Part shown: piece by piece, positions 1 through 64,000 of the stretch | Layout of the letters: each line of letters opens with the position of its first letter | How positions within the stretch are numbered: the stretch's first letter is position 1 | Assembly (NCBI RefSeq): GCF_041262565.1 | Contig: NZ_JBGCCJ010000001.1 | Coordinates: 2,046,001-2,110,000, forward strand | Length of the DNA stretch: 64,000 nt | Direction of reading: 5' to 3' | Source: Leifsonia sp. EB41 | GTDB lineage: Bacteria > Actinomycetota > Actinomycetes > Actinomycetales > Microbacteriaceae | Notes under the pieces: model-generated | Told to the model about the DNA's origin: nothing | The model's database searches: none | Seen by the model: the letters and a program-made list of their open reading frames with translations, nothing else | Made by a program: the position numbers and the translations under genes

Positions 1-102
1 TCCACGACGCCGCACCGGATCGCGGAGAACGCCGAGCTGGACTTCGAGCTGAGCGCGGAGGATGTGGCGGCGCTCGACGCGCTGACCGCAGCCGGCCGCT
101 GA
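1..102 (+). CDS. Aldo/keto reductase, C-terminal fragment
   Basis: The window opens inside a reading frame that runs 33 codons to a TGA at 100-102. The residues TTPHRIAENAELDFELS followed by EDVAALDAL match the C-terminal signature of aldo/keto reductases, where the (S/T)xxPxRIxEN stretch helps bind NADP(H). The substrate cannot be told from this fragment and the catalytic tetrad lies outside the window. The gene is convergent with the permease gene that ends at 115. Confidence 0.8.
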   Translation, partial: STTPHRIAENAELDFELSAEDVAALDALTAAGR

Positions 103-114
103 GCGTCCGCCCGG

Positions 115-1032
115 CTACTTGCCCGCGCCCACCGCGATACCGGCCACCACATACCGCTGCAGCGCGAGGAACACCACGAACAGCGGCAGCACGCCCAGCA
201 CGAGCGTCGGCAGGAGCTGCTCAGGACTCATGGTGTGGGTCCCGATGGTCGCGTAGACGGCGAGCGTCACGGTCTGCTTGTCGTCCGACGAAAGCAGCAC
301 GAGCGGGAGGATGAGGTCGTTCCAGACCTGCAGGATGACGAAGATCGCGAGCGTCGCCGTGGCGGGGCGGAGCAGCGGGAAGACGATCTTCCAGTAGGTG
401 CGGAGGAGCCCGGCGCCGTCGACGGCCGCGGCCTCCTCCAGCTCCGGCGGCACCGTGCGCAGGAAGCCGGCGAAGAAGAAGACGGCGAACGGCATGATCG
501 TCGCGGTGTAGGCGAGCACGATGCCGACGTAGCTGTCCAGCAGGTGCAGCTTCTGCATCACCTCGTACAGCGGGGTGAGCACCACGAAGATCGGGATGGT
601 GAGGCCCGAGACGAAGAGCTGGTACAGCGTGCGCGTCCAGCGCCGGGTGTGCCGGACGATCGCCCACGCCGCCAGGGAGGCCGAGAACACCGTGATCACG
701 GCCGTGGCGAGCGTGATGATGAGCGTGTTCCCCACGCTGCGCAGGTAGTGCATGTTCTCGAACGCGTTGACGTAGTTCTGGAAGTCGATCGGCGCCGGGA
801 GGGCGAACGGGTTCGACGGGGCCGCGCTGCCGTGGTGGAGCGACACCATGACGAGCACCCAGATCGGGGTGAGGACGACCGCGGTGAACGCGAGCAGGAT
901 GACGGAGGCGATCGCGGTGGACGCGCGCGAACGGAACCGGCGGGAGCGGAAGCGCGGGGCGCGGCCGGTCGGCTTCTCGGCGGCGGCCCTGGGTGCAGTG
1001 GGCTCGGTCTCCCGGCTGATGAGTGCGGTCAT
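115..1032 (-). CDS. Carbohydrate ABC transporter permease (MalG/AraQ type)
   Basis: This 305-residue inner-membrane permease is the second membrane subunit of a CUT1-type sugar importer. A charged N-terminal tail precedes about six hydrophobic segments. The EAA loop (EEAAAVDGAGLLRTYWKIVF, about residues 203-222), which contacts the ATPase, is intact. Its ATG overlaps the stop of the upstream permease by four bases (ATGA at 1029-1032), so the two are probably translationally coupled. No ATP-binding subunit is encoded here; CUT1 importers in these bacteria often share an MsmK-type ATPase encoded elsewhere. The sugar is unknown, but the adjacent GH2 enzyme suggests a beta-linked glycoside. Confidence 0.93.
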   Translation of the reverse strand: MTALISRETEPTAPRAAAEKPTGRAPRFRSRRFRSRASTAIASVILLAFTAVVLTPIWVLVMVSLHHGSAAPSNPFALPAPIDFQNYVNAFENMHYLRSVGNTLIITLATAVITVFSASLAAWAIVRHTRRWTRTLYQLFVSGLTIPIFVVLTPLYEVMQKLHLLDSYVGIVLAYTATIMPFAVFFFAGFLRTVPPELEEAAAVDGAGLLRTYWKIVFPLLRPATATLAIFVILQVWNDLILPLVLLSSDDKQTVTLAVYATIGTHTMSPEQLLPTLVLGVLPLFVVFLALQRYVVAGIAVGAGK

Positions 1033-1904
1033 GCGAGGTCGGCCTCCCGTCGGCGCAGCAGCGTCGCCTGCGTGACGCCCACGACGATCGTGAGGATCAG
1101 CAGCAGGACGGCGAGCGTGGTGCCGTAGGCGAACTGGTAGTTCGCGAAGCTGTTGTTGTAGATGACGAGACTGAGGGTCTGCGTCGCGTCCGCGGGCGCG
1201 CCCTGGGTCATGATGAACGGCAGGTCGAACACCCGCAGCGACCCGATGACGCTCAGCGTGATGTTGATGGTGAACGACGGCGCGAGCAGCCGCCAGTCGA
1301 TGCTCCAGAACCGGCGCCAGCCGGCGGCGCCGTCGAGGTTCGCCGCCTCGATCAGCGCTGGGTCGATGGCCATGTAGTTGGCCAGGTAGATCGTGGCGGT
1401 GTAGCCGAGGAACATCCAGATGTAGATGGCCGCGATCGACATCAGCGCCGTGTGCGGGTCGCCGAGCCAGATCGGCTCGAGCGCGTGGAGGCCGAGGGCG
1501 TCCATGACCGCGTCGATCGGGCCGCCGAGCGGGGAGTACATGTACGACCAGAGGTAGCCGACGGCGACGAACGCCATCATCGCGGGCAGCAGGAGGCCGG
1601 CGCGGACGAAGTTGCGGACCCGCTCCAGCTTGAACAGCCAGAACGCGACCAGGAGGGCGAGGCCGTTCTGCACGACGACCACCACGATCGTGTAGACGAT
1701 GGTGTTGCCGAGCGCGTGCAGGACGGTCGGATCCGACAGGGCATGAAGGTAGTTCTTCAGCCCGACGAAGTTGCCGCCGCTCGGCCCGATCGCGTCGGTG
1801 AAGCTGAGCTGCACGCCGCGGATCAGCGGGTAGATCACGAACACGGCGAAGATGAGGGCTGCCGGCGCGATCAGCACCATCGCGGAACGGCCACGGATCT
1901 GCAT
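1029..1904 (-). CDS. Carbohydrate ABC transporter permease (MalF/UgpA type)
   Basis: This 291-residue permease is the first membrane subunit of the same importer. It has about six membrane segments, beginning with a strongly hydrophobic helix at about residues 9-30, and an EAA-type loop (EAANLDGAAGWRRFWSIDW) at about residues 186-204. The ATG at 1904 has a ribosome site (AAAGGCGA) about seven bases upstream. It follows the binding-protein gene in the same direction, separated by a perfect 16-bp stem-loop that probably lowers permease expression relative to the binding protein. The next permease overlaps its stop. Confidence 0.93.
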   Translation of the reverse strand: MQIRGRSAMVLIAPAALIFAVFVIYPLIRGVQLSFTDAIGPSGGNFVGLKNYLHALSDPTVLHALGNTIVYTIVVVVVQNGLALLVAFWLFKLERVRNFVRAGLLLPAMMAFVAVGYLWSYMYSPLGGPIDAVMDALGLHALEPIWLGDPHTALMSIAAIYIWMFLGYTATIYLANYMAIDPALIEAANLDGAAGWRRFWSIDWRLLAPSFTINITLSVIGSLRVFDLPFIMTQGAPADATQTLSLVIYNNSFANYQFAYGTTLAVLLLILTIVVGVTQATLLRRREADLA

Positions 1905-1958
1905 GGGGTCGCCTTTCGGGCTGGGTGTTGCGGTGCGGTGGAACGCGGTGCGTGATCG

Positions 1959-1994
1959 CCCGGCTGGGGAGGCGTGTGCGCCTCCCCAGCCGGG
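1959..1994 (-). terminator. Intercistronic stem-loop between binding protein and permeases
   Basis: Sixteen bases at 1959-1974 pair perfectly with 1979-1994 around a TGTG loop. The hairpin lies just after the binding-protein stop at 2004. No T-run follows on the transcribed strand. In sugar ABC operons such hairpins act as partial terminators or 3'-end protectors, so that binding protein is made in excess. That role is inferred here. Confidence 0.75.
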
Positions 1995-2003
1995 ACGTTG
2001 TGA

Positions 2004-3257
2004 CTACTTCGTCTTGGGGATCGTCTGGTCGAGCTGCTTCAGGAGCGAGCTCGTCGACTGCGTCGGGTCGTTGAAGAGCGACGTGCCGACCTTCCAGAAC
2101 TCCTGCTCGTAGGTCGGGAAGTGCAGGTACTCGATCGGCGAGACCTGCGAGTGGCCGGCGTTGAAGGCATCCACGTAGGCGCTCGCCTTCGCCATGGTCG
2201 GGCTCGGCACGTTCTTCAGAGTGGTGAACGAGTTCTCCGCGGCCAGGTAACGGCTGTCGTTGGCCGGGTCGGCCATGAACGCGACGTACTTCTTCGCGGC
2301 GTCGGTGTGCTGGCTGGCGGCGTTGACGCCCCAGCCGGAGCCGACGAAGGTCACGCCGTAGGGGCTGCTGCCCGCGTCGCCGCCGGGGAACGGGTTGAGC
2401 GAGAAGTCGAACTTCGCGTTCTGCTGGAAGTTCTGCAGCTCCCACGCGCCCATGATGGTGAAGGCCCACTTGCCCGCGGCGAAGTCCGCGTTGCCGGTGT
2501 TGAAGGGCTCGATGCCGTTCATCAGCTTGCCGTCCACGCCGCCCGTGGTCAGGAGCTGCTTGATGTGGTCGAACACCGGCGTGAAGGTCGGGTTCCAGTT
2601 GGTCTTGCCCTCGTCGTAGCCCTGGCCCCAGGTCGGGTCCGTCAGGTTCGCGGCGAGCGCCAGCGAGAGCTGCTCGCTGGTCCAGCCGCCCTGGTCGGCG
2701 AGCAGGAGGCCCGGCTGGCCCGCGGCCTTCAGCTTCTGCAGCGCGTCCAGGAAGTCCGGCCAGGTCTGCGGGACCTGGCTGATGCCGGCCTTCTTCAGGA
2801 TGTCGAGGTTGGCGTACAGGCCGATCGGGATGTTCTGCTGCGTGAGCGCGTAGGTCTTGCCGCCGATCGCACCGAACGGCGCGACGTTCGGGAGGATCTG
2901 CTTCACCCAGGACTGGTCGCTGAGGTCGGCGAGGTAGCCCTGCTTCTGCCACTGCTGCACGCGGGTCGCGTTCGTCATGAGGACGTCGGCGGCGGTGCCG
3001 GCGGCGAGGCGGGTGTTGTTGTACTGGTCGTACTCGCCGTTGGCGACGTACTTGTAGTCGATCGTGATGTCCGGGTACTTCTTGTGGAAGTCGGCGTTGA
3101 TCTGGGGGATGTCGGCGAGCTCCGTGCCGCCGCCCTCGAAGCCGACGACGGTCAGCGTGGTCTTGCCACTGCTGGAGCCGTCTCCCGACGAGCAGCCGGC
3201 GAGCGCCAGCGCGACCGCCGAGACGGCGGCGGCGGCGAGGATCAGTTTCGTGCGCAT
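2004..3257 (-). CDS. Sugar ABC transporter substrate-binding lipoprotein
   Basis: This 417-residue extracellular solute-binding protein (family 1, as in CUT1 importers) captures sugar outside the membrane for the two permeases downstream. The N-terminus is a lipoprotein signal: MRTKLILAAAAVSAVALALA followed by GCSSGDGSS, with lipidation expected on that cysteine. The body carries aromatic residues typical of sugar binding. The ATG at 3257 has a strong ribosome site (AAAGGAGT) six bases upstream; an open frame continues further upstream but lacks these signals. It lies 104 bases after the GH2 gene and is probably co-transcribed with it. Confidence 0.93.
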   Translation of the reverse strand: MRTKLILAAAAVSAVALALAGCSSGDGSSSGKTTLTVVGFEGGGTELADIPQINADFHKKYPDITIDYKYVANGEYDQYNNTRLAAGTAADVLMTNATRVQQWQKQGYLADLSDQSWVKQILPNVAPFGAIGGKTYALTQQNIPIGLYANLDILKKAGISQVPQTWPDFLDALQKLKAAGQPGLLLADQGGWTSEQLSLALAANLTDPTWGQGYDEGKTNWNPTFTPVFDHIKQLLTTGGVDGKLMNGIEPFNTGNADFAAGKWAFTIMGAWELQNFQQNAKFDFSLNPFPGGDAGSSPYGVTFVGSGWGVNAASQHTDAAKKYVAFMADPANDSRYLAAENSFTTLKNVPSPTMAKASAYVDAFNAGHSQVSPIEYLHFPTYEQEFWKVGTSLFNDPTQSTSSLLKQLDQTIPKTK

Positions 3258-3361
3258 GGGTGTCCACTCCTTTGTGAGGTGCCTGGTGTTGTCAGGTGGT
3301 GCGTTGCGTGGTGCGGGGGTGTGTGTGGTGCGGGGGTTGTGGAGCCTGGCCCGCCTTCCGA

Positions 3362-5230
3362 TCAGCGATCGAGGGGCGGGACGTCGTCGAGCTCGTAGGC
3401 CGCGGGTCGCGACTGGATGTCGCGCAGGAGCCGGAGGTCGAACTTCGGCACGCGCCGGAAGTCGAGCACGCCGTTCTTCTCCTGGAAGACGTCCGTGAGC
3501 TGGGTGAAGCAGTAGCCGAACATGCCGGGGTCGTCGAGCAGCGTGTCCACGAGGCGGCGGAACCGGTCGATCCACTCCTCGCGGGTGCGCGGCGCCTCGC
3601 CGTAGCCCCAGGAGTCGTCGCCGGTGCGGTCGCTGTCCGACCACCAGATGCCGCCGAACTCACTGCAGAAGTAGGGTTGCCCGGCGTACGGGACGGACCA
3701 CTCGGTGCCGTCGAGCGCGGTGTTGACGTACGGGCGGCCGTCGGCGAGCCCGCCCATGCGCTGTGCGAAGACGTCCGGGTCCTGCTCGTACAGGTGCGAG
3801 TCGTAGATGTCGGCGCCGGGCACCCGGTGCGAGTAGCCGGACGCGTCGATCACCGGACGGGTGGGGTCGATCGCCTTGGTGACCGCATAGAGCGCCCTGG
3901 TGGCGTCGTCGAGGACGGTGAGCCGGTCGGTCATGGGCTGGAAGGTCTCGTTGAGCGGGCACCAGCCGACGATCGACGGGTGCGACAGGTCGCGCGTGAG
4001 CGCCTCCACCCACTCGGTGACGAACGAGAGGGTGGGCTCCTGCGGGCCGCCGGGACCGACCTTGGCGCCCCAGTCGGCGAACTCACCCCAGACCAGGTAG
4101 CCGAGCCGGTCGGCGTGGAAGAGGTAGCGCTCCTCGAACACCTTCTGGTGGAGGCGGGCGCCGTTGAAGCCGGCGGCCATCCCGAGCTCGATGTCGGCCA
4201 CGAGGGCGTCGTCGCTGGGCGCGGTCATCAGGGTGTCGGGCCAGTAGCCCTGGTCGAGGACGAGCCGCTGGAAGACCGGGCGCCCGTTGAGGAGGACGCG
4301 GCGGCCGTCGATGGCGATGGTCCGCATCCCGGCGTAGCTGTCGAGGACGTCGACCACGGTCTCGCCGCGCAGCAGGGTGAAGCGCACCGCGTATAGGTGC
4401 GGGTCCTCGGGTGACCAGGTGCGGAGGCGGTCGGCGGGGACCGGGAGGGTGAGGACCGGCTTCACCTGCGCCGTCACGTCCAGCTCGCGGCTGACGACGA
4501 GGCCGTCTGCGTCGCTGATCTCGACCCGTGCGGTGAGTCCGGCGGCCGGGGAGACGACGTCGAGCTCGACCGCGAACGACGACGAGGGGAGGTCGGGGCG
4601 GATGACGGGGCGGCCGAAGTGCGCGGGGGCGACGGGCTCCAGCCAGACCGTCTGCCAGATGCCGGTCGTGCGCGTGTAGAAGGCCTCGTAGTTCTCGGGG
4701 CGGCGCGACTGCTTGCCGCGCGCCTGGACGGTGAGGTGGTCGTCCTCGGCGAGGACGGAGAGGGTGAAGGCGGGGGTGGAGGCGGCGCGGGCGACGGCAT
4801 CCGTGATGTCGATCGTGAACGGGGTGAAGCCGCCGCGGTGCCGGCCGACCTCGATGTCGTCCACCCAGACGGTGGTGTCGAAGTCGACGGCGCCGAAGTG
4901 GAGGAGGAGGCGGTCGTCGGCCCAGCCTGCCGGGACCTCCACGATGCGCTGGTAGCGGACCGCGGGGTGGAATGCGGTGCTGCCGATGCCGGAGCGCTCC
5001 GACTCGGGGGCGAACGGGACGAGGATGTCGCGGTCGAGGGTCCAGGCGGTGGGAGCGGCGGCCTCCGTAGCCTCCGTGGCCTCCGTGGCGCCGAAGCCGA
5101 AGCTCCACACGCCGTTGAGGTTCAGCCAGCGGTCGCGCACGAACTGGGGGCGCGGGTACTCCGGGCGCGGGATGGCCTGCGCGACGGCCGCGTCGCCGCC
5201 CTGTTCGATTTCCCTCGATGCAAATGACAC
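3362..5230 (-). CDS. Glycoside hydrolase family 2 (beta-galactosidase/glucuronidase-like)
   Basis: This protein of about 622 residues hydrolyses a beta-glycoside. It starts with the GH2 entry motif IPRPEYPRPQFVRDRWLNLN, then a jelly-roll sugar-binding domain (about residues 35-190), an immunoglobulin-like domain, and a TIM barrel. The acid/base glutamate is in CPLNETFQP and the nucleophile glutamate in CSEFGGIWW. There is no signal peptide, so it acts in the cytoplasm on imported glycoside. I chose the GTG at 5230 because a TAGCAT -10 box ends seven bases upstream (leaderless); an in-frame ATG at 5272 would place both operators inside the gene. Galactoside, glucuronide or mannoside specificity cannot be decided. 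Confidence 0.9.
   Translation of the reverse strand: MSFASREIEQGGDAAVAQAIPRPEYPRPQFVRDRWLNLNGVWSFGFGATEATEATEAAAPTAWTLDRDILVPFAPESERSGIGSTAFHPAVRYQRIVEVPAGWADDRLLLHFGAVDFDTTVWVDDIEVGRHRGGFTPFTIDITDAVARAASTPAFTLSVLAEDDHLTVQARGKQSRRPENYEAFYTRTTGIWQTVWLEPVAPAHFGRPVIRPDLPSSSFAVELDVVSPAAGLTARVEISDADGLVVSRELDVTAQVKPVLTLPVPADRLRTWSPEDPHLYAVRFTLLRGETVVDVLDSYAGMRTIAIDGRRVLLNGRPVFQRLVLDQGYWPDTLMTAPSDDALVADIELGMAAGFNGARLHQKVFEERYLFHADRLGYLVWGEFADWGAKVGPGGPQEPTLSFVTEWVEALTRDLSHPSIVGWCPLNETFQPMTDRLTVLDDATRALYAVTKAIDPTRPVIDASGYSHRVPGADIYDSHLYEQDPDVFAQRMGGLADGRPYVNTALDGTEWSVPYAGQPYFCSEFGGIWWSDSDRTGDDSWGYGEAPRTREEWIDRFRRLVDTLLDDPGMFGYCFTQLTDVFQEKNGVLDFRRVPKFDLRLLRDIQSRPAAYELDDVPPLDR
5209..5224. promoter_or_regulatory. 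LacI-family operator, downstream copy
   Basis: TTTCCCTCGATGCAAA matches the operator at 5252-5267 except at one base and is partly palindromic. It lies just inside the start of the GH2 gene, 43 bases (about four helical turns) from the first operator. Two repressor dimers, or a looped tetramer, could therefore bind on one face of the DNA. Confidence 0.6.
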
Positions 5231-5237
5231 GATCAGG

Positions 5238-5266
5238 ATGCTAGCGCGCGATTTGCCTCGATGCAA
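5238..5266 (-). promoter_or_regulatory. Promoter of the GH2-ABC operon
   Basis: On the minus strand, TTGCAT (5261-5266) and TAGCAT (5238-5243) are separated by 17 bases, the ideal sigma-70 spacing. The -10 ends seven bases before the GTG at 5230, predicting a leaderless mRNA. The operator at 5252-5267 covers the -35 box and part of the spacer, so bound repressor would block RNA polymerase. Confidence 0.55.
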
Positions 5267-5267
5267 A
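5252..5267. promoter_or_regulatory. LacI-family operator at the GH2 promoter
   Basis: TTTGCCTCGATGCAAA is palindromic apart from one non-complementary pair (TTTGC-N-TCGA-N-GCAAA), with the central CG typical of LacI-family operators. A third copy lies in front of the adjacent LacI gene at 6387-6402. Shared sequence and adjacency make that regulator the likely ligand. Confidence 0.75.
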
Positions 5268-5306
5268 CACATTGTGGAAAATGTGCGGAATCGCAGGAGA
5301 GCGGCG

Positions 5307-6359
5307 TCACCGGGCGGTGGGAGAGGCCCGGTGCGTACGTGACCCGCGCGCCCCCGCCTCGACGACCGGCGCGCTCTCCCGCACGACCAGCCGGTGCGGC
5401 GCCACGAGAACCTCGGGCTCCAGCGTCTCGCCCGCCAGCCGGCGCACGATGCGGTCGAGCGCCGTGTCCGCCAGCCACTGCTTGTCCGGGCTCACCGTCG
5501 TGAGCGAGGGGATGGAGAAGCGGCCGTCCTCGATGTCGTCCCAGCCGACCACCGCCACGTCGTCCGGCACCGAGACCCCCGCCTCGTGCAAGGTCCGCAG
5601 CGCACCGAGGGCCAGCGCATCCGAGAAGCAGAAGATCGCGTCGAACCGTTCGCCGCTGTCGAGCAGCCTGCGCATCGCGGCGGCGCCCTCCGGCCGGCGG
5701 AAGCCCTCCACGTACTCCACGATCTCGGGGAGGCCGAGGTCGGCGTGCGCGCGGATCGCGGCGCGGTAGCCTTCGAGGCGCTGCGAGCTGGCGGCGCGAT
5801 GGCTGCGTTCGGCGCCGATCGCGGCGATGCGGCGGCGGCCCTGCGCGAGCAGATGCTCGACAGCCTCCCGAGCGGCCTGGAAGTTGTCGATCATCACCTT
5901 GTCATAGCCCGGGAACTCATCCTCGCCGAGAAACACGAGCGGCCCCGCGGCGAGCGCCTCCAGGTCCTCCGCGCGCAGGGCGAGCGGGCTCAGGGCGAGC
6001 GCGTCGAAGAGCGAACCGCCCGCGGTCCGGCGGAGCAGGGCGAGCTCGCGCTCCCGGTCGCCGTCGGTCTGGTCGACGACGACGGTCAGGCCGCGCTCGG
6101 CGCCACCCTCGACGAAAGCACGGGTGAGCTCGGCGAAGTAGGCGGTGTCCAGTTCGGGCAGCATCAACCCGATGAGCCCGGATCGCCCGACCTTGAGACT
6201 GCGCGCGAGCTCGCTCGGCTGGTACTCGAGCTCGTTGATGACGCGGAGGACGCGCTCCCGGGTCGCCGGCGCGACATGGTCGAAGCCGTTGACGACGTTG
6301 GAGACGGTCCGGACCGAGACACCCGCGGCCTCCGCCACCTCACGACGTGTCGCCGCCAT
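5307..6359 (-). CDS. LacI-family repressor of the glycoside locus
   Basis: This 350-residue regulator has an N-terminal helix-turn-helix (REVAEAAGVSVRTVSNVVNG, about residues 6-25), a hinge helix (YQPSELARSLK) and a periplasmic-binding-protein-like effector domain ending in the usual GWDDIEDGRF and SIPSLTTVSP motifs. The ATG at 6359 gives a standard LacI N-terminus. An operator-like palindrome 28 bases upstream (6387-6402), matching two at the GH2 promoter, implies that it represses both itself and the GH2-ABC operon until a sugar inducer binds. The inducer is unknown. Confidence 0.92.
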   Translation of the reverse strand: MAATRREVAEAAGVSVRTVSNVVNGFDHVAPATRERVLRVINELEYQPSELARSLKVGRSGLIGLMLPELDTAYFAELTRAFVEGGAERGLTVVVDQTDGDRERELALLRRTAGGSLFDALALSPLALRAEDLEALAAGPLVFLGEDEFPGYDKVMIDNFQAAREAVEHLLAQGRRRIAAIGAERSHRAASSQRLEGYRAAIRAHADLGLPEIVEYVEGFRRPEGAAAMRRLLDSGERFDAIFCFSDALALGALRTLHEAGVSVPDDVAVVGWDDIEDGRFSIPSLTTVSPDKQWLADTALDRIVRRLAGETLEPEVLVAPHRLVVRESAPVVEAGARGSRTHRASPTAR

Positions 6360-6386
6360 GCTCCCCCACTCCGCCACGTCCCGTGC

Positions 6387-6402
6387 TTTGCCTCGTGGCA
6401 AA
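6387..6402. promoter_or_regulatory. LacI-family operator upstream of the lacI-type gene
   Basis: TTTGCCTCGTGGCAAA has perfect six-base arms (TTTGCC/GGCAAA) around TCGT and matches the operators at 5252 and 5209. It lies 28 bases before the regulator's ATG, consistent with autoregulation. Confidence 0.75.
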
Positions 6403-6444
6403 GAACCGCGCTCATCCTATCCGGAACACGCGCGCCCCCGACCG

Positions 6445-7455
6445 TCAGCCGAGGGGCACGTTGTTGTCGCTTGGGACGCCCGGAAGTGACAACGACGTGC
6501 CCTTCGATGGCTCGAGGGTGGTGGAGGTGGGTGGGGTGGTGGGGGCGGGCGTCACTGGGTCGGCCCGGACAAGCGCGATGCCGCCCAGGATCAGGACTCC
6601 GCCGACCAGCTGCAGCGCGTTCAGCGACTCTCCCAGCAGCAGCCACGCGTAGAACGTCGCCGCCACGACCTCCAGCAGCCCGGCGAACGAGCCCAGCCGG
6701 GAGCCCAGCATGTTCGCGGCGGTGATGCCCGACGCGTAGGCCAGCGCGGTCGCGAGGGCACCGACCACGGCGAGGGGAACCCACCACGGCGCAGAGCCGC
6801 CGAAGAGCTCCACATCGCGGGTGCTCACGACGAACGGCAGCAGGCCGGTGGCGCTCACCGCGGCCAGCGCCACGCCGCCGGCGAGCAGTCCGCCCGCAGC
6901 GAGGGCGACGGGCGGGAGGCCGTCGGACGGGCGCGCGGCGATGATGTAGTACCCGGCGCAGCCGAGCATCGCGGTCACCGCGAGGGCGATTCCGACGAGG
7001 TCGAGCGGCTTTCCGCCGCCGGGCGAGACGACGAGCAGCAGGCCGGCGATCGCGACGGCCGAGCCGGCGAGGACCACGGCCTTCGGCGCCCGGCGGGTGC
7101 GCGCCCACACGAACAGCACCAGCACCACCGGCGCCAGGTACTCGATCAGGATGGCCGTCCCGACCGGGATGCGCTCGATCGCGGCGAAGTACAGCACCTG
7201 CGTTCCGGCCACGCCGACCAGCGCCATCCCGAGCAGGCGCCAGCGTCCCCGCCAGAGCGAGGCCCAGCGGCCGCGGAGGGCGAGGATCGCGAACGGCGCC
7301 AGCACGACGCCGCCGATCAGCACGCGCGCGGTGACCGCGGCGGCCGGCGACCAGCCGCTCTCCAGCAACGGCTTGATGAACGCTCCGGACAGGCCGAACG
7401 ACGCGGCGGCGACGACCGCGATGAGGAGACCCCTGGATGTCTGGTTCTGTGCCAT
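6445..7455 (-). CDS. EamA/DMT-family membrane exporter
   Basis: This 336-residue protein is a drug/metabolite-superfamily transporter. It contains two EamA halves, each with about five membrane helices (about residues 8-140 and 150-285), and small polar loops rich in glycine and proline. Family members export amino acids, nucleosides or drugs; the substrate here is unknown. The ATG at 7455 follows a good ribosome site (AGGAGG). The last roughly 20 residues (through SLPGVPSDNNVPLG) are encoded by a dispersed palindrome, so the ancestral stop was probably earlier. It is divergent from a CGNR regulator that may control it. Confidence 0.88.
   Translation of the reverse strand: MAQNQTSRGLLIAVVAAASFGLSGAFIKPLLESGWSPAAAVTARVLIGGVVLAPFAILALRGRWASLWRGRWRLLGMALVGVAGTQVLYFAAIERIPVGTAILIEYLAPVVLVLFVWARTRRAPKAVVLAGSAVAIAGLLLVVSPGGGKPLDLVGIALAVTAMLGCAGYYIIAARPSDGLPPVALAAGGLLAGGVALAAVSATGLLPFVVSTRDVELFGGSAPWWVPLAVVGALATALAYASGITAANMLGSRLGSFAGLLEVVAATFYAWLLLGESLNALQLVGGVLILGGIALVRADPVTPAPTTPPTSTTLEPSKGTSLSLPGVPSDNNVPLG
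6451..6505. repeat. Dispersed palindrome family A, copy 1
   Basis: Arms at 6451-6472 and 6484-6505 pair at 19 of 22 positions around an 11-base loop. The head GAGGGGCACGTTGTTGTC and its complement recur at 15783, 55724 and 57629. This copy encodes the last residues of the EamA transporter, whose stop lies at 6445. Confidence 0.85.
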
Positions 7456-7512
7456 CGGAGGCCTCCTGCCTGCGTGCGTCGGGCGGGTCCGGGCGGCGCG
7501 GAAAGGGCCGGC

Positions 7513-7542
7513 GTCAGGACCGTAGTGGGTTATGATCCTGAC
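7513..7542. promoter_or_regulatory. Inverted repeat in the EamA/CGNR divergent promoter region
   Basis: GTCAGGA (7513-7519) and TCCTGAC (7536-7542) form perfect 7-base arms 16 bases apart. A TATGAT -10-like box at 7531-7536 overlaps the right arm. It could be the CGNR protein's operator; no other evidence is available. Confidence 0.4.
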
Positions 7543-7571
7543 GTTAGTACTCGGCAAGGTAAGGAGTCAAC

Positions 7572-8138
7572 TTGCATTTTGCCCCTGACGCGGAGGACGC
7601 CCTCCAGTTCGCCGTGGTCCTGTGCAACACCGTCCCCACGGCCTCCCGCAGCGGGGAGGACGAGCTCGCCACCCCGGCGCAGCTCGTCGCGTTGATGCAC
7701 GAGAACCAGTACTCGGGACGCATCGACGGCGACGAGGCCGAGCTCCGGCAGGTGCACGAGACCCGGGACCGCCTCCGCCGGGCCTGGACGATGGAGCGCG
7801 ACGCCGCCGTCGCCGAGGTGAACGCCATGCTCGCCGACGCCCACGCCTCCCCCTACCTGATGCGGCACGACGGCTTCGACTGGCACCTGCACGCCACGTC
7901 ACTGGACGCGCCGCTCGCCGAACGCATCCGGGTGGAGGTCGCGCTCGCGCTGGTGGACGTCATCCGCTCCAACGAGAACGACCGGCTGCGGAGCTGCGCC
8001 GCGTTCGACTGCGACGGGCTGGTGCTCGACCTGTCCCGCAACGGGTCCAAGCGGTTCTGCAGCGTGCGGTGCGGCAACCGGATGAACATGGTGGCGTTCC
8101 GGGCGCGGCAGGAGGCGGACGAGGCGCACGCGAGGTGA
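7572..8138 (+). CDS. CGNR zinc-finger (ABATE-type) regulator
   Basis: This 188-residue protein belongs to the ABATE/CGNR family of predicted stress-responsive transcription regulators. The N-terminal part (residues 1-130) is the ABATE domain. The C-terminus has a four-cysteine zinc finger: two cysteines in SCAAFDCDG and two in RFCSVRCGNR, followed by the basic tail MNMVAFRARQ. The start is a TTG at 7572 with an AAGGAG ribosome site six bases upstream. Family members commonly sit opposite EamA-type transporters, as here, suggesting they control the exporter. The effector is unknown. Confidence 0.88.
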   Translation: MHFAPDAEDALQFAVVLCNTVPTASRSGEDELATPAQLVALMHENQYSGRIDGDEAELRQVHETRDRLRRAWTMERDAAVAEVNAMLADAHASPYLMRHDGFDWHLHATSLDAPLAERIRVEVALALVDVIRSNENDRLRSCAAFDCDGLVLDLSRNGSKRFCSVRCGNRMNMVAFRARQEADEAHAR

Positions 8139-8204
8139 GAGGATGGCGGACAGACCGATCCACCCCGAGGAGCCGCCGTGCGCCATGACGACGGAGGACA
8201 CGCA

Positions 8205-9254
8205 GTGACGGATGGGAAGCTGCCCACCATGCAGGCCGTCGCCGAGACGGCGGGAGTCTCCCTGGCGACGGTGTCCAACGTGCTGAACCAGCCGTCCCGC
8301 GTCGCGCCGGCCACCAGGGAGAAGGTGCGGGCGGCGATCGAGTCGCTCGGCTACATCCGCAACGCCGCCGCGCGCGACCTCAAGCGCAGCCGGAGCGACG
8401 GCATCGGGCTCATCGTGCCGGACATCCTCAACCGGCTGTTCGTGGACATGTCCCGCGGCGCGCAGATCACCGCAGGCAGGAAGGGCCTGAGCCTGCTGAT
8501 GGCCAACGCCGTCTACGCATTCGAGTCGTTCGAGCCGCTGGTGGTGTCCGACCAGCAGGACCAGTTCCTCGACTACTTCGCCCAAGCGCGCACGAGCGGC
8601 ATCCTCTACGCGGCGATGAGCGACCCGACGGACGGAATCAACCGCATCCGCGGCCACGTGCGCCCCATCGTGGTGATCAACTACGACCAGCCGGGCGACT
8701 GGTGCTCCGTGCTGATGGACAACCGGCAGGCCGGGCGGATCGCGGCCGAGCACCTGGCCGGCATCGGCGTGCGCCGCGTCTGCTACGTCTCGCCGCCCGA
8801 CGCCGCCCAGCCCATCGCCGACCGCCGCCGCGGAATCGAGGAGGCCGCCGCCACCCTGGACCTGGAGCTGACCCAGGTCACCACCGAGGGTCTCCAGTTC
8901 GAGCACGGGCGGTCCGCGATGGAAGGGCTCCTCGCCGACCGGGCCGACGGCGAACGCTTCGCCTTCGTCGGCATCACCGACGCGCTGGCGCTGGGCGCGC
9001 TCAGCGTCCTGCGCCAGCACCCGGAGGTGCGCATCCCGGAGGACGTCGCGCTCATCGGGCTCGACGGCACCCACGACGGCGCGGACTCCGACTGGGTGAG
9101 CCTGACCTCCATCACCCTGCCGGGCTACCGGATGGGCGAGGAGGCGATCCGGCTGGTGCTGGACGAGGCGCAGCCGGGGCACCGGCACGAGCGCGTCGTG
9201 CTGCCGGTGGGGATGCGTGTCGGCGCGAGCACGGTGCGCCCGGACGCGGGGTAG
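8205..9254 (+). CDS. LacI-family transcription regulator (orphan)
   Basis: This 349-residue regulator has a LacI-type helix-turn-helix (MQAVAETAGVSLATVSNVLN, about residues 7-26), a hinge and a sugar-binding-protein-like effector domain (about 65-345). I chose the GTG at 8205 because GGAGGA lies seven bases upstream; an in-frame GTG at 8178 lacks such a site. No transporter or catabolic gene is adjacent on its strand and I found no operator-like palindrome in front of it, so its targets are probably elsewhere. Confidence 0.88.
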   Translation: MTDGKLPTMQAVAETAGVSLATVSNVLNQPSRVAPATREKVRAAIESLGYIRNAAARDLKRSRSDGIGLIVPDILNRLFVDMSRGAQITAGRKGLSLLMANAVYAFESFEPLVVSDQQDQFLDYFAQARTSGILYAAMSDPTDGINRIRGHVRPIVVINYDQPGDWCSVLMDNRQAGRIAAEHLAGIGVRRVCYVSPPDAAQPIADRRRGIEEAAATLDLELTQVTTEGLQFEHGRSAMEGLLADRADGERFAFVGITDALALGALSVLRQHPEVRIPEDVALIGLDGTHDGADSDWVSLTSITLPGYRMGEEAIRLVLDEAQPGHRHERVVLPVGMRVGASTVRPDAG

Positions 9255-9282
9255 GGTCAGCGCCGGGTAGGGGCAGCGCCGG

Positions 9283-9852
9283 CTAGGAGCGCGCCGCCAC
9301 CAGCTCCAGCACCTCGGACGTGGTTCCCAGCTCGCCCAGCTTCGGGAACTGGTGGGCGATGGAGGCCTCGTGCGCCTCCAGCGCGTCGGTCATCGCGTCG
9401 GTGACGAACGCGACGTGGTAGCCGAGCTCGTACGCGGAGCGGGCGGTGGACTCGACGCCGGAGGTGGTGGACACGCCGGTCAGGACGATCTGGGTCGCGC
9501 CGGCCTCCTTCAGCTTGGCGTCGAGGTCGGTCGAGAGGAAGGCGCCGAGCGTGCGCTTGGTGACAGTGATGTCGCCCGGCTGCTGGTCGAGCTCCGGGAG
9601 GAGCGCGGTCGCCTCGGCGGGCAGGGACTGCCCTCCTGCACGCCCGGTCGCCTTGCCGCGGTCGGTGCGGCCCGGCGCGGTCCCTGCGACGTTCACGAGC
9701 ACGACCGGGAGGCCCTTCGCGCGGAAGGCCGCGGCGAGCTGCGCCGAGTTGGCGACGATCTGCTCGATCGGGTGCGCCGTGGGGTAGCCCAGGATGCCGG
9801 TCTGGAGGTCGATGACGACGAGGGCGGGGGTCTGTTCGAGCTCGATGCTCAT
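9283..9852 (-). CDS. Isochorismatase-like cysteine-hydrolase family protein lacking the usual cysteine
   Basis: This 189-residue cytoplasmic protein has the isochorismatase fold. The N-terminal aspartate is in LVVIDLQTGI and the conserved lysine in VTKRTLGAF. At the position that usually holds the nucleophilic cysteine it reads TGVSTTSGVESTARSAYE, with serine/glycine instead. Family members with this variant are annotated as hydrolases, but the chemistry is uncertain. The ATG at 9852 has an AGGAGA ribosome site. It is divergent from a MarR regulator with an operator-like palindrome between, so induction through that regulator is likely. Confidence 0.85.
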   Translation of the reverse strand: MSIELEQTPALVVIDLQTGILGYPTAHPIEQIVANSAQLAAAFRAKGLPVVLVNVAGTAPGRTDRGKATGRAGGQSLPAEATALLPELDQQPGDITVTKRTLGAFLSTDLDAKLKEAGATQIVLTGVSTTSGVESTARSAYELGYHVAFVTDAMTDALEAHEASIAHQFPKLGELGTTSEVLELVAARS

Positions 9853-9893
9853 GCGGGTCTCCTGTAACGTTCGCAGGCACAATCGTTTGTGTC

Positions 9894-9918
9894 GCTGATG
9901 ATCAGCCTACGCTATGAT
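9894..9918 (+). promoter_or_regulatory. MarR promoter with palindromic operator
   Basis: GCTGATGATCAGC (9894-9906) is a perfect palindrome around a central G. It lies immediately before a TATGAT -10 box (9913-9918), which ends six bases before the ATG at 9925. A second inverted repeat, CACAA-TCGT-TTGTG, lies at 9878-9891. The layout fits MarR binding between the isochorismatase-like gene and its own gene. Confidence 0.55.
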
Positions 9919-9924
9919 TTCTGC

Positions 9925-10410
9925 ATGTCCAGCGAGAGGCCGGCGGCCGGCGACCCGAGCGAACTCCTCGCGTACCTCCTCAAGCACGCCCAGCAGCGGC
10001 TGATGGCGCTCGCGGACGCCGCACTCGAACCGCACGGCCTCGACCGCAAGGAGTTCGGCGTCCTCCGGGTGCTCGCCGCGCGCGAGCCGCTGTCGCAGCA
10101 GGCGCTCGCCGGCCTCCTCGGCGTCGACCCGACCACGATGGTCGCGGTGCTCGACGCGCTCGAGGACAAGGGGATCGTGACCCGCCGGCCCGACCCGGCG
10201 GACCGTCGGCGCAATCAGATCGCCTTGACCGCGAGCGGGCAGGCGACGAATGCGGCGGCGGAGGCGGCGTATGCGGCGGCGGAAGGGGAGTTCCTGGGGC
10301 CGCTGGGGGCGGCGGATGCCGGGGAGCTGCGGCGGATGCTGCGGCTCCTCTCCCGCGGATCCGCGCCGGCCTCCTCAGAGGCAGGCGCCGAGGCCTCAGC
10401 CTCGTCGTGA
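9925..10410 (+). CDS. MarR-family transcription regulator
   Basis: This 161-residue winged-helix regulator has dimerising helices at both ends and a central recognition helix (SQQALAGLLGVDPTTMVAVLDAL, about residues 55-77) followed by the wing RRPDPADRRRNQIALT. The ATG at 9925 is preceded by TATGAT with a six-base gap and no ribosome site, so translation is probably leaderless. It is divergent from the isochorismatase-like hydrolase and probably represses it and itself. The C-terminal 15 residues (rich in Ala, Ser and Glu) are low complexity. Confidence 0.9.
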   Translation: MSSERPAAGDPSELLAYLLKHAQQRLMALADAALEPHGLDRKEFGVLRVLAAREPLSQQALAGLLGVDPTTMVAVLDALEDKGIVTRRPDPADRRRNQIALTASGQATNAAAEAAYAAAEGEFLGPLGAADAGELRRMLRLLSRGSAPASSEAGAEASASS

Positions 10411-10429
10411 AGTTCGCTCGGCTCCGCCG

Positions 10430-10828
10430 TCACAGGAGCGGACTGTCGTCGTCGGCATCGTCCTGCCAGACGCTGCTCCCGGCGGCGTAGCCGTAGGGGA
10501 ATAGCGCAATCGCGACCGGCGAGGCCATGACAGAGGCCGCGACGACCGGCAGCAGCGGGCCGAGGACGCTCTCGAGGCTCCCGGGGCGCGTGACCTCCAG
10601 GTCGGTGGCGACGCGGGCGAGGGACTCGGGACGGTCGTCGACCGGGCGGTCGGCCTCGTCGACGCTCTCTGCGAGCCGGGTGCGCAGGTCGGCGCACTGC
10701 TCGTCGGCCAGCGCGGCGAACGCCTCGGCGTGGACCCGGACGAGCTGGTCCGGCTGGCCCGTCGCGAGCACGGACTCGTAGCGCTCGACGGCCTCCTCGT
10801 CCGGGGAGGAGCGATGCTTCCTGGCCAC
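10430..10828 (-). CDS. Hypothetical protein with hydrophobic C-terminal stretch
   Basis: I do not recognise this 132-residue protein. The N-terminal 100 residues are charged and predicted helical (EEAVERYESVLATGQPDQLV onward). Residues 95-120 (LLPVVAASVMASPVAIALFPYGYAAG) are hydrophobic, and the protein ends in a cluster of aspartates (WQDDADDDSPLL). The GTG at 10828 follows a TACACT hexamer eight bases upstream. It is convergent with the MarR gene 19 bases away and divergent from a secreted protein. Confidence 0.65.
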   Translation of the reverse strand: MARKHRSSPDEEAVERYESVLATGQPDQLVRVHAEAFAALADEQCADLRTRLAESVDEADRPVDDRPESLARVATDLEVTRPGSLESVLGPLLPVVAASVMASPVAIALFPYGYAAGSSVWQDDADDDSPLL

Positions 10829-10896
10829 GAGACCCGAGTGTAGACCCGGGGTTGCACATCGCCACCGCACAGGTGAACGATTACCTGAGCATTCCT

Positions 10897-10924
10897 CATG
10901 CTGGGGCGATCCGGCTCCAGCATG
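10897..10924. promoter_or_regulatory. Inverted repeat upstream of the secreted-protein gene
   Basis: CATGCTGG (10897-10904) and CCAGCATG (10917-10924) are perfect 8-base arms separated by 12 bases. They end 26 bases before the ATG at 10951. The repeat could be a regulator site or a 5' leader hairpin; the sequence does not decide. Confidence 0.4.
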
Positions 10925-10950
10925 CACCGATGCGTGACAAAGGAGTAGGC

Positions 10951-11733
10951 ATGCGCACCACATCACGACGACTGCTCACCCTCGCAGTCGCACTCGCGAC
11001 CACGACCGGCCTTATGCTGGCCGCCGGCGCCGGCGCCCAGGCGGCGACCCCCGGGAGCGCCACCTGTTCGGGCGGCTCGATCCAGGCGCCGGCCACCCTG
11101 CCGCCCGGCAGCTACAAGAACGTCCAGATCGCCGGCTTCTGCGGCCTCGACCCCAGCGTCGCGATCAGCGGCAACGTCACCGTCAACCCCGGTGCCGCCC
11201 TCCAGCTCTCCGGCTCGGCCATCGGCGGCAACCTCAGCGTCGGCACCGGCGCGATCCTGTTCGCCTACGGCGCGCACGTAGGCGGGAACGTCAGTGCGAC
11301 CGGCGCGCACGCGCTCTACATGTTCTTCAGCCAGGTCGGCAAGAACGTCACGTTCCAGGGCGGCGGCTCCGGCCGCAACTGCACCGACCCCGACCCGAGC
11401 ACGAGCTTCGGCAACGACACGATGGTGAAGGACAGCCACATCGCGGGCAATGTGACGTTCACGGGCTGGGCCGGCTGCTGGTTCGGCCTCCTGCGCAACA
11501 CGGTCGGCGGCAATATGACCGTCTCGAACATGTACGCGAACCCGCTGAACATCAACTTCCCGGGAACACCGGACCAAACCGACCAGGGCCTCGACTCGAC
11601 GGAGATCGGGGCGAACATGGTCGGCGGCGTGCTGAGCTGCAGCGGGAACACGCCCGCGGCGCAGTTCGGCGACTCGGGGGCCGCGCCGAATACGGCGCGG
11701 AAGGCCGTCGGGGAGTGCGCGGCGCTGGTCTAG
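10951..11733 (+). CDS. Secreted protein with repeated GGN-rich strands
   Basis: This 260-residue protein has a clear secretion signal (TSRRLLTLAVALATTTGLML, then AAGAGAQAATPG, cleavage after AQA at about residue 31). The mature part repeats short strand units such as ISGNVTVNPGA, IGGNLSVGTGA, VGGNVSATGA, VGKNVTFQGG, IAGNVTFTG and VGGNMTVSN about every 20 residues, a pattern expected of a beta-helix. Cysteines at TCSGG, FCGLD, NCTDP, GCWFG, LSCSG and GECAA suggest disulfides. The ribosome site AAAGGAG precedes the ATG. I do not know its function; an extracellular or wall-associated structural role is possible. Confidence 0.8.
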   Translation: MRTTSRRLLTLAVALATTTGLMLAAGAGAQAATPGSATCSGGSIQAPATLPPGSYKNVQIAGFCGLDPSVAISGNVTVNPGAALQLSGSAIGGNLSVGTGAILFAYGAHVGGNVSATGAHALYMFFSQVGKNVTFQGGGSGRNCTDPDPSTSFGNDTMVKDSHIAGNVTFTGWAGCWFGLLRNTVGGNMTVSNMYANPLNINFPGTPDQTDQGLDSTEIGANMVGGVLSCSGNTPAAQFGDSGAAPNTARKAVGECAALV

Positions 11734-11752
11734 CGCCGTCGTACGACAGGAA

Positions 11753-11807
11753 GACACGCCAGGATCTCCTTCCGAACGGGGTTCGGAAGGAGATCTTTGG
11801 GCGTGTC
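11753..11807. terminator. Bidirectional terminator-like hairpin
   Basis: A perfect 15-bp stem (11763-11777 with 11781-11795, GGG loop) is flanked by a second 8-bp pairing (GACACGCC at 11753-11760 with GGCGTGTC at 11800-11807). TTT follows on the plus strand. It sits between two convergent genes and probably ends both transcripts. Confidence 0.85.
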
Positions 11808-11818
11808 GCGGGCGTTTC

Positions 11819-12442
11819 CTATCGGCGCTCGCGGGGTGGGAGGGGCGCGTGGTCGCGGGGTTGGGCGCGGAGCGCGAAACCGAAGGTGATCGCGGCGGCG
11901 AAGGCGAGGATCAGCGCCGGGATGCCGAAGCCGAACGCTGACGCGAGGGGGCGGCCCACGAGGGCCACGACCCCGACGGTCGCGGCGATGTCTTTCAGTC
12001 GTATCCATGCGCGGGGGGACAGGGCTGAGCGCACGCGTTCGATCGCCGGTGCGGGGTCATCGGCGAGGCGGTACGCCGAGCCGGCGAAGAGGGCCGCGCT
12101 CGTCATCCCGAGAAGGTACGGAGCCGCGAAGATCGCGAGCGCCGCGGTGGCCGCCGACCCGGACCGCCGAAGCCATCGGACGTCGAAATCGTCCCAGCGC
12201 GTGTATGCGCGGAAGCCGAAGAACCAGTACGCCAGAGCGGAGAAGACGACGATCGAGGCGGTTGTGATCGCGTACGGCCTCAGGAACGGGACAGGCGGGA
12301 ACATCGCCAACGCAACGGCCGGAACGGCGAGGAGCAGCGGAGGCACCAGCCAGTCGCTCACCCGTAGCGGCACCCCCGGCGGCACGACGAGCGGCGCGTC
12401 GTCGTGCCCGGCGTCAAACGCCGGCGCATCACCCTCGGTCAC
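11819..12442 (-). CDS. Four-helix membrane protein of unknown function
   Basis: This 207-residue protein has about four hydrophobic segments: about residues 30-50, 57-76, 95-118 and 153-190. It contains the aromatic stretch YWFFGFRAYTRWDDFDVRWLRR between helices two and three. I do not recognise a family. The GTG at 12442 is preceded by a TAAGCT hexamer six bases upstream and no ribosome site, suggesting a leaderless transcript started inside the end of the neighbouring reductase gene. Confidence 0.75.
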   Translation of the reverse strand: MTEGDAPAFDAGHDDAPLVVPPGVPLRVSDWLVPPLLLAVPAVALAMFPPVPFLRPYAITTASIVVFSALAYWFFGFRAYTRWDDFDVRWLRRSGSAATAALAIFAAPYLLGMTSAALFAGSAYRLADDPAPAIERVRSALSPRAWIRLKDIAATVGVVALVGRPLASAFGFGIPALILAFAAAITFGFALRAQPRDHAPLPPRERR

Positions 12443-12468
12443 GCCGCGAGCTTAGCGCCGCCCGCGCC

Positions 12469-13355
12469 TCACGCCTCCGGGATCACCATCGCGAACCGCT
12501 CCGGGCGCGGCACGTCCGGGTCGGGCCCGTTGCGTACGCCCGCGTCGAGCGCGTCGATGCGTGCCAACTCGTCGTCGCCCAGCTCGAAGTCGAAGACGTC
12601 GAAGTTCTCGGCGATGCGGCCCGGGTTCACCGACTTCGGGATGGCCGAGCGGCCCTGCTGGAGGTGCCAGCGGAGCATCACCTGGGCCGGGTCTTGCCGT
12701 GGGCGCTGGCGAGGTCGGCGAGCACCGGGTCCTCCATCACGTTGCGGCGCTGCTCGCCCCAGCCCGGGTAGAAGGTGATGCCGCCGATCGGGGACCAGAC
12801 CTGCGTGACGATGCCGTGCGCGGCGTCCGCGGCCTGCACCTCCGGCTGGGTGAAGTACGGGTGAAGCTCCACCTGGTTCACCACAGGGACCACGTTGGTC
12901 TCGGCGAGCAGTCGGCCCAGGTGGTGCGGCAGGAAGTTGCTGACGCCGATCGCGCGCACGCAGCCGTCGGCGAGGAGGGTCTCCAGCGCCGTGTACGCGG
13001 CGATCGTCTGGTCGAACCGGTCGGGCGCAGGCTGGTGGAGGATGAGGAGGTCGAGCTGCTCGAGCCCGAGCTTGGCGGCGGCCTTCTCCCACGCGTGCAG
13101 CGTCGGATCGTACCCGTAGTCGGACACCCAGACCTTGGTCTCCACGAAGACGTCGGTGCGGTCGAGGCCGGAGCGGCGCAGGCCCTCGCCGACCTCCCGC
13201 TCGTTGCCGTACGCGGCAGCGGTGTCGATGTGCCGGTAGCCGGTCGCGAGCGCGGCCTCCACCGCCGCGGTGGTCTCCTCGGGCGGGCTCTGGAAGACGC
13301 CGAGCCCGAGCGCGGGCATCGTGACGCCGTTGTTGAGGGTGAGTTCGATGGTCAT
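12469..13355 (-). pseudogene. Aldo/keto reductase interrupted by a frameshift
   Basis: The first 220 or so codons (from the ATG at 13355) encode an aldo/keto reductase of the 2,5-diketo-gluconate reductase type, with tetrad residues in DTAAAYGNE (Asp, Tyr), VETKVWVSD (Lys) and LLILHQPAP (His). At about 12686-12691 the frame breaks after SAHGKT. The other frame continues as [20 protein letters not shown] and the cofactor motif [17 protein letters not shown] to a stop at 12469. One base missing from a C-run explains it. This is either a young pseudogene or an assembly error. TAGCGT ends seven bases before the start (leaderless). Confidence 0.85.
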
Positions 13356-13441
13356 GGCCACCACGCTAAGCGCGACCGTCGACGGCAGGGAGGCCGCGCC
13401 AGTGCCTCCCTCCGCGGCCGCGCGCGGCGTAGCGTCGGGGT

Positions 13442-14341
13442 ATGACCAACAGCGACGATGTGCGGGACTTCCTCACCTCCCGCCGCGCCCGGCTCACCCC
13501 GGAGCAGGCCGGGCTGCCCGCGTACGGCGGCAACCGCCGGGTCTCCGGGCTGCGCCGCGAGGAGGTCGCGATGCTCGCCGGGGTGAGCGTCGACTACTAC
13601 ACGCGGCTGGAGCGCGGGAACCTGTCCGGCGCCTCCGACAGCGTGCTGGAGGCGCTCGCCCGGGCGCTCCAGCTCGACGAGGCGGAGACCGCGCACCTCT
13701 ACGACCTGGCGCGGGCCGCGGACGTCGCCCCGCGCATCCGCCGCCGTCGCAGCCCGCAGACGGTGCGGCCCAGCCTCCAGCGCGTCATCGACGCGATCAC
13801 CGGCGCGCCCGCCTGGGTGCGCAACGACCGCGGCGACGTCCTCGCCGCCAACGAGCTCGGCCGGGCGCTCTACCTCGACCTGATGGCGGAGCCCGTGAAG
13901 CCGCCGAACGCCTCGCGGTTCACCTTCCTCAACCCGAAGTCGCGCGCGTTCTACGCGGACTGGGAGCGGGCCGCCGACGACATGGTCGCCATCCTGCGCT
14001 CGGCCGCCGGACGCAACCCCTACGACAAGGACCTCACCGACCTCGTCGGCGAGCTGTCCACCCGCAGCGAAGAGTTCCGGACCCGCTGGGCGCGGCACGA
14101 CGTCAAGTACCACCGCACCGGCCGCAAGCGGGTGCACCACCCGATCGTCGGCGACCTCGACCTGGCCTTCGAGGCGTTCGAGCTGCCGGGCGAGCCGGGG
14201 CTGCGCATCAATGTGTACACGGCCGACCCCGGCACGCCGTCGGAGGACGCGCTGAAGCTGCTGGCGAGCTGGGCGGCGACGCAGCGGGACGCGGAGGCCG
14301 CCACCGAGGCCGGCCGTCCCGACATCACGATCAACGACTAG
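13442..14341 (+). CDS. XRE-family regulator with MmyB-like ligand domain
   Basis: This 299-residue protein has an N-terminal XRE helix-turn-helix (GLRREEVAMLAGVSVDYYTR, about residues 37-56, then LERGNLSGAS) and a C-terminal MmyB-like PAS-type domain (about 105-280) that binds a fatty-acid-like ligand in structurally known homologues. TAGCGT ends six bases before the ATG, so the transcript is probably leaderless. Such regulators in actinobacteria usually control neighbouring oxidoreductases: here the divergent reductase 87 bases away and the downstream cupin and SDR genes. Confidence 0.92.
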   Translation: MTNSDDVRDFLTSRRARLTPEQAGLPAYGGNRRVSGLRREEVAMLAGVSVDYYTRLERGNLSGASDSVLEALARALQLDEAETAHLYDLARAADVAPRIRRRRSPQTVRPSLQRVIDAITGAPAWVRNDRGDVLAANELGRALYLDLMAEPVKPPNASRFTFLNPKSRAFYADWERAADDMVAILRSAAGRNPYDKDLTDLVGELSTRSEEFRTRWARHDVKYHRTGRKRVHHPIVGDLDLAFEAFELPGEPGLRINVYTADPGTPSEDALKLLASWAATQRDAEAATEAGRPDITIND

Positions 14342-14349
14342 GAGACCCC

Positions 14350-14757
14350 GTGGAACTGCTCCCCGACTCCCCGACCACCCCCGGCCCCGCAGACCTCTTC
14401 ACCGGGACCGTCCACTTCGACGTCATCGCCGCCGGCGCCGTGCCGTCCCGGCTGCGGGTGAACCTCGTCCGCTTCGCGCCCGGCTCCCGCACCGCCTGGC
14501 ACCGGCACGCGAACGGCCAGACCCTCCACGTGACGCAGGGCGTCGCCCTCATGCAGTCCCGCGGAGGCGAGGTGCTGGAGGTGCGCCCCGGCCAGACCGT
14601 CCACACCCCGCCCGGCGAGTGGCACTGGCACGGCGCCGACCCCGAGCACTTCATGGAGCACCTGGCCATGTGGGAGGCGCTCGGCGACGGGCAGGACGGC
14701 CCCGAGACGGAGTGGGCCGACCACGTGACCGACGCCGAGTACGAGAGCCGGTCCTGA
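14350..14757 (+). CDS. Cupin-domain protein
   Basis: This 135-residue single-domain cupin has both metal-binding motifs: AWHRHANGQTLHVTQG (motif 1 histidines) and HTPPGEWHWHGADPEH (motif 2). It resembles small quercetin-dioxygenase-like cupins of the 'HxHxxxxTLHVxxG' type that often accompany short-chain reductases; the reaction is unknown. The GTG at 14350 has AGGAG six bases upstream, overlapping the stop of the XRE gene, so it is in that operon. Confidence 0.88.
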   Translation: MELLPDSPTTPGPADLFTGTVHFDVIAAGAVPSRLRVNLVRFAPGSRTAWHRHANGQTLHVTQGVALMQSRGGEVLEVRPGQTVHTPPGEWHWHGADPEHFMEHLAMWEALGDGQDGPETEWADHVTDAEYESRS

Positions 14758-14761
14758 CGGA

Positions 14762-15007
14762 ATGGGGCGAGCACGGGAGCGGGCCTTGACCACCCGCAGC
14801 CGCGCACGCGAGCGCCGCCGCTTCGCCCAGGACGTGCAGCGCACCATCGCCGCACTGCCCGAGGACGAGGACGCGCTGCTCCGGGTGGAGGCCGCCCTCC
14901 GCTCTGCGCCGGGGTTCGCAGCAGTTCCCCCGCTCTGGTGGCTGTTCCGCCGCCCGGCCACCGACCTGGGGGCCGAGAAGCCCGGCCGCACGAAGGAGAA
15001 GCGATGA
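14762..15007 (+). CDS. Small hypothetical basic protein
   Basis: This frame of 81 residues is basic at both ends (RARERALTTRSRARERRR; GRTKEKR) with a central acidic helix (LPEDEDALLRVEAALRSAPG) and the motif PPLWWLFRRP. It matches no family I know. It is packed between the cupin (four-base gap) and the SDR gene (ATGA overlap), which supports translation. A TTG at 14786 is an alternative start. Confidence 0.55.
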   Translation: MGRARERALTTRSRARERRRFAQDVQRTIAALPEDEDALLRVEAALRSAPGFAAVPPLWWLFRRPATDLGAEKPGRTKEKR

Positions 15008-15780
15008 CCGACAGCCCGCTCACCGTCCTCGTCGTCGGCGCCACCGGCAGCATCGGCCGGCTCGTCGTGGCCGAGGCTCTACGGCGCGGGCACCGCGTGA
15101 GGGCGCTGGTGCGCGACACAGCCAGGGCCGAGAGCATCCTGGCGGCCTCTACCGAGCTCGTCGTCGGCGACCTCACCCGGCCGGCGACGCTCGGCGCTGC
15201 GGTGGAGGGCGCCGACGCCATCGTCTTCACCCACGGCTCCGGCACCCGGGAGACCGACGTGCGCGACATCGACTACGCCGGTGTCGTCAACACGCTCGCC
15301 GCTGCGGCGGGACGTCCTGTCCGGATCGCCCTCATGACCGCCGTCGGCACGACGCGGCCCGGCGCTCCGTACGCGGCATGGAAGCGCCGCGGCGAGCGCC
15401 TGGTCCGCGCGAGCGGGAACCGCTACACGATCGTGCGGCCAGGCTGGTTCGACTACAACAGCGCGGCCCAGCGCGCGATCGTCTTCCGCCAGGGCGACAC
15501 CGCCCAGTCCGGCACGCCGGCGGACGGCGTCATCGCCCGGGACGAGATCGCCCGCGTGCTGGTCGACAGCCTCACGAACCCGGCGGCGGACCGCCGGACT
15601 CTGGAGCTCGTGGCGACCGACGGTCCCGAACTGGACGACCTGACACCGCTGTTCGCGGCGCTCACACCGGATGCGCCCGGCGCTCTGGACGGCGCGCTCG
15701 ACGCGGCGACCGCCCCGCCGGCGGCCGAGCCGCAGCGCTTCCGCGACGACCTCGCAGCGCTCGGGGCCCTCCACACCTAG
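15004..15780 (+). CDS. NAD(P)-binding SDR-type oxidoreductase (NmrA/atypical SDR)
   Basis: This 258-residue protein begins with a Rossmann nucleotide-binding motif (LVVGATGSIGRLV, about residues 9-21) and continues as an atypical short-chain dehydrogenase: VVGDLTRPATL, GADAIVFTHGSG, and the C-terminal TIVRPGWFDYN. The active-site YxxxK is represented by YAAWKRRGE. It may be a reductase or an NAD(P)-sensing protein. Its ATG overlaps the preceding stop (ATGA at 15004-15007), so it is the last gene of the XRE-cupin operon. A family A palindrome follows directly after its stop. Confidence 0.88.
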   Translation: MTDSPLTVLVVGATGSIGRLVVAEALRRGHRVRALVRDTARAESILAASTELVVGDLTRPATLGAAVEGADAIVFTHGSGTRETDVRDIDYAGVVNTLAAAAGRPVRIALMTAVGTTRPGAPYAAWKRRGERLVRASGNRYTIVRPGWFDYNSAAQRAIVFRQGDTAQSGTPADGVIARDEIARVLVDSLTNPAADRRTLELVATDGPELDDLTPLFAALTPDAPGALDGALDAATAPPAAEPQRFRDDLAALGALHT

Positions 15781-15782
15781 AC

Positions 15783-15839
15783 CGAAGGGCACGTTGTTGT
15801 CGCTTTCCCGTGCGGGAAGCGACAACAACGTGCCCTTCG
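15783..15839. repeat. Dispersed palindrome family A, copy 2
   Basis: Arms at 15783-15805 and 15817-15839 are a perfect 23-bp inverted repeat (CGAAGGGCACGTTGTTGTC head), extended by a further CCCG/CGGG pairing past one bulged T. It fills the gap between two convergent genes. It is far longer than a normal terminator and matches copies at 6451, 55724 and 57629. Confidence 0.9.
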
Positions 15840-15855
15840 ATGGTGCGAGGCTCGG

Positions 15856-16518
15856 TTACTTGGCCGGGGGCATCAGCACGGAGTCGATCAGGTAGACCGT
15901 GGCGTTGGCGGTGTGCACGCCGCCGCAGATGACGTTGGCGTCGTTCACCTTGAGGTTGTCGCCGGAGCCGGTGACCGTGACGGTCCCGCCCTCGACGGTC
16001 TTGTGGGTGCCCACGATATCCTTCGGCGAGAGCTGGCCGGGGATGACGTGGTAGGTGAGGATGCTGGTCAGCGTCGGAGCGCCGGCGGGCGTCTTGAGCG
16101 TGTTGATCGTCGCCGGGTCGATCTTCTTGAACGCGTCATCGACGGGGGCGAACACCGTGAACTGGCCGCTGTTGAGGGTGTCGACCAGGTTCACGCTCGG
16201 GTTGAGCTTGCCGGAGACGGAGGCGACCAGGGTCGTCAGCAGGGGGTTGTTGCTCGCCGCGGTGGCGACCGGGTCCTGGGCCATCCCCTGGACCGAGCCG
16301 GCGCCGGAGGGCACGGCCTTCGCGTAGGTGGCGCAACCGGGGCCGACCAGGTCGGCGGCCGGGTCCATCGACGCCGAGGCCGACGGGGAGGACGACTTCA
16401 TGGAAGAGCTGCCGGTCGTCGAGGCCGTACCGGCTCCGGACGAACAGGCGGTGAGCGCGAGGGCGGCGGCGGCGAGGATGCCGGCGGCGGCGAGGCGGGT
16501 GCGAGTTGTGGATCGCAT
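15856..16518 (-). CDS. Fasciclin-domain lipoprotein
   Basis: This 220-residue surface lipoprotein has a signal peptide ending in the lipobox LTAC (cysteine at about residue 25), a Ser-rich linker (residues 26-52) and a single fasciclin (FAS1) domain at about 85-215, with [20 protein letters not shown] and [18 protein letters not shown]1 domains mediate adhesion; mycobacterial MPT70/MPT83 are relatives. The ATG is at 16518. It is divergent from a molybdopterin oxidoreductase, a pairing seen in other actinobacteria, sometimes under an ECF sigma factor. No sigma factor is present here. Confidence 0.92.
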
Positions 16519-16622
16519 AGTGGTTCTCCTTCTTGGTGGTGCGCCTTGTGAAGCTCCGAGCAGATGCAGATCGGGAGGCCGCGTCGGTGGCCGTCAACAG
16601 GGATTCGTCCTCGGTGCCCGAT

Positions 16623-16661
16623 CGGATTGGAAGTGGTCGCCGAACGTCCCGTCCCAATCCG
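16623..16661. promoter_or_regulatory. Inverted repeat between the fasciclin and oxidoreductase genes
   Basis: CGGATTGG (16623-16630) and CCAATCCG (16654-16661) are perfect 8-base arms with a 23-base spacer, in the 171-base divergent promoter region. It may be a shared regulatory site. No convincing -10/-35 pair is visible beside it. Confidence 0.3.
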
Positions 16662-16689
16662 CTGAGAGCCTCCGCGCCGAACAGCACTC

Positions 16690-18243
16690 ATGAGGATCAG
16701 CAGGAGAACCGTCGCAGCCTGGGGCTGGGCAGCACTCGCGGGGGCGGTGAGCGGTGGCGTCTTCGTCGCCGTCGCCGAGGTCGTAGCCCTCCTCGCCGCC
16801 CGGGAGGCCGGCCCGCTGATCGCGGTCGGATCGTTCGTGATCGACATCGTGCCGCGCTGGGCGAAAGAGTTCGCGATCGAGGTGTTCGGGTCGAACGACA
16901 AGCTCTTCCTGCTGTCCTCGCTCGGGTTCGCGGTGTTCGTCGCGGCGGCCGTCACCGGCATCCTGGAGCTCTGGCGCCGGTGGGTCGGCGTCGCCCTGTT
17001 CCTCGTCGCTGGCGTCCTTGCGGTCGTCGCGACCGTGACCAGGGCCGACGCGAGCCCGCTCGGGTTCCTGCCGTCCACGATCGGCGCCCTCGCGGGTGCC
17101 GCGGCGCTGTACCTCCTCGTCGGGGCGCTGCGGCGCTGGCGGGATGCGCGCGACCAGGACAGCGCCACGGCAGGCGTCGACCGCCGCCGGTTCCTCCTCT
17201 TCACCGGCGCCGGCGCGGCGTTCGCGGTGCTGGCCGGCGTGGGATCGCAGCTCGGGTCGGCCGCGACCTCCTCGATCGCGGCGATCCGTGCCGCGCTGCA
17301 CCTGCCGGCGCCGCTAAGCAAGGTGACGGTGCCCGCCGGCGCCGAACTCCACCTGAAAGACCTGTCGCCGCTGTTCACTCCCAACAAGGACTTCTACCGG
17401 GTGGACACGGCGCTGTCCGTCCCGGCGATCGACCCGTCGACCTGGCGGCTCACCATCGACGGGATGGTCGAGCAGCGGGCAGAGTTCAGCTTCCGCGACC
17501 TGCTGTCGATGGGGCTGCGCGAGTACGCGATCACGCTGACCTGCGTCTCCAACCAGGTCGGCGGCAACCTGCTCGGCAACGCCCGCTGGCTCGGGGTGCC
17601 GGTGCGGGAGGTGCTCGCCCACGCCCGCCCGCGGAACGGCGCCGACATGGTGCTGTCCCGCAGCATCGACGGCTTCACCGCCGGTACGCCGCTGTCCGCG
17701 CTTACCGACCCGGGCCGCGACGCCATCCTCGCGGTCGGGATGAACGGCGAGCCCCTGCCGCTGGAGCACGGCTTCCCGGTGCGGATGGTCGTCCCCGGCC
17801 TCTACGGCTACGTCTCGGCGACCAAGTGGCTCACCGAGCTGAAGGTCACGACGTTCGCCACCGACCAGGCCTACTGGACGCCCCGCGGCTACAGCGAGAA
17901 GGCCCCGATCAAGCTCTCCAGCCGCATCGACACCCCGCGCATCGACCGATCGCTCTCGGCCGGCCCGACGAAGATCGCCGGTGTGGCGTGGGCGCAGACG
18001 GTCGGCATCCAGAAGGTCGAGGTCCAGATCGACGGCGGCCCCTGGCAGCAGGCCCAGCTCGCGGCACCGATCAACGCCGACACCTGGGTGCAGTGGTCGC
18101 TCGACTGGAACGCCACGAGCGGCAGCCACACCCTCGCCGTCCGGGCGACCGACCGCGCCGGGAGGCTGCAGGACGAGAAGCGCACCCCGATCGCGCCGAA
18201 CGGGTCCACGGGGTGGCAGTCGACGCTGGTGCGGGTGGGGTAG
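16690..18243 (+). CDS. Membrane-anchored molybdopterin-dependent oxidoreductase (sulfite-oxidase family)
   Basis: This 517-residue protein has four N-terminal membrane helices (about residues 7-140) and then a twin-arginine-like motif followed by a hydrophobic segment (DRRRFLLFTGAGAAFAVLAG, about 160-180). Next come the oxidoreductase molybdopterin domain (about 230-400) and a C-terminal Ig-like dimerisation domain. The cysteine that would ligate molybdenum is in ITLTCVSNQVGG. The catalytic part is expected outside the membrane. The substrate is unknown; sulfite oxidation or oxidised-protein repair (MsrP-like) are possibilities. It is divergent from the fasciclin lipoprotein. Confidence 0.9.
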   Translation: MRISRRTVAAWGWAALAGAVSGGVFVAVAEVVALLAAREAGPLIAVGSFVIDIVPRWAKEFAIEVFGSNDKLFLLSSLGFAVFVAAAVTGILELWRRWVGVALFLVAGVLAVVATVTRADASPLGFLPSTIGALAGAAALYLLVGALRRWRDARDQDSATAGVDRRRFLLFTGAGAAFAVLAGVGSQLGSAATSSIAAIRAALHLPAPLSKVTVPAGAELHLKDLSPLFTPNKDFYRVDTALSVPAIDPSTWRLTIDGMVEQRAEFSFRDLLSMGLREYAITLTCVSNQVGGNLLGNARWLGVPVREVLAHARPRNGADMVLSRSIDGFTAGTPLSALTDPGRDAILAVGMNGEPLPLEHGFPVRMVVPGLYGYVSATKWLTELKVTTFATDQAYWTPRGYSEKAPIKLSSRIDTPRIDRSLSAGPTKIAGVAWAQTVGIQKVEVQIDGGPWQQAQLAAPINADTWVQWSLDWNATSGSHTLAVRATDRAGRLQDEKRTPIAPNGSTGWQSTLVRVG

Positions 18244-18261
18244 AGCCGCCAGACTGACGCC

Positions 18262-18903
18262 ATGACCGACGGGAACACGGCCGCCTCCAAGGAGATCCTC
18301 CGCCAGCGTCGGACTTGGCGCCGCCAGGCCGCGCGCTACGACCGCTCGGTGGGCAGGGCCGAGTTGACGATGCTCGCCGGCAGCCGGGAGTGGATCGGAG
18401 CGCGGGCGAGCGGGCGCGTGCTGGAGGTCGCGGTCGGGAGCGGGCGCAGCCTCCCGTACTATCCGGCCGGGGTCGAGGTGGTGGGCATCGACCTGAGTCC
18501 CGAGATGCTGGCGATCGCGCGCCGCAGAGCGGCGGAGCTCGGACGAACTGTAGACCTCCGCGAGGGGGATGCCGAGGCGCTGCCGTTCGCCGACGGCGAG
18601 TTCGACACGGTCGTCTGCGCGCTCGCGCTCTGCTCGATCCCCCGGCCCGGGGTCGCACTGGCTGAGATGGCGCGCGTCGTCGTACCGGGCGGCTCGGTCG
18701 TGCTGGTCGACCACACCCGCAGCGACCGTGCGCTGGTCTACGCCGGGCAATGGCTGATCGAGCGGGTCAGCATCCCGGTGCAGGGCGAGCACCTGACCCG
18801 GAGGCACCGGGCCGAGGTGGAGGCAGCGGGGCTGGAGGTCGTGGAGCACGAGCGACTCCGTTCCGGCGCCGTCGAGCGCATCCGCGCCACCCGCCCGCGC
18901 TGA
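18262..18903 (+). CDS. Class I SAM-dependent methyltransferase
   Basis: This 213-residue methyltransferase has the SAM-binding motif I VLEVAVGSGRSLPYY (about residues 53-67), motif II GIDLSPEMLAIARRRA and the later REGDAEALPFADGEFDTVV. The layout is like UbiE/Erg6-type small-molecule methyltransferases. The substrate is not evident. It begins 18 bases after the oxidoreductase stop. A CAGACT hexamer ends six bases before the ATG, so it may have its own leaderless transcript. Confidence 0.9.
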   Translation: MTDGNTAASKEILRQRRTWRRQAARYDRSVGRAELTMLAGSREWIGARASGRVLEVAVGSGRSLPYYPAGVEVVGIDLSPEMLAIARRRAAELGRTVDLREGDAEALPFADGEFDTVVCALALCSIPRPGVALAEMARVVVPGGSVVLVDHTRSDRALVYAGQWLIERVSIPVQGEHLTRRHRAEVEAAGLEVVEHERLRSGAVERIRATRPR

Positions 18904-18929
18904 CCGCGGAAGCCGCCGAGAACGTGGAA

Positions 18930-18970
18930 GCCCGCCCGGTGCGTTGGATGGTTGGACGCACCGGACGGGC
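18930..18970. terminator. Bidirectional terminator-like hairpin
   Basis: GCCCGCCCGGTGCGT (18930-18944) pairs with ACGCACCGGACGGGC (18956-18970) with one mismatch and an 11-base loop. It lies between the convergent methyltransferase and binding-protein genes. Confidence 0.8.
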
Positions 18971-18992
18971 TGGTATTACGGAGAAGGACGGA

Positions 18993-20087
18993 TCAGCCGT
19001 CCGCGCCGGCCGGTGTCGTGGTGATCTTGGTGCCCTCCAGCTTGTTCGCGGCATCCGCGTACTTGTTGGTGAAGGTGTCGCTGATTTTCACCTTCGAGGT
19101 GTCGACGCCGATGGTCTTCTCCATGTCGAAGATGACCTTCGGGCCGCCGGCGGGCATGATGCCGTCCGGCAGGAACTGGCCCTTGTCGGTCGCCAGGCCG
19201 TCGATGTACTGCTGCTTGGTGATCGTGCTGTTCTGGACGAAGTCCTGCGGCATCTTGTTCGCGATGTCCGCGGCCGAATGCGTGTTGATCCAGTGCATCG
19301 TCGCGACGAGCGCGTCGACGACCTTCTGCGCGGCGTCCTCGTGGCCCTTCACCCAGCTCGCGTTCGCCAGCAGACCGGCCGCCGGCCAGGCGCCGCCGAG
19401 CGCCTTGGTCGCGCCCTTCGTGGTCGCCATGTCGACCGCCGAGACGGCGAGCTTCTGGGAGGTGAGCGCACCGACCGTCGGCTGCGTGGTCATCACGCAG
19501 TCCGCGGAGCCGCGCTGGATGGCCGCGATGGCCGTCGCGCCGGCGTGCACGGCGATGGTGTTGTACTCCTTCTTCGTCACGCCCTGCTTGGCGGCGAGGA
19601 ACTGGGTCAGCTCGTCGGTGCCCGACCCGAGGTCGGTGACGCCCATGTTCTTGCCCTTGAAGTCGGCGGCCGAGGTGACACCGGCCTTCGGGTTGCACAT
19701 CACGCGCTCGCCGGGGGCGCCGGAGAGCTGGACGAGGTTGATGACGTCCTTGCCCTTCGACTGGAAGTCGACGGTGTGGATGTACCACGCGCCGGCCATG
19801 TCCACCTGGCCGGAGGCCATCGCGTCCTCGGCGCCGACGCCGCCGTTCTGCTCGGTCGAGAGCTCGACGTTCACGCCGTACTTCTTGTAGAAGCCGAGCT
19901 GCTGGGCGAGCTGGTAGGGGAGGTAGATCTGCTTGTCGATGCCGCCGACCATCATCTTGACGGTCGGCACCGTGCCGGAGGTGCCGCCGGCCGCCGCGGT
20001 GCCGCCTCCACCGCCGGAGCAGGCTGCGAGGCTCAGGGCCACGACGGCGCCCGCTGCCACGATGGCACCGATGCTGCGCTTCTTCAT
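18993..20087 (-). CDS. ABC transporter substrate-binding lipoprotein (NitT/TauT type)
   Basis: This 364-residue lipoprotein (signal KKRSIGAIVAAGAVVALSLA, then ACSGGGGG, lipid cysteine about residue 23) belongs to the family that binds nitrate, taurine, sulfonates, pyrimidine precursors or similar small molecules (NMT1/SsuA-like). Conserved segments include YLPYQLAQQLGFYKKYGVNV and DLGSGTDELTQFLA. The ATG at 20087 has AAAGGAAC upstream. It is the last gene of the ATPase-permease-binding protein operon, opposite a two-component system that may sense the same compound. The ligand cannot be assigned. Confidence 0.9.
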   Translation of the reverse strand: MKKRSIGAIVAAGAVVALSLAACSGGGGGTAAAGGTSGTVPTVKMMVGGIDKQIYLPYQLAQQLGFYKKYGVNVELSTEQNGGVGAEDAMASGQVDMAGAWYIHTVDFQSKGKDVINLVQLSGAPGERVMCNPKAGVTSAADFKGKNMGVTDLGSGTDELTQFLAAKQGVTKKEYNTIAVHAGATAIAAIQRGSADCVMTTQPTVGALTSQKLAVSAVDMATTKGATKALGGAWPAAGLLANASWVKGHEDAAQKVVDALVATMHWINTHSAADIANKMPQDFVQNSTITKQQYIDGLATDKGQFLPDGIMPAGGPKVIFDMEKTIGVDTSKVKISDTFTNKYADAANKLEGTKITTTPAGADG

Positions 20088-20164
20088 GGGGGTTGTTCCT
20101 TTCTTCGTGCCGGACGGGTCCGGCGTTCTGCTTCGTTGCAGGACAGGTGTGGGTGTGGCGGCGC

Positions 20165-21076
20165 TCAGATCGCCTGAGCCTCGGACCGGCTCGGCGGACG
20201 CCACTTGAGGAGGGACTTCTCCAAGAGGGTGATCAGGTACTCGGCCACGAGGGTGACCACGGCGACGATGACCATGCAGGCGAAGACCGTGTCCGGGTCG
20301 AAGCTGCCCTGCGCCTGGCTGATGATGAGGCCGACGCCGTGCTGGGCGCCGAGCACCTCGGCCACCAGGGCGCCGATGATCGCGAAGCCGAACGCGGTGT
20401 GGAGGCTGGCGATGATCCAGGTCATGGCCGACGGGATGGTCACGTGCCGGGCGACCTGCACCGGCGAGGCTCCGAGCACCCGGACGTTCGCCACCAGGTT
20501 CTGGTCGACCTCCCGCACGCCCTGGAAGGCGTTGAAGAAGACGACGAAGAACACCAGCACGGCGGCGAGGAGCACCTTCGGGAAGACGCCGAGGCCGAAC
20601 GCGACGATGAAGATCGAGCCGAGCACGATGCGGGGGATCGAGTTCACGACCTTGATGTACGGGCCGAAGACCGACGCGAGGTAGCGGTTGGAGCCGAGCA
20701 GGATGCCGAACACGACGCCCAGCAGGGTGCCGAGCAGGAAGCCGAGGAAGGCCTCCTGGACCGTGATCCAGAGGTTCTCCCAGATGGTCCCGAACGCGGT
20801 GCCCTGCGTGAACAGGTGCACCAGGCTGTCCCAGATGCCGGAGGGCTGGCCGTAGAAGAACTTGTCGACCCAGCCGACGGAGGTGAACCACTGCCAGCCG
20901 CCGACCACGACGATGGCGACGGCGAACCGGCCGACCCAGATCCAGCCGACCCGGCGGCGGTGCGCGCGGCGCCCGGCGACCCGGAGCTCGGTCTCGCGCT
21001 CGGCGAGGGGGGTGGAGGCGGGCGTGCCCGTCTTCTTCTGCGCGTTTTCTTTCTCTGCGATCGTCATGGTGGTCAC
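20165..21076 (-). CDS. ABC transporter permease (NitT/TauT type)
   Basis: This 303-residue permease has about six membrane helices (first at about residues 42-62) and the EAA-like loop VRVLGASPVQVARHVTIPSA that contacts the ATPase. The GTG at 21076 overlaps the stop of the ATPase gene by four bases (GTGA); an ATG nine bases later is an alternative. The 77 bases between this gene and the binding-protein gene contain a short hairpin (GCCGGAC/GTCCGGC, 20109-20124). Confidence 0.92.
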   Translation of the reverse strand: MTTMTIAEKENAQKKTGTPASTPLAERETELRVAGRRAHRRRVGWIWVGRFAVAIVVVGGWQWFTSVGWVDKFFYGQPSGIWDSLVHLFTQGTAFGTIWENLWITVQEAFLGFLLGTLLGVVFGILLGSNRYLASVFGPYIKVVNSIPRIVLGSIFIVAFGLGVFPKVLLAAVLVFFVVFFNAFQGVREVDQNLVANVRVLGASPVQVARHVTIPSAMTWIIASLHTAFGFAIIGALVAEVLGAQHGVGLIISQAQGSFDPDTVFACMVIVAVVTLVAEYLITLLEKSLLKWRPPSRSEAQAI

Positions 21077-21927
21077 GCCGCCGCTCCTGCCGTCTGCTCG
21101 TAGGCCCGCGTGACCTCGTCACGGAGCGACTCCCAGATCCGGCCCTGGATGTCGAGGAACTTCTCCTCGTGCCGGATCTCCTGAACGTTGCCGCGCGGTC
21201 GCGGCAGGTCGATGTCGAAGACGTCCTTGACCGTCCCCGGGCTGCTGGTCATGATGACCACACGGTCGGACAGCGCCACGGCCTCGTCGAGGTCGTGGGT
21301 GATGAACAGCACAGACGGCCGCAGCTCCTCCCACAGGGTGAGCAGTTCGGTCTGCATGATCGCCTTCGTCTGCACGTCGAGCGCGCCGAACGGCTCGTCC
21401 ATGAGCAGGATGCGCGGGTTGTTGATCAGCGCGGCCGCCATCGCGACGCGCTTGCGCATGCCGCCGGAGAGCTGGTGCGGGTAGCGGTCCTCGAAGCCGG
21501 CCAGGCCGACCCGGCGCAGCCAGTCCATCGCGAGGGCCGTGGCCTCCTTCTTCGGCGTGCCGAGGAGGATGGGGCCGATCATCACGTTGGCCAGCACGGT
21601 CTTCCAGGGGAAGAGCGAGTCGGCCTGGAACATGTAGCTCACGCCGCTGGTGATGCCGTCCACGATCCGGCCGCCGACGCTCACGGAGCCGCCGCTCGGC
21701 CGCTCCAGGCCGGAGACCTGAGCGAGCGTGGTGGACTTGCCGCAGCCGGTCGGGCCGACGATGGCGCAGAACTGGCCGGGCTCGACCGTGAGGGTGACGT
21801 CGCGGATGGCCGTGAAGGTCTCACCCTTCGGCGTGAGGAAGCGTTTCGTCAGTCCGACGATGTCGATGCGCGCCGCCTCCTCGGCCGCGGGGGCCGCGGC
21901 GGCGCTTCTGGGTCGGTGTTCGACCAT
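21073..21927 (-). CDS. ABC transporter ATP-binding protein (NitT/TauT type)
   Basis: This 284-residue ATPase powers the importer. It contains the Walker A motif GPTGCGKST (about residues 62-70), Q-loop (MFQADSLFPW), ABC signature LSGGMRKRVAMA, Walker B ILLMDEPFGALD and switch histidine FITHDLDEA. The order fits the TauB/SsuB family. The ATG at 21927 follows an AGAGAGG element ten bases upstream. It is the first gene of the operon, divergent from the sensor kinase across about 190 bases. Confidence 0.94.
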   Translation of the reverse strand: MVEHRPRSAAAAPAAEEAARIDIVGLTKRFLTPKGETFTAIRDVTLTVEPGQFCAIVGPTGCGKSTTLAQVSGLERPSGGSVSVGGRIVDGITSGVSYMFQADSLFPWKTVLANVMIGPILLGTPKKEATALAMDWLRRVGLAGFEDRYPHQLSGGMRKRVAMAAALINNPRILLMDEPFGALDVQTKAIMQTELLTLWEELRPSVLFITHDLDEAVALSDRVVIMTSSPGTVKDVFDIDLPRPRGNVQEIRHEEKFLDIQGRIWESLRDEVTRAYEQTAGAAA

Positions 21928-22115
21928 GAGTTCAAGACCTCTCTGTCTTCGGATGCACGAGTTCCGTGTGCATGCCGTGTGATCACCGATGCTCCCCCGC
22001 AGGGCCCCGCAGCTGTCTCGCTTGCGCCCGATTCGCCGCGTTGTGTGCGTTGTCGCAGGTTTTGCGCGTTCTGGGCGCACGCGCTCCCCAGCAGGAGATG
22101 AAACAATCTCGGGTG

Positions 22116-23744
22116 ATGCGACGACGGATCAGACGACTCTCGAGCCAGATACTCCTGGCTCAATTGGCGATCCTCGTCGTCTCGATGCTGGTCGGCTTCC
22201 TCCTGCTGGCGCAGACCGCGCGCAGCAACCTCGACTCCGACTACCAGGCGCGCGCCGCGGACATCGCGCAGACCTTCGCGGGCATCCCGGACGTCCAGAA
22301 CTGCATGGCGCACGGCGGGACGGGCTGCGACGCGACCATCCAGAACCTGGCGTCGCAGACCGCCAACAGCACCGGCGCGGCCTATGTCGTGGTGATCGAC
22401 AGGAACCGCGTGCGGCACTCGCACCCCGACGCGGCGCTGATCGGGCAGAAGGTCGAGGAGCCCTTCGTCGCAGCCGACGGCAAGGTGCACCTGCGCACCG
22501 ACACCGGCGCGACCGGCGTCAACGCGAACGCCCGGGTGCCGCTGTACGCACCCGCCTCGGACCAGATCATCGGGGAGGTGTCGGTCGGCATCCGGGAGAG
22601 CTCGGTGGCGAGCGAGCTGCTGTCCGAGCTGCCCGCCTACGGTTCGTGGTTCGTGCTGGCGCTCGCGATCGGGGCGCTCGCGTCGTTCGGGCTGGCCAGC
22701 CTCCTGAAGCGCCGCACCTTCGGCCTCGAACTGGACGAGATCGCGCGGCTGCTGCAGGAGCGCGAGGCCACACTGCACGGCATCCGGGAGGGCGTCATTG
22801 CGATCGACCCGGCCGGCCGGATCACCGTCGTCAACGACGAGGCGCAGCGGCTGCTGCGGCTGCCCGAGGGGGCGCGGGGACGGCTGCTGGCGGACGTGCT
22901 GGTCGCCGGGCCGATCCGCGACACCCTGACGGGCACGTCCGAGGTCAAGGACGCGATCGCGATCACCGACGACCATGTGCTCGTGATCAACCGGATGCCG
23001 GTGAAGCTCGGCAATCGCCCGCACGGCGCCGTGTTCACCCTCCAGGACCGCACCGAGCTGATCGGGCTCACCCGCGAGCTGGACGGCGAGCGCAGCTTCA
23101 GCGAGTCCATCCGCGCACAGCAGCACGAGTTCTCCAACCGCATGCACGCGGTGTCCGGCCTCCTGGAGCTCGGGAGGACGAAGGAGGCGCTGGAGTACCT
23201 CAACGAGATCCGCGGCACGACCGCCGACCTCGACGCCACCCTGCGCTCGCACATCGGCTCCCCGCTGATCGTCGGCCTCCTGCTGGGCAAGGCCGCGGAG
23301 GCGAACGAGCGCGGCATCGAACTGGTGATCGCGCCGGACACCGACCTCGGCGAGGCGCCGGAGCGGGTGCAGGCTCTGACGACGATCCTCGGCAACCTGA
23401 TCGACAACGCCTTCGACGCCCTGTCCGGAGCGCCGGCGCCACGGCGGACCGTGGTGAGCGTCGTGGAGACGCCGGAGTCGGTGACTGTGCGGGTCGCGGA
23501 CAACGGACCGGGTGTCCCCAGCACGGAGCTCCCGCGGATCTTCGAGAGCGGCTACTCGACCAAGCGCGGCTCGCTCGTGCGGCACAGCGGGCTCGGGCTG
23601 TCGCTCGTGCACTCGACCGTGACCAAGCTCGGCGGGACCGTCACAGTGTCCGGAGGGCCGGGCGCGACATTCACGATCGTGCTGCCGCGCCACACGGTCG
23701 CGGAGGCCTCCGCTCCCGCACGCACGGAAGGAGCCGCGCGATGA
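22116..23744 (+). CDS. Sensor histidine kinase, CitA/DcuS family
   Basis: This membrane kinase of about 542 residues has a first helix at about residues 12-32 and an extracellular PDC/CitA-like sensing domain (about 33-165). A second helix follows at about 175-195, then a cytoplasmic PAS domain (about 210-310), a dimerisation helix with the phosphoacceptor in QQHEFSNRMHAVSGL (His about 337) and a HATPase domain (LGNLIDNAFDAL; DNGPGVP; GLGLSL). CitA/DcuS kinases sense citrate or C4-dicarboxylates. Possible starts are ATG 22098, GTG 22113 or ATG 22116; 22116 gives the most usual N-terminus. It overlaps the response-regulator gene. Confidence 0.9.
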   Translation: MRRRIRRLSSQILLAQLAILVVSMLVGFLLLAQTARSNLDSDYQARAADIAQTFAGIPDVQNCMAHGGTGCDATIQNLASQTANSTGAAYVVVIDRNRVRHSHPDAALIGQKVEEPFVAADGKVHLRTDTGATGVNANARVPLYAPASDQIIGEVSVGIRESSVASELLSELPAYGSWFVLALAIGALASFGLASLLKRRTFGLELDEIARLLQEREATLHGIREGVIAIDPAGRITVVNDEAQRLLRLPEGARGRLLADVLVAGPIRDTLTGTSEVKDAIAITDDHVLVINRMPVKLGNRPHGAVFTLQDRTELIGLTRELDGERSFSESIRAQQHEFSNRMHAVSGLLELGRTKEALEYLNEIRGTTADLDATLRSHIGSPLIVGLLLGKAAEANERGIELVIAPDTDLGEAPERVQALTTILGNLIDNAFDALSGAPAPRRTVVSVVETPESVTVRVADNGPGVPSTELPRIFESGYSTKRGSLVRHSGLGLSLVHSTVTKLGGTVTVSGGPGATFTIVLPRHTVAEASAPARTEGAAR

Positions 23745-24445
23745 GCGGGCAGCCGGGAACGCCGTCGCTGAGCGTGCTGGTGGTCGACGACGACTACCGC
23801 GTGGCCTCCGTGCACGTCGGGTTCGTGGAGGCCGTCCCCGGCTTCCGCGTCGCCGGCCAGGCGCACACCGCGGCCGACGCCCTCCGGCTCGCGGGCGAAC
23901 TGCGGCCGGACCTCGTGCTGATGGACGTCTATCTCCCGGACGGGGACGGCCTCCAGGTCGTACGGAGCCTGCTCGGCGAGCCGTCGGCGCCCGCGGTGAT
24001 CGTCATCTCGGCGGCGAACGACATCGCCACGGTGCGCAAGGCCGTGCAGCTCGGCGCGCTGCACTACCTGGTCAAGCCGTTCGGGTTCGCGCAGCTCGCG
24101 GAGCGGCTGCAGGCGTTCCGGCGGGCGAACGAGGACCTGGGGGGCTTCCCCGAGGAGCCGACGCAGCACGACATCGACCGGGTCTTCGACCTGCTGCGGC
24201 CGGCGACGACCGTCCAGGCGGAGGAGCTGCGCCGGCTGGCGCCGACCCTCCAGGCGGTCTACGACGCGGTCGCAGCCGGCGACGGGAGCCTGTCGGCGAA
24301 CGACGTCGCCGCGGCGGTGGGGATCAGCCGGACGACCGCGCAGCGCGCTCTCACCCAGCTCGAGCAGAGCGACGTGCTGCGGCTGGAGCTGCGGTACGGC
24401 GCGACCGGCCGCCCGGAGCACCGCTACGGGGTCAAGCGCCGCTGA
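23741..24445 (+). CDS. Response regulator, CitB/DcuR family
   Basis: This 234-residue regulator has a receiver domain (about residues 10-125) with acidic residues VVDDDY, phosphoacceptor Asp62 in LVLMDVYLPDGDG and the lysine in LVKPFG. A C-terminal helix-turn-helix (SANDVAAAVGISRTTAQRAL, about 187-206) is of the CitB/DcuR type. Its ATG overlaps the kinase stop (ATGA), making a classic two-component operon. The divergent ABC transporter is its nearest candidate target. Its last 22 bases overlap the convergent gene. Confidence 0.93.
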   Translation: MSGQPGTPSLSVLVVDDDYRVASVHVGFVEAVPGFRVAGQAHTAADALRLAGELRPDLVLMDVYLPDGDGLQVVRSLLGEPSAPAVIVISAANDIATVRKAVQLGALHYLVKPFGFAQLAERLQAFRRANEDLGGFPEEPTQHDIDRVFDLLRPATTVQAEELRRLAPTLQAVYDAVAAGDGSLSANDVAAAVGISRTTAQRALTQLEQSDVLRLELRYGATGRPEHRYGVKRR

Positions 24446-24960
24446 GTCAGCAGCGCGTCGGCGCCCACCGCGGCGCCCACGACGAACGCGCCGGCCACGA
24501 GGGCCAGCCCGATGTAGATCAACGTGCGGGCGGCGCGGTCCTCGGTCCGCTGCAGCGACTGGCCGGCCACGATGACGCCGGAGCCGACCGGCTGGGCCAC
24601 GATCGCGAAGCGGAGGCCCTGCTCGGGCTCCCAGCTCACGGCGTCGCCCTCCCCCGTCGCCTTCGCGGCGTCGAGGACGCCGTGCGGCACCTGGGCCGGC
24701 CTGCCGTCGAGGTAGCCGTTCCCGGCGATCGGGGCGCCGTGCGCGTCATACTGCACCCAGAACGTGCCGAGGTAGGAGGTGAGGTCGACGCGGTCGGGCT
24801 GCGTGGCGGCCGCCGTGGCCTCCCCGGTGGAAAGCAGCGCGCGCGGGGCGTCCTCCACCGCGTTGCGGCCCGACTGCTGCTCGACGATGTAGAGCGTGGC
24901 GAGCCCACCCGCGAAGAGGGCGTAGGCGGCGACGGCGACGACGATCCTGCGAAACCACAT
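24424..24960 (-). CDS. Membrane protein with two terminal helices, unknown function
   Basis: This 178-residue protein has one helix at each end (about residues 5-27 and 147-170) enclosing an extracytoplasmic domain (SYLGTFWVQYDAHGAPIAGNG onward) that resembles the sensor part of two-component kinases without the kinase. I cannot name a family. It is convergent with, and overlaps by 22 bases, the CitB-type regulator gene. It could be an accessory sensor for that system, but the opposite orientation makes this uncertain. Confidence 0.7.
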   Translation of the reverse strand: MWFRRIVVAVAAYALFAGGLATLYIVEQQSGRNAVEDAPRALLSTGEATAAATQPDRVDLTSYLGTFWVQYDAHGAPIAGNGYLDGRPAQVPHGVLDAAKATGEGDAVSWEPEQGLRFAIVAQPVGSGVIVAGQSLQRTEDRAARTLIYIGLALVAGAFVVGAAVGADALLTQRRLTP

Positions 24961-25034
24961 GCTCGCATGATGCGCCCCCGCGCGGCCCGGCGGCATCCGC
25001 CTTGCGAACGATTCGGGCGTCCCGCAGACGCGAA

Positions 25035-25067
25035 CGCGCCCCCACTCCCGTGAGGAGTGAGGGCGCG
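25035..25067 (-). terminator. Terminator-like hairpin after the duplicated-domain secreted protein
   Basis: CGCGCCC (25035-25041) pairs with GGGCGCG (25061-25067), and CACTCC (25043-25048) with GGAGTG (25054-25059), with one internal mismatch and a five-base loop. It lies 18 bases beyond the stop at 25085. Confidence 0.75.
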
Positions 25068-25084
25068 AATGCTGCGGTTCGGGC

Positions 25085-25975
25085 CTAGTGGGCCGCGGTG
25101 ACCGCCGACTCGATCTGGTCGGCGACCTGCTGCACCTGCGAGCCGTAGCCGCCGCTGAGGGCGGTGGTCGCGAGATGCTGGAGGTCGGCGGACTGCGCCG
25201 AGGCCGGAGCCGAGGCGAGCTGCGACAGGTCGCTGCGCAGCGAGTCCGGGAGCTTCGACGCGAGCTGGCTGTCGCCGGTCACGGCCGAGGCGATGCCGTT
25301 GACCTCGGAGCTGAGCTGCGAGGTGGCGCCCGACGTCGAGCCGGAGCCGAGGAGGTCGCCGCTCTGCAGGCCGGAGATCAGGCCCTTGACGTCGAGACCC
25401 TTCAGGTCGAGGCCGCCCTGGGCGTTGCCGTCCTGGTGGTCGCCGGCCTGGTCGTCGCTGTGCTGGGTGGCGCTCTTGAGCTGGTCGGCGAGCTTCTGGA
25501 CGGCGCTGCCGTAGCCGCCGTTCAGCGCGTTCGAGACGAGCTTCTTGGCGTCAGCGGTGCGGTCCTGCGACGACGCGTTCGCGAGGGTCTTCAGGTCGCT
25601 CTGCAGGCTGTCCGGCAGCATCGAGAAGACCGGGGTGTCCGCCACGATCTTCTTGGCGAGCTTCTGCGCCTTGGCGCCGTTGATGTGCCCGTTGAAGAGC
25701 GCGTGCACCTGGCCGAACAGCGAGAAGCCGTCGCCCAGGTCGAACCCGGCGGAACCACCGGTCGAGCCCGAGGCACCGGGCGTCGAGGTCGAGGTCGAGA
25801 CCGTCGCCGAGCCGGAGCCCGCAGCACCGGTGTCGCCGGTGGCCGCGAAAGCCCCCTGCGCCCCCACGCCGATGAGTGCTCCAGCCGCCACGATCGAGGC
25901 GGCGCCGATCACGACGCGACGAGCGCCGAACGCGGTGCGAGTGGTTCCGGAGGTGTTCTGGATGGTGTTCTTCAC
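25085..25975 (-). CDS. Secreted protein with a duplicated helical domain
   Basis: This 296-residue protein has a signal peptide (hydrophobic stretch about residues 19-44, ending GAFAATG). After a Ser/Thr/Gly linker come two related segments of about 50 residues: LPDSLQSDLKTLANASSQ...LNGGYGSAVQKLADQLKSA (about 120-168) and LPDSLRSDLSQLASAPAS...LSGGYGSQVQQVADQIESA (about 243-292). They share about half their residues, so the domain was internally duplicated. A linker rich in His, Asp and Gly separates them. The GTG at 25975 has GAAAGGA upstream. Function is unknown; export suggests a wall or surface role. Confidence 0.8.
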   Translation of the reverse strand: MKNTIQNTSGTTRTAFGARRVVIGAASIVAAGALIGVGAQGAFAATGDTGAAGSGSATVSTSTSTPGASGSTGGSAGFDLGDGFSLFGQVHALFNGHINGAKAQKLAKKIVADTPVFSMLPDSLQSDLKTLANASSQDRTADAKKLVSNALNGGYGSAVQKLADQLKSATQHSDDQAGDHQDGNAQGGLDLKGLDVKGLISGLQSGDLLGSGSTSGATSQLSSEVNGIASAVTGDSQLASKLPDSLRSDLSQLASAPASAQSADLQHLATTALSGGYGSQVQQVADQIESAVTAAH

Positions 25976-26355
25976 GTGGATCCTTTCCGTCGCCCACGAC
26001 GAGGCCGGCAGGGGTGCCGGCCTGAGTCGACCGAGGGCATTCGGCGACGTTACGAGACCCGTCTGGGCCTCCCGTCCGGACCCTCTGCGAGGTCGCGAAG
26101 AGCACTTGAAGCCGTCCGTGGATCGCGGTAGCGGGCGAGCATACCGACCGGTATGGAGTGCCGTGCGGGGCTACCGCGACCGGCCTCCGCGGGTGCACCA
26201 TGAGGGCAAGCGGCGGGCCAGGCCGTCCGGCCGAGCCGTGAGAGAAGAGCGGGAGCACCGGGTTTCAGGCGGCCCACCCCACGGGCAGCGCCAAGCAGAC
26301 AGCGGCTGGTCCCACCCGCCGCCGGACGGCCGCGACAGCCGAGAGGAGAACGACG
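25976..26355. other. 380-base intergenic region
   Basis: No gene is supported here. The part next to 25975 should hold the promoter of the secreted-protein gene. The palindrome at 26140-26155 is the only strong structural element. The remainder is GC-rich sequence with no consistent coding signal, up to the ribosome site AGGAG at 26344-26348 of the small gene at 26356. Confidence 0.6.
26140..26155. promoter_or_regulatory. Operator-like palindrome CATACCG-AC-CGGTATG
   Basis: Seven-base perfect arms flank an AC centre. The sequence resembles operators of TetR-family regulators. It lies in the long gap between the secreted-protein gene and a 56-residue gene. No regulator gene is adjacent. Confidence 0.5.
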
Positions 26356-26526
26356 ATGGACGATCTCGAGGGGACGGCGGCCGAGCGTCTCGACCGGCTC
26401 GCCGCGCTGGACGCCGGCGAGGTGACCCACGACTGGACGCGCCGCCAGCTCGAACGCGCACTGCGGGACTGGTCGGAGGACCAGGACACGCTGTCTGTGC
26501 TCGGCGAGGGGCGCGAGGACTACTAG
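26356..26526 (+). CDS. Small acidic hypothetical protein (56 residues)
   Basis: The frame encodes MDDLEGTAAERLDRLAALDA and continues through HDWTRRQLERALRDWSEDQD to EGREDY. It is acidic and predicted helical. AGGAG lies eight bases upstream of the ATG at 26356, supporting translation. No family is recognised and no function can be inferred. Confidence 0.6.
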   Translation: MDDLEGTAAERLDRLAALDAGEVTHDWTRRQLERALRDWSEDQDTLSVLGEGREDY

Positions 26527-26606
26527 CGGTCAGGCGTTTGACATTTAATTTCACAATTGCCCGAAGGCTCTAGACAGGCGCCGTCCCGCAGCGCTACCTT
26601 CCGAGC

Positions 26607-27215
26607 ATGTCCAGCACTCAACCATCCGGGTTCGCGTCGTTCTCGCTCAACGGGCAGGACCTGACGAAGTCGGCCATCAACAGCGTCCGCGTCGCGCTCG
26701 GGATCAGCGGCGCCGTCGCCCTGATCATCGGCGTCATCATCGTGTTCTGGCCACGGACCGCCGCGGTCGGCCTCACGGTCCTGATCGCCATCTCGCTGCT
26801 CATCTCGGGCATCGCCTACCTCGCCATCGGCATCTTCGCCCGCGGGATCCGCGGCGGGGCGAGAGGGCTCGACATCGCCTTCGGCATCCTGCTGGTGATC
26901 GGCGCGATCGTGGCGTTCGCCAACCTGGCCGGCACGACGGCGTTCCTCGCGGTCTTCATCGGCATCCTGGTCGGCATCGCGTGGATCGTCGAGGGCGCGA
27001 TGACGTTCGCCCAGCTCGGGGACGCGCCGTCGCGCGGCTGGTCGATCTTCTTCGGCATCCTGAGCATCCTCGCCGGCATCGTCCTGCTGTTCACGCCGCT
27101 GTGGGGGATCGTGGTGCTGTTCATCCTCGCCGGCATCAGCCTCATCGTGCTCGGGATCGTGCAGATCGTGCGCGCGATCACGTTCGGGCGCGGGATCGCG
27201 ACGCCGGCGAGCTGA
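26607..27215 (+). CDS. DUF308 (HdeD-like) membrane protein
   Basis: This 202-residue membrane protein has six hydrophobic helices arranged as repeated short hairpins of the DUF308/HdeD family, with segments such as ALIIGVIIVFWPRTAAVGLT and LAGIVLLFTPLWGIVVLF. Escherichia coli HdeD helps acid survival at high density; the role in actinobacteria is not established. TACCTT ends six bases before the ATG with no ribosome site, so the mRNA is probably leaderless. Confidence 0.88.
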   Translation: MSSTQPSGFASFSLNGQDLTKSAINSVRVALGISGAVALIIGVIIVFWPRTAAVGLTVLIAISLLISGIAYLAIGIFARGIRGGARGLDIAFGILLVIGAIVAFANLAGTTAFLAVFIGILVGIAWIVEGAMTFAQLGDAPSRGWSIFFGILSILAGIVLLFTPLWGIVVLFILAGISLIVLGIVQIVRAITFGRGIATPAS

Positions 27216-27258
27216 GCCGGAGCCCCGCGGCGTCGGCGGCCGGTGGCACACTGGGCCC

Positions 27259-28782
27259 GTGCTCCTCGACACGATCGTCACCACGCTGGAGACCGTCGCG
27301 GCAACGCGCTCGCGCCTGGCCAAGGTCGACGCGCTCGCGGGCCTGCTCGGCGACCTCCAAGCAGACGAGATCGCCCCGACGGTCGGCTTCCTGGTCGGCA
27401 AGCCGCGCCAGGGACGGGTCGGCGTCGGGTGGCGCAGCGTCGGCGCGATGATGGGCGGGGACGGGGCGGACGCTCCGACGCTGACCGTCCTCGACCTGGA
27501 CGCCCTGCTCGGCGAGCTCGCCGCGCTCGGCGGGGAGGGTTCCGTGCGCGACCGCAGTGCCGCGCTGCGCGACTTCGCGGCCCGCGCGACGGCGGGTGAG
27601 CAGGACCTCCTGGCCCGCGTCCTGCTCGGCGAGATGCGCACCGGCGCCCTGGAGGGGGTCCTCCTCGACGCCATCGCCCGCACCGCCGACCGGCCGGCGC
27701 CGGACGTGCGCAGGGCCGCCATGCTGACCGGCGACCTCGGCGCGACGGCGGTGCTGGCGCTGACCGGCACGGCCGAGGAGCTCGCCGCTGTCGGCCTGGT
27801 GGTCGGCCGGCCGGTGCTGCCGATGCTCGCGGCCACCGCGTCCTCCGCCGCGGCCGCGCTGGAGACGACCGGCCGCGCGTCGGTCGAGTACAAACTCGAC
27901 GGCGCGCGCATCCAGGTGCACCGCTCGGGCGACACCGTGCGGGTCTTCACCCGGACTCTCGCCGACATCACCCACCGCGTCCCGGAGGTCGTGGAGATCG
28001 TGCGCCGGCTGCCCGCGCGGGACCTCGTCCTCGACGGCGAGACGCTGGCCCTCGACGAGGACGGCGTCCCGCGCCCGTTCCAGGAGACCATGAGCCGTTT
28101 CGGCGCGGAGGGGCGCGAGACCCTCCTGCACCCGTGGTTCTTCGACATCCTCCACGTCGACGGGCGCGACCTGCTGGACGAGCCGCTGTCGGTCCGGCTC
28201 GCGGAGCTGGAGCGCGTCGCCGGCGAGCACCGGATCCCGGGCGAGGTCACGGACGACCCGGACACCGCCGAGCGCGTCTCCCGCGACGCCCTCGCCGCCG
28301 GCCAGGAGGGTGTCGTCGTCAAGGCGATCGACTCGCCGTACGCCGCGGGGCGCCGCGGCGCGAGCTGGATCAAGGTCAAGCCGGTGCTCACCTACGACCT
28401 GGTCGTGCTGGCGTGCGAGTGGGGTTCGGGGCGGCGCGTGGGGATGCTCTCCAACCTCCACCTCGGCGCGCGCGACCCGGACGGCGCGTTCGGCGAGCCG
28501 GGCGGCTTCGTGATGGTCGGCAAGACGTTCAAGGGCCTCACCGACGAGCTGCTGCGCTGGCAGACCGAGGAGTTCCAGCGGATCGAGGTGCGCCGGACGC
28601 CGGGAACCGTGTGGGTGGCGCCGACGACCGTGGTCGAGATCGCAATCGACGGGGTCCAGCGCTCGTCGCGCTACCCCGGCGGCATCGCCCTGCGCTTCGC
28701 CCGCGTCAAGCGCTACCGCGACGACAAGCCCGCCGCGGAGGCCGACACCATCGGCACCCTCCGCGCCCTCCTCCGCGAGTAG
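27259..28782 (+). CDS. ATP-dependent DNA ligase
   Basis: This 507-residue ligase seals nicks using ATP. It has the N-terminal DNA-binding domain (residues 1-190), the adenylation domain with active-site lysine in EYKLDGARIQ (Lys about 213), the later motifs LVLDGETLAL, FFDILHVDG, EGVVVKAI and SWIKVKP, and an OB-fold C-terminus. It matches the LigB-type actinobacterial enzyme rather than the multidomain LigD used in end joining. The start is GTG 27259, preceded by CACACT six bases upstream. Replication normally uses NAD-dependent LigA, so this is probably a repair enzyme. Confidence 0.93.
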   Translation: MLLDTIVTTLETVAATRSRLAKVDALAGLLGDLQADEIAPTVGFLVGKPRQGRVGVGWRSVGAMMGGDGADAPTLTVLDLDALLGELAALGGEGSVRDRSAALRDFAARATAGEQDLLARVLLGEMRTGALEGVLLDAIARTADRPAPDVRRAAMLTGDLGATAVLALTGTAEELAAVGLVVGRPVLPMLAATASSAAAALETTGRASVEYKLDGARIQVHRSGDTVRVFTRTLADITHRVPEVVEIVRRLPARDLVLDGETLALDEDGVPRPFQETMSRFGAEGRETLLHPWFFDILHVDGRDLLDEPLSVRLAELERVAGEHRIPGEVTDDPDTAERVSRDALAAGQEGVVVKAIDSPYAAGRRGASWIKVKPVLTYDLVVLACEWGSGRRVGMLSNLHLGARDPDGAFGEPGGFVMVGKTFKGLTDELLRWQTEEFQRIEVRRTPGTVWVAPTTVVEIAIDGVQRSSRYPGGIALRFARVKRYRDDKPAAEADTIGTLRALLRE

Positions 28783-28823
28783 CCCGCCTGCCGTCGCATC
28801 CCGCCGCTGGACGCCCCGCTGCC

Positions 28824-29006
28824 AACGGAGGAGTCCGGCCCTCCCCAGCCCCGGGTCTCCTCCATTACCTGCTTTTGGCGGCTCGCCAGGCCGCAATCTC
28901 CTCCGTTAGCGACGGCGCGGTTACCGGAGGAGATTCGGTGCGACGCGCCCGGCAAACGCAGTCAACGGAGGAGACCGGGGTGGACTGGGGCGGGATCTCC
29001 TCCGTT
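28824..29006. repeat. Palindrome family D: six copies of AACGGAGGAGA in alternating orientation
   Basis: Copies lie at 28824-28833, 28857-28866 (inverse), 28896-28908 (inverse), 28921-28934, 28964-28974 and 28996-29006 (inverse). Neighbouring copies pair to make three successive hairpins. The array fills most of the 246 bases between the convergent ligase and MMPL genes. Confidence 0.85.
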
Positions 29007-29028
29007 GCCGACTTGGGAGGGGCTTGAG

Positions 29029-31569
29029 TCAGCGGGTGGGGATTGGGGTGGGGTGCTGGTCGGGAGTGGGGGTGGGGGCCGGGGCGTCGGCGGCTGCGCC
29101 GTCGGCGGGGGCGTGGTGGCGGCGCTCGAGGGCGGCGCCCTCGACGTCGACGTTCGGGAGGAGGCGGTCGAGCCACTTCGGGAGCCACCAGGCGGAGCGG
29201 CCGAGGAGGTGCATGAGGGCGGGCATCAGCAGCATCCGGACCACGAAGGCGTCCACGAGCACGCCGAACGCCAGGCCGAAGCCGATCGAGCGGATCATGG
29301 TGGAGTCGCTGAAGATGAAGCCGCCGAAGACCGAGATCATGATCAGACCTGCGGCGATCACGACCGAGCGGCCGGCGCGAAGGCCCTTCGCGACCGCCAA
29401 GCGCGCCGGGGCGCCGTGCACGTACGCCTCGCGCATCCCGGACGCCAGGAAGAGCTGGTAGTCCATCGCGAGCCCGAACAGGATCCCGACCAGGATCACC
29501 GGCAGGAAGCTGAGGATCGGGCCGGTGTGGATGCCGAGCTGCTCCGCTCCCCAGCCCCACTGGAACAGCGCCGTGATTGCGCCGTAGGTGGCGAACAGCG
29601 AGAGGATGAAGCCTCCCGTCGCGATCAGCGGCACCAGGATCGACCGGAACACCAGGATCATGATGAGCAGCGAGAGCCCGACCACGACCACCAGGTAGAG
29701 CGGGAGGACGCCCGCGAGGTTCGCGGAGATGTCCTGGTTGATCGCGGTCTGGCCCGAGACGCCGAGCGTGAACGTCCCGTCGACCGTTCCGAGGTGGCGC
29801 AGGGAGGTCACGAGGTTCTCGGTCGACACGCTGTTCGGGCCCTCCTTCGGGACGACCTGGAACGCGAACAGGGTGCGGTCGCCGGAGACGGCGATCGGGG
29901 CGACGGCGACGACGTCCTTCTGGTCGGCGAGGGTGCGGGCGATGTCGAGCTGCGCGCCGGTCACGGCGTCCTTCGCGACGCCGTGACCGGTGGTCGCGGT
30001 CACCAGCAGCGGGCCGGTCGCCCCGGCGCCGAAGGCCTTCTCGGTGACGGTGAACGCCTCGTAGGTGGTCGAGCCGACCGGCTCCGAGGAGCCGTCCGGG
30101 AGGCCGACGCGCATCGACAGCGTCGGGATGGCCACGATCAGCAGGGCCACGACGGCGCCGACCGCGGTGAGGACGGCGCGCCAGGTCTTCATCGGCTTGG
30201 CCTTGCTGTCGTCGTGGTGCACCTTCCCGACCGACGCGCGGGCGCGACGGCTCAGCACGCGGAGGCCGAGCAGGCCGAGCAGCGCGGGCGTGAGGGTGAC
30301 GGCGATGAGCACGGCGAGCACCACCGCGATCGCGCCGACCGTTCCCATCAGGCCGAGGAAGGGCACGCCGGTGACGTTGAGCGCGAGCAGGGCGACCACG
30401 ACTGTGGTTCCCGCGAAGACGACGGCGTTGCCGGAGGTGCCGTTCGCGAGGCCGATGGACTCCCGCGGCTCCGCGCTCTCCAGCAGCTGCTTGCGGTGGC
30501 GGTTGATGATGAACAGCGAGTAGTCGATGCCGACCGCGAGGCCGAGCATGATCGCGAGCACGGGCGTGACGGAGGCCATGTCGACCACGCCGGAGAAGGC
30601 GAGCGAGCCGAGGGCTGCCACGGCGACACCGAACAGAGCGGTGATGAGCGGCAGGGCGGCGGCGATCACCGAGCCGAGCACGATGAGGAGGACGATCGCG
30701 GCGAACACCACGCCGACGGCCTCGCCGACGCCGACGACCTGCGGGACGCCCTGCGCGATGTCGGTCGAGAACGACACAGTGACGCCGTCCACCGGCGTCG
30801 ACTGGAAGTGGTGGATGACGGCCTGCTTGGAGGACTCGGAGAGCTCCAGGCGCGGCTTCGTGAAGGCGACGTTGACCAGCGCGGTCGAGCCGTCCGACGA
30901 GACCAGACGGATGCCCTTCGAGAGCGTGAGCAGTTCGGCGCCCTGGTCGAGCTGCTTCTGCGACGCAGTGAGCTTCGTCTGCTGCGCGGCGAGCTGGGCG
31001 AGGCCGTCGTCGATCGTCTTCTGCTGCGCGGCGAACTGCGCCTCCGCGGCCGCGGCCTGCGCGGCGGGCATGCTCCCCTGCGGTGCCGCGGCGAGCTGGG
31101 CCTTCGCGGCGTCGAGCTGGGACTGGCCGGAGGTGAGCTGCGCCTTCGCGGCGTCGAGCTGGGACTGCCCGGCGGTGAGCCGAGCCTGACCGTCGGCGAC
31201 CTGCGCCGCCCGCTGGGCGCGCTCGGCCTCCGTCGCGAACGGGTCGTTCACGCCGGAGACGTCGGGCAGGTGCGCGCCGTCCGCGACGAGGGCGCTGATG
31301 TCCTTCTTCTGCGTGGCCGTGAGGGCGGAGCCGTCGTTCGTGCGGAAGACGACGGTGCCGGACGCGCCGGCGTAGTCCGGCAGCTTGGCCGAGAGCTCGT
31401 CCACGACGGCGCCGGCGGCGGTTCCCGGGATGTCGAACGACGAGGTGAGGCCCTTGAAGCCGATCAGGAAGCCGACCACGACGATGCCGAGCACCGCGAG
31501 CCAGGCCACGATCACCGTCCAGGCGCGGCGCGCGGAGAACTTTCCGAGGCGGTAGAGCAGTTCGGCCAT
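29029..31569 (-). CDS. MMPL/RND-family membrane transporter
   Basis: This 846-residue exporter has the MMPL layout: a first helix at about residues 15-38, a large extracytoplasmic loop, five helices (about 255-405), a second loop (about 455-620) and five to six final helices. The first loop contains near-identical units (QARLTAGQSQLDAAK, AQLTSGQSQLDAAK, AQL) running into a long coiled coil (about 125-215). Actinobacterial relatives export lipids or drugs; the cargo is unknown. It is divergent from a TetR regulator, with a palindrome between them, and is likely repressed by it. Confidence 0.92.
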   Translation of the reverse strand: MAELLYRLGKFSARRAWTVIVAWLAVLGIVVVGFLIGFKGLTSSFDIPGTAAGAVVDELSAKLPDYAGASGTVVFRTNDGSALTATQKKDISALVADGAHLPDVSGVNDPFATEAERAQRAAQVADGQARLTAGQSQLDAAKAQLTSGQSQLDAAKAQLAAAPQGSMPAAQAAAAEAQFAAQQKTIDDGLAQLAAQQTKLTASQKQLDQGAELLTLSKGIRLVSSDGSTALVNVAFTKPRLELSESSKQAVIHHFQSTPVDGVTVSFSTDIAQGVPQVVGVGEAVGVVFAAIVLLIVLGSVIAAALPLITALFGVAVAALGSLAFSGVVDMASVTPVLAIMLGLAVGIDYSLFIINRHRKQLLESAEPRESIGLANGTSGNAVVFAGTTVVVALLALNVTGVPFLGLMGTVGAIAVVLAVLIAVTLTPALLGLLGLRVLSRRARASVGKVHHDDSKAKPMKTWRAVLTAVGAVVALLIVAIPTLSMRVGLPDGSSEPVGSTTYEAFTVTEKAFGAGATGPLLVTATTGHGVAKDAVTGAQLDIARTLADQKDVVAVAPIAVSGDRTLFAFQVVPKEGPNSVSTENLVTSLRHLGTVDGTFTLGVSGQTAINQDISANLAGVLPLYLVVVVGLSLLIMILVFRSILVPLIATGGFILSLFATYGAITALFQWGWGAEQLGIHTGPILSFLPVILVGILFGLAMDYQLFLASGMREAYVHGAPARLAVAKGLRAGRSVVIAAGLIMISVFGGFIFSDSTMIRSIGFGLAFGVLVDAFVVRMLLMPALMHLLGRSAWWLPKWLDRLLPNVDVEGAALERRHHAPADGAAADAPAPTPTPDQHPTPIPTR

Positions 31570-31604
31570 GGCGGTCCCTTCGACGATCCGTAGAAAATAA
31601 TACG

Positions 31605-31622
31605 CAACGGTCCGTCTCGTTG
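31605..31622. promoter_or_regulatory. Operator-like inverted repeat between MMPL and TetR genes
   Basis: CAACG (31605-31609) and CGTTG (31618-31622) are five-base arms, with an inner ACGG-T-CCGT at 31608-31616. A TATTAT box reading toward the MMPL gene lies alongside. This fits a TetR operator controlling both directions. Confidence 0.5.
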
Positions 31623-31643
31623 AATGTGGATAGGCTGTGAGCC

Positions 31644-32222
31644 ATGTCCGAAAGTCGACGGGGAGCGCCCCGCAGCGAGGCGGCGCGGCTGGCGATCCTG
31701 GAGGCCACGGCCGCGCTCTTCGCCGAGCGCGGGTACGACCACCTCAGCATCGAGGGCATCGCGGCCCGCGCGGGCGTCGGCAAGCAGACGGTCTACCGCT
31801 GGTGGTCGGGCAAGAGCGCGCTCATCTCCGACTGCCTCCTGGAGGGGATGCTGCTGCCCGAGCGGTTCGCCGTGCCGGACACCGGCGACCTCCGCGCCGA
31901 CCTCGTCGCCTGGCTGGCCGAGGTGGAGGCCGTGCTGGAGAGCCCGGGCGGGGAGGGGCTGTTCCGCTCCCTGATCGCGGCGGCGACCGAGAACGCGGAC
32001 GTCGCCAGCCGGCTGCGCGAGTCGCTGGCGGACCCGCGCCTGTTCGCGCCGCGGCTGCGGGCGGCGCGCGACTCCGGGGAGGTGCGGGCCGACCTCCCGG
32101 TGGACGAGGTCAGCGAGGCGCTGATCGGCGCGGTCATGCTCCGCGCACTCGCGCACACACCGGCCGACCCCGGCCTCCCGGAGCGCCTGGTCGACCTCAC
32201 CCTCGGCCCGCGCCCGGCGTAG
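31644..32222 (+). CDS. TetR-family repressor
   Basis: This 192-residue regulator has the TetR helix-turn-helix (SIEGIAARAGVGKQTVYRWW, about residues 33-52) and a C-terminal TetR_C-like ligand domain. TAGGCT ends seven bases before the ATG, so the transcript is probably leaderless. It is divergent from the MMPL exporter gene 74 bases away and probably represses it until a substrate of the pump binds. Confidence 0.92.
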   Translation: MSESRRGAPRSEAARLAILEATAALFAERGYDHLSIEGIAARAGVGKQTVYRWWSGKSALISDCLLEGMLLPERFAVPDTGDLRADLVAWLAEVEAVLESPGGEGLFRSLIAAATENADVASRLRESLADPRLFAPRLRAARDSGEVRADLPVDEVSEALIGAVMLRALAHTPADPGLPERLVDLTLGPRPA

Positions 32223-32256
32223 GCTGCGGGCATCACCGGAGGGACGGAGGATCGAC

Positions 32257-32361
32257 GTGTCGAACAAGACGCCTCGCGAAGAGGAGATCCAGAAGGAGCA
32301 AGAGTCGAAGGACGCCGAGAAGGAGCGCCTCGAACGCGAAGAGGAGGAGCGGCTCCGCTAG
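32257..32361 (+). CDS. 34-residue highly charged peptide
   Basis: The frame starts at GTG 32257 with GGAGGAT five bases upstream and encodes SNKTPREEEIQKEQESKDAE followed by KERLEREEEERLR. Well over half the residues are charged and a single helix is expected. The stop overlaps the last four bases of the convergent MFS gene. The strong ribosome site is the main reason to accept it; no function is known. Confidence 0.5.
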   Translation: MSNKTPREEEIQKEQESKDAEKERLEREEEERLR

Positions 32362-33761
32362 CGGCGGGCGGTCGCGCGGGCTCCGGCGTCGTGCGGGAGC
32401 TGGAACGCGCCTGCCAGCGGGATGAGCAGCAGCGCCGCCGCGAGCGCGAACGCCCAGTGGTACCCCGGCAACGGTGAGCCCGTGACCCCCTCCGACACCG
32501 CGGTGGACGCGCGCACGAACACGGCCACCACCGCGAGCCCCAGGGCTGTCGCGACCTGCTGCAACGAGGAGGCGAGGGTGTTCGCGTTGTTGGTGTCGCC
32601 AGCGTCCACGTCCGCGAACTGGAGTGTGTTGTACGCGCTGAATCCGATCGACCGGAACACGCCGCTCGCCACCAGCAGCAGGAGCAGCACCGGCAGCGGC
32701 GCCGCCGGCCCGATGCCGACGAACGCGGCGAGCACCAGCATCCCGAGCAGGTTGGACCAGATCAGCACGGTGCGGAAACCGAACCGGCGGATGAGCGGTG
32801 TCGTGAACGGCTTGATCGCCAGGTTCCCGACGAAGATCGCGATGACGGCCAGCCCGGCGAGGGTGGCGCTCCAGCCGTACGCGAGCTGGAACAGCAGCGT
32901 GAACAGGAACGGCGCTCCCGTGATGATCATGCGGTAGACGCCGCCGCTGATGTTCCCCGCGCGGAACGAGTGCAGCCGCAGCACGCTCCAGTCGAACAGC
33001 GCGTGCTCACGGCCACGTGACCGCGTGATGGCGGCCCAGCCGACCGCGATGGCCACGAGGATGGCCGCGCCGCCGGCGAGCTGCAGCCGGCCGTCCTCCG
33101 CGCTCAGCCCCTCCGCTCCGGCCGTCAGCAGCACCAGCGCGAGGGCGACCGCCGCGTAGCCGCGCCCGTCGAACGGGAGGTCGCGCTGCCGTTCCGTGTG
33201 CGGCACGAGCACCAGCCCGGCCACGATCGCCGCGATACCGAACGGGAGGTTGATCAGGAAGATCCAGCGCCAGCCGATCGTGTCGGACAGGATGCCGCCG
33301 AGCGCCGGCGCGATCACGGGGGCGATGAGCGCGGGCCAGGTCAGGTAGGCGATGGCGTCGAGGAGGTCGACGGGGTCGATGTCACGCAGCACCGCCAGTC
33401 TCCCGACCGGCACCATGAGTGCGCCGCCGATGCCCTGCAGCACGCGCGCGACCGTCAGCAGCGTCAGCGACGGCGCGAACGCGCACAGCAGCGACGCGAG
33501 CGTGAACACGACGATCGCGGTCAGCAGCACCGGCCGGATCCCGAGCCGGCGGGACAGCCAGCCGGTCGCCGGGATTCCGGCGGCCACCGCGAGCAGGTAG
33601 GCGACCATCGCGACGCTCACATCGGCCGGGGCGACGCCGAACTCGCGCGCCATCGTGGGAGCGGCGGTCTGGATGATCGTGCCGTCCAGGTTCTCCATGA
33701 AGAACGTGGCGGCCACGAGGAGTGCGAGGCCGCGGCTGAACGACACGGCCGTGCGGGTCAC
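32358..33761 (-). CDS. MFS multidrug transporter (DHA2-like)
   Basis: This 467-residue major facilitator has at least twelve membrane helices. The first contains the DHA2 signature LDGTIIQTAAPTMAREFGV. The loop 2-3 motif follows (GWLSRRLGIRPVLLTAI) and later the antiporter motif C (ALIAPVIAPALGGILSDTIG). It probably exports toxic compounds by proton antiport. The GTG at 33761 overlaps the stop of the zinc-protease-like gene by four bases (GTGA), so the two are co-expressed. The 3' end abuts the 34-residue peptide. Confidence 0.92.
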   Translation of the reverse strand: MTRTAVSFSRGLALLVAATFFMENLDGTIIQTAAPTMAREFGVAPADVSVAMVAYLLAVAAGIPATGWLSRRLGIRPVLLTAIVVFTLASLLCAFAPSLTLLTVARVLQGIGGALMVPVGRLAVLRDIDPVDLLDAIAYLTWPALIAPVIAPALGGILSDTIGWRWIFLINLPFGIAAIVAGLVLVPHTERQRDLPFDGRGYAAVALALVLLTAGAEGLSAEDGRLQLAGGAAILVAIAVGWAAITRSRGREHALFDWSVLRLHSFRAGNISGGVYRMIITGAPFLFTLLFQLAYGWSATLAGLAVIAIFVGNLAIKPFTTPLIRRFGFRTVLIWSNLLGMLVLAAFVGIGPAAPLPVLLLLLVASGVFRSIGFSAYNTLQFADVDAGDTNNANTLASSLQQVATALGLAVVAVFVRASTAVSEGVTGSPLPGYHWAFALAAALLLIPLAGAFQLPHDAGARATARR

Positions 33762-34279
33762 CGGCGCGGGTCCTCGCTCGCGGGCTTCGTCGCGGCCCCG
33801 GGCTCCACCGCGCGCCCGCGGTTCCGTCGCCGGACATCCCGGGGCGCCCGGCCGGCGAGGAACGAGCGGCCGGGGTCGACCACGAAGCCCTGGCGGAGGG
33901 CCTCCCGCCCGACGAGCATGCGGAAGCCCATCTGGTCGCGGTTGCTCAGCGTGGTCTCGGCGAGGACGGTCCGTCCGCCGAGCACGAGCTCCAGCAGCAC
34001 GACGAACCGGTCCTCGGCGTGACCCGACGAACTGCGCACGACGCGGCGGTCGTGGATGGGGACCTCGACCACCGACGCGTCGGTGTCGGCGTCCTGCCAC
34101 GGGTGCACCGTGAACCGCACCCGGTCGCCGGGGAGCTCCTCCAGATCGAAGGCGTGCAGCGCCGAGCTGCGGGCGCCGGTGTCGATCTTGACTTTGGTCC
34201 ACGGAATGCCGATGCTGGGCAGGCTCGCCCATTCACGCCACCCCACGACGAGGGTGTTTGAATGGAGATCACCGGCCAT
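33758..34279 (-). CDS. RimB-like putative ATP-dependent zinc protease
   Basis: This 173-residue protein belongs to the family annotated 'ATP-dependent zinc protease' (pepsin-like fold). The motif KIDTGARSSALHA (about residues 24-36) holds the aspartate, followed by DRRVVRSSSG, EDRFVVLLELVLGG and the ending NRDQMGFRMLVGREAL. The C-terminal 40 residues are basic and low complexity. In other bacteria this family is found beside RimK ligases (RimABK in pseudomonads); here the RimK-type gene is divergent, starting 25 bases away. That supports a joint role in removing and adding C-terminal glutamates, which is inference. Confidence 0.82.
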   Translation of the reverse strand: MAGDLHSNTLVVGWREWASLPSIGIPWTKVKIDTGARSSALHAFDLEELPGDRVRFTVHPWQDADTDASVVEVPIHDRRVVRSSSGHAEDRFVVLLELVLGGRTVLAETTLSNRDQMGFRMLVGREALRQGFVVDPGRSFLAGRAPRDVRRRNRGRAVEPGAATKPASEDPRR

Positions 34280-34304
34280 CCCCCTATCTTTGCAGGATCC
34301 ATCG

Positions 34305-35504
34305 ATGAAGCTCGCCATCCTCTCCCGCGCTCCGCACGCGTACTCAACCCAGCGGCTGCGTGCGGCCGCGCGCGACCGCGGCCACACCGTGAAGGTGCTC
34401 AACACCCTCCGCTTCGCGATCGACCTCTCCGGCCCCGAGCCCGACCTGCAGTACCGCGGGCGGCTGCTGTCCGACTACGACGCCGTCCTGCCGCGCATCG
34501 GCAACTCGATCACCTACTACGGCACGGCCGTCGTGCGGCAGTTCGAGCAGATGGACGTCTACACGCCCAACACGGCGAACGGCATCACCAACTCGCGCGA
34601 CAAGCTGCGGGCCAACCAGATCCTGTCGCGGCACAACATCGGGATGCCGGCGACCACGTTCGTGAACAGCCGCGCCGACGTGCGCATGGCGATCGAGCAG
34701 GTCGGCGGCGCGCCCGTCGTCATCAAGCTGCTGGAGGGCACCCAGGGCATCGGCGTCATCCTCGCCCCGGAGGCGAAGATCGCCGAGTCGATCGTGGAGA
34801 CGCTGCACTCCACCAAGCAGAACGTGCTCATCCAGAGTTTCATCTCGGAGAGCCGCGGCCGCGACATCCGTGCGCTCGTCGTCGGCGACCGCGTGGTCGC
34901 GGCCATGCGGCGGGTGGCGAGCGGCGACGAGTTCCGCTCCAACGTGCACCGCGGCGGCACCGTCGAGAAGGTGGAGCTGACCCCGGAGTACGAGGAGGCC
35001 GCCGTGCGGTCGGCGCAGATCATGGGACTCCGCGTGGCCGGCGTCGACATGCTCGAAGGGCACGAGGGTCCGCTGGTGATGGAGGTCAACTCCTCGCCCG
35101 GCCTGGAGGGCATCGAGCGCGCGACCGGCCTCGACGTCGCGGGCGCGATCATCGACTTCATCTCCAACCAGGTCGCGTTCCCGGAGATCGACGTGCGCCA
35201 GCGGCTGACCGTCTCGCGCGGCTACGGCGTGGCCGAGCTGCTCGTGCACGGCGACGCGGACCTGATCGGCAAGACGATCAAGGGGTCCGGGCTGTGGGAC
35301 CGCGACATCACGGTGCTCACGCTGCACCGCGGCGCCACCGTCATCCCGAACCCGCGCAGCGGCGTGGAGCTGCAGGCGGGCGACCGGCTGCTGTGCTTCG
35401 GCAAGCTGGAGGAGATGCGGTCGATGATCCCGGACCGGAGGAAGCGCCGCACCAAGGTGCGCCGGCTGCCGAAGGACCACATGGCGGAGGCTGCGTCGGC
35501 GTAG
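34305..35504 (+). CDS. RimK-type ATP-grasp ligase with C-terminal RCK_C (TrkA_C) domain
   Basis: This 399-residue protein has an N-terminal pre-ATP-grasp domain and an ATP-grasp core (about residues 95-290) with KLLEGTQGIGVIL, FISESRGRDIRALVVGD and the metal-binding VMEVNSSPGLEGIE. RimK adds glutamates to ribosomal protein S6. A further 90 residues (VSRGYGVAELLVHGDADLIG to LLCFGKLEEM) form an RCK_C/TrkA_C domain, which in other proteins binds small ligands; typical RimK ends before this. AGGA lies before the ATG, and a TATCTT -10-like box is at 34285-34290. Confidence 0.9.
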   Translation: MKLAILSRAPHAYSTQRLRAAARDRGHTVKVLNTLRFAIDLSGPEPDLQYRGRLLSDYDAVLPRIGNSITYYGTAVVRQFEQMDVYTPNTANGITNSRDKLRANQILSRHNIGMPATTFVNSRADVRMAIEQVGGAPVVIKLLEGTQGIGVILAPEAKIAESIVETLHSTKQNVLIQSFISESRGRDIRALVVGDRVVAAMRRVASGDEFRSNVHRGGTVEKVELTPEYEEAAVRSAQIMGLRVAGVDMLEGHEGPLVMEVNSSPGLEGIERATGLDVAGAIIDFISNQVAFPEIDVRQRLTVSRGYGVAELLVHGDADLIGKTIKGSGLWDRDITVLTLHRGATVIPNPRSGVELQAGDRLLCFGKLEEMRSMIPDRRKRRTKVRRLPKDHMAEAASA

Positions 35505-35507
35505 CCG

Positions 35508-36449
35508 CTAGGCCGAGCCCGCGTCCCACCAGCGCAGCACGCGCAGCGCCCGCAGGGTGATCCAGCGGCTCGGCATCCCCTCGTTGTCGCCGAAGTCGAA
35601 CCAGGCCGGGCCCTCGTGCCGGTTCTCCAGGTTCCAGAGGCCGTCGGCGTCGGCCTTGCCCCGCAGCAGCTCCACCGCCTCCGCGAGGCGCGGGTCGCGG
35701 CGGTCGACGCCGCGGAAGTGCTCCAGGCCGCGCAGGATGTCGTGGAACCAGCGCACCGGGTTGCTCAGCAGCGTCATCCGCGGGTCGGCGACCTCGCCGG
35801 TGCTGAGCCGGCGGAACAGGCCGCGCGCCAGGAGGTACTCCTCACCCGTGCGCTGCGCGTCGGCCGACGCCGCGTCGCCCCGGCCGGTCGCGTTCCAGGC
35901 GCCGAGGCCCTCCACCGCGCAGATGGTGGAGTGGAACGACGAGACCCGCGCGCCGTACCCGGCCCAGCAGTTCCAGGCTCCGTCCCCGAGCCGGCCGCCG
36001 GCCAGCGTGGCGGCGACGTTCGTGCCGTCCTGGCCGAAGTAGGCGGCGAGCGCAAGCACGACGCCGTTGATACAGGGCTCCGTCTCGCCGTCGAAGTAGG
36101 GCTCGCCGGCATGATCCCAGCCGACGTGGTCGCGCACGTGGGAGACGGCCTCCAGCGCACGGGGATGCGCGGGGTCGACGCCGAAGTCGGCGAGCTGCTG
36201 CAGCGTGAAGTGGGTGGCGGTCCAGGCGTCGAAGAACGGGCGGTCCTCCTGCGCCCATCCTGGCCGGTAGACGCCGCCGTCCCAGCGGCCGTCCGGCTCT
36301 TGGGCGTCGAGGAGCCGGGCTCCCCAGCCCTCGGTCGCGACGCGGTCGCGCTCGGCGGCGACGGTCTCGTCGGACGCGCCGGCGAGGTCGCGGAGCACCT
36401 GCCAGCGGATGCTCGGGTCGGAGTCGAGGAGCCACTCGATCGTGTCCAT
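35508..36449 (-). CDS. Squalene-cyclase-like (prenyltransferase-repeat) hypothetical protein
   Basis: This 313-residue cytoplasmic protein has the alpha/alpha-barrel repeats of the squalene cyclase/prenyltransferase-beta fold: LLDAQEPDGRWDGGVYRPGW, THFTLQQLADFGVD, LAGGRLGDGAWNCWAG and ADGLWNLENRHEG. QW-like motifs recur, but the cyclase DXDD acid motif is not obvious, so it may not be a terpene enzyme. TAGCAT ends seven bases before the ATG at 36449 (leaderless). It is convergent with the RimK-type gene, three bases apart. Confidence 0.75.
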   Translation of the reverse strand: MDTIEWLLDSDPSIRWQVLRDLAGASDETVAAERDRVATEGWGARLLDAQEPDGRWDGGVYRPGWAQEDRPFFDAWTATHFTLQQLADFGVDPAHPRALEAVSHVRDHVGWDHAGEPYFDGETEPCINGVVLALAAYFGQDGTNVAATLAGGRLGDGAWNCWAGYGARVSSFHSTICAVEGLGAWNATGRGDAASADAQRTGEEYLLARGLFRRLSTGEVADPRMTLLSNPVRWFHDILRGLEHFRGVDRRDPRLAEAVELLRGKADADGLWNLENRHEGPAWFDFGDNEGMPSRWITLRALRVLRWWDAGSA

Positions 36450-36480
36450 GCCCCGCATGCTACTCAGGGTCCACGATGTT

Positions 36481-36543
36481 CATCGAGGGGGCGCAACACG
36501 CCGCGTCGTCGCGCGGGAGGCGGCGTGTTGCGTCCCTTGGATG
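36481..36543. repeat. Palindrome family B, copy 1
   Basis: GAGGGGGCGCAACACGCCGC and its near-complement (36520-36543) form an inverted repeat of about 23 bp with a 15-base loop. The same head (GAGGGG then GCG..ACACGCCGC) occurs at 38726. It lies immediately after the LtrA stop (36545). Confidence 0.8.
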
Positions 36544-36544
36544 C

Positions 36545-37684
36545 TCAGCGGCGGGAGCGCTCGGCCACGAGGACGAGGACGACGATGGCCAGCAGCGCGC
36601 CGATGAGCGCGATGCCAGGCAGCTCGCCCGCCCGCAGCGGCAGCATCCACGCCGCGAGGAGGCCGGCCACGAGCGCTCCGGCTGCTCCGATGAGGCGGTA
36701 CGCCCACGGACCCAGCCGCAGCTCGCGGCGGTACTCCGCGTCGCCGACCAGGTAGACGGCGACGCCGCCGGAGAGCAGCCAGGCCGCGGCCGGCGTGACC
36801 GGCGCGAAGGCGTCCTCCAGCGAGAGGTGGAGGCCGGCGGCCACCCCGACGAGACCGAACAGCATCACGAAGTGGGCGACGTAATACGCGGTGAGGGCCA
36901 GCGTCGTGCCTCCCCGGGTGGGCATCGCGCCGAGCGACCGCTCCGCGCGCTCGTCGTCGCCCGAGAAGTAGCACCACCAGAGCGCGGCCACCATCGCGAC
37001 GGTCGCGACCGCACCGAGCACGACCTGTGGGCTGATCCCCGACGCGGACAGTCCCGCGCCGACCGACACGATCGACTCGCCGAACGCGATGATCATCAGG
37101 AGGCCGTGACGTTCGACGAAATGCGCTGCACCGATCGCGAACGGGTCGGCCCTGGTGACGAGCCCGGAGACGAGGAAGAGCACGAGGGGGGCCAGAAACA
37201 GCGCCCACTCCAGCCAGCCGGTCGCGAAGCCGGACGCGATCAAGAACAGTGCCGCCACGACGTTCAGCGGCCCGACGCGCAGCATCACGCGCACCGAGCC
37301 GCGCCCTCCCCGCGCGATGAACAGGCCGGCGTGGATGACCACGACCGTCAGGTAGGCGACCCCGAACAGCACGCCCGACCCGGTGAACACGTCCGGGATG
37401 GCGAGCGACAGCACGAGGAACGCGGCCATCGCGGCGATGAGCAGCAGCCGGACGGGCACGGTGTCGGGCACAGCCTGGTTGGTGAGCCACGCGAACGCGT
37501 CGTACATCCACCAGACGACGGCGAGGATGGCGGCGGCCCGCAGCACCGAGTCGACGCCGGGATGCTGCACGATGACCGCGGTGAGCTGGCCGATCGTGAA
37601 CACGAACACCAGGTCGAACAGCAGCTCGATCGTGGACACGCGCGACGCCACCCGCCCTATCCGGCCTCCGGTCACCCCGCTCAC
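36545..37684 (-). CDS. Low-temperature-requirement A (LtrA) family membrane protein
   Basis: This 379-residue membrane protein has about ten helices and the LtrA signature near the N-terminus (STIELLFDLVFVFTIGQLTA) and in the middle (HFVERHGLLMIIAFGESIVS). LtrA was named from cold-sensitive Listeria mutants; its activity is unknown. The GTG at 37684 is preceded by TAACGT seven bases upstream and no ribosome site (leaderless). It is divergent from an aldo/keto reductase. Confidence 0.9.
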   Translation of the reverse strand: MSGVTGGRIGRVASRVSTIELLFDLVFVFTIGQLTAVIVQHPGVDSVLRAAAILAVVWWMYDAFAWLTNQAVPDTVPVRLLLIAAMAAFLVLSLAIPDVFTGSGVLFGVAYLTVVVIHAGLFIARGGRGSVRVMLRVGPLNVVAALFLIASGFATGWLEWALFLAPLVLFLVSGLVTRADPFAIGAAHFVERHGLLMIIAFGESIVSVGAGLSASGISPQVVLGAVATVAMVAALWWCYFSGDDERAERSLGAMPTRGGTTLALTAYYVAHFVMLFGLVGVAAGLHLSLEDAFAPVTPAAAWLLSGGVAVYLVGDAEYRRELRLGPWAYRLIGAAGALVAGLLAAWMLPLRAGELPGIALIGALLAIVVLVLVAERSRR

Positions 37685-37726
37685 AGGGAGAACGTTAGCG
37701 GGGGGCGCGGCCTCTAGGCTGGCCCC

Positions 37727-38719
37727 ATGCCCACTCCTTTCGTCGCCGATCCCGCCCGCTACGACTCGATGCCCTACCGCCGCGCCGGACGCAGCGGCCT
37801 CCAGCTCCCACCGCTCTCGCTCGGGCTGTGGCAGAACTTCGGCACCGCGCGGTCGTTCGACACCCAGCGCGCGATCGTGCTGCGCGCCTTCGACCTGGGA
37901 GTGACGCACTTCGACCTGGCCAACAACTACGGGCCGCCTCCCGGCGCCGCCGAGGAGTTCTTCGGCCGCATCCTCGCCACCGACCTGCGCGCCTACCGCG
38001 ACGAGATCGTGGTGTCGACCAAGGCCGGCTACCTGATGTGGCCGGGGCCGTACGGCGACTTCGGCTCGCGCAAGTACCTGCTGTCGTCGCTCGACCAGAG
38101 CCTGCGGCGGCTGGGGCTGGAGTACGTGGACGTGTTCTACCACCACCGCCCTGACCAGCAGACCCCACTGGACGAGACGATGGGCGCTCTGACGGCGGCC
38201 GTCGCCCACGGCAAGGCGCTTTACACCGGCGTCTCGAACTACGACCCGGCGCAGACCACCGCTGCAGCGGCGCTGCTCGCCGACGCCGGGACCCCGCTGC
38301 TCCTGCACCAGCCGCGCTACTCCATGTTCGACCGGCACGTGGAGGACGGCGTCCTGGCCGCTGTGGAGGCCGCGGGCGCCGCCGCGATCGTGTTCTCGCC
38401 GCTGGCCCAGGGGATGCTGACCGACCGCTACCTGAACGGCGTGCCGGAGGGCTCGCGCGCGGTCACGAGCGTGTTCCTGCACGAGTCGGACCTGACCGAG
38501 GACGTGCTGACGAAGGTGCGCGCGCTCAACGACATCGCGGCCGGGCGCGGGCAGAGCCTGGCTCAGCTCGCGCTGCAGTGGGTGCTGCGGAACCCGGTGG
38601 TGGTGTCCGCGATCATCGGGGCGAGCAGCGTTGCGCAGCTGGAGCAGAACCTCGGCGCGGTGCACGCGCCGGCGCTGGAGGCCGGCGAGCTGGCCGCGAT
38701 CGACGCCGCGCTCGCCTGA
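37727..38719 (+). CDS. Aldo/keto reductase, YghZ/Gpr type
   Basis: This 330-residue NADPH-dependent reductase matches the YghZ subgroup (L-glyceraldehyde-3-phosphate reductase in E. coli). It begins MPYRRAGRSGLQLPPLSLGL and has the tetrad in HFDLANNYGPP (Asp, Tyr), VVSTKAGYL (Lys) and VFYHHRPDQ (His). The subgroup's methylglyoxal or glyceraldehyde-phosphate detoxifying role is likely but not proven here. TAGGCT ends six bases before the ATG, so the mRNA is probably leaderless. A family B palindrome follows its stop. Confidence 0.9.
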   Translation: MPTPFVADPARYDSMPYRRAGRSGLQLPPLSLGLWQNFGTARSFDTQRAIVLRAFDLGVTHFDLANNYGPPPGAAEEFFGRILATDLRAYRDEIVVSTKAGYLMWPGPYGDFGSRKYLLSSLDQSLRRLGLEYVDVFYHHRPDQQTPLDETMGALTAAVAHGKALYTGVSNYDPAQTTAAAALLADAGTPLLLHQPRYSMFDRHVEDGVLAAVEAAGAAAIVFSPLAQGMLTDRYLNGVPEGSRAVTSVFLHESDLTEDVLTKVRALNDIAAGRGQSLAQLALQWVLRNPVVVSAIIGASSVAQLEQNLGAVHAPALEAGELAAIDAALA

Positions 38720-38725
38720 GCCCCG

Positions 38726-38780
38726 CCGAGGGGTCGCGACACGCCGCTGTCCGCGACGCGCGGCGGCGTGTCGCGTCCCC
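38726..38780. repeat. Palindrome family B, copy 2
   Basis: CGAGGGGTCGCGACACGCCGC (ending at 38747) pairs with GCGGCGTGTCGCGTCCCC (38763-38780). It lies between the convergent aldo/keto reductase and TetR genes and is a relative of the element at 36481. Confidence 0.8.
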
Positions 38781-38789
38781 TGTGGACGA

Positions 38790-39350
38790 CTAGGCGAGCG
38801 TCGGGAGCGTCGCGAGCGCCTCGTCGACGTGGGAGGTCAGCGTCGCATCGGCGGGGCCGGCGATCCACTGGGCGAAGCCGACATGGAACGCGCCCACCGC
38901 GGCCTGCCCGGCGAGGCTGGCCGCGGGCTCGGCGACGCCGCGAGCGCGCAGGGCTGCTCCCGATGCGATGGCGAGGGAGGCCAGCTTGAGCAGCTCGCGC
39001 TCCTGCAGACTCGGGTTCGCCGCGATGACCGCCGAGCGACGGCGCGGGAAGTCCGCACCGCGGCTGTCGATCAGCGCCGCGGCCGCACGCATCCCGGCGG
39101 CGGCCACCGCGAAGGGCGGAGCATCGGAGGGCGCGTCGGCGATGGCGGCGAGCACGGCCTCCTGCATCACGGTGGATCCGGCGAAGAGCACCTCCCGCTT
39201 GTCGGCGTAGTGGCGGAAGAAGGTGCGCTCGGTGACGCCCGCGCGCTCGGCGATGTCGGCGACGGTGGTCCCCTCGAAGCCGCGCTCGGCGTACAGCTCG
39301 ATGGCCGCCCTCTCCAGGCGGCCGCGCGCGTCCGGTGTCCAGCGTCCCAC
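38790..39350 (-). CDS. TetR-family repressor of the adjacent SDR gene
   Basis: This 186-residue regulator has a TetR helix-turn-helix (TVADIAERAGVTERTFFRHY, about residues 28-47) and a variable ligand domain. I chose the GTG at 39350 (VGRWTPDARG) because TACACT ends six bases upstream, as in other genes here; the longer frame from 39422 would run through the operators. Three copies of a 19-bp palindrome at 39381-39442 lie in the divergent promoter region and are its probable binding sites. Confidence 0.88.
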   Translation of the reverse strand: MGRWTPDARGRLERAAIELYAERGFEGTTVADIAERAGVTERTFFRHYADKREVLFAGSTVMQEAVLAAIADAPSDAPPFAVAAAGMRAAAALIDSRGADFPRRRSAVIAANPSLQERELLKLASLAIASGAALRARGVAEPAASLAGQAAVGAFHVGFAQWIAGPADATLTSHVDEALATLPTLA

Positions 39351-39380
39351 GGGACGAGTGTAGCCGGTTCCCGGGCGGGT

Positions 39381-39442
39381 GATGACAGTTGCTGACATCG
39401 GTGCTATCGTGATGTCAGTCACTGACGACAGTCACTGACATC
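39381..39442. promoter_or_regulatory. Three-copy operator array for the TetR/SDR divergent promoter
   Basis: Three 19-bp palindromic units read GATGACAG-TTG-CTGACATC (39381-39399), GATGTCAG-TCA-CTGACGAC (39411-39429) and GACGACAG-TCA-CTGACATC (39424-39442). The last two overlap by six bases, and together they form a perfect outer inverted repeat GATGTCAGT...ACTGACATC. The consensus is GATGTCAG-NNN-CTGACATC. The array is a strong candidate for cooperative binding of the adjacent TetR protein. Confidence 0.8.
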
Positions 39443-39484
39443 ACCGACACTCGCAACGATCCCATGACTCGGGAGGTCATCCCC

Positions 39485-40390
39485 ATGCGCGTCTTCGTCA
39501 CTGGAGCATCCGGCTGGATCGGCTCCGCCGTCGTCCCCGAACTCCTCGCCGCCGGTCACGAGGTGACCGGCCTCGCCCGCTCCGAGGCATCCGCCGAGCG
39601 CATCCGCGCCACCGGCGCGACCGCCGTCGCCGGCTCGCTCGACGACCTGGAGAGCATCCGCTCCGGCGCTGCGGCGTCCGACGCGGTCATCCACCTCGGC
39701 TTCAAGCACGACTTCTCCGACTACGCCGGCGCCGGCCGCACCGAGCGCGCCGTGGTCGCCACGATCGGCGACGAGCTCGCCGGCTCCGACCGGCCGTTCC
39801 TGTTCGCGTCGGGCATCGTGGCGCGCCCAGGCGAGGTGCTGACGGAAGATGTTCCCTCGCCGTATGTCGGCCCCGACGCCCCGCGCGGCGGCGGCGAGGC
39901 GTTCGCGTTCGAGTACGCCGACCGCGGCGTGCGGCCGGTCGCGCTGCGGTTCTCGCCGACCGTCCACGGCCGCGGCGACCACGGCTTCAGCGCCGAGCTG
40001 GTCCGCATCGCCCGCGAGAAGGGCGTCGCGGGTTACGTGGGCGACGGCTCCAACCGCTGGCCGGCCGTGCACCGGCTCGACGCCGGGCGGCTGGTCCGGC
40101 TCGCGCTGGAGCAGGCCACCCCGGCGGCACGCGTGCACGCGGTCGGCGAGGAGGGCATCCAAGCCCGCGACATCGCGACCGCCATCGGCGAGGGGCTCGG
40201 CCTGCCCGTGGAGTCCATCGCGCCGGAGGACGTGGACGCGCACTTCGGCTGGATCGGCCGGTTCTTCGGGATGGACATCCCGGCCTCCAGCGCGATCACC
40301 CGCGAGCGCTACGGCTGGACGCCGACCGGCCCGACCCTCCTCGAGGACCTCGCCTCCGGCTCCTACTTCGAGGCCGTCGCCGCCCGCTGA
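39485..40390 (+). CDS. NAD-dependent epimerase/SDR-family oxidoreductase
   Basis: This 301-residue protein has the Rossmann motif VFVTGASGWIGSAVVPELLA (about residues 3-22), then GSLDDLES, HLGFKHDFSDY and FASGIVARPGE, typical of extended SDR proteins of the dihydroflavonol-reductase/epimerase type. The usual active-site YxxxK is not plain (EAFAFEYADRG), so the reaction is uncertain. The ATG at 39485 has GGGAGG nine bases upstream. It is probably derepressed when the divergent TetR leaves its three operators. Its end overlaps the next gene by 28 bases. Confidence 0.88.
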   Translation: MRVFVTGASGWIGSAVVPELLAAGHEVTGLARSEASAERIRATGATAVAGSLDDLESIRSGAAASDAVIHLGFKHDFSDYAGAGRTERAVVATIGDELAGSDRPFLFASGIVARPGEVLTEDVPSPYVGPDAPRGGGEAFAFEYADRGVRPVALRFSPTVHGRGDHGFSAELVRIAREKGVAGYVGDGSNRWPAVHRLDAGRLVRLALEQATPAARVHAVGEEGIQARDIATAIGEGLGLPVESIAPEDVDAHFGWIGRFFGMDIPASSAITRERYGWTPTGPTLLEDLASGSYFEAVAAR

Positions 40391-40971
40391 GCGGCGGGCG
40401 CGGGAAGCAGCCCCAGCACGGCGGCGGCGAGGAAGCATACCGCGCCGCCGACCGTGCCCACCCCCGTCCAGAACGCGCTGAGGAGGGCGTCGGTCCCCGG
40501 CAGCTCGAACGCGCCGACGGCGGCGAAGCCGAAAAGCACGGAGCCGAGCAGGTTGAGCACGGCGCCGGCGCCGTCCCGCCGCGACCCGCGTTGCCGGGCG
40601 ACCGCCACCACGGCGATCAGGCTGGAGACCAGAAAACAGATCGACCCGTAGGCGTCCGGCCGCCAGCCCGTGCCCCCGGCCGAGCCTGCGGGGACCGCCG
40701 CGGCGAGCGCGATCGTCGTGCTCACGTTGAAGAACAGCGTCCCGACGAACTGAATGACGGACGAGCTGCGGTTCGGGACGCCGAGGGCCAGTCCCGCGCC
40801 AAGCGTGAAGAACACCGAGCCGACCACGAACACCACGTTCGTGACGATCGCGCCGAGCGCGTCCGCGACCGACGGCAACGCGGCGAACGCGAAGCACACC
40901 GAGCCGACCGCGAAGGAGGCGTCGGAGAGCAGGAGTCTCCTCCGCTCCCCGCCGCCTCCTCCGTCGCTCAC
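40363..40971 (-). CDS. YrhK-domain membrane protein
   Basis: This 202-residue protein has about six hydrophobic helices arranged as repeated pairs (ASFAVGSVCFAFAALP, VVFVVGSVFFTLGAGL, LNLLGSVLFGFAAVGAF), matching the YrhK-like pattern in which each repeat has a GSxxF motif. The function of this family is unknown. The GTG at 40971 lies nine bases after the glutamate decarboxylase stop (40981), so the two could be co-transcribed. The 3' end overlaps the convergent SDR gene. Confidence 0.72.
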   Translation of the reverse strand: MSDGGGGGERRRLLLSDASFAVGSVCFAFAALPSVADALGAIVTNVVFVVGSVFFTLGAGLALGVPNRSSSVIQFVGTLFFNVSTTIALAAAVPAGSAGGTGWRPDAYGSICFLVSSLIAVVAVARQRGSRRDGAGAVLNLLGSVLFGFAAVGAFELPGTDALLSAFWTGVGTVGGAVCFLAAAVLGLLPAPAAQRAATASK

Positions 40972-40980
40972 GCCGGCTCG

Positions 40981-42405
40981 CTAGTGTGCGAAGTGCGTCC
41001 GCGTGCGCGCGGACTCCGTCGCCTTCGCCGCCGGGTGCGTCGCGCCGGCCTTCTCCGCCTGCTCCCCCAGCTCGGCGACCACCGCGCGGATGTCGTTCAC
41101 GAGGTCCTCGGCGAGGTCGGCGTTGAAGCCGTCGCGCACCACGATCCGCAGCACGGCGACGTCGGTCGCGTCGTCCGGCATCGTGTAGGCGGGCACCTGC
41201 CAGCCCCGCGCGCGGAGCTCGTGCGACACCTGGAAGACCGTGAACGGCGTGCCGTCCTTCAGCGCGAACGAGATGACCGGGATGGCGGAGCCGTCCGTGA
41301 TGACCTCGATCGCCGGGTCTTCGGCGAGGCCCTTCGAGATGAGCAGCGCGGTGTCGCGCAGCGCCTCCATGATCGCGGTGAACCCGGCGCGGCCGAGCCG
41401 CACGAAGTTGTAGTACTGGCCGACGATCTGGTTGCCGGGGCGGGAGAAGTTCAGCGTGAACGTGGGCATGTCGCCGCCGAGGTAGTTCACCCGGAACACC
41501 AGGTCGTCCGGCAGCCACTCCGCCGAGCGCCACACCACGAACCCGATCCCCGGATAGGTGAGACCGTACTTGTGCCCGCTGACGTTGATCGACACCACTC
41601 GTGGGAGGCGGAAGTCCCACTCCAGGTGGGGGTGCAGGAACGGGACGACGAAACCTCCGCTCGCCGCGTCCACATGCACCGGCACGTCGGGTCCGCCCGA
41701 GGCGGCGAGAGCGTCGAGTGCGTCGCAGATCGCGGCGATGGGCTCCAGCTCACCGGTGTAGGTCGTGCCGAGGATGCCGACGACGCCGATCGTGTTCTCG
41801 TCGACCGCCGCGGTGACCTGCTCCGGCGTGATGACGTAACGCCCCTTGGCGACGGGGAGGTAGCGCGGCTCCACCTCGAAGTAACGGCAGAACTTCTCCC
41901 AGACGACCTGCACGTTCGAGCCGAGGACCAGGTTGGGCACGCCTCCCGGGTCGGAGCCTCCGGAGACGCCCGCCCGCTTGGCCCGCCAGCGCCACTTGAG
42001 CGCCAGGCCCCCGAGCATGACGGCCTCGCTCGACCCGATCGTCGCGGCCCCGGTCGGCTCACCCGGCTCGGCGTGGAACAGGTGCGAGACGATGGACACG
42101 CAGCGGCGCTCCATCGCCGCGGTCGCCGGGTACTCGTCCTTGTCGATCATGTTCTTGTCGAACGCCTCGGCCATCAGGATCTCGGCCTCCGGGTCCATCC
42201 ACGTCGTGACGAAGGTGGCGAGGTTGAGACGCGAGCTGCCGTCGAGGAGCAGCTCGTCGTGGATCAGCCGGTATGTGCTGGCCGGGTCGGTGGCGTCGTC
42301 CGGCAAGAGGTCCGGAGGGCTCTTCCGCGACAGGCGGCCGGTGTAGGCGGGGGCGAGCCCGGTGTCACCGCTCGCCGTTTGGATGTCTGACTCGAGCCGC
42401 GCCAT
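40981..42405 (-). CDS. gadB: Glutamate decarboxylase
   Basis: This 474-residue PLP enzyme converts glutamate to GABA, consuming a proton. Signature regions include TTWMDPEAEILM, the cofactor-binding IGSSEAVMLGGLALKWRW, DAASGGFVVPF and the Schiff-base lysine in NVSGHKYGLTYPG (Lys about 279). Length and order match the GadA/GadB family throughout. The ATG at 42405 has AGAGAGG upstream. No GadC antiporter is present in the window, so GABA export, if any, must use another carrier. Likely roles are acid tolerance or GABA metabolism. Confidence 0.95.
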   Translation of the reverse strand: MARLESDIQTASGDTGLAPAYTGRLSRKSPPDLLPDDATDPASTYRLIHDELLLDGSSRLNLATFVTTWMDPEAEILMAEAFDKNMIDKDEYPATAAMERRCVSIVSHLFHAEPGEPTGAATIGSSEAVMLGGLALKWRWRAKRAGVSGGSDPGGVPNLVLGSNVQVVWEKFCRYFEVEPRYLPVAKGRYVITPEQVTAAVDENTIGVVGILGTTYTGELEPIAAICDALDALAASGGPDVPVHVDAASGGFVVPFLHPHLEWDFRLPRVVSINVSGHKYGLTYPGIGFVVWRSAEWLPDDLVFRVNYLGGDMPTFTLNFSRPGNQIVGQYYNFVRLGRAGFTAIMEALRDTALLISKGLAEDPAIEVITDGSAIPVISFALKDGTPFTVFQVSHELRARGWQVPAYTMPDDATDVAVLRIVVRDGFNADLAEDLVNDIRAVVAELGEQAEKAGATHPAAKATESARTRTHFAH

Positions 42406-42467
42406 GCGCCGCCCCTCTCTGCCTCGGCTCCGCCACGGGTCGGCGGCGCCTGCCTATCGGCAGCGGA

Positions 42468-42857
42468 TCAGTTCGACTTGTCGAGCTTTCCGATCTCGTT
42501 GCCGCTGATGTCGTAGACGACCAGGGTGCTGCCCTTCGCCGTCCCGCTCGACGCCTTCGCCAGCCACTCGTCGACCCCCTGGCACGCCATCAGGGTGCTG
42601 GCGATCGGTCCGAAGGTGATGGTGTCGCCGTCGACGGAGCCCTTGCCGGTCAGGCGGTTGCAGCCGTCCGAGCCGGAGAAGGCGCCGTCGTTCTCGATCG
42701 TGAGGTTCGGCTGCGACGCGGCCGTCGAGCCCCAGGTGCCGACGAGCGCCGCGCCGCTCGGGGTGCCGGCGCAGCCGGCGAGGAGGGCGAGAGCAGCCGC
42801 GGCGACGAAGCCGCCGCCGAGGCGCCGAGCCGACGCCTGGCGGATCGTTCGCGTCAT
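42468..42857 (-). CDS. META-domain (HslJ-like) lipoprotein
   Basis: This 129-residue lipoprotein has a signal ending LALLAGC (lipid cysteine about residue 29) and a META/HslJ-type domain: LVGTWGSTA, NDGAFSGSDGCNRLTG, GPIASTLMACQGVDEWL. In HslJ-type proteins the SGSxGCNxxxG motif and later cysteine are conserved, as here. These proteins are linked to envelope stress; the role is unproven. A GAGGGGCAGGA ribosome site precedes the ATG. It lies 62 bases upstream of gadB, same strand. Confidence 0.85.
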   Translation of the reverse strand: MTRTIRQASARRLGGGFVAAAALALLAGCAGTPSGAALVGTWGSTAASQPNLTIENDGAFSGSDGCNRLTGKGSVDGDTITFGPIASTLMACQGVDEWLAKASSGTAKGSTLVVYDISGNEIGKLDKSN

Positions 42858-42959
42858 GTCGTCCTGCCCCTCTGCGGTCCGCCGGGTGCTGCGGACCGCG
42901 TCACGAGGCCGAGGATAGCGGCGCGCGACGAGCGCGCACCAGGGTCGTAGCCCGGGATT

Positions 42960-43673
42960 TCATCCGCTCGTGAGCTCGTCCACGAGCGCCAGCACGGCCG
43001 GGCTGCCGAGGATGCGGAAGTGGCCGCCGACCGGCATCCGGAGGTTGCGCGCGCCCGGCAGCGCACAGCCTCCCGGGATGTGCGGGTCGTACCAGCCCCA
43101 GATCGACACGACCCGGCCGACGTCCGCGCCGTCGCCCGCCAACTGCACCAGCTCGGGCTGGCCGGGTCGCAGCGCGCGCACGGCGGGGATCGGGACGAAC
43201 GCCGCGAGCGGCGAGCCGGAGAACGGCGTGGCGATGGCGACCACGCGGCGGATGCGCGCCGACGCGTCCGGCCTCCCAAGCAGCAGGCGGGCGACGAGTC
43301 CGCCCTTGCTGTGCGCGACGATCGTCACTCCGCTCAGGTGCTGCTCGCGCAGGTACTGCTCCACCAGGTCGGCGGCCTCCGCGAGCGACATCCCCATGTG
43401 GCCGAGGGACGCGACGACGTGCACGGGATGGCCGGCGGCGTGGAGGCGGCGCGCCAGCGGGTGCAGGAAGCGCCAGGTCTCGTAGATGCCGGGCAGCAGC
43501 ACGATGGGCTCACCCTCTCCGGCCTCGTCGACGAGCGCCTCGGGAGGGTCGTGGTCGAAATTCGCCCGGAGCTGGTGCCGCAGCACGTACTCGTAGTCGG
43601 CGAGGAGCACGCCGGCCCGGCGGACGAAGAGCAGCGCGGCGCGGACCGGGCCGGGGCGCGCGTTCTCTTCCAC
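42960..43673 (-). CDS. Alpha/beta-hydrolase (triacylglycerol-lipase-like)
   Basis: This 237-residue hydrolase has the oxyanion/strand motif IVLLPGIYETWRFLHPLA (about residues 57-74), a nucleophile elbow in IVAHSKGGLVARLLL (Ser in AHSKGG, as in LipA/EstA-type lipases) and a C-terminal GGHFRI supplying the catalytic histidine. There is no signal peptide, so it is probably cytoplasmic. Substrate is unknown; short acyl esters are likely from the family. The start is GTG 43673 and the stop is at 42960. Confidence 0.88.
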   Translation of the reverse strand: MEENARPGPVRAALLFVRRAGVLLADYEYVLRHQLRANFDHDPPEALVDEAGEGEPIVLLPGIYETWRFLHPLARRLHAAGHPVHVVASLGHMGMSLAEAADLVEQYLREQHLSGVTIVAHSKGGLVARLLLGRPDASARIRRVVAIATPFSGSPLAAFVPIPAVRALRPGQPELVQLAGDGADVGRVVSIWGWYDPHIPGGCALPGARNLRMPVGGHFRILGSPAVLALVDELTSG

Positions 43674-43755
43674 ACGGTCAGCATCGCGCCGTCAGACCGC
43701 TCTTGCCAACCTCCACCTCTTGCCAACCTCCGGTGCCGGGTGGATAGTTTGCGGC

Positions 43756-43932
43756 ATGGGCGATGTGATCGCATTCATCCTGTGCTTGGCGCTCTTCCTG
43801 GTGGGGCTCTTCCTGCTGGGCTTCGCCGTCACGCTCCCCGCCTGGCAGGGGCTGGTGTTCTTCGGCGGGATCGTCTGCGTCGCGCTCTCGTTCGGCATCC
43901 CGGTGCACCTGCTGGGGCACTCCGAGCTGTAG
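43756..43932 (+). CDS. Small two-helix membrane protein (58 residues)
   Basis: The protein is almost wholly hydrophobic: FILCLALFLVGLFLLGFAVT (about residues 7-26) and a second helix GLVFFGGIVCVALSFGIPVH (about 32-51), then HLLGHSEL. TAGTTT ends five bases before the ATG and there is no ribosome site, so it is probably leaderless. It is divergent from the lipase gene. No function is known. Confidence 0.6.
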   Translation: MGDVIAFILCLALFLVGLFLLGFAVTLPAWQGLVFFGGIVCVALSFGIPVHLLGHSEL

Positions 43933-43946
43933 CTCCCGCCCTTCGA

Positions 43947-44252
43947 CTACATGTCGGGAGGCGTGCGGACCCCGGCGTCGGCGCGGAAGCCGGCCGTGGC
44001 CTCCTCGTAGGTGGTGTGCTTGCGGGCGGGGTGCGACTCGGCGGGCGGCGGGACATCAGCGCGGCTCAGCGCGTGGAGCACGAGCTGCTCGACCAGTTCG
44101 GCGGCGGTCGTCTCCCGATGGCGGGCGATGCGGACCAGGGCGGCGAACTCGCGCTCGCCGAGGCGGATCGTCAAGGGGATTCCTGCAGGCGCACGGCCGG
44201 GGCCATGAGCGGACGCGGGCTCAGCGACATCTGTAGCGTGAGAATCCTTCAT
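43947..44252 (-). CDS. Ribbon-helix-helix-like DNA-binding protein
   Basis: This 101-residue protein contains IPLTIRLGEREFAALVRIAR followed by HRETTAAELVEQLVLHALSR (about residues 25-64), the strand-helix-helix pattern of CopG/Arc-type repressors. The flanks are polar and probably disordered. It may be a small transcription regulator or an orphan antitoxin; no toxin-like gene is adjacent. A CTCCCG/CGGGAG hairpin (43933-43960) spans its stop. Confidence 0.68.
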   Translation of the reverse strand: MKDSHATDVAEPASAHGPGRAPAGIPLTIRLGEREFAALVRIARHRETTAAELVEQLVLHALSRADVPPPAESHPARKHTTYEEATAGFRADAGVRTPPDM

Positions 44253-44589
44253 GAATCGATGGTCTCATGTGCGCGCTCTCTTTTGAAGAACCCAAAACCA
44301 CGAACGATACGCGCAATTCGGATTTCGTCCAGTGGGACCGGCGTTCTGCCGGGATCCGGCCGCCGCCGGCCGCTGTCATCACCAGACCACGTCGTCGGGT
44401 GCCATGCTCGCGCGGCGCGGCGGGCGTCCCTGGCGGTACGCCCCGCGTTTCGAGGCCGCGACGGAGCCGATCACCCCCGTTCGGGGCTATCGCCGTGACG
44501 GTCTGGTGAACAGCACGTGAAGCACCCTTCGGAGACGCACAGGCGGCTCCTAGGCTCGCTGCTGTCCACTCCCTGGAGGCAACCCGGCT
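44253..44589. other. 337-base intergenic region before efeO
   Basis: No gene is supported. Bases 44270-44335 are less GC-rich than their surroundings and may hold the promoter of the RHH gene. TCACCAGAC (44379-44387) and GTCTGGTGA (44501-44509) form a distant inverted repeat. TAGGCT (44550-44555) could be a -10 box for efeO, whose ribosome site TGGAGG is at 44574-44579. A short frame at 44404-44520 has no start signal and was not accepted. Confidence 0.55.
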
Positions 44590-45765
44590 ATGACGAAGCG
44601 CGCCCGTCTCACGGCGCTCTTCGGCGTACTGGCCGCCTTGGTCGTGGTCGCCGTCGTGGTCTCGGTCGCCGCGCGGCCGGCCGCCGTGCGCGCAGCGTCG
44701 TCCTTGGAGGTCGAGGTCACCGCGGGGACGGACGACTGCGGTCACGGCTGGGCCGACGACGGCCGCACGCTGGGCGGCACGGTCGCCTTCGACGTCTCCA
44801 ACACGACCATCGCCGGTATCGAGGTGTACCTCCAGGCGGTCGACTCGAAGAAGGTCTACCTCGACCTGGAGAGCATCGGCGCCGGCGCGCACGCCCACGC
44901 CCGCGTCGCGATCGGCTCGGGACGGTACCGGTTCGTCTGCCTCCCCGCGGACGGCGACCCGGCGAACGGGCCGACGGTGCGGGTCGGTCCTGCTCCGCCG
45001 GGGACGGCTCTCACTCCAGGCATGGTCCCGGTGACCCGCGCCGACCTCATCCCGCCGGCCAAGGCGTACGGCGCCTGGGTCGCCTCGCGCCTGCCGGCCC
45101 TGCGCCAGCAGGTCGCCGCCGTCGCGGCCGACGCCGAGGAGGGCGACTTACCGGCGGCGAAACGCGACTGGCTGACCGCCCACGTCACCTATGAGACGCT
45201 CGGCGCCGCCTACGGCGCGTTCGGCGCGGCCGGCGACGCGATCGACGGACTCCCCGGCCACGGGCTGACCGGCTTCCACGCCGTCGAGTCGCCCCTGTTC
45301 TCCGGCGGCGCGGCCGGGGCCGTCGTCGGGCCGGCGCAGCAGCTCGTGTCCGACGTGGACACGCTCCTCGCGCAGTTCCCGAAGGCGCAGATCGACCCGG
45401 GCGACATGGGGCTGCGTGCGCACGAGATCGTGGAGGACGCGATCCGCGACGTGCTCGCCGGCGCGGCCGACGCCGGGTCGGGCACCGAGCTGGCCACCAT
45501 CGACGCCAACCTGAGCGGCGCGGCCCGGGCGCTGGCGCCGCTGCACGACATCCTCGCGGCGCGCTATCCGCAGCTCGCTGCGACGCAGCAGTCGATCGCC
45601 GCCACGCAGCAGCTCGTGGAGGGCTTCCGCGGCGCCGACGGGACCTGGACCCGGCTGTCGGCGCTGACCACGGCCCAGCGCGAGCACGTCGACGCCGCGC
45701 TGAGCGAGACGGCCGAGCGGCTGGCGCCGGTCGCGGCGATCTGCGACCCGAGGAGGGAACCGTGA
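44590..45765 (+). CDS. efeO: Iron-uptake component EfeO (cupredoxin plus M75 domains)
   Basis: This 391-residue extracytoplasmic protein has an N-terminal signal/anchor helix (about residues 8-35), a cupredoxin-like domain (about 38-125, with DDCGHGW) and an imelysin/M75 domain (about 150-385, with GFHAVESPLF and RAHEIVEDAIRDVL). EfeO binds iron and passes it to the EfeU permease with EfeB. TGGAGG precedes the ATG. Its stop overlaps the efeB start (GTGA at 45762-45765). No efeU gene is found on either side, which is unusual for this system. Confidence 0.93.
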   Translation: MTKRARLTALFGVLAALVVVAVVVSVAARPAAVRAASSLEVEVTAGTDDCGHGWADDGRTLGGTVAFDVSNTTIAGIEVYLQAVDSKKVYLDLESIGAGAHAHARVAIGSGRYRFVCLPADGDPANGPTVRVGPAPPGTALTPGMVPVTRADLIPPAKAYGAWVASRLPALRQQVAAVAADAEEGDLPAAKRDWLTAHVTYETLGAAYGAFGAAGDAIDGLPGHGLTGFHAVESPLFSGGAAGAVVGPAQQLVSDVDTLLAQFPKAQIDPGDMGLRAHEIVEDAIRDVLAGAADAGSGTELATIDANLSGAARALAPLHDILAARYPQLAATQQSIAATQQLVEGFRGADGTWTRLSALTTAQREHVDAALSETAERLAPVAAICDPRREP

Positions 45766-47003
45766 CGGCACTGGGTCGGAGGGGCTTCCTCACTGCGGGC
45801 GCTGGCGTGGCGGCAGGGGCTGCCGTGACGGGAGGTGTCGGCGCGGTGCTGGCGCCGGACGCGGCGAGCGCGCACCCGGCCGCCGCGGTCCCGGCCGCCC
45901 GCGCAGCGGTCCCGTTCCACGGCGAGCACCAGCAGGGCATCCTCACGCCGGTGCAGCGCTCGGCCGCGTTCGTCGCGCTCGACGTGACCGCGGCCTCCCG
46001 CGCCGAGCTCGCCGACCTGCTCAAGACGATCACCGAGCGCGCCCGCTTCCTGACCACAGGAGGCACGCCTCCCGACCCGGGGCTGACCGCGCCGCCGCGC
46101 GACTCCGGCGTCCTCGGCCCCACGGTCGTGCCGGACGGGCTCACCGTCACGCTCTCGGCGGGGGCCTCCCTGTTCGACGGCCGTTACGGCCTGGCCTCCG
46201 TGAAGCCCGCGCGGCTGCGGACGATGGACGCGTTCCCCGACGACTCCCTCCGCCGCGAGGTCTGCGACGGCGACCTCTTGCTGCAGGTCTGCGCCGACGA
46301 CCGGGACGCGGTCACCCACGCGGTCCGCGAGATCGCCAGGGCGACCCGCGGCGGGATGGGCGTGCGCTGGCGGCAGGACGGCTTCGTCTCCCCGCCGCGG
46401 CCCAGCGGCACGCCGCGCAACCTGATGGGTTTCAAGGACGGCACCGGCAACCCGGACGTGCACGACGCCGCACTGATGAAGCAGCTCGTGTGGGCGCAGG
46501 GGACGGGAGGCGAGCCCTCCTGGACCACCGGCGGCAGCTACCACGTCGTCCGCGTCATCCGGATGCTGGTCGAGTTCTGGGACCGGGTGAACCTGCACGA
46601 GCAGGAGAACATGATCGGCCGCCGCCGCGACACCGGGGCGCCGCTCACCGCCTCCGCCGAGTTCGACGACCCGCACTACGAGAACGACCCGACCGGCGAC
46701 GTCATCCAGCTCGACGCCCACATCCGGCTCGCCAACCCGCGCACGAAGGCGAGCGCAGGCCAGCGGATGCTGCGCCGCGCGTACAACTACGACGGCGGCG
46801 TCGACGCCAACGGGACGCTCGACATGGGGCTCGTCTTCGTCGCCTTCAACCAGGACCTCGACCGGCAGTTCGTGGCCGTGCAGAAACGGCTCGCCGGTGA
46901 GCCGCTGACGGACTACATCCAGCCGTTCGGCGGCGGCTACTACTTCGCGCTCCCCGGAGCCCGCGACTCCTCCGACTGGCTCGGGCGCAGCATGCTCGCG
47001 TGA
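45762..47003 (+). CDS. efeB: Dyp-type haem peroxidase / deferrochelatase EfeB
   Basis: This 413-residue protein is a dye-decolourising peroxidase exported by the Tat pathway: signal LGRRGFLTAGAGVAAGAAVT with twin arginines. The Dyp signature GFKDGTGNPDV (about residues 223-233) holds the distal aspartate, the proximal haem histidine is probably in DPHYEND or nearby, and the arginine is in RRAYNYDGG. It oxidises ferrous iron or removes iron from haem for uptake. The GTG at 45762 has AGGAGGG upstream and overlaps efeO. Confidence 0.93.
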   Translation: MTALGRRGFLTAGAGVAAGAAVTGGVGAVLAPDAASAHPAAAVPAARAAVPFHGEHQQGILTPVQRSAAFVALDVTAASRAELADLLKTITERARFLTTGGTPPDPGLTAPPRDSGVLGPTVVPDGLTVTLSAGASLFDGRYGLASVKPARLRTMDAFPDDSLRREVCDGDLLLQVCADDRDAVTHAVREIARATRGGMGVRWRQDGFVSPPRPSGTPRNLMGFKDGTGNPDVHDAALMKQLVWAQGTGGEPSWTTGGSYHVVRVIRMLVEFWDRVNLHEQENMIGRRRDTGAPLTASAEFDDPHYENDPTGDVIQLDAHIRLANPRTKASAGQRMLRRAYNYDGGVDANGTLDMGLVFVAFNQDLDRQFVAVQKRLAGEPLTDYIQPFGGGYYFALPGARDSSDWLGRSMLA

Positions 47004-47049
47004 GCCGGAGGCATCAGGTAACACCCACCGACAGAAGGAAGCAGAAATC

Positions 47050-48744
47050 GTGTCCAGACTCTCTCGTCTGCGCCGCCACCCGGTCGCCTCGGCCGGCCTG
47101 GCGCTGCTCGGCGCGGCGACCCTCGTAGGGGCAGGCGTCCTCGCCATCGCCCCCGCGTCGGCGTTCCCGGCCCATGGGACCCCCGACCACTCCAACCAGA
47201 CCCAGACCCCGATCAAGCACCTCGTCGTGATCTTCGACGAGAACATCTCCTTCGACCACTACTTCGGCACCTACCCGAAGGCGGCCAACACCGACGGCAC
47301 GACGTTCACCGCCGCCGCCGGAACCCCCGCGGTGAACACCCTCGCCAGCAGCGGGACGCTCACCAGCAACCCGAACCTCTACGCCCCGCAGCGGCTCACC
47401 CCGGCGCAGGCCCTCACCTGCGACCAGAACCACGGCTACGCCGCCGAGCAGGCCGCAGTGGACAACGGCAAGATGGACATGTTCGTCCAGAAGACCGAGA
47501 CCGACACCTGCACCGGCGCGTTCGGCCAGCCGGGCCTGGTCATGGACTACTACGACGGCAACACCGTCACCGGGCTGTGGAACTACGCGCAGAACTACTC
47601 GATGAGCGACAACATGTGGGACACCACGTTCGGCCCGTCGACCCCCGGCGCGCTCAACCTGATCTCGGGCCAGACCCACGGCGGCACCGCCTACGACCCG
47701 AAGACCGGGGCGGTCCTCCCGGCCTCCACGTCGGTCCAGTCGAAGAACGCCGCGGGCGTCGGCACGGTGATCGGCGACCCCGACCCCGTGTACGACGACT
47801 GCTCGGACGCCGACCACACCTCCACCTCGGCGCTGGTCGGCATGGCCGGCAAGAACGTCGGTGACCTCCTCAACGCCCGCGGCGTGAGCTGGGGCTGGTT
47901 CCAGGGCGGCTTCACGCCGACCACCGCGTGGAACGGCCAGGCCGGCAGCTACGCCAAGTGCGACGCGACCACCGCGAACATCGGCGGCGCGACGCCGAAG
48001 GACTACTCGCCGCACCACAACCCCTTCTCGTACTACAAGTCCACGTCGAACCCGCACCACCTCCCGCCGACGTCGACCCAGGCCATCGGTCACACCGACC
48101 AGGCCAACCACCAGTACGACCTGACCTCGTTCGACAAGGCCGTGGCGGCGAACAACCTCCCTGCCGTCTCGTTCCTCAAGGCCCCGGAGGCCCAGGACGG
48201 TCACGCCGCCTACTCCGACCCGCTGGACGAGCAGAAGTTCCTCGTCAACGAGATCAACGCCCTCCAGAAGTCGAAGGACTGGAAGAGCACCGCGGTCGTC
48301 GTCACCTACGACGACTCGGACGGCTGGTACGACCACGTCGCGCCGACCGTGGCCAACGGCTCGAACGACGCAGCCGTCGACTCGGCGGTCTGCACCAACC
48401 AGACGAAGATCGCCGGTGGCTACGCGGACCGCTGCGGCCCGAGCCAGCGCCTGCCGTTCCTCGTCGTCTCGCCGTGGGCCGCTCAGAACAAGGTCGACCA
48501 CACCGCGATCGAGCAGACCAGCCCGCTGAAGTTCATCGAGGACAACTGGGGCACGAGCCGGATCGGCGACGCGTCCTTCGACGCCCGCGCCGGCTCGCTG
48601 AACGGGCTGTTCGACTGGAAGCACCCGCAGCAGCGCGAGGTGCTGCTCGACCCGGCCTCCGGCGCTGTCACACAGGTCGTGCCCACGCACGGCCGCAGCG
48701 GTGACGCGGACGACCAGGGGCAGAACGACAACAGCCAGCACTGA
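47050..48744 (+). CDS. Secreted phosphoesterase (phospholipase C / AcpA family)
   Basis: This 564-residue enzyme has a signal peptide (SAGLALLGAATLVGAGVLAI, cleavage about residue 37) and the alkaline-phosphatase-like fold of bacterial phospholipases C and acid phosphatase AcpA. The metal/nucleophile motif is HLVVIFDENISFDHYFGTYP (about 57-76). Later metal ligands are in VTYDDSDGWYDHVAP. It probably releases phosphate from phospholipids or other esters outside the cell. It follows efeB by 46 bases, so it may be co-transcribed. A perfect terminator hairpin follows. Confidence 0.9.
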   Translation: MSRLSRLRRHPVASAGLALLGAATLVGAGVLAIAPASAFPAHGTPDHSNQTQTPIKHLVVIFDENISFDHYFGTYPKAANTDGTTFTAAAGTPAVNTLASSGTLTSNPNLYAPQRLTPAQALTCDQNHGYAAEQAAVDNGKMDMFVQKTETDTCTGAFGQPGLVMDYYDGNTVTGLWNYAQNYSMSDNMWDTTFGPSTPGALNLISGQTHGGTAYDPKTGAVLPASTSVQSKNAAGVGTVIGDPDPVYDDCSDADHTSTSALVGMAGKNVGDLLNARGVSWGWFQGGFTPTTAWNGQAGSYAKCDATTANIGGATPKDYSPHHNPFSYYKSTSNPHHLPPTSTQAIGHTDQANHQYDLTSFDKAVAANNLPAVSFLKAPEAQDGHAAYSDPLDEQKFLVNEINALQKSKDWKSTAVVVTYDDSDGWYDHVAPTVANGSNDAAVDSAVCTNQTKIAGGYADRCGPSQRLPFLVVSPWAAQNKVDHTAIEQTSPLKFIEDNWGTSRIGDASFDARAGSLNGLFDWKHPQQREVLLDPASGAVTQVVPTHGRSGDADDQGQNDNSQH

Positions 48745-48760
48745 CCCCCTCGGGGGTGGG

Positions 48761-48794
48761 ACGCCGGGTGCGCAGGTCGCTGCGCACCCGGCGT
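48761..48794. terminator. Strong bidirectional terminator
   Basis: ACGCCGGGTGCGCAG (48761-48775) pairs perfectly with 48780-48794 around a GTCG loop, then TTTCTCC on the plus strand. It lies between the convergent phosphoesterase and esterase genes. Confidence 0.9.
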
Positions 48795-48804
48795 TTCTCC
48801 TGTG

Positions 48805-49699
48805 TCAGGCGAAGTGGGACGCGACGAACGCGAGCTGGGCGGGCGCTTCGCGCCGCCAGTAGTCGAGGTCGTGGCCTCCCGGGGTGAAGCCGCCGGCCGG
48901 CCGCGGGTGGAGGCCGGCGACGTAGTCCTGGACGTTCGGGCAGAAGCCGTCGCCGGTGCCGCACTCGACGCGCAGCGGGATGCCGGCGAGCGTCGCCTCG
49001 TGGCCGAAGGGCGTGTTCGCGGCGAAGTCGGCTGCTCCGTCGAAGGCGCCGTGAGCGGCCTCCTTCGCGGTGTGCCAGATCGCGGGGCTCTCCGCGACCG
49101 CCGACGCGACCCGCGCGGCGCCCATCAGGCCCGCGAGGTGGAGGGCGCCGTAACCGCCCATCGACCAGCCGAGGAACGCGACCTTCGTCGTGTCCAGACC
49201 GGCCTTCGCCAGGAGCGGGATGAACTCGTCGGTCAGCATCGCGGCCGCGTCCTCCCCGGTGGCGCGGCGATGCCAGTAGGTGTTGCCGCCGTCCGCCGAC
49301 GCGATGGCGAACGGCCGCGCGCCGTGTTGCACCGCCTGGGCGAGGAAGCGGTCGAGTCCGAGTCCCGAGCCGAACGCCGAGCCGTGGTCGCCGCCGAAAC
49401 CGGGCAGTGCGATCAGGACCGGGAGGGCGTCGCCCGGCTTCGACCCCGGCGGGTAGCTCACGGTCCAGCCGACGGTCGCGCCGAGCCGCGCGGCGGAGAC
49501 GAAACGAACCGCTGACGGCCAGGCCTGGAGCGACCGCGGGGATGCGGCCGGGCGTGCCGTTGAGGCCCAGCAGCCGGTGCAGTTCCGAGCGGCCGGGCAG
49601 GAGCCGCTCCTCCACGGCGAACGCCGCGCCTCCGCCGAGGACGCCGAGGGCGGCGACACCGATCCCGGCCCCGATCAGGGTGCGACGCGCGACGCTCAT
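48805..49699 (-). pseudogene. Alpha/beta-hydrolase esterase interrupted by a frameshift
   Basis: From the ATG at 49699 (TAGGGT six bases upstream) one frame encodes a Tat-like or anchor sequence and AVEERLLPGRSELHRLLGLNG to GLAVSGSF. The continuation VSAARLGATVGWTVSYPPGS lies in another frame and runs to the stop at 48805. One extra base near 49502-49504 explains the break. The second part is a full esterase (D-like/PHB depolymerase-like) with the nucleophile elbow FLGWSMGGYGALHLAG and histidine in TPGGHDLDYWR. It is a recent pseudogene or a sequence error. Confidence 0.82.
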
Positions 49700-49718
49700 G
49701 CGCTCACCCTAACGGCGC

Positions 49719-49749
49719 TTGACCCTCACACCGTGTCAGGCTGGATCGT
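49719..49749 (+). promoter_or_regulatory. MerR-type promoter and operator
   Basis: TTGACC (49719-49724) is followed after 19 bases by GATCGT (49744-49749), the long spacing typical of MerR-controlled promoters. The spacer holds the inverted repeat CCTCACAC-C-GTGTCAGG (49724-49740). The MerR-family gene starts at 49760, so autoregulation is likely. Confidence 0.65.
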
Positions 49750-49759
49750 GGCCTCCAAC

Positions 49760-50584
49760 ATGTACACCATCGGAGAATTCGCCGCGATCGGGCGGGTGAG
49801 CGTCCGGATGCTGCGGCACTACGACGCCATCGGCCTGCTGCCGCCGGCGCGCGTGGACGAGCACAGCGGCTACCGCTCGTACTCGGACGCGCAGCTGGCG
49901 AGCCTGCTGCTGATCGTCGAGCTGCGCCAGCTCGGGATCGGCCTCGACGCGATCGCCGCCGTGCTCGCGTCCGACGACCCGCGGCCCGCCCTCACGGCGG
50001 CGCTGCGGCAGCGCCGGGCCGAGCTGGCGGCGGGCATCGCCGACGACCGCAACCGGCTCGACCGCCTGGAGCGGCGCCTCCGCCTACTGGAAGGAACAGA
50101 GATCATGACGACTCCCGTCGAATACCGCCCGCTGGAACCCGCCACCGTCTACGCCGTCAGCGGCACCGCGCCCGGGATGGGCCCGGAGCTGGTCGGCCCG
50201 ATGGTCGGGCCGCTCATCGGCTCGCTCGACCAGGCGCTGGAGGCCGCGGGACGCCCGCTGCTGGCGCCGTCCGTGTTCTGGTACGAGGCCAGGGACGACG
50301 AGCGGCTGGAGGTCCACATCTCGTACCCGGCCGAGACCCCGCCGCGACCCGGCGACGGCTACGAGGTGGTCGACCTCCCTGCGGTCCCGCTCGCGGCGAC
50401 GCTGCTGCACCGCGGCGACATGACCGGCATCGGCGACTCGTGGATGGCCCTGATGGAGCGCCTCGCGGCCGACGGCTACCACGTCACCGGCCCCACCCGC
50501 GAGGTCTACCTCGAGGCCACCGGCCACACCCCCGGCCCCGACTGGCTCACCGAACTCCAGGCCCCCGTAGCCCCCACCTCCTGA
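49760..50584 (+). CDS. MerR-family regulator with GyrI-like effector domain
   Basis: This 274-residue regulator has the MerR winged helix (YTIGEFAAIGRVSVRMLRHYDAIGLLPP, about residues 2-29, in two parts), a dimerising coiled coil ending LERRLRLLEG (about 115) and a C-terminal GyrI/AraC-type effector domain (about 120-270), like BmrR and TipA-type drug sensors. It probably activates a promoter when a hydrophobic compound binds. No transporter is adjacent; the divergent broken esterase is the only neighbour. An open frame continues upstream but the MerR N-terminus fixes the start. Confidence 0.92.
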   Translation: MYTIGEFAAIGRVSVRMLRHYDAIGLLPPARVDEHSGYRSYSDAQLASLLLIVELRQLGIGLDAIAAVLASDDPRPALTAALRQRRAELAAGIADDRNRLDRLERRLRLLEGTEIMTTPVEYRPLEPATVYAVSGTAPGMGPELVGPMVGPLIGSLDQALEAAGRPLLAPSVFWYEARDDERLEVHISYPAETPPRPGDGYEVVDLPAVPLAATLLHRGDMTGIGDSWMALMERLAADGYHVTGPTREVYLEATGHTPGPDWLTELQAPVAPTS

Positions 50585-50589
50585 ACGAA

Positions 50590-50727
50590 CGCCGAGGCGG
50601 CGCAAACTCGCCCCGAATCCGCCGAGACGGCACACAATTCGCCGCCTCGATGGTGCGGGACCAGCCACCGAGGCGGCGCAAAGTCGCCGGAAAAGCGCCG
50701 AGGCGGCGGAGAATGCGCCGTCTCGGG
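50590..50727. repeat. Palindrome family C: CCGAGGCGGCGCAAA units
   Basis: Forward units start at 50592 (CCGAGGCGGCGCAAA), 50668 (identical) and 50698 (CCGAGGCGGCGGAGA). Inverse units include GCCGCCTCG at 50641 and CGCCGTCTCGG near 50716. They pair into at least two hairpins and fill the gap between the convergent MerR and araA genes. Confidence 0.8.
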
Positions 50728-50783
50728 GAGGTGGGACCCGGCCGCCGACGCCGATGACATGCCGGCGGCCGGGGGTCTGGGGG

Positions 50784-52301
50784 CTAGAGGCCGCGGGCGA
50801 GGCGGTAGTAGGCGGCGTTCCAGTCGAGCTCTCGGGAGAAGGCTCGGAGAGTGGTGTCCTCGTCGATGATGAGCAGCTCGGTTCGGGCCATGCGGGCGAA
50901 GTCCTCGAACGCCTGGATGCCGACCGCGGTGCTCATCACGGTGTGGTGCGCGGCGCCGGCCTCCAGCCAGGCGGTCGCGGACGTGGTGAAGTCCGGGGCG
51001 GGCTTCCACACGGCGCGGCCGACCGGGAGCTTCGGCAGCGGGGCGGTCGGCTCCACGACCTCCACGACGTTCGCCACGAGCCGGAAGCGGTCGCGCATGT
51101 CCGACAGCGCCACGACCACGGCCGGACCCGGGTCGGCCGTGAAGACCAGGCGCACCGGGTCGTCCTTGCCGCCGATGCCGAGCGGGTGGACCTCCAGGGT
51201 CGGCTTCGCGCTGCTGAGCGACGGTGAGACCTCCAGCATGTGCGCGCCGAGAATGCGCTCGTCGCCGGGCGTCAGGTCGTAGGTGTAGTCCTCCATGAGG
51301 GACGCGCCGCCGGGGAGTCCTGCGCCCATGACGTTCGCGGCGCGGACCAGGATGGCCGTCTTCCAATCGCCCTCGGCGCCGAAGCCGTAGCCCTCCGCCA
51401 TGAGGCGCTGCACGGCGAGGCCCGGGAGCTGCTTCAGCGCACCGAGGTCCTCGAAACTGGTGGTGAAGGCGCCGAAGCCGCCCTCCTCCAGGAAGGAGCG
51501 CAGCCCGACCTCGATCGCCGCGCCGTCGCGCAGCGACTGGTGACGCTCGCCCCCGCTGCGCAGCTCGGGAGCCACGTCGTACAGGTCCTCGTACTCGGCG
51601 ACCAGCGCGTCCACAGAAGCGTCGGAGGCGGCGGCGACCGCGTCGGCCAGCTCGTTCACGCCCCAGGTGTTGACCTGGACGCCGAACCGCAGCTCGGCCT
51701 CGGTCTTGTCGCCCTCCGTCACCGCCACGAAGCGCATGTTGTCGCCGAAGCGGGCGAGCTTCAGGGATCGGGTGGCCGCGTGGCCGGCGGCGGCGCGCGT
51801 CCAGGTGCCGATGCGCTGCGTGACGGCCGGGTCGCTGACGTGACCGACGACGGTGGTGCGCGGCACCCCGAGTCGGGTCTGGATGTAGCCGAACTCCCGG
51901 TCGCCGTGCGCGGCCTGGTTGAGGTTCATGAAGTCGAAGTCGATCTCGCCCCACGGCAGCTCGACGTTCGCCTGGGTGTGGAAGTGCAGCAGCGGCTTCT
52001 GGAGGGCGTCCAGGCCGGCGATCCACATCTTGGCGGGGCTGAAGGTGTGCATCCACGCGACAAGACCGATCACGGCGTCGTCGGCGTTTGCCTCCAGGAC
52101 GATGCGGCGGATGGCGTCGGCGTCGGTCAGCACCGGCTTCCAGACCACGCGCACCGGGACGTCGGCCGAGGCGCCGAGCCGGTCGCTGATCCCGCGGGAC
52201 TGCTCGGCGACCTGCGCGAGCGTCTCCGGTCCGTAGAGGTGCTGGCTGCCGGTGAGGAACCAGACCTCGTAGTGGTCGAGGGAGGTCGTGAGCTTCGGCA
52301 T
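50784..52301 (-). CDS. araA: L-arabinose isomerase
   Basis: This 505-residue enzyme converts L-arabinose to L-ribulose. It matches AraA from end to end: [17 protein letters not shown] at the start, [35 protein letters not shown], the metal-site region [16 protein letters not shown] and EVHPLGIGG. It is the last gene of the araB-araD-araA operon; its ATG shares one base with the araD stop (TGATG at 52301), so translation is coupled. Confidence 0.96.
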
Positions 52302-53002
52302 CAGGCGAGGGATCCTTCCGGGTTCTGTCCGTAGACGTTCTGGTAGCGGTCGAAGAGACTGTCGATGGCGTCCTGCGGGAGGGGGACGAGCGGGCCGCCC
52401 TGCCGTGCGATATGCACGGTGCGGGCGACGTCCTCGGTCATGACCGCGGCCTTGACGGCGTCGCGTGCGTCGCGGCCGATCGTGAAGACACCGTGGTTCT
52501 GCATGAGCACGGCGCGGCTGCGGTGCCCGTCGAGCGTGGCGACGATGCCGCGGCCGATGGAGTCGTCGCCGATGATCGCGAACGGCCCGACCGGGATCTC
52601 CCCGCCGAACTCGTCGGCCATCGCGGTGATGACGCACGGGATCGCCTCGGCACGTGCGGCCCATGCGGTGGCGTAGGTGGAGTGGGTGTGCACGACGCCG
52701 CCGACCCCGGGCATGCTCCGGTAGACGTAGGCGTGCGCGGCGGTGTCGGAGGAGGGGGACCGGTCACATCCGGCCGAGCCGGGGACGACCTCGCCGTCGA
52801 GGGTGCAGAGGATCATGTTCTCCGGCGTGAGGTCGTCGTAGTCGACGCCGCTCGGCTTGATGACGAAGAGGTCCTCGCCGGGGACGCGGCCGGAGACGTT
52901 CCCGCCGGTCCAGACGACGAGGCCGTAGCGGACCAGTTCGGCGTGGAGGGCGGCGACCTGCTCGCGGGTGCGGCGGGTGGCGGGGGACTCCGCGGTGGTC
53001 AT
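52301..53002 (-). CDS. araD: L-ribulose-5-phosphate 4-epimerase
   Basis: This 233-residue class II aldolase-family enzyme makes D-xylulose 5-phosphate, the entry to the pentose phosphate pathway. Zinc ligands are in [12 protein letters not shown] and the later [10 protein letters not shown]; phosphate-binding motifs [10 protein letters not shown] and [12 protein letters not shown] are present. It overlaps araB by four bases (ATGA) and araA by one. Confidence 0.95.
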
Positions 53003-54615
53003 CGGGTGGCTCCCTTCAGGGCAATGGACGCGACCGCGGCGCGCTCGGCGGCCAGGCCGTCGTGGTACCGGGCCAGGTACGCGGCGAAGCCGGCCACGTC
53101 GTCCGCGTCCGGCTCCACGGTCTCGACGGTGAAGCCTCCGAACACGTCGCGATCGAGATACACATCGAGTGGCGTGCCGGAGCCGGCTGCGCGGAGGTAC
53201 GCGGCGAGCACGGCGGCGCCCCACGCCCCGCCCTCCGACGCGGTGTCGGCCACGGACACCGGAGCGTCCAGCGCCCCGGCCAGGAAGCGCTGCGCGACGC
53301 CGGCGGTGCGGAACATCCCGCCGTGCGCGAACATCCGGTCGAGGGCCGCGCCCTCCGCGTGCAGCACGCGCATCCCGAGGGCGAGCGTCCCGAAGACGCC
53401 GTAGAGCTGGGCGCGGGCGAAGTTGGCGAGGGTGAGGCGGCTGTCGGGCGTGCGGACGACCAGCGGGCGCCCCTCGTCCAGGCCGGTGATCGGCTCGCCG
53501 GCCAGGTAGTTGTAGGCGAGGAGGCCTCCCGCATCGGGCTCGCCGTCGAGGGCCTCGCGGAACAGCGTCTCGAAGACCGCGTCGGAGGCGACCGGCACGC
53601 CGGCGGCCTCCGCGAACCTCCCGAACAGCCCGGCCCACGCCGACAGCTCGCTCGCGCCGTTGTTGCAGTGCACCATCGCGACGGCGTCGCCGGCGGGCGT
53701 CGTGACCAGGTCGAGCTCGTGGTGCGCCTCGGCGAGCGGGCGCTCCAGGACGACCATCGCGAAGATGCTCGTGCCCGCGCTGACGTTGCCGGTGCGCGGG
53801 GCGACCGAGGCGGTGGCGACCATCCCGGTGCCGGCGTCGCCCTCCGGCGGGCACAGCGGGATGCCGGGCTGGAGCTCGCCTGACGGGTCGAGGAGGAGCG
53901 CGCCCGCCGGTGTGAGATCCCCGGCGGGTCCCCCGGCGACGAGGACCTCGGGAAGGAGGTCGAGCAGGGCAGGAAGCGTCGCCCTGTCCCGCACGAGGCC
54001 GTCGTAGCGGGCGACCAGCTCGGCGTCGTAGGTCTTCGTCGCCGAGTCGATCGGGAACATCCCCGACGCGTCCCCGACCCCGAGCACGCGGCGGCCGGTG
54101 AGGCGCTCGTGCACGTGGCCGGCGAGCGTGGTGATCGAGTGCAGGCGCGCAAGATGGGGCTCGGCGTCCAGGACGGCCTGGTGGAGGTGCGCGATCGACC
54201 AGCGCAGCGGGATGTTGACGGCGAACAGAGCGCTGAGCTCGGCGCTCGCCTGGCCGGTCGTCGTGTTGCGCCAGGTGCGGAACGGCGCCAGCAGTTCCCC
54301 CGCGGCGTCGAAGGCGAGGTAGCCGTGCATCATCGCGGAGACGCCGATGGCGCCGAAGGTCTGCGGCCGGACGCCGTGGCGCGCCTCCGCGTCGGCGACG
54401 AGCGCGGCGTACGCGGCCTGGAGGCCGGACCAGACGGCGTCGAGCGGGTAGGTCCAGACGCGGTCGGCGAACGCGTTCTCCCAGTCGTGGGAGCCGACGG
54501 CCAGGACGGTCGCGGGGTCGTCGGCGTCGACCAGGCAGGCCTTGATCCGGGTGGAGCCGAGCTCGATGCCGAGGGCGGTGCGTCCGGCGACGAGGGCGTC
54601 GCGCTGGGTGTTCAT
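52999..54615 (-). CDS. araB: Ribulokinase
   Basis: This 538-residue FGGY-family kinase phosphorylates L-ribulose. It begins with the nucleotide-binding ALGIELGSTRIKACLVD and has GNVSAGTSIFAM, YNYLAGEPITGLDEG and the second signature region FAHGGMFRTAGVAQRF. It is closer to the GntK/XylK-like FGGY kinases than to E. coli AraB, but the adjacent araD and araA define the role. It is the first gene of the operon; the ATG at 54615 has GGAGTGAGAG upstream and a perfect palindromic operator lies 17 bases before it. Confidence 0.9.
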   Translation of the reverse strand: MNTQRDALVAGRTALGIELGSTRIKACLVDADDPATVLAVGSHDWENAFADRVWTYPLDAVWSGLQAAYAALVADAEARHGVRPQTFGAIGVSAMMHGYLAFDAAGELLAPFRTWRNTTTGQASAELSALFAVNIPLRWSIAHLHQAVLDAEPHLARLHSITTLAGHVHERLTGRRVLGVGDASGMFPIDSATKTYDAELVARYDGLVRDRATLPALLDLLPEVLVAGGPAGDLTPAGALLLDPSGELQPGIPLCPPEGDAGTGMVATASVAPRTGNVSAGTSIFAMVVLERPLAEAHHELDLVTTPAGDAVAMVHCNNGASELSAWAGLFGRFAEAAGVPVASDAVFETLFREALDGEPDAGGLLAYNYLAGEPITGLDEGRPLVVRTPDSRLTLANFARAQLYGVFGTLALGMRVLHAEGAALDRMFAHGGMFRTAGVAQRFLAGALDAPVSVADTASEGGAWGAAVLAAYLRAAGSGTPLDVYLDRDVFGGFTVETVEPDADDVAGFAAYLARYHDGLAAERAAVASIALKGATR

Positions 54616-54631
54616 GGTTCTCTCACTCCGT

Positions 54632-54645
54632 TGTGACCGGTCACA
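54632..54645. promoter_or_regulatory. Palindromic operator in front of araB
   Basis: TGTGACCGGTCACA is a perfect 14-bp palindrome with the central CG typical of LacI-family sites. The adjacent LacI-type gene (54685-55683) is the obvious regulator. It lies between the predicted -10 region and the araB ribosome site, so binding would block transcription. Confidence 0.75.
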
Positions 54646-54684
54646 TCTAATGGAACGAGTGTAGACGATCCTCCGCGGGACGTG

Positions 54685-55683
54685 TCAAGCCGAGTCGCGG
54701 ACCACCAGCACCGGCGCCACCGGAGCGTCGAACGCCAGCTCGCGTCCCTCGATCAGCGCCACCAGGCGCGCGACCCCGCGGCGGCCGAGCTCGGCGAAGT
54801 CCTGCCGCACGGTCGTCAGCGGCGGCGCGAAGTACGCGGCCTCGGGGATGTCGTCGAAGCCGACGACCGCGAGGTCCTCCGGCACCCGGCGTCCCCGTTC
54901 GCGCGCCGCGTGCAGCAGCCCGAGCGCCATCTGGTCGTTCGACGAGAACACGGCGGTCAGCTCGGGGTCGTCGAGGAGCTCCGCGCCGATCGCCGCACCC
55001 GACGCGGCCGTCCAGTCGCCATCCCGTGAGACCACAGGGTCCCGCCCGGCATCGCCCAGCTCGGCCAGGTAGCCGTCGCGGCGCGCCCGCGCCTCCGACC
55101 AGTCGCCGGGGCCGCTCAGGTGCGCGATCCGAGTGTGGCCGCGCGCGAGCAGGTGGCGGGTGGCCAGGCGGGCGCCCTCCACCTGGTCGACGAACACACC
55201 GTCGTCGCCCGCGATCCCCGCTCCGTGCAGAGTGACGGACGGGACCGCCAGCGAGAGCGCAGTCATGGCCTCCTGCACGGCCCGCTGCGGGGCGATGACG
55301 ATGACGCCCTCCACCGACTGCGCACCGAGATGGTCGACGGCCGCGCCGAGGTCCACCGGGTCGATGGAGGCCGCGTGGGCAACGGTCACGAAGTATCCCG
55401 CGTCGCGCGCCGCCTGCTCGACGGCGTCGATGCTGGAGGCCGGCCCGAACAGCGAGGACGCCGACGACGCCAGCACCCCGATGGTGCGCGAGCGCGCGGT
55501 GGTGAGCATGCGCGCGGCGCGGTTCGGGCGGAAGTTGAGATCGGCCATCGCCGTGAGCACCCGCTCACGCGTCTCCGGTCGGATACTCGGGTGGTCGTTG
55601 AGCACGCGTGACACGGTCTGCCGCGAGACACCCGCCGCGGCCGCGACCTCCCGCACGCCCGGCGCGCGCCCGCTCTCACTCAC
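54685..55683 (-). CDS. LacI-family repressor of the arabinose operon
   Basis: This 332-residue regulator has a LacI helix-turn-helix (VREVAAAAGVSRQTVSRVLN, about residues 10-29), the hinge FRPNRAARML, and an effector domain with VVGFDDIPEAAYFAPPLTTV. I prefer the GTG at 55683 to the one at 55689 because TAGGGT ends six bases before it (leaderless). It is immediately upstream of araB in the same direction and probably releases the araB operator in the presence of L-arabinose or an oligomer. Functionally it is an AraR analogue of the LacI type. Confidence 0.9.
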   Translation of the reverse strand: MSESGRAPGVREVAAAAGVSRQTVSRVLNDHPSIRPETRERVLTAMADLNFRPNRAARMLTTARSRTIGVLASSASSLFGPASSIDAVEQAARDAGYFVTVAHAASIDPVDLGAAVDHLGAQSVEGVIVIAPQRAVQEAMTALSLAVPSVTLHGAGIAGDDGVFVDQVEGARLATRHLLARGHTRIAHLSGPGDWSEARARRDGYLAELGDAGRDPVVSRDGDWTAASGAAIGAELLDDPELTAVFSSNDQMALGLLHAARERGRRVPEDLAVVGFDDIPEAAYFAPPLTTVRQDFAELGRRGVARLVALIEGRELAFDAPVAPVLVVRDSA

Positions 55684-55723
55684 ATCCACACCCTACTGGC
55701 CGCCGCTCGCACCCGCCGCCACT

Positions 55724-55788
55724 CCGCCGAGGGGCACGTTGTGGCCCTTATGCCGGCGTTTTAGGGGCGTTCACGTGCCCCTCGGCGG
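55724..55788. repeat. Dispersed palindrome family A, copy 3 (variant core)
   Basis: Perfect 16-bp arms CCGCCGAGGGGCACGT (55724-55739) and their complement (55773-55788) share the family A head. The core differs from the other copies: TTGTGGCCCTTATG and TTTTAGGGGCGTT replace the TTGTTGTC core. It lies after the NUDIX stop (55791) and before the LacI-type gene's promoter. Confidence 0.8.
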
Positions 55789-55790
55789 CG

Positions 55791-56195
55791 TCAGTCGATG
55801 AGGTCGAGGCCGGCGAGGCGCTCGAGGACCGCGTGCCCGGCCGGCGGGCACCGATCGGCGTCGGCGGTCGTCACCCAGTGCACCGCGTCCACCTCGCCGG
55901 AGGGCGCCGGCTCGGCGTCCGTCTCGGCGCGGAACACGCGCATGTGCACCTGCCGGCCGTCCGGCTCCCCGTGGGCCTGCGTCCGCACCTCGAACAGCTC
56001 GGTCAGCGCGTCGACGTCGAGCGCGAGCGCGACCTCCTCCTCGGCCTCCCGCGCCGCCGCCTCGGCCGCGGTCTCGCCCGGGTCCACCTTGCCGCCCGGC
56101 ATGTAGTAGACGTCGCGCCCGCGGGAGGTCACCATCAGCACGCGCCGGTCGCGCACCACCGCGACGGCCGACACCAGCAGCGGAGCCAGCGTCAT
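55791..56195 (-). CDS. NUDIX hydrolase
   Basis: This 134-residue NUDIX-fold enzyme hydrolyses a nucleoside diphosphate linked to another group. The Nudix box GGKVDPGETAAEAAAREAEEEV (about residues 36-57, in full GX5EX7REUXEEXGU-like form) is intact. The substrate is unknown; MutT-like cleaning of oxidised nucleotides is one possibility. The ATG at 56195 overlaps the stop of the SRPBCC gene by four bases (ATGA), so the two form an operon. Confidence 0.92.
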   Translation of the reverse strand: MTLAPLLVSAVAVVRDRRVLMVTSRGRDVYYMPGGKVDPGETAAEAAAREAEEEVALALDVDALTELFEVRTQAHGEPDGRQVHMRVFRAETDAEPAPSGEVDAVHWVTTADADRCPPAGHAVLERLAGLDLID

Positions 56196-56638
56196 GACTC
56201 GACCAGCATCTTGAGCCGGCGGAGTCCCTTCTCGAAGTCGGGGCCGACCAGCTTGTCCAGGTTGAAGAACCGGCTGAAGAACGTCCGCGCGCTCTCCATC
56301 CGCCAGATCACGCGCGTGCGGTCGCCCTCCTGCGTGAGCAGGAAGCGCACATGGCTGCTCGACTTGAACGGTCGCGTGAAGTCGAGCGCGACGCCGACGC
56401 CGTCCGGCTGCACGGACTCGATCCGCATCTTCCCCGCCCCGGCCTTGCGGTTGCCGCTCCACTCGTAGGTCGAGCCGACCGCGCCTGGCTCGCCGGTGTA
56501 CTCGCGCTTCAGCGCGGGATCCATGCCCTCCCACGGCGACCAGTCCACCCAGCGCGGCAGCTCCGCGATGTGGGGCAGCAGTGCCTCGGGCGTGGTCTGG
56601 ATGGTGTCGGTGCGTTCCACGACGATGGTTCCGGCCAT
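56192..56638 (-). CDS. SRPBCC-family (polyketide cyclase-like) protein
   Basis: This 148-residue protein has the START/SRPBCC ligand-binding fold: ALLPHIAELPRWVDWSPWEG near the N-terminus, then GAVGSTYEWSGNRKAGAGKM and TRVIWRMESA. Such proteins bind or process hydrophobic molecules; the ligand is unknown. TAAGGT ends six bases before the ATG at 56638 with no ribosome site (leaderless). It is followed by, and overlaps, the NUDIX gene. Confidence 0.88.
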   Translation of the reverse strand: MAGTIVVERTDTIQTTPEALLPHIAELPRWVDWSPWEGMDPALKREYTGEPGAVGSTYEWSGNRKAGAGKMRIESVQPDGVGVALDFTRPFKSSSHVRFLLTQEGDRTRVIWRMESARTFFSRFFNLDKLVGPDFEKGLRRLKMLVES

Positions 56639-56671
56639 GCGCACACCTTAGCGGCATGGCATGATCGGGCT

Positions 56672-57607
56672 GTGACCGGGCGAACGATGCTCCTCGACAG
56701 CGCATCCCTCTACTTCCGCGGCTTCTACGGCGTCCCCGACACGGTGCGCGCACCGGACGGGACTCCCGTGAACGCGATCCGCGGCTTCCTCGACATCATC
56801 GCGAAGCTGGTGACCGACTACGGACCTGAGTCGCTGGTGGCCTGCTGGGACGACGACTGGCGGCCGCGCTGGCGGGTCGACCTCATCCCGAGCTACAAGG
56901 CGCACCGCGTGGCGCAGGAGGTCCCCGGCGGCGTCGACGTGGAGGAGGTGCCGGCCGAGCTCGTGGTGCAGGTGCCGGTGATCCGGGAAGTGCTGGCCGC
57001 CCTCGGCATCGCGATCGTCGGCGCGGCCCAGCACGAGGCGGACGACGTGATCGGCACGCTCGCCACGGTCACGCCGGGGCCGGTGGATGTCGTGACCGGC
57101 GACCGCGACCTGTTCCAGCTCGTCGACGACGGCCGGGACGTGCGGGTGGTCTACACGGCGCGCGGGATGAGCAACCTCGAGGTGCTGACGGACGCGACGA
57201 TCGTGGCCAAGTACGGCATCCACGCGAACCAGTACGCGGACTTCGCGGTCATGCGCGGCGACTCCTCGGACGGACTGCCCGGCGTCGCCGGCGTCGGCGA
57301 GAAGACGGCGGGCGCGCTGCTCGCCGAGTACGGCGACCTGAGCGGGATCGAGGCGGCCGCCGCCGACCCGGCGAGCGCGATGAAGCCGGCGCTGCGGACC
57401 AAGTTCGCCGCCGCCGTCGACTACCTCTCCGTCGCGCCGACCGTCGTGGAGGTCGTCCGCGACCTCCCGCTCGGCGACGTCGACGCCCGCCTGCGCGCCC
57501 CGGGCGACGAGCAGCGCGCGGCCCTCGAGTCCCTCGGCGAGCGCTGGGCCCTCGGCGGCTCCCTCGACCGCTGCCTCGCCGCGCTCACCGCCGCCGCCTC
57601 CGCGTAG
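56672..57607 (+). CDS. 5'-3' exonuclease (FEN/Pol I N-domain type)
   Basis: This 311-residue nuclease is homologous to the N-terminal domain of DNA polymerase I and acts on 5' flaps. Acidic metal-binding motifs are LLDSASLYFRGFYG, EADDVIGTLA and VVTGDRDLFQLVDD. The helix-hairpin-helix RGDSSDGLPGVAGVGEKTA follows at about residues 195-213. It lacks a polymerase domain. The GTG at 56672 is preceded by CATGAT six bases upstream; the ATG at 56687 is an alternative. It is divergent from the SRPBCC gene. Confidence 0.93.
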   Translation: MTGRTMLLDSASLYFRGFYGVPDTVRAPDGTPVNAIRGFLDIIAKLVTDYGPESLVACWDDDWRPRWRVDLIPSYKAHRVAQEVPGGVDVEEVPAELVVQVPVIREVLAALGIAIVGAAQHEADDVIGTLATVTPGPVDVVTGDRDLFQLVDDGRDVRVVYTARGMSNLEVLTDATIVAKYGIHANQYADFAVMRGDSSDGLPGVAGVGEKTAGALLAEYGDLSGIEAAAADPASAMKPALRTKFAAAVDYLSVAPTVVEVVRDLPLGDVDARLRAPGDEQRAALESLGERWALGGSLDRCLAALTAAASA

Positions 57608-57628
57608 CCCCACCCCCTCCTCCAAGAG

Positions 57629-57691
57629 CGCCGAGGGGCACTTTGTTGTCACTTTTCGCGTGCAGAAGTGACAACAACGTGCCCTTCGGCG
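57629..57691. repeat. Dispersed palindrome family A, copy 4
   Basis: CGCCGAGGGGCACTTTGTTG and the following TCACTT pair with 57666-57691, with single mismatches, around an 11-base loop. It lies between the convergent exonuclease and SGNH-GAF genes. It shares head and TTGTTGTC core with the copies at 6451 and 15783. Confidence 0.88.
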
Positions 57692-57706
57692 GAAGGGTGG
57701 GCGGGG

Positions 57707-58912
57707 TCAGGAGGCGTCGGGGTCGAAGCGCCAGAGCTCGCGCTGGGCGAGCAGCGCCAGCTCGCGGAGCACGTCGAGGTCGCTGTCCGACTCGCCCGGC
57801 TGCCGGGGCGAGCGGCCGAAGACGCACATCGCGCCGATGCGGGTGCCGTCCGGCGCCTCCACCGGGTACCCGGCGTAGAAGCGGAGGTGGGCGGGACCGG
57901 TGACGAGCTCGCTCGCCGCGAACCGCGGGTCGTGCTCGGCGTCGGACACGACCATCCCGTCCGGCGACTGGAGGGTGTGCAGGCACGCGGACTGCTCGAT
58001 GGGGATCTCGCGCGGCGACGCCCCGACAGCCGCGATCGGCCACTCCGTGCGGTCGTCGAGCACGGTGAACATCGCGATCTCGGTGCCCAGCGTTCGCTGC
58101 GCGGTGCCGACCAGCCCCTCCAGCCGGCCGTCCTGCTTGTGCTCGCCGAGCCGCAGCCTGGTGATCGCCGCCATCCGGTCCTCCGCGGTGGAGGTGTGAT
58201 GCCCGGCCTCGACGGGATGGCCGATCAGGGCCGGGGCGAGCTCGTCGGTGATCCAGCGCGCCCAGAAGAGGTAGTCCGCCGGGCTCCTGTGCCGCCCGCC
58301 CTCGGGCTTGGGCGACTCGGGCAGCGGGAGGAAGATCGCGCCCGTGTCGGCACAGGCCTTCTCCGCCACGCGGTTCAGCCGCTCGGCATGCTGCCGCACG
58401 AAGTCGCGGAAGTCGTCGTCGAACGGCGGCAGCGACCGGATCGGCTGCGCGCCGAGCCAGGCGACCAGCCCCGCGCCGCTGCCGCGCACCTCCCGCAGCA
58501 GCCCGGCGACGTGGGCGCCCCACCGCCGCGGCTCGACCATGCGGACCGTGTCCGCGACGGTGGCGCTCAGGATGACGAGGTCGTACCTGCCGGCGCCCGC
58601 GGCACGGACCATGCGGGCCAGTTTGTGCACGCCCGCGGTCTCGTGCGTCACGACATCCACGACGACGCCGCGTCCGGTGGTCGCCGCGATCGCCCGCGCG
58701 AGCGCGCCGGGCAGTGCGAGTTCGTGGCTGCCGACGCCCCAGCCGGAGACCGGGCCGGAGCCGGCCAGCAGCACGCGGAGGCTCTGCCGGCCGGCGACGA
58801 AAGCCTGCGGGGAATCGGTCGGGCGCACCAGCGTCTGCCGGACTCCGCCGACGCGCAGGAGCCTCAGCCTCGCCGCGAGCCGCCGCGTGGCGCCGAGCCG
58901 GACGTCTTCCAC
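57707..58912 (-). CDS. SGNH-hydrolase/GAF-domain fusion protein
   Basis: This 401-residue protein joins two domains. Residues about 45-235 form an SGNH/GDSL-type esterase fold with the serine in LLAGSGPVSGWGVGS, later block LVILSATVADTVRM and the end SPADYLFWARWITDEL. Residues about 260-395 form a GAF domain (ALRTLGTEIAMFTVLDD-like start, then IPIEQSACLHTL and FYAGYPVEAPDG). The pairing suggests an esterase controlled by a bound ligand or redox state. The GTG at 58912 has TACCGT seven bases upstream (leaderless). Neither substrate nor ligand is known. Confidence 0.82.
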   Translation of the reverse strand: MEDVRLGATRRLAARLRLLRVGGVRQTLVRPTDSPQAFVAGRQSLRVLLAGSGPVSGWGVGSHELALPGALARAIAATTGRGVVVDVVTHETAGVHKLARMVRAAGAGRYDLVILSATVADTVRMVEPRRWGAHVAGLLREVRGSGAGLVAWLGAQPIRSLPPFDDDFRDFVRQHAERLNRVAEKACADTGAIFLPLPESPKPEGGRHRSPADYLFWARWITDELAPALIGHPVEAGHHTSTAEDRMAAITRLRLGEHKQDGRLEGLVGTAQRTLGTEIAMFTVLDDRTEWPIAAVGASPREIPIEQSACLHTLQSPDGMVVSDAEHDPRFAASELVTGPAHLRFYAGYPVEAPDGTRIGAMCVFGRSPRQPGESDSDLDVLRELALLAQRELWRFDPDAS

Positions 58913-58986
58913 TTGGATGACGGTATCCCGCCCGCGCGCTCCGCGGCACCCACGGCTCGCCGGACGCCCGCGAGACGTCGGATTAT

Positions 58987-59034
58987 CCGCCCACTCGGCG
59001 GTTTCGAGCGGACTTTGCGCCCACTCGGCGGTTT
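58987..59034. repeat. Palindrome family F: two copies of CGCCCACTCGGCGGTTT
   Basis: Direct copies lie at 58988-59004 and 59018-59034, each able to fold as CCGCC-CACTC-GGCGG-type hairpin followed by TTT. The second copy overlaps the stop of the aldo/keto reductase gene (59033). Confidence 0.7.
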
Positions 59035-59962
59035 ACGGGAGGGTGTGGCCGGCGAGGCGGAAGAGGCGGTACCACTCCTCGCGGGTCAGCGGCAGGTCGG
59101 AGCCGGCGGCGGCCTCCTGCACCCGGCCCGGGTTGGTGGTGCCGAGGACGACCTGCATGTTCGCGGGGTGCCGGGTGATCCACGCGGTAGCGACACCGGT
59201 CGGCGTGACGCCGTACTTCGCGGCGAGCTCGCCGAGCGCGTCGTTCAGCTCCGCGTACTCCTCGGTGTCGCCGAGGAAGACGCCGTCGAAGAAGCCCTTC
59301 TGGAACGGCGACCACGCCTGCAGCGTGATGTCGTTCAGCCGGGCGTAGTCGAGGATGCCGAGGTCGCGGACGACGGACTGGTCCAGCCCGCCCATGTTGG
59401 CGGCGACCCCCTGCGCGATGATCGGCGAGTGCGTGATGCTGAGCTGGAGCTGGTTCACCTTCAGCGGCTGCTTCACCCAGCGACGCAGCAGCTCGATCTG
59501 GCCGGGCGTGTGGTTGGACACGCCGAACGCGCGCACCTTGCCCGCGGCCTCCAGCTGGTCGAACGCCGCCGCGACCTCCTCCGGCTCCACCAGGGTGTCC
59601 GGTCGGTGCAGCAGCAGCAGGTCGAGGTAGTCGGTGCGCAGCGCGGCGAGCGACTCGTCCACGGTGGTGAGGATGTGCTCCCCCGAGAAGTCGAAGTAAC
59701 CCTGGCGGATGCCGACCTTCGACTGGATGACGACCTGGTCGCGCTCCGCTGCGGGGATGGCGCCCGCCTCGCCGAACCGGGTCTCGCAGCCGTGGCGCTC
59801 ACCGCCGTAGATGTCGGCGTGGTCGAACACGGTGACGCCCGCGTCCCTGGCGGTGCCGACGAGGGTGCGGATCTCCTCGTCGGAGAGCGGGCTGATCCGC
59901 ATGAGGCCGAGGATGATGTTGGAAGCGGGCACAGCGATGTTCGGAAGACTCAGGGTTTTCAT
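59033..59962 (-). CDS. Aldo/keto reductase, YdhF type
   Basis: This 309-residue reductase of the YdhF subgroup has tetrad residues in FDHADIYGGE (Asp, Tyr), VIQSKVGIR (Lys) and LLLLHRPDT (His) and the cofactor motif VVLGTTNPGRVQEAA. The substrate is unknown; YdhF-type enzymes reduce varied carbonyls. TTAGAT ends six bases before the ATG at 59962, with no ribosome site. It stands alone in its orientation. Confidence 0.9.
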   Translation of the reverse strand: MKTLSLPNIAVPASNIILGLMRISPLSDEEIRTLVGTARDAGVTVFDHADIYGGERHGCETRFGEAGAIPAAERDQVVIQSKVGIRQGYFDFSGEHILTTVDESLAALRTDYLDLLLLHRPDTLVEPEEVAAAFDQLEAAGKVRAFGVSNHTPGQIELLRRWVKQPLKVNQLQLSITHSPIIAQGVAANMGGLDQSVVRDLGILDYARLNDITLQAWSPFQKGFFDGVFLGDTEEYAELNDALGELAAKYGVTPTGVATAWITRHPANMQVVLGTTNPGRVQEAAAGSDLPLTREEWYRLFRLAGHTLP

Positions 59963-60067
59963 GATTCCATCTAACCCCCCGTCAACCCCCTGGCCAGATT
60001 CGCTCGACAGACTTACGGTCAAGAGTGCGGGGAGTCGGGGCTCCGCCGCGAGCGGAGGAGGGGACCG

Positions 60068-60388
60068 ATGACGATGACGCCAGCGGCGAGGACGGCGGTC
60101 GAGGGGTTCCGGCAGGAGACACGGCTCGAATCACCACAATCCAGCGGTCCCGGTTACATCGTGCACGCGCTCGGACGCGACTTCCATGTCAGCGACGAGA
60201 TGGCGCGCATCTTCCTCAACCAGGTGGAGCGGGTCGCGGACTCCGACGCGTCCGCCCTGGTGATCCTGCGGCACGCACAGGGCGTCGAGCTGCTGATGAT
60301 CACGGATGCGAGCTCGTTCTCGATCCGCCCGAGGACGTCGGCCGACCGGAGCGTCGCGCGGGCGGCCTATCCTCGGATGCGTGGATGA
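60068..60388 (+). CDS. Hypothetical protein (106 residues)
   Basis: This small protein is predicted to have mixed alpha/beta structure: YIVHALGRDFHVSDEMARIF then NQVERVADSDASALVILRHA and GVELLMITDASSFSIRP, ending in basic residues. I know no family. GAGGAGGGG lies before the ATG at 60068, supporting translation. Its last eight bases overlap the next gene, so the two are probably linked. Confidence 0.65.
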   Translation: MTMTPAARTAVEGFRQETRLESPQSSGPGYIVHALGRDFHVSDEMARIFLNQVERVADSDASALVILRHAQGVELLMITDASSFSIRPRTSADRSVARAAYPRMRG

Positions 60389-60923
60389 GCTGAGCGAGCA
60401 GGACTCCCGCGACCGGGAGGCCGTCGCCGGCATCCGCGACGCGCTCGCGGAGGCCGTGCTGCGCTTGACCGAGGCGGGCGCCAGGGACGAGGCGCTCGCG
60501 GTCCTGGTGCCGCGGCGCCGCACGTTCGGCATCCCGCGCGAGCCGGTGCTGCGACCGGAGGGGCGGGTCTGGCGGCTGGGCGTGCTCCTGCTCGGCCGCG
60601 ACGGAACCTTGTTCGCGACCGGCCGGCTCGTCCGGGCGACACCGCCAGGACGGACCCAGTACGTGTCGGTGTCGGCGGAGACCCGGCGGGCGTACCGCGC
60701 AGCGGCCGAGCGCGGGCATTTCCGCGACGGCGAGACGGTGGACTTCGATGCACCGGAGATCCAGCTGACGGTGGAGGCGCTACGGGGCGCCACGGGTCCG
60801 CTGCTGCTGCGGGACGGCGAGGCGCTCGTGCGGTGGAGCGCGTCGTCGGAGCAGACCGTCGGCTTCCCCGCCTACCTGGCGGAGCGCGTCGACCTGCTGG
60901 CGCACCCGCCTCAGGGGGCCTGA
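60381..60923 (+). CDS. Hypothetical protein (180 residues)
   Basis: This protein (start GTG 60381) is well mixed in charge and predicted globular: VDELSEQDSRDREAVAGIRD, VLVPRRRTFGIPREPVLRPE, WRLGVLLLGRDGTLFATGRL and FPAYLAERVDLLAHPPQGA. No family or motif is recognised. TATCCT ends seven bases before the GTG (leaderless), inside the end of the preceding gene. The last 24 bases form the left arm of a long hairpin. Confidence 0.65.
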   Translation: MDELSEQDSRDREAVAGIRDALAEAVLRLTEAGARDEALAVLVPRRRTFGIPREPVLRPEGRVWRLGVLLLGRDGTLFATGRLVRATPPGRTQYVSVSAETRRAYRAAAERGHFRDGETVDFDAPEIQLTVEALRGATGPLLLRDGEALVRWSASSEQTVGFPAYLAERVDLLAHPPQGA

Positions 60924-60952
60924 GGCGGCCCGAGTTCCTGAGGCGGGTGCGC
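60900..60952. terminator. Terminator-like hairpin partly inside the coding end
   Basis: GCGCACCCGCCTCAGG (60900-60915) pairs perfectly with CCTGAGGCGGGTGCGC (60937-60952). A third copy of CCTGAGGCGG (60919-60928) in the loop can pair with the left arm instead. It spans the stop of the upstream gene (60921-60923) and ends two bases before the convergent gene. Confidence 0.75.
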
Positions 60953-60954
60953 GC

Positions 60955-61224
60955 TCACGCCTCGGTCGGCGTCGTGTCCGCCTTCTTGCCGGTGACCTCG
61001 TCGAGCTTGTCCGACGCCTTGCCCACGGCTTCGGTGACCTTGTCGCTGAGGTCGGAGGCGGCCTGGCCCGCGAAGTCGCGGACGCCGTCCTTCACCTGCT
61101 GCACCTGGTCCGAGCCGGAGAAGCCCTGCCACTTGTTCCGCATGTTCTCGTACGCGCCACGGCCCGCGCGGGTACCGATCACGAACCCGACGGCGACGCC
61201 TGCCACAAAGATGATGACCTTCAT
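60955..61224 (-). CDS. YtxH-like small membrane-anchored protein
   Basis: This 89-residue protein has one N-terminal helix with the YtxH-like pattern IIFVAGVAVGFVIGTRAGRGAYE (about residues 4-26, in two parts) and a soluble amphipathic tail rich in Asp, Lys and Val (VKDGVRDFAGQAASDLSDKV). The family is widespread and linked to general stress, but its function is unknown. TACGGT ends seven bases before the ATG (leaderless). Confidence 0.78.
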   Translation of the reverse strand: MKVIIFVAGVAVGFVIGTRAGRGAYENMRNKWQGFSGSDQVQQVKDGVRDFAGQAASDLSDKVTEAVGKASDKLDEVTGKKADTTPTEA

Positions 61225-61277
61225 GGGCTGCACCGTACGCGCGCCGCGACGACGGCACCAGGAGCAGAATGGGCCGG

Positions 61278-61901
61278 GTGACGGAACCGATGCGGGACGC
61301 CGACGACCCCGTGGCACGCTTCGAGCGCGCGGCTGCCGTGTGGTCGGAGCGGGCCGCCGCCGTGCCCGTCCCCGTGCCGCCGGAGCTCTCCGGTGCGCTC
61401 CTCGTGGAGGGCGCGAGCGACCGTGCAGCCTGCCGGGAGGCCTCCCGGCTGCTCGGGGTCGACCCGGCCGCCGCGGGGGTGGCGATCCTGCCGATGGGCG
61501 GCGCGATGAGCGTGCGCCGGTTCGTCGGGATGCTGCGCCCGGCGCACCTGAAGCTGCACGGACTGTGCGACGCCGGCGAGGCGGGCTTCTTCGAGCGCGC
61601 CGGGCTGGACGCGGCCTCCGTGTCGGTGTGCCGGCCGGACCTGGAGGGCGAGCTGCTGCGGGCGCTCGGCGCCGAGCGGGCGGAGGCCGCGCTCGCGCGC
61701 GAGGGCGACCTGGGACTGTTCCGCACCTTCCAGCGGCAGCCGGCGCAGCGCGAGCGGCCGGTGCTCGCCCAGCTGCACCGGTTCCTGGGCACGACCTCCG
61801 GCCGCAAGGAGCAGTACGGGCGCGTCCTCACCGAGGAGCTGGGACCGTCGGAGCTGCCCACGCCGCTGCGGGAGGCCGTCGAGAGCGTGCTGCGCCCCTA
61901 G
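61278..61901 (+). CDS. Stand-alone OLD-type TOPRIM protein
   Basis: This 207-residue protein carries an OLD-family TOPRIM-like domain: GALLVEGASDRAACREASRL (about residues 39-58, with the conserved glutamate), VAILPMGGAMSVRRFVGML and LHGLCDAGEAGFFERAGLD (aspartate and glutamate). OLD nucleases normally fuse this to an ATPase; here the ATPase is absent and no ATPase gene is adjacent. It may be a metal-dependent nuclease or nucleotidyl hydrolase, unproven. The start may be ATG 61269 or GTG 61278; CAGAAT ends seven bases before the latter. Confidence 0.75.
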   Translation: MTEPMRDADDPVARFERAAAVWSERAAAVPVPVPPELSGALLVEGASDRAACREASRLLGVDPAAAGVAILPMGGAMSVRRFVGMLRPAHLKLHGLCDAGEAGFFERAGLDAASVSVCRPDLEGELLRALGAERAEAALAREGDLGLFRTFQRQPAQRERPVLAQLHRFLGTTSGRKEQYGRVLTEELGPSELPTPLREAVESVLRP

Positions 61902-61911
61902 GCTGGTGCGC

Positions 61912-62427
61912 ATGCCCGCCACCTCCCCCGAGCTGCTCGACCGTCTCGCCCTGCTGTTCGCCGCGCGCGACCGCGAGAACATGGCGCCGACGATCGATGC
62001 GTTCCTTGCCGTGCTCGCCGAGCATCCCGACGACCCGCACGTCCTGTACGAGGTCGGCGGCTCCTACGACACCGCGGGCGAGGAGGAGACGGCGGCCGGC
62101 TACTACGAGCGCGCGCTCGAGGTGGGGCTGGAGGACGACACCCGCCGCAAGTGCCTGCTGCAGTACGGGAGCACCCTGCGCAACCTGGGGCGCTTCGACG
62201 AGTCGCTGGCGGTGCTCGCCCGGGCGCGGGACGCCTTCCCGGAGTCCGAGTCGGTGCGGGTCTGGCACGCGCTCTCGCTGCACGCCGCCGGGCGCAGCGA
62301 CGCCGCGGTCGCCGAGCTCATGGAGCTCGCGGCCGACCGCATCCGCACCCCCGACCTCCTGCGCTACGAGGCCGGTCTGCGCGGCAACGCCGAGTACCTG
62401 CACGAGCTCGACGAATCGCGCCTCTGA
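61912..62427 (+). CDS. Tetratricopeptide-repeat protein
   Basis: This 171-residue protein is made of about three TPR helices pairs: HVLYEVGGSYDTAGEEETAA, KCLLQYGSTLRNLGRFDESL and VRVWHALSLHAAGRSDAAVA. TPRs mediate protein contacts; relatives are annotated simply as tetratricopeptide proteins. TAGGCT, which overlaps the stop of the TOPRIM gene, ends seven bases before the ATG (leaderless). The last codons lie at the start of a tandem repeat. Confidence 0.85.
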   Translation: MPATSPELLDRLALLFAARDRENMAPTIDAFLAVLAEHPDDPHVLYEVGGSYDTAGEEETAAGYYERALEVGLEDDTRRKCLLQYGSTLRNLGRFDESLAVLARARDAFPESESVRVWHALSLHAAGRSDAAVAELMELAADRIRTPDLLRYEAGLRGNAEYLHELDESRL

Positions 62428-62555
62428 CATTCGTCACGAATCGCGGCTCTGAGCGCGCCAAACGCGACATTCGGCACGAATCGCGAGTCAGACATTCGTG
62501 ACGAATCGCGGCTCTGAGCGCGCCGAACGCGACATTCGGCACGAATCGCGAGTGG
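62426..62555. repeat. Tandem 65-bp repeat, family E
   Basis: Two 65-base units (62426-62490 and 62491-62555) differ at only two or so positions. Each holds two copies of GACATTCG-NN-ACGAATCGCG, whose core ATTCGTSACGAAT is palindromic. The array starts in the TPR stop codon and ends two bases before the AEC transporter stop. Confidence 0.9.
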
Positions 62556-62556
62556 G

Positions 62557-63477
62557 TCAGGCCAGGAATGCCGCGATGACCAGCAGCACCGGCACCGCGA
62601 AGAGCGTGGTCAGCAGCACGATGTCGCGCGCCACCGGCATCCCGCGCTCGTAGCGGGCGGCGAAGTTGTAGACGTTCTGCGCGGTCGGGAGGGCGGCGAG
62701 TGCGACCGCCGCGAACAGCGCGTGACCCTCGAGGCCGAACGCGAACCGCGCCACGGCGAACGCGACCAGCGGCATCCCGACCGACTTGAGGAGCACCGCG
62801 GTCGCGATCTCGACCCGCCCGTGCCCCGCCTGGAGCGGCCGCGACCCGTGCAGCGACATCCCGAACGCCATCAGCACGAGCGGCACCGCGGCGCCGCCGA
62901 GCAGCTCGAACGGCTGGTAGACCGCGGCCGGGATCGGGATGTGCAGCACGTCCACGAGGATGCCGAGCAGGGAGGCGATGATCATCGGGTTGCGCACCGG
63001 CTGCGTCAGGATCGACCACAGCGACACCGTCCCGCGGCTGGTGATATCCAGCACCGTGAGCGCGATCGGCGCGAACACGATGAGCTGCAGCAGCAGCACC
63101 GGCGCCACGTACGACGCGCTGCCGAGCACGTAGACCGCGACCGGGAGGCCGATGTTGTTCGCGTTGACGTAGCCAGAGCCGAGCGTCCCGATCGTCGTCT
63201 CCGCGGCCGACCGCCGGAAGAACAGCCGCGACAGCAGCAGGAAGAGGCCCGCCGCGGCGATGGCGGCGATGGCGGCGACGACGAGCTGGGTCGAGAACAC
63301 GACCTTCAGGTCGGCGTGCGCGAGCGTGACGAAGAGGAGCGCCGGGTTCGTGACGAAGAACGCGATCCGGTTGAGCACGTACGGCGCGGTGGGGCCGCCG
63401 ACCCGGAACCGTCCGGCGAGGTAGCCGACCAGGATGACGAACGCGATGATCCCGAACCCGGTCAGCACTCCAGCCAT
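62557..63477 (-). CDS. AEC-family (auxin efflux carrier-like) transporter
   Basis: This 306-residue membrane protein has about ten helices in two halves with the unwound centre NANNIGLPVAVYVLG (about residues 100-114), and LPTAQNVYNFAARYERG near the C-terminus, as in bacterial AEC transporters. These carry malonate, malate or other organic anions; the substrate is unknown. GAGGAGA lies about 11 bases before the ATG at 63477. Confidence 0.92.
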   Translation of the reverse strand: MAGVLTGFGIIAFVILVGYLAGRFRVGGPTAPYVLNRIAFFVTNPALLFVTLAHADLKVVFSTQLVVAAIAAIAAAGLFLLLSRLFFRRSAAETTIGTLGSGYVNANNIGLPVAVYVLGSASYVAPVLLLQLIVFAPIALTVLDITSRGTVSLWSILTQPVRNPMIIASLLGILVDVLHIPIPAAVYQPFELLGGAAVPLVLMAFGMSLHGSRPLQAGHGRVEIATAVLLKSVGMPLVAFAVARFAFGLEGHALFAAVALAALPTAQNVYNFAARYERGMPVARDIVLLTTLFAVPVLLVIAAFLA

Positions 63478-63516
63478 CGCGTCGGCGTCTCCTCTCGTCT
63501 CCCCTGGACGATGGTG

Positions 63517-63963
63517 TCAGGAAGTTCGCGAAACGCCCGCATCCGCGCGCCGCCGCGCCACCACCAGCACCCCGATCCCCGTGCCGATCAGCGCCCCGAG
63601 GGTGTTCGCGATCACGTCGTTCACGGTGCCGAACCTGGCCGGCAGGAGGAAGTGCTGGGTGAGCTCGATCGCGACGCTGCAGAGCAGGCCGGCGAGCGGG
63701 GCCACCCACCACCGGCGGAGGCCGACGATCAGCACGATGAGCAGAGCGGGCGGCACGAAGAACGCCACGTTGGCCGTGAACTCGATCACGTCGTAGGCGT
63801 CGAGCGGCCGGATCCCGACGACCTCCCCTGCGCCGAGGAGGCGGAACAGCAGCGGATCGAACGGGCGGTCGACGGGCGTCGGCCAGAGCCCGACTGCGGC
63901 GACGAACGCGGTGTAGGCCAGGAGCGCGGCAGTCGCGCGGCGGCGGGTGCGGCGGGCGGGCAT
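63517..63963 (-). CDS. VanZ-family membrane protein
   Basis: This 148-residue protein has about four helices and the VanZ-like signature IEFTANVAFFVPPALLIVLI followed by SVAIELTQHFLLPARFGTVN and DVIANTLGALIGT. VanZ was linked to teicoplanin resistance, but most members are of unknown role. TACGCT ends six bases before the ATG at 63963 (leaderless). The final 37 bases of the window hold no further gene start. Confidence 0.88.
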   Translation of the reverse strand: MPARRTRRRATAALLAYTAFVAAVGLWPTPVDRPFDPLLFRLLGAGEVVGIRPLDAYDVIEFTANVAFFVPPALLIVLIVGLRRWWVAPLAGLLCSVAIELTQHFLLPARFGTVNDVIANTLGALIGTGIGVLVVARRRADAGVSRTS

Positions 63964-64000
63964 CTGCTCAGCGTAGGCGCTGAGCATCGGGAAATCCTGT

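Follow-up and report, generated by a model that had tools for sequence, protein, structure and literature searches.

Four copies of a long palindrome lie at the 3′ ends of genes in a 64,000-bp stretch of Leifsonia DNA (the window, that is, the whole stretch analysed here). Dispersed palindrome families are usually put down to RAYT transposases or to plain terminators. The earlier note had proposed a dispersed family that was either REP/REPIN-like or a co-opted terminator module. The four copies and the adjoining genes are as follows.

5307..6338, minus strand: LacI-family regulator gene, next downstream of the 6451 copy on this strand
6445..7455, minus strand: EamA-family transporter gene, with the 6451 palindrome as its 3′ end
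6451..6505: family A palindrome, 55 bp (arms 6451-6472 and 6484-6505, centre 6473-6483; model E 8e-11)
15004..15780, plus strand: NAD(P)-binding protein gene, 3′ end facing the 15784 copy
15784..15838: family A palindrome, 55 bp, at a convergent junction (model E 4e-12)
15856..16368, minus strand: Fasciclin-domain gene, 3′ end facing the 15784 copy
54685..55656, minus strand: LacI-family regulator gene, next downstream of the 55729 copy on this strand
55729..55783: family C member or A/C hybrid palindrome, 55 bp, at a tandem junction (A-model E 6e-4)
55791..56195, minus strand: NUDIX gene, 3′ end facing the 55729 copy
56687..57607, plus strand: 5′-3′ exonuclease-domain gene, 3′ end facing the 57633 copy
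57633..57687: family A palindrome, 55 bp, at a convergent junction (model E 9e-11)
57707..58912, minus strand: GDSL-lipase-like gene, 3′ end facing the 57633 copy

All four stretches named in the earlier note were present, each with a core unit of 55 nt; the bounds given there ran longer than the core and included a flanking C/G or CGCC/GGCG. The copy placed at 15783 is indeed perfect over 23 bp, and the longer arms reach 26 nt at 96% complementarity. The copies had been described as lying directly after a stop codon, which holds for three. The 15784 copy lies 3 nt past the stop of the plus-strand gene and 17 nt from that of the minus-strand gene, the 55729 copy lies 7 nt past the stop of its minus-strand gene, and the 57633 copy lies 25 nt and 19 nt from two stops. 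The 6451 copy is inside the 3′ end of the EamA gene, where it spans the final ~19 codons, and the TGA is 3 nt past the copy. In a relative (genome G008), the end of the EamA gene is likewise covered by a palindrome; the gene pair of the 57633 junction has no hairpin there. The 55729 copy had been taken for a variant that keeps the head and changes the centre. It is not a plain family A copy: its outer GAGGGGCACGT is A-like, and the right arm fits the family C half-site with 1 mismatch. Families A and C have the outer 11 bp in common. No Rfam family scored above threshold in the 64-kb window.

The family extends well beyond the window. When the Leifsonia genome that holds the window (G000, 4.16 Mb) was searched for the head motif with up to 3 mismatches, 62 + 52 matches (114 in all) were obtained, compared with 1 + 1 for the reversed-pattern control. 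A covariance model (R1) was trained on 46 of the 52 copies, omitting the 55729 variant and five others. It found 52 loci at E ≤ 0.002, every one 55 nt long, and one further partial match at E = 0.46. Fifty of the 52 are family A. The motif is thus not rare outside the four sites, and the proposal of a dispersed palindrome family at gene 3′ ends was borne out genome-wide. Among the matches listed in the Leifsonia-palindrome, convergent-gene-palindrome and terminator-family literature, a search that lay mostly outside subscription journals, there was no earlier description of family A.

Each palindrome has 22-bp arms, GAGGGGCACGTYGTTGTCRCTT and its complement, flanking an 11-bp free centre. The head starts are spaced 37 nt every time (49 of the 51 listed clusters have both heads). 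With the two C-like copies omitted from column and half-site counts, each arm column has 1.7-2.0 bits, apart from positions 3, 12 and 19 and their mirrors, and information falls to 0.4-1.0 bit in the centre. The ends read GAGG or GAAG ... CCTC or CTTC, mutually paired, and 98% of 100 half-sites have a C at position -1. At positions 3, 12 and 19, the variation of the left and right arms is independent (Fisher p 0.33, 1.0 and 0.25). Covariation within G000 is weak, the covariation score being reached by 28 of 500 shuffles and the number of paired cells by 36 of 500. On both strands, the palindromes fold at a mean energy of ~ -41 kcal/mol. Folding is weak for single arms (mean -1.9 kcal/mol for 200 arm-strands from 50 copies), and the consensus single arm gives -3.3 on one strand and 0 on the other.

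The simplest explanation is that these are ordinary intrinsic terminators, alike by chance or composition. Their strong stem is in the correct place for this. However, the arms are near-identical in 50 copies, the head matches far exceed the control, the length is constant and there is no U-tract. The explanation is already refuted for the sequence identity, and we give it almost no credence.

To place the copies relative to genes, we examined G000 in slightly overlapping stretches, 1.09 Mb in total, picked to hold every A-model locus. Gene positions in G000 and its relatives were taken from an in-house codon-model gene caller. Since the stretches were picked by A-model loci, the rates of other families in them are not unbiased. 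Of 84 facing gene ends, 76 lie 0-35 nt from a copy, with a median of 18 nt; one of the remaining eight overlaps a copy and seven are at 47-672 nt. Convergent junctions hold 33 of the 52 copies, compared with 106 of the 539 junctions whose gap is 55 bp or more (binomial p = 7e-12). Eighteen copies are in tandem gaps, mostly close behind the upstream stop codon, and copy 2142355 is inside a called gene. The sole "divergent" copy in G000 (2258043) has a plus-strand ORF ending 13 nt before it, and after this correction no copy in G000 is divergent. In genome G001, the gene caller put 3 of 18 copies in divergent gaps. A regulon was also considered and rejected: the genes beside 15 A-model junctions have no common function (30 proteins scanned, 26 beside A-model junctions and four flanking family B copies).

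The convergent preference would also suit a site bound by a protein of chromosome organisation or DNA topology (gyrase-, nucleoid- or boundary-type) where positive supercoils meet, with termination incidental. The BIMEs of E. coli, which bind gyrase, are an analogue. A symmetric site of constant length with independently varying half-sites agrees with this. Supercoiling alone, however, does not require the 18 tandem copies to lie mostly close behind an upstream stop, and the finding, described below, that orthologous junctions can carry a different hairpin also argues against it. We consider such a site very doubtful.

As a stable hairpin directly behind genes, the palindrome resembles a terminator. 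Of the convergent junctions that hold an element, 1 of 33 also has another hairpin, compared with 47 of 166 lacking an element (Fisher p = 0.0013); the compared junctions differ in spare length. The U-tract that defines canonical intrinsic termination is absent: the first 10 nt contain 0-2 T on 62 of 84 sides, and the 3′ flank is 52% G (flank counts omit the two C-like copies). A terminator scan of 45001-64000 returned nothing at the two copies there. The terminator half of the earlier note therefore fails for the canonical U-tailed type. It was nevertheless the better half of that guess, in view of the position, the few co-occurring hairpins and the hairpin exchange.

We lean towards a bidirectional 3′-end module, either a terminator or a boundary, with fixed geometry, which would be one of several interchangeable palindrome families of Leifsonia. 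Transcription from either side would be stopped, or the 3′ end fixed, at the palindrome. Each arm may be read by its sequence by a putative trans-acting factor, because the centre is free, the arms are near-invariant, the spacing is constant and three positions vary independently on each side. Such a factor would most likely be a DNA-binding dimer that acts as a roadblock or assists termination, and shifts of its preference between clades could give rise to species dialects. No candidate factor was found in this analysis, which counts against the module reading. This reading bears on how convergent genes are separated in high-GC bacteria without U-tracts.

A more specific form seems quite unlikely to hold in full. 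Here, a dimer on 55-bp palindromes between convergent genes would block RNA polymerase both ways, the protein and its ~50 sites would shift together across clades, and each genome would have several protein/site pairs. Eukaryotic roadblock terminators are the analogue for a stop signal read by a protein. If true, the bacterial stop would be their counterpart.

In tandem copies, with the two C-like copies omitted, we compared G-U with A-C mismatches on the RNA strand. The counts were 12 vs 14 in G000, 3 vs 4 in G008, 4 vs 1 in G001 and 0 vs 1 in G011, so a preference for G-U was not seen over all. A long stem tolerates single mismatches, which qualifies this test.

The REPIN-like anatomy that the earlier note had pointed out is real, with conserved inverted ends and a free centre of constant length. 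REPINs have inverted conserved ends and a less conserved, length-sensitive centre, according to the excerpt of Bertels and Rainey 2011 (PMC3116915). As far as the excerpted accounts go, the Leifsonia family also resembles these RAYT-linked REP doublets in dispersal, extragenic site and several groups per genome. The GTAG and CGTC REP superfamilies are likewise palindromes close behind stops, mostly of convergent or unidirectional genes, and CGTC REPs also have no dedicated transposase (PMC3733652, in excerpt). These likenesses favour a REPIN-like mobile palindrome spread by a non-RAYT enzyme, for which gene ends would be harmless insertion spots and the arms would reflect the needs of the enzyme. 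The presence or absence of the element at the same genes in G000 and G008 and the coexistence of several families favour it too. We regard it as an unlikely but serious alternative.

Several results speak against mobility. The Y1 transposase (PF01797) had no match in G000 and was found in 0 of 28 Leifsonia genomes (G000 included), compared with matches in 5 of 14 control genomes. Plasmids gave no match, and viral contigs gave no palindrome, only a single half-site contig without a second arm nearby. Centres within G000 agree at ≥10 of 11 positions in 21 of 1326 pairs (better of two orientations), and between G000 and G008 in 17 of 1872 single-orientation comparisons. They are no more alike within than between genomes; therefore, no recent copying was seen. 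Some positions are also common across dialects: of the 18 elements in G001, 4 share their position with G000 by junction-spanning alignment and 7 when one-flank adjacency is counted. Three copies are clustered at 1074150-1076286, and a weak match to the MTES_1575/DUF559 endonuclease gene inside this cluster made that gene a candidate partner. It was rejected because just 1 of 7 genome matches is beside an A copy.

Filing the family under REP or REPIN was therefore not supported. No unpaired GTAG or CGTC tag was found at the palindrome ends of the G000 copies, and with neither tag nor RAYT the family lacks traits that define REPINs. The GTAG and CGTC REPs have 5-13 bp stems and the unpaired tag, and the paper that describes them never uses the word Actinobacteria (PMC3733652). 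The family further differs from REPINs in full 22-bp arm pairing and in dialects at orthologous sites. A 2025 REP survey tabulates three Actinomycetota in its excerpt, none of them Leifsonia (PMC12306157). A genus without a detected RAYT keeps several coexisting gene-end palindrome families.

Repeated hairpins are known from other bacteria. TRIT, reportedly described in the RNIE paper (Gardner, 2011), is said to be a repeated, sequence-conserved, terminator-like hairpin motif of M. tuberculosis. It is named and used in an excerpt of PMC3526491. Both TRIT and the Leifsonia family are repeated conserved actinobacterial hairpins, compared here by description. The stem-loop sequence families in the excerpt of PMC2267715 are also repeated bacterial hairpins. 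They include three high-GC Gram-positives, Corynebacterium and Mycobacterium, and the word "convergent" is absent from the text of that paper.

DNA-uptake sequences paired into terminators are a further known case. Those of Neisseria and Pasteurellaceae are lineage-specific repeats that form terminator hairpins, with half-sites of 9-11 nt, about a thousand copies or more and T-enriched tails (PMC1852404, in excerpt). The lineage-specific sequence and the terminator position are alike in Leifsonia. In contrast, the Leifsonia half-site is 22 bp, there are ~50 copies, and half-sites nearly never occur singly: 3 of 105 heads (≤3 mismatches) lie outside palindromes in the G000 stretches (1.09 Mb). 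An uptake function is thus hardly credible.

To compare relatives, 80 of their hairpins were considered and 28 could be placed on a G000 junction. Sixteen of the 28 fall on a member of the same family, 6 on another hairpin and 6 on none; the "same family" match of L103 merges sub-families B and F. Five of the six "other hairpin" pairs are clear exchanges, all G001 vs G000, and L120 is the same hairpin diverged. At one gene pair, the palindrome is of type A in L. virtsii and of type B in Leifsonia sp. C5G2. The DUF4032 junction gave two exchange examples in 12 related loci; it is a poor single-junction test because in 8 of the 12 loci further genes separate DUF4032 from the SpoU gene. Several hairpin families coexist in Leifsonia: A/C, B/F, D and E.

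Against G008, 6 of the 52 G000 copies meet an A copy, 4 no hairpin and 1 another hairpin, while 6 were mapped by one flank only and 35 were unmapped. Five one-flank cases were inspected: for 1707795, 2061784 and 3898109, the same gene in G008 has an A copy next to it, and for the two C-like copies it has none. From the four junctions without a hairpin, the module would be dispensable per junction, with frequent gain and loss. No clean 55-bp empty site with target duplication was seen in the few junctions compared, whose whole spacers differ.

The arms differ from clade to clade within Leifsonia as "dialects": a change on one arm is matched on the other, and this is seen at some orthologous junctions too. 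In an alignment between species, both sides change in 15 of 23 pairs, and 97.3% of cells are paired. This alignment comprises 16 copies taken from 11 genomes, selected because they were 55 nt long and had a recognisable outer arm; it includes two C-type copies of G020 and leaves out L081-L090 and L095. At orthologous junctions, the arms are species-typical and the centres are more alike than those of unrelated copies. Centre identity is 7.25 of 11 vs 5.06 for 8 G008 pairs and 7.0 vs 5.31 for 7 G001 pairs, one-flank cases counted in. With junction-spanning alignments only, it is 6.86 (G008, 7 pairs) and 8.0 (G001, 4 pairs). The sole G011 pair has 4 of 11, which is chance level. Position is thus partly common between species while the arms change family-wide, and "place and fold" can be separated from "sequence". 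The within-genome homogeneity of such repeats, an old question, becomes directly testable in a free-living actinobacterium. Within one dialect, with the two C-like copies omitted, position 12 shows no genome-wide difference (p = 0.32), whereas position 3 (A 18% vs 56%, p = 5e-5) and position 19 (G 14% vs 64%, p = 4e-8) do differ.

All four palindromes named in the earlier note are present in the window sequence:
6451-6505: family A copy
15784-15838: family A copy
55729-55783: family C member or A/C hybrid
57633-57687: family A copy

The dispersed family claimed on these copies was borne out across the genome of Leifsonia sp. EB41 (G000), searched as a single contig of 4,162,015 bases with the window at 2046001-2110000. 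With up to three mismatches, the head motif of the note gave 62 forward and 52 reverse matches, compared with 1 and 1 for a reversed-pattern control. Positions were available for 100 of the 114 places, those among the matches listed; of the 51 clusters that these form, 49 show both heads, and in all 49 the head-to-head distance is 37 nt. A covariance model (A model) trained on 46 copies found 52 loci at E ≤ 0.002, every one 55 nt long, and 50 of them scored at least 57 bits on both strands. The right arms of the two weakest, 2258043 (47 bits) and 2101729 (37 bits; window 55729), fit family C with one mismatch each. Solitary half-sites are very rare: in 1.09 Mb of G000 stretches, 3 of 105 heads lay outside palindromes.

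Each family A element consists of the 22-bp arm GAGGGGCACGTYGTTGTCRCTT, an 11-bp centre and the complementary arm. Among 50 copies, information content is 1.7-2.0 bits per arm column, apart from positions 3, 12, 19 and their mirrors, and 0.4-1.0 bit per centre column. Just outside the arm, at position -1, 98% of 100 half-sites have C, with a weaker CGC ahead of it. At the polymorphic positions 3, 12 and 19, left and right arms are independent (Fisher p 0.33, 1.0 and 0.25). On the transcribed strand of tandem copies, A-C and G-U mismatches numbered 14 vs 12 in G000, 4 vs 3 in Leifsonia sp. Leaf336 (G008), 1 vs 4 in L. virtsii (G001) and 1 vs 0 in a further relative (G011). Since the arms vary independently and A-C is about as frequent as G-U, the arm behaves, within species, more as a separately read sequence than as one strand of an RNA helix; the mismatch test is a weak one, since at about -41 kcal/mol the stem can absorb a mismatch.

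Gene calls came from a codon model for which the long ORFs of G000 itself served as training set. As called, 33 copies lie at convergent junctions, 18 in tandem gaps and 1 at a divergent junction, whereas only 106 of 539 G000 junctions with a gap of at least 55 bp are convergent (binomial p = 7e-12). Because a + strand ORF ends 13 nt ahead of the "divergent" copy, 2258043, no G000 copy is clearly divergent; raw gene calls place 3 of the 18 L. virtsii copies at divergent junctions. The distance from a facing gene end to the element is 0-35 nt in 76 of 84 cases (median 18); of the other eight ends, one overlaps the element and seven are 47-672 nt away. Copy 2142355 is inside a called gene. The window copy at 6451 codes for the C-terminal ~19 residues of a protein of the EamA family, as does its ortholog in Leaf336; this end (window 6445-6505, ..KGTSLSL....SDNNVPLG) is read in the same frame in both genomes and differs in the centre. 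A hairpin other than these elements was found at 1 of 33 convergent junctions with an element vs 47 of 166 without (Fisher p = 0.0013). No common function was found among the scanned flanking genes. Within 2.1 kb (G000:C1:1074150-1076286), three family A copies enclose an aldo/keto reductase gene and an endonuclease-like gene with a weak match to MTES_1575/DUF559.

The earlier note had read the family as REP/REPIN-like or as a co-opted terminator module; of these, assignment to REP/REPINs is not supported and the terminator module is the better reading. The position is that of intrinsic terminators, but their U-tract is missing: G makes up 52% and T 19% of the 12 nt that follow the stem, and on 62 of 84 sides the first ten nucleotides contain no more than two T. 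A terminator scan of window 45001-64000 gave no prediction at its two copies, and an Rfam search of the whole window matched no family. The anatomy resembles that of REPINs (PMC3116915), but the elements fail the defining RAYT and tag tests. GTAG/CGTC REPs were also compared (PMC3733652), and the Leifsonia elements lack the tag. Further comparison kinds were stem-loop families (PMC2267715) and uptake-sequence terminators (PMC1852404). A 2025 REP survey (PMC12306157) tabulates three Actinomycetota, and the word Leifsonia is absent from its accessible part. Among the matches listed in literature searches, none was a published account of the family A palindrome. The nearest known actinobacterial analogue is probably the M. 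tuberculosis TRIT motif.

A long-hairpin search of 1.09 Mb of G000 recovered every one of the 52 loci; it also gave 76 further hairpins, of which 66 lie outside called genes. Hairpins not belonging to the A/C cluster, taken from a search with slightly relaxed settings, lay at convergent (56), tandem (53) and divergent (7) junctions. Several of the other hairpins form multi-copy families. Half-sites of family C (GAGGGGCACGTAAACGCCCCTAAAAC..., 55 nt) gave 42 + 47 matches across G000 vs 0 + 0 in the control, at 49 places, 40 of them with both arms. Further hairpin arms in G000 are GGGACGCAACACGCCGC-like, TTCCGGAGTTGTGTACGC, ATTCGTGCCGAATGTCGC and TGACAGGACATGCCG. The GGGACGCAACACGCCGC-like family, with arms AGGGG..CGCRACACGCCGC, occurs twice in the window:
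36485-36537: palindrome at a tandem junction
38728-38782: palindrome at a convergent junction
Related copies of it occur elsewhere in G000 and in relatives. Overlapping palindromes of two other families are clustered in loci L014 (170-350; G000 about 398168-398350) and L013 (5529-5645; about 369028-369145), which we take to resemble BIME clusters. The inverted repeat at window 50622-50726 is unlike the other palindromes: its 28-nt arms are 82% complementary and stand 49 nt apart. G004, a Leifsonia genome without an A-model match, has multi-copy families of its own in the 400 kb examined. Two consist of 57-60 nt palindromes: CGAGATGCCAGTAACTGTCGCG... and, with a directional CGCGACACGCCG core, TCGAGTCCGGACTTATGCACG...; they occur at L139, L140, L143, L146, L149, L150, L152, L154 and L155.

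Of 28 hairpins of any kind in relatives that were mapped to G000 junctions, 16 faced the same family, 6 another hairpin (5 of them clear exchanges) and 6 none. One gene pair carries an A-type hairpin in L. virtsii and a B-type in Leifsonia sp. C5G2, and the DUF4032-SpoU junction has a family A copy in G000 and a different hairpin in Leifsonia sp. 71-9. Four of the 18 L. virtsii elements examined are at G000 A-type sites by junction-spanning alignment, or seven if one-flank adjacency is counted; at shared sites they have L. virtsii-type arms. Mean centre identity, same-site vs unrelated, was 7.0/11 vs 5.31 for L. virtsii (7 pairs) and 7.25 vs 5.06 for Leaf336 (8 pairs); the spanning cases alone gave 8.0 (4 pairs) and 6.86 (7 pairs) of 11. 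The single G011 pair, 4/11 alike, had no such likeness. Because same-site centres are alike despite the L. virtsii arms, these few pairs suggest descent in place with arms shifting family-wide.

Across elements, place, fold and length are constant, and arm sequence and family are changeable. Since unrelated hairpins exchange at one junction, the junction would need a stop or boundary that works from either side. The arms would also be read by sequence, by a putative factor, because the 22-bp arms are near-invariant, their spacing is constant and half-sites vary independently. On these two grounds the elements are somewhat better than evenly likely to be bidirectional 3′-end modules recognised by such a factor. 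The main rival, a RAYT-independent mobile family, would fit junctions at which the element is present in one genome and absent in the other: the Leaf336 junctions corresponding to window 57633, 2127767, 3476591 and 2423180 have no hairpin, and three of the four have much shorter spacers. However, recent copying is not seen, as near-identical centres are not in excess among the G000 copies, and we consider this rival unlikely.

The A model matched, at E ≤ 0.01, at least 21 of 60 relatives including the own genome (at least 18 of 28 Leifsonia and at least 3 of 32 others). In a 150-genome family sample, with the best 38 candidates per genome, only the window's own genome matched at E ≤ 1e-4. Within a common 55-56 nt frame the arms look like clade-wise dialects, e.g. 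GAGTTGCACGTCGTGGTCGCTAT in L. virtsii and GAGGTTCACGTCGTTGCGCTCAT in L. aquatica H1aii. In 16 copies from 11 genomes, both sides had changed in 15 of 23 pairs, 97.3% of cells were paired, and the covariation score was 0.484 vs 0.149 in shuffles. Over the longest aligned stretch of the DUF4032 locus, Leaf336 is 89.5% identical to G000 and shares the A sequence; L. virtsii (84.9%) and H1aii (84.4%) do not share it. Even G000 and Leaf336, of the same dialect, differ genome-wide (100 vs 36 half-sites): A at position 3 makes up 18% vs 56% (p = 5e-5) and G at position 19 makes up 14% vs 64% (p = 4e-8), with no difference at position 12 (p = 0.32). In another family of the order, loci L083 (genome G059) and L085 (genome G041) hold palindromes of 54 and 52 nt, whose inner arms GTAGTTGTCGTTT / GTTGTTGTCGTTTT resemble the family A inner arm; both genomes have 4 A-model matches each, both strands counted.
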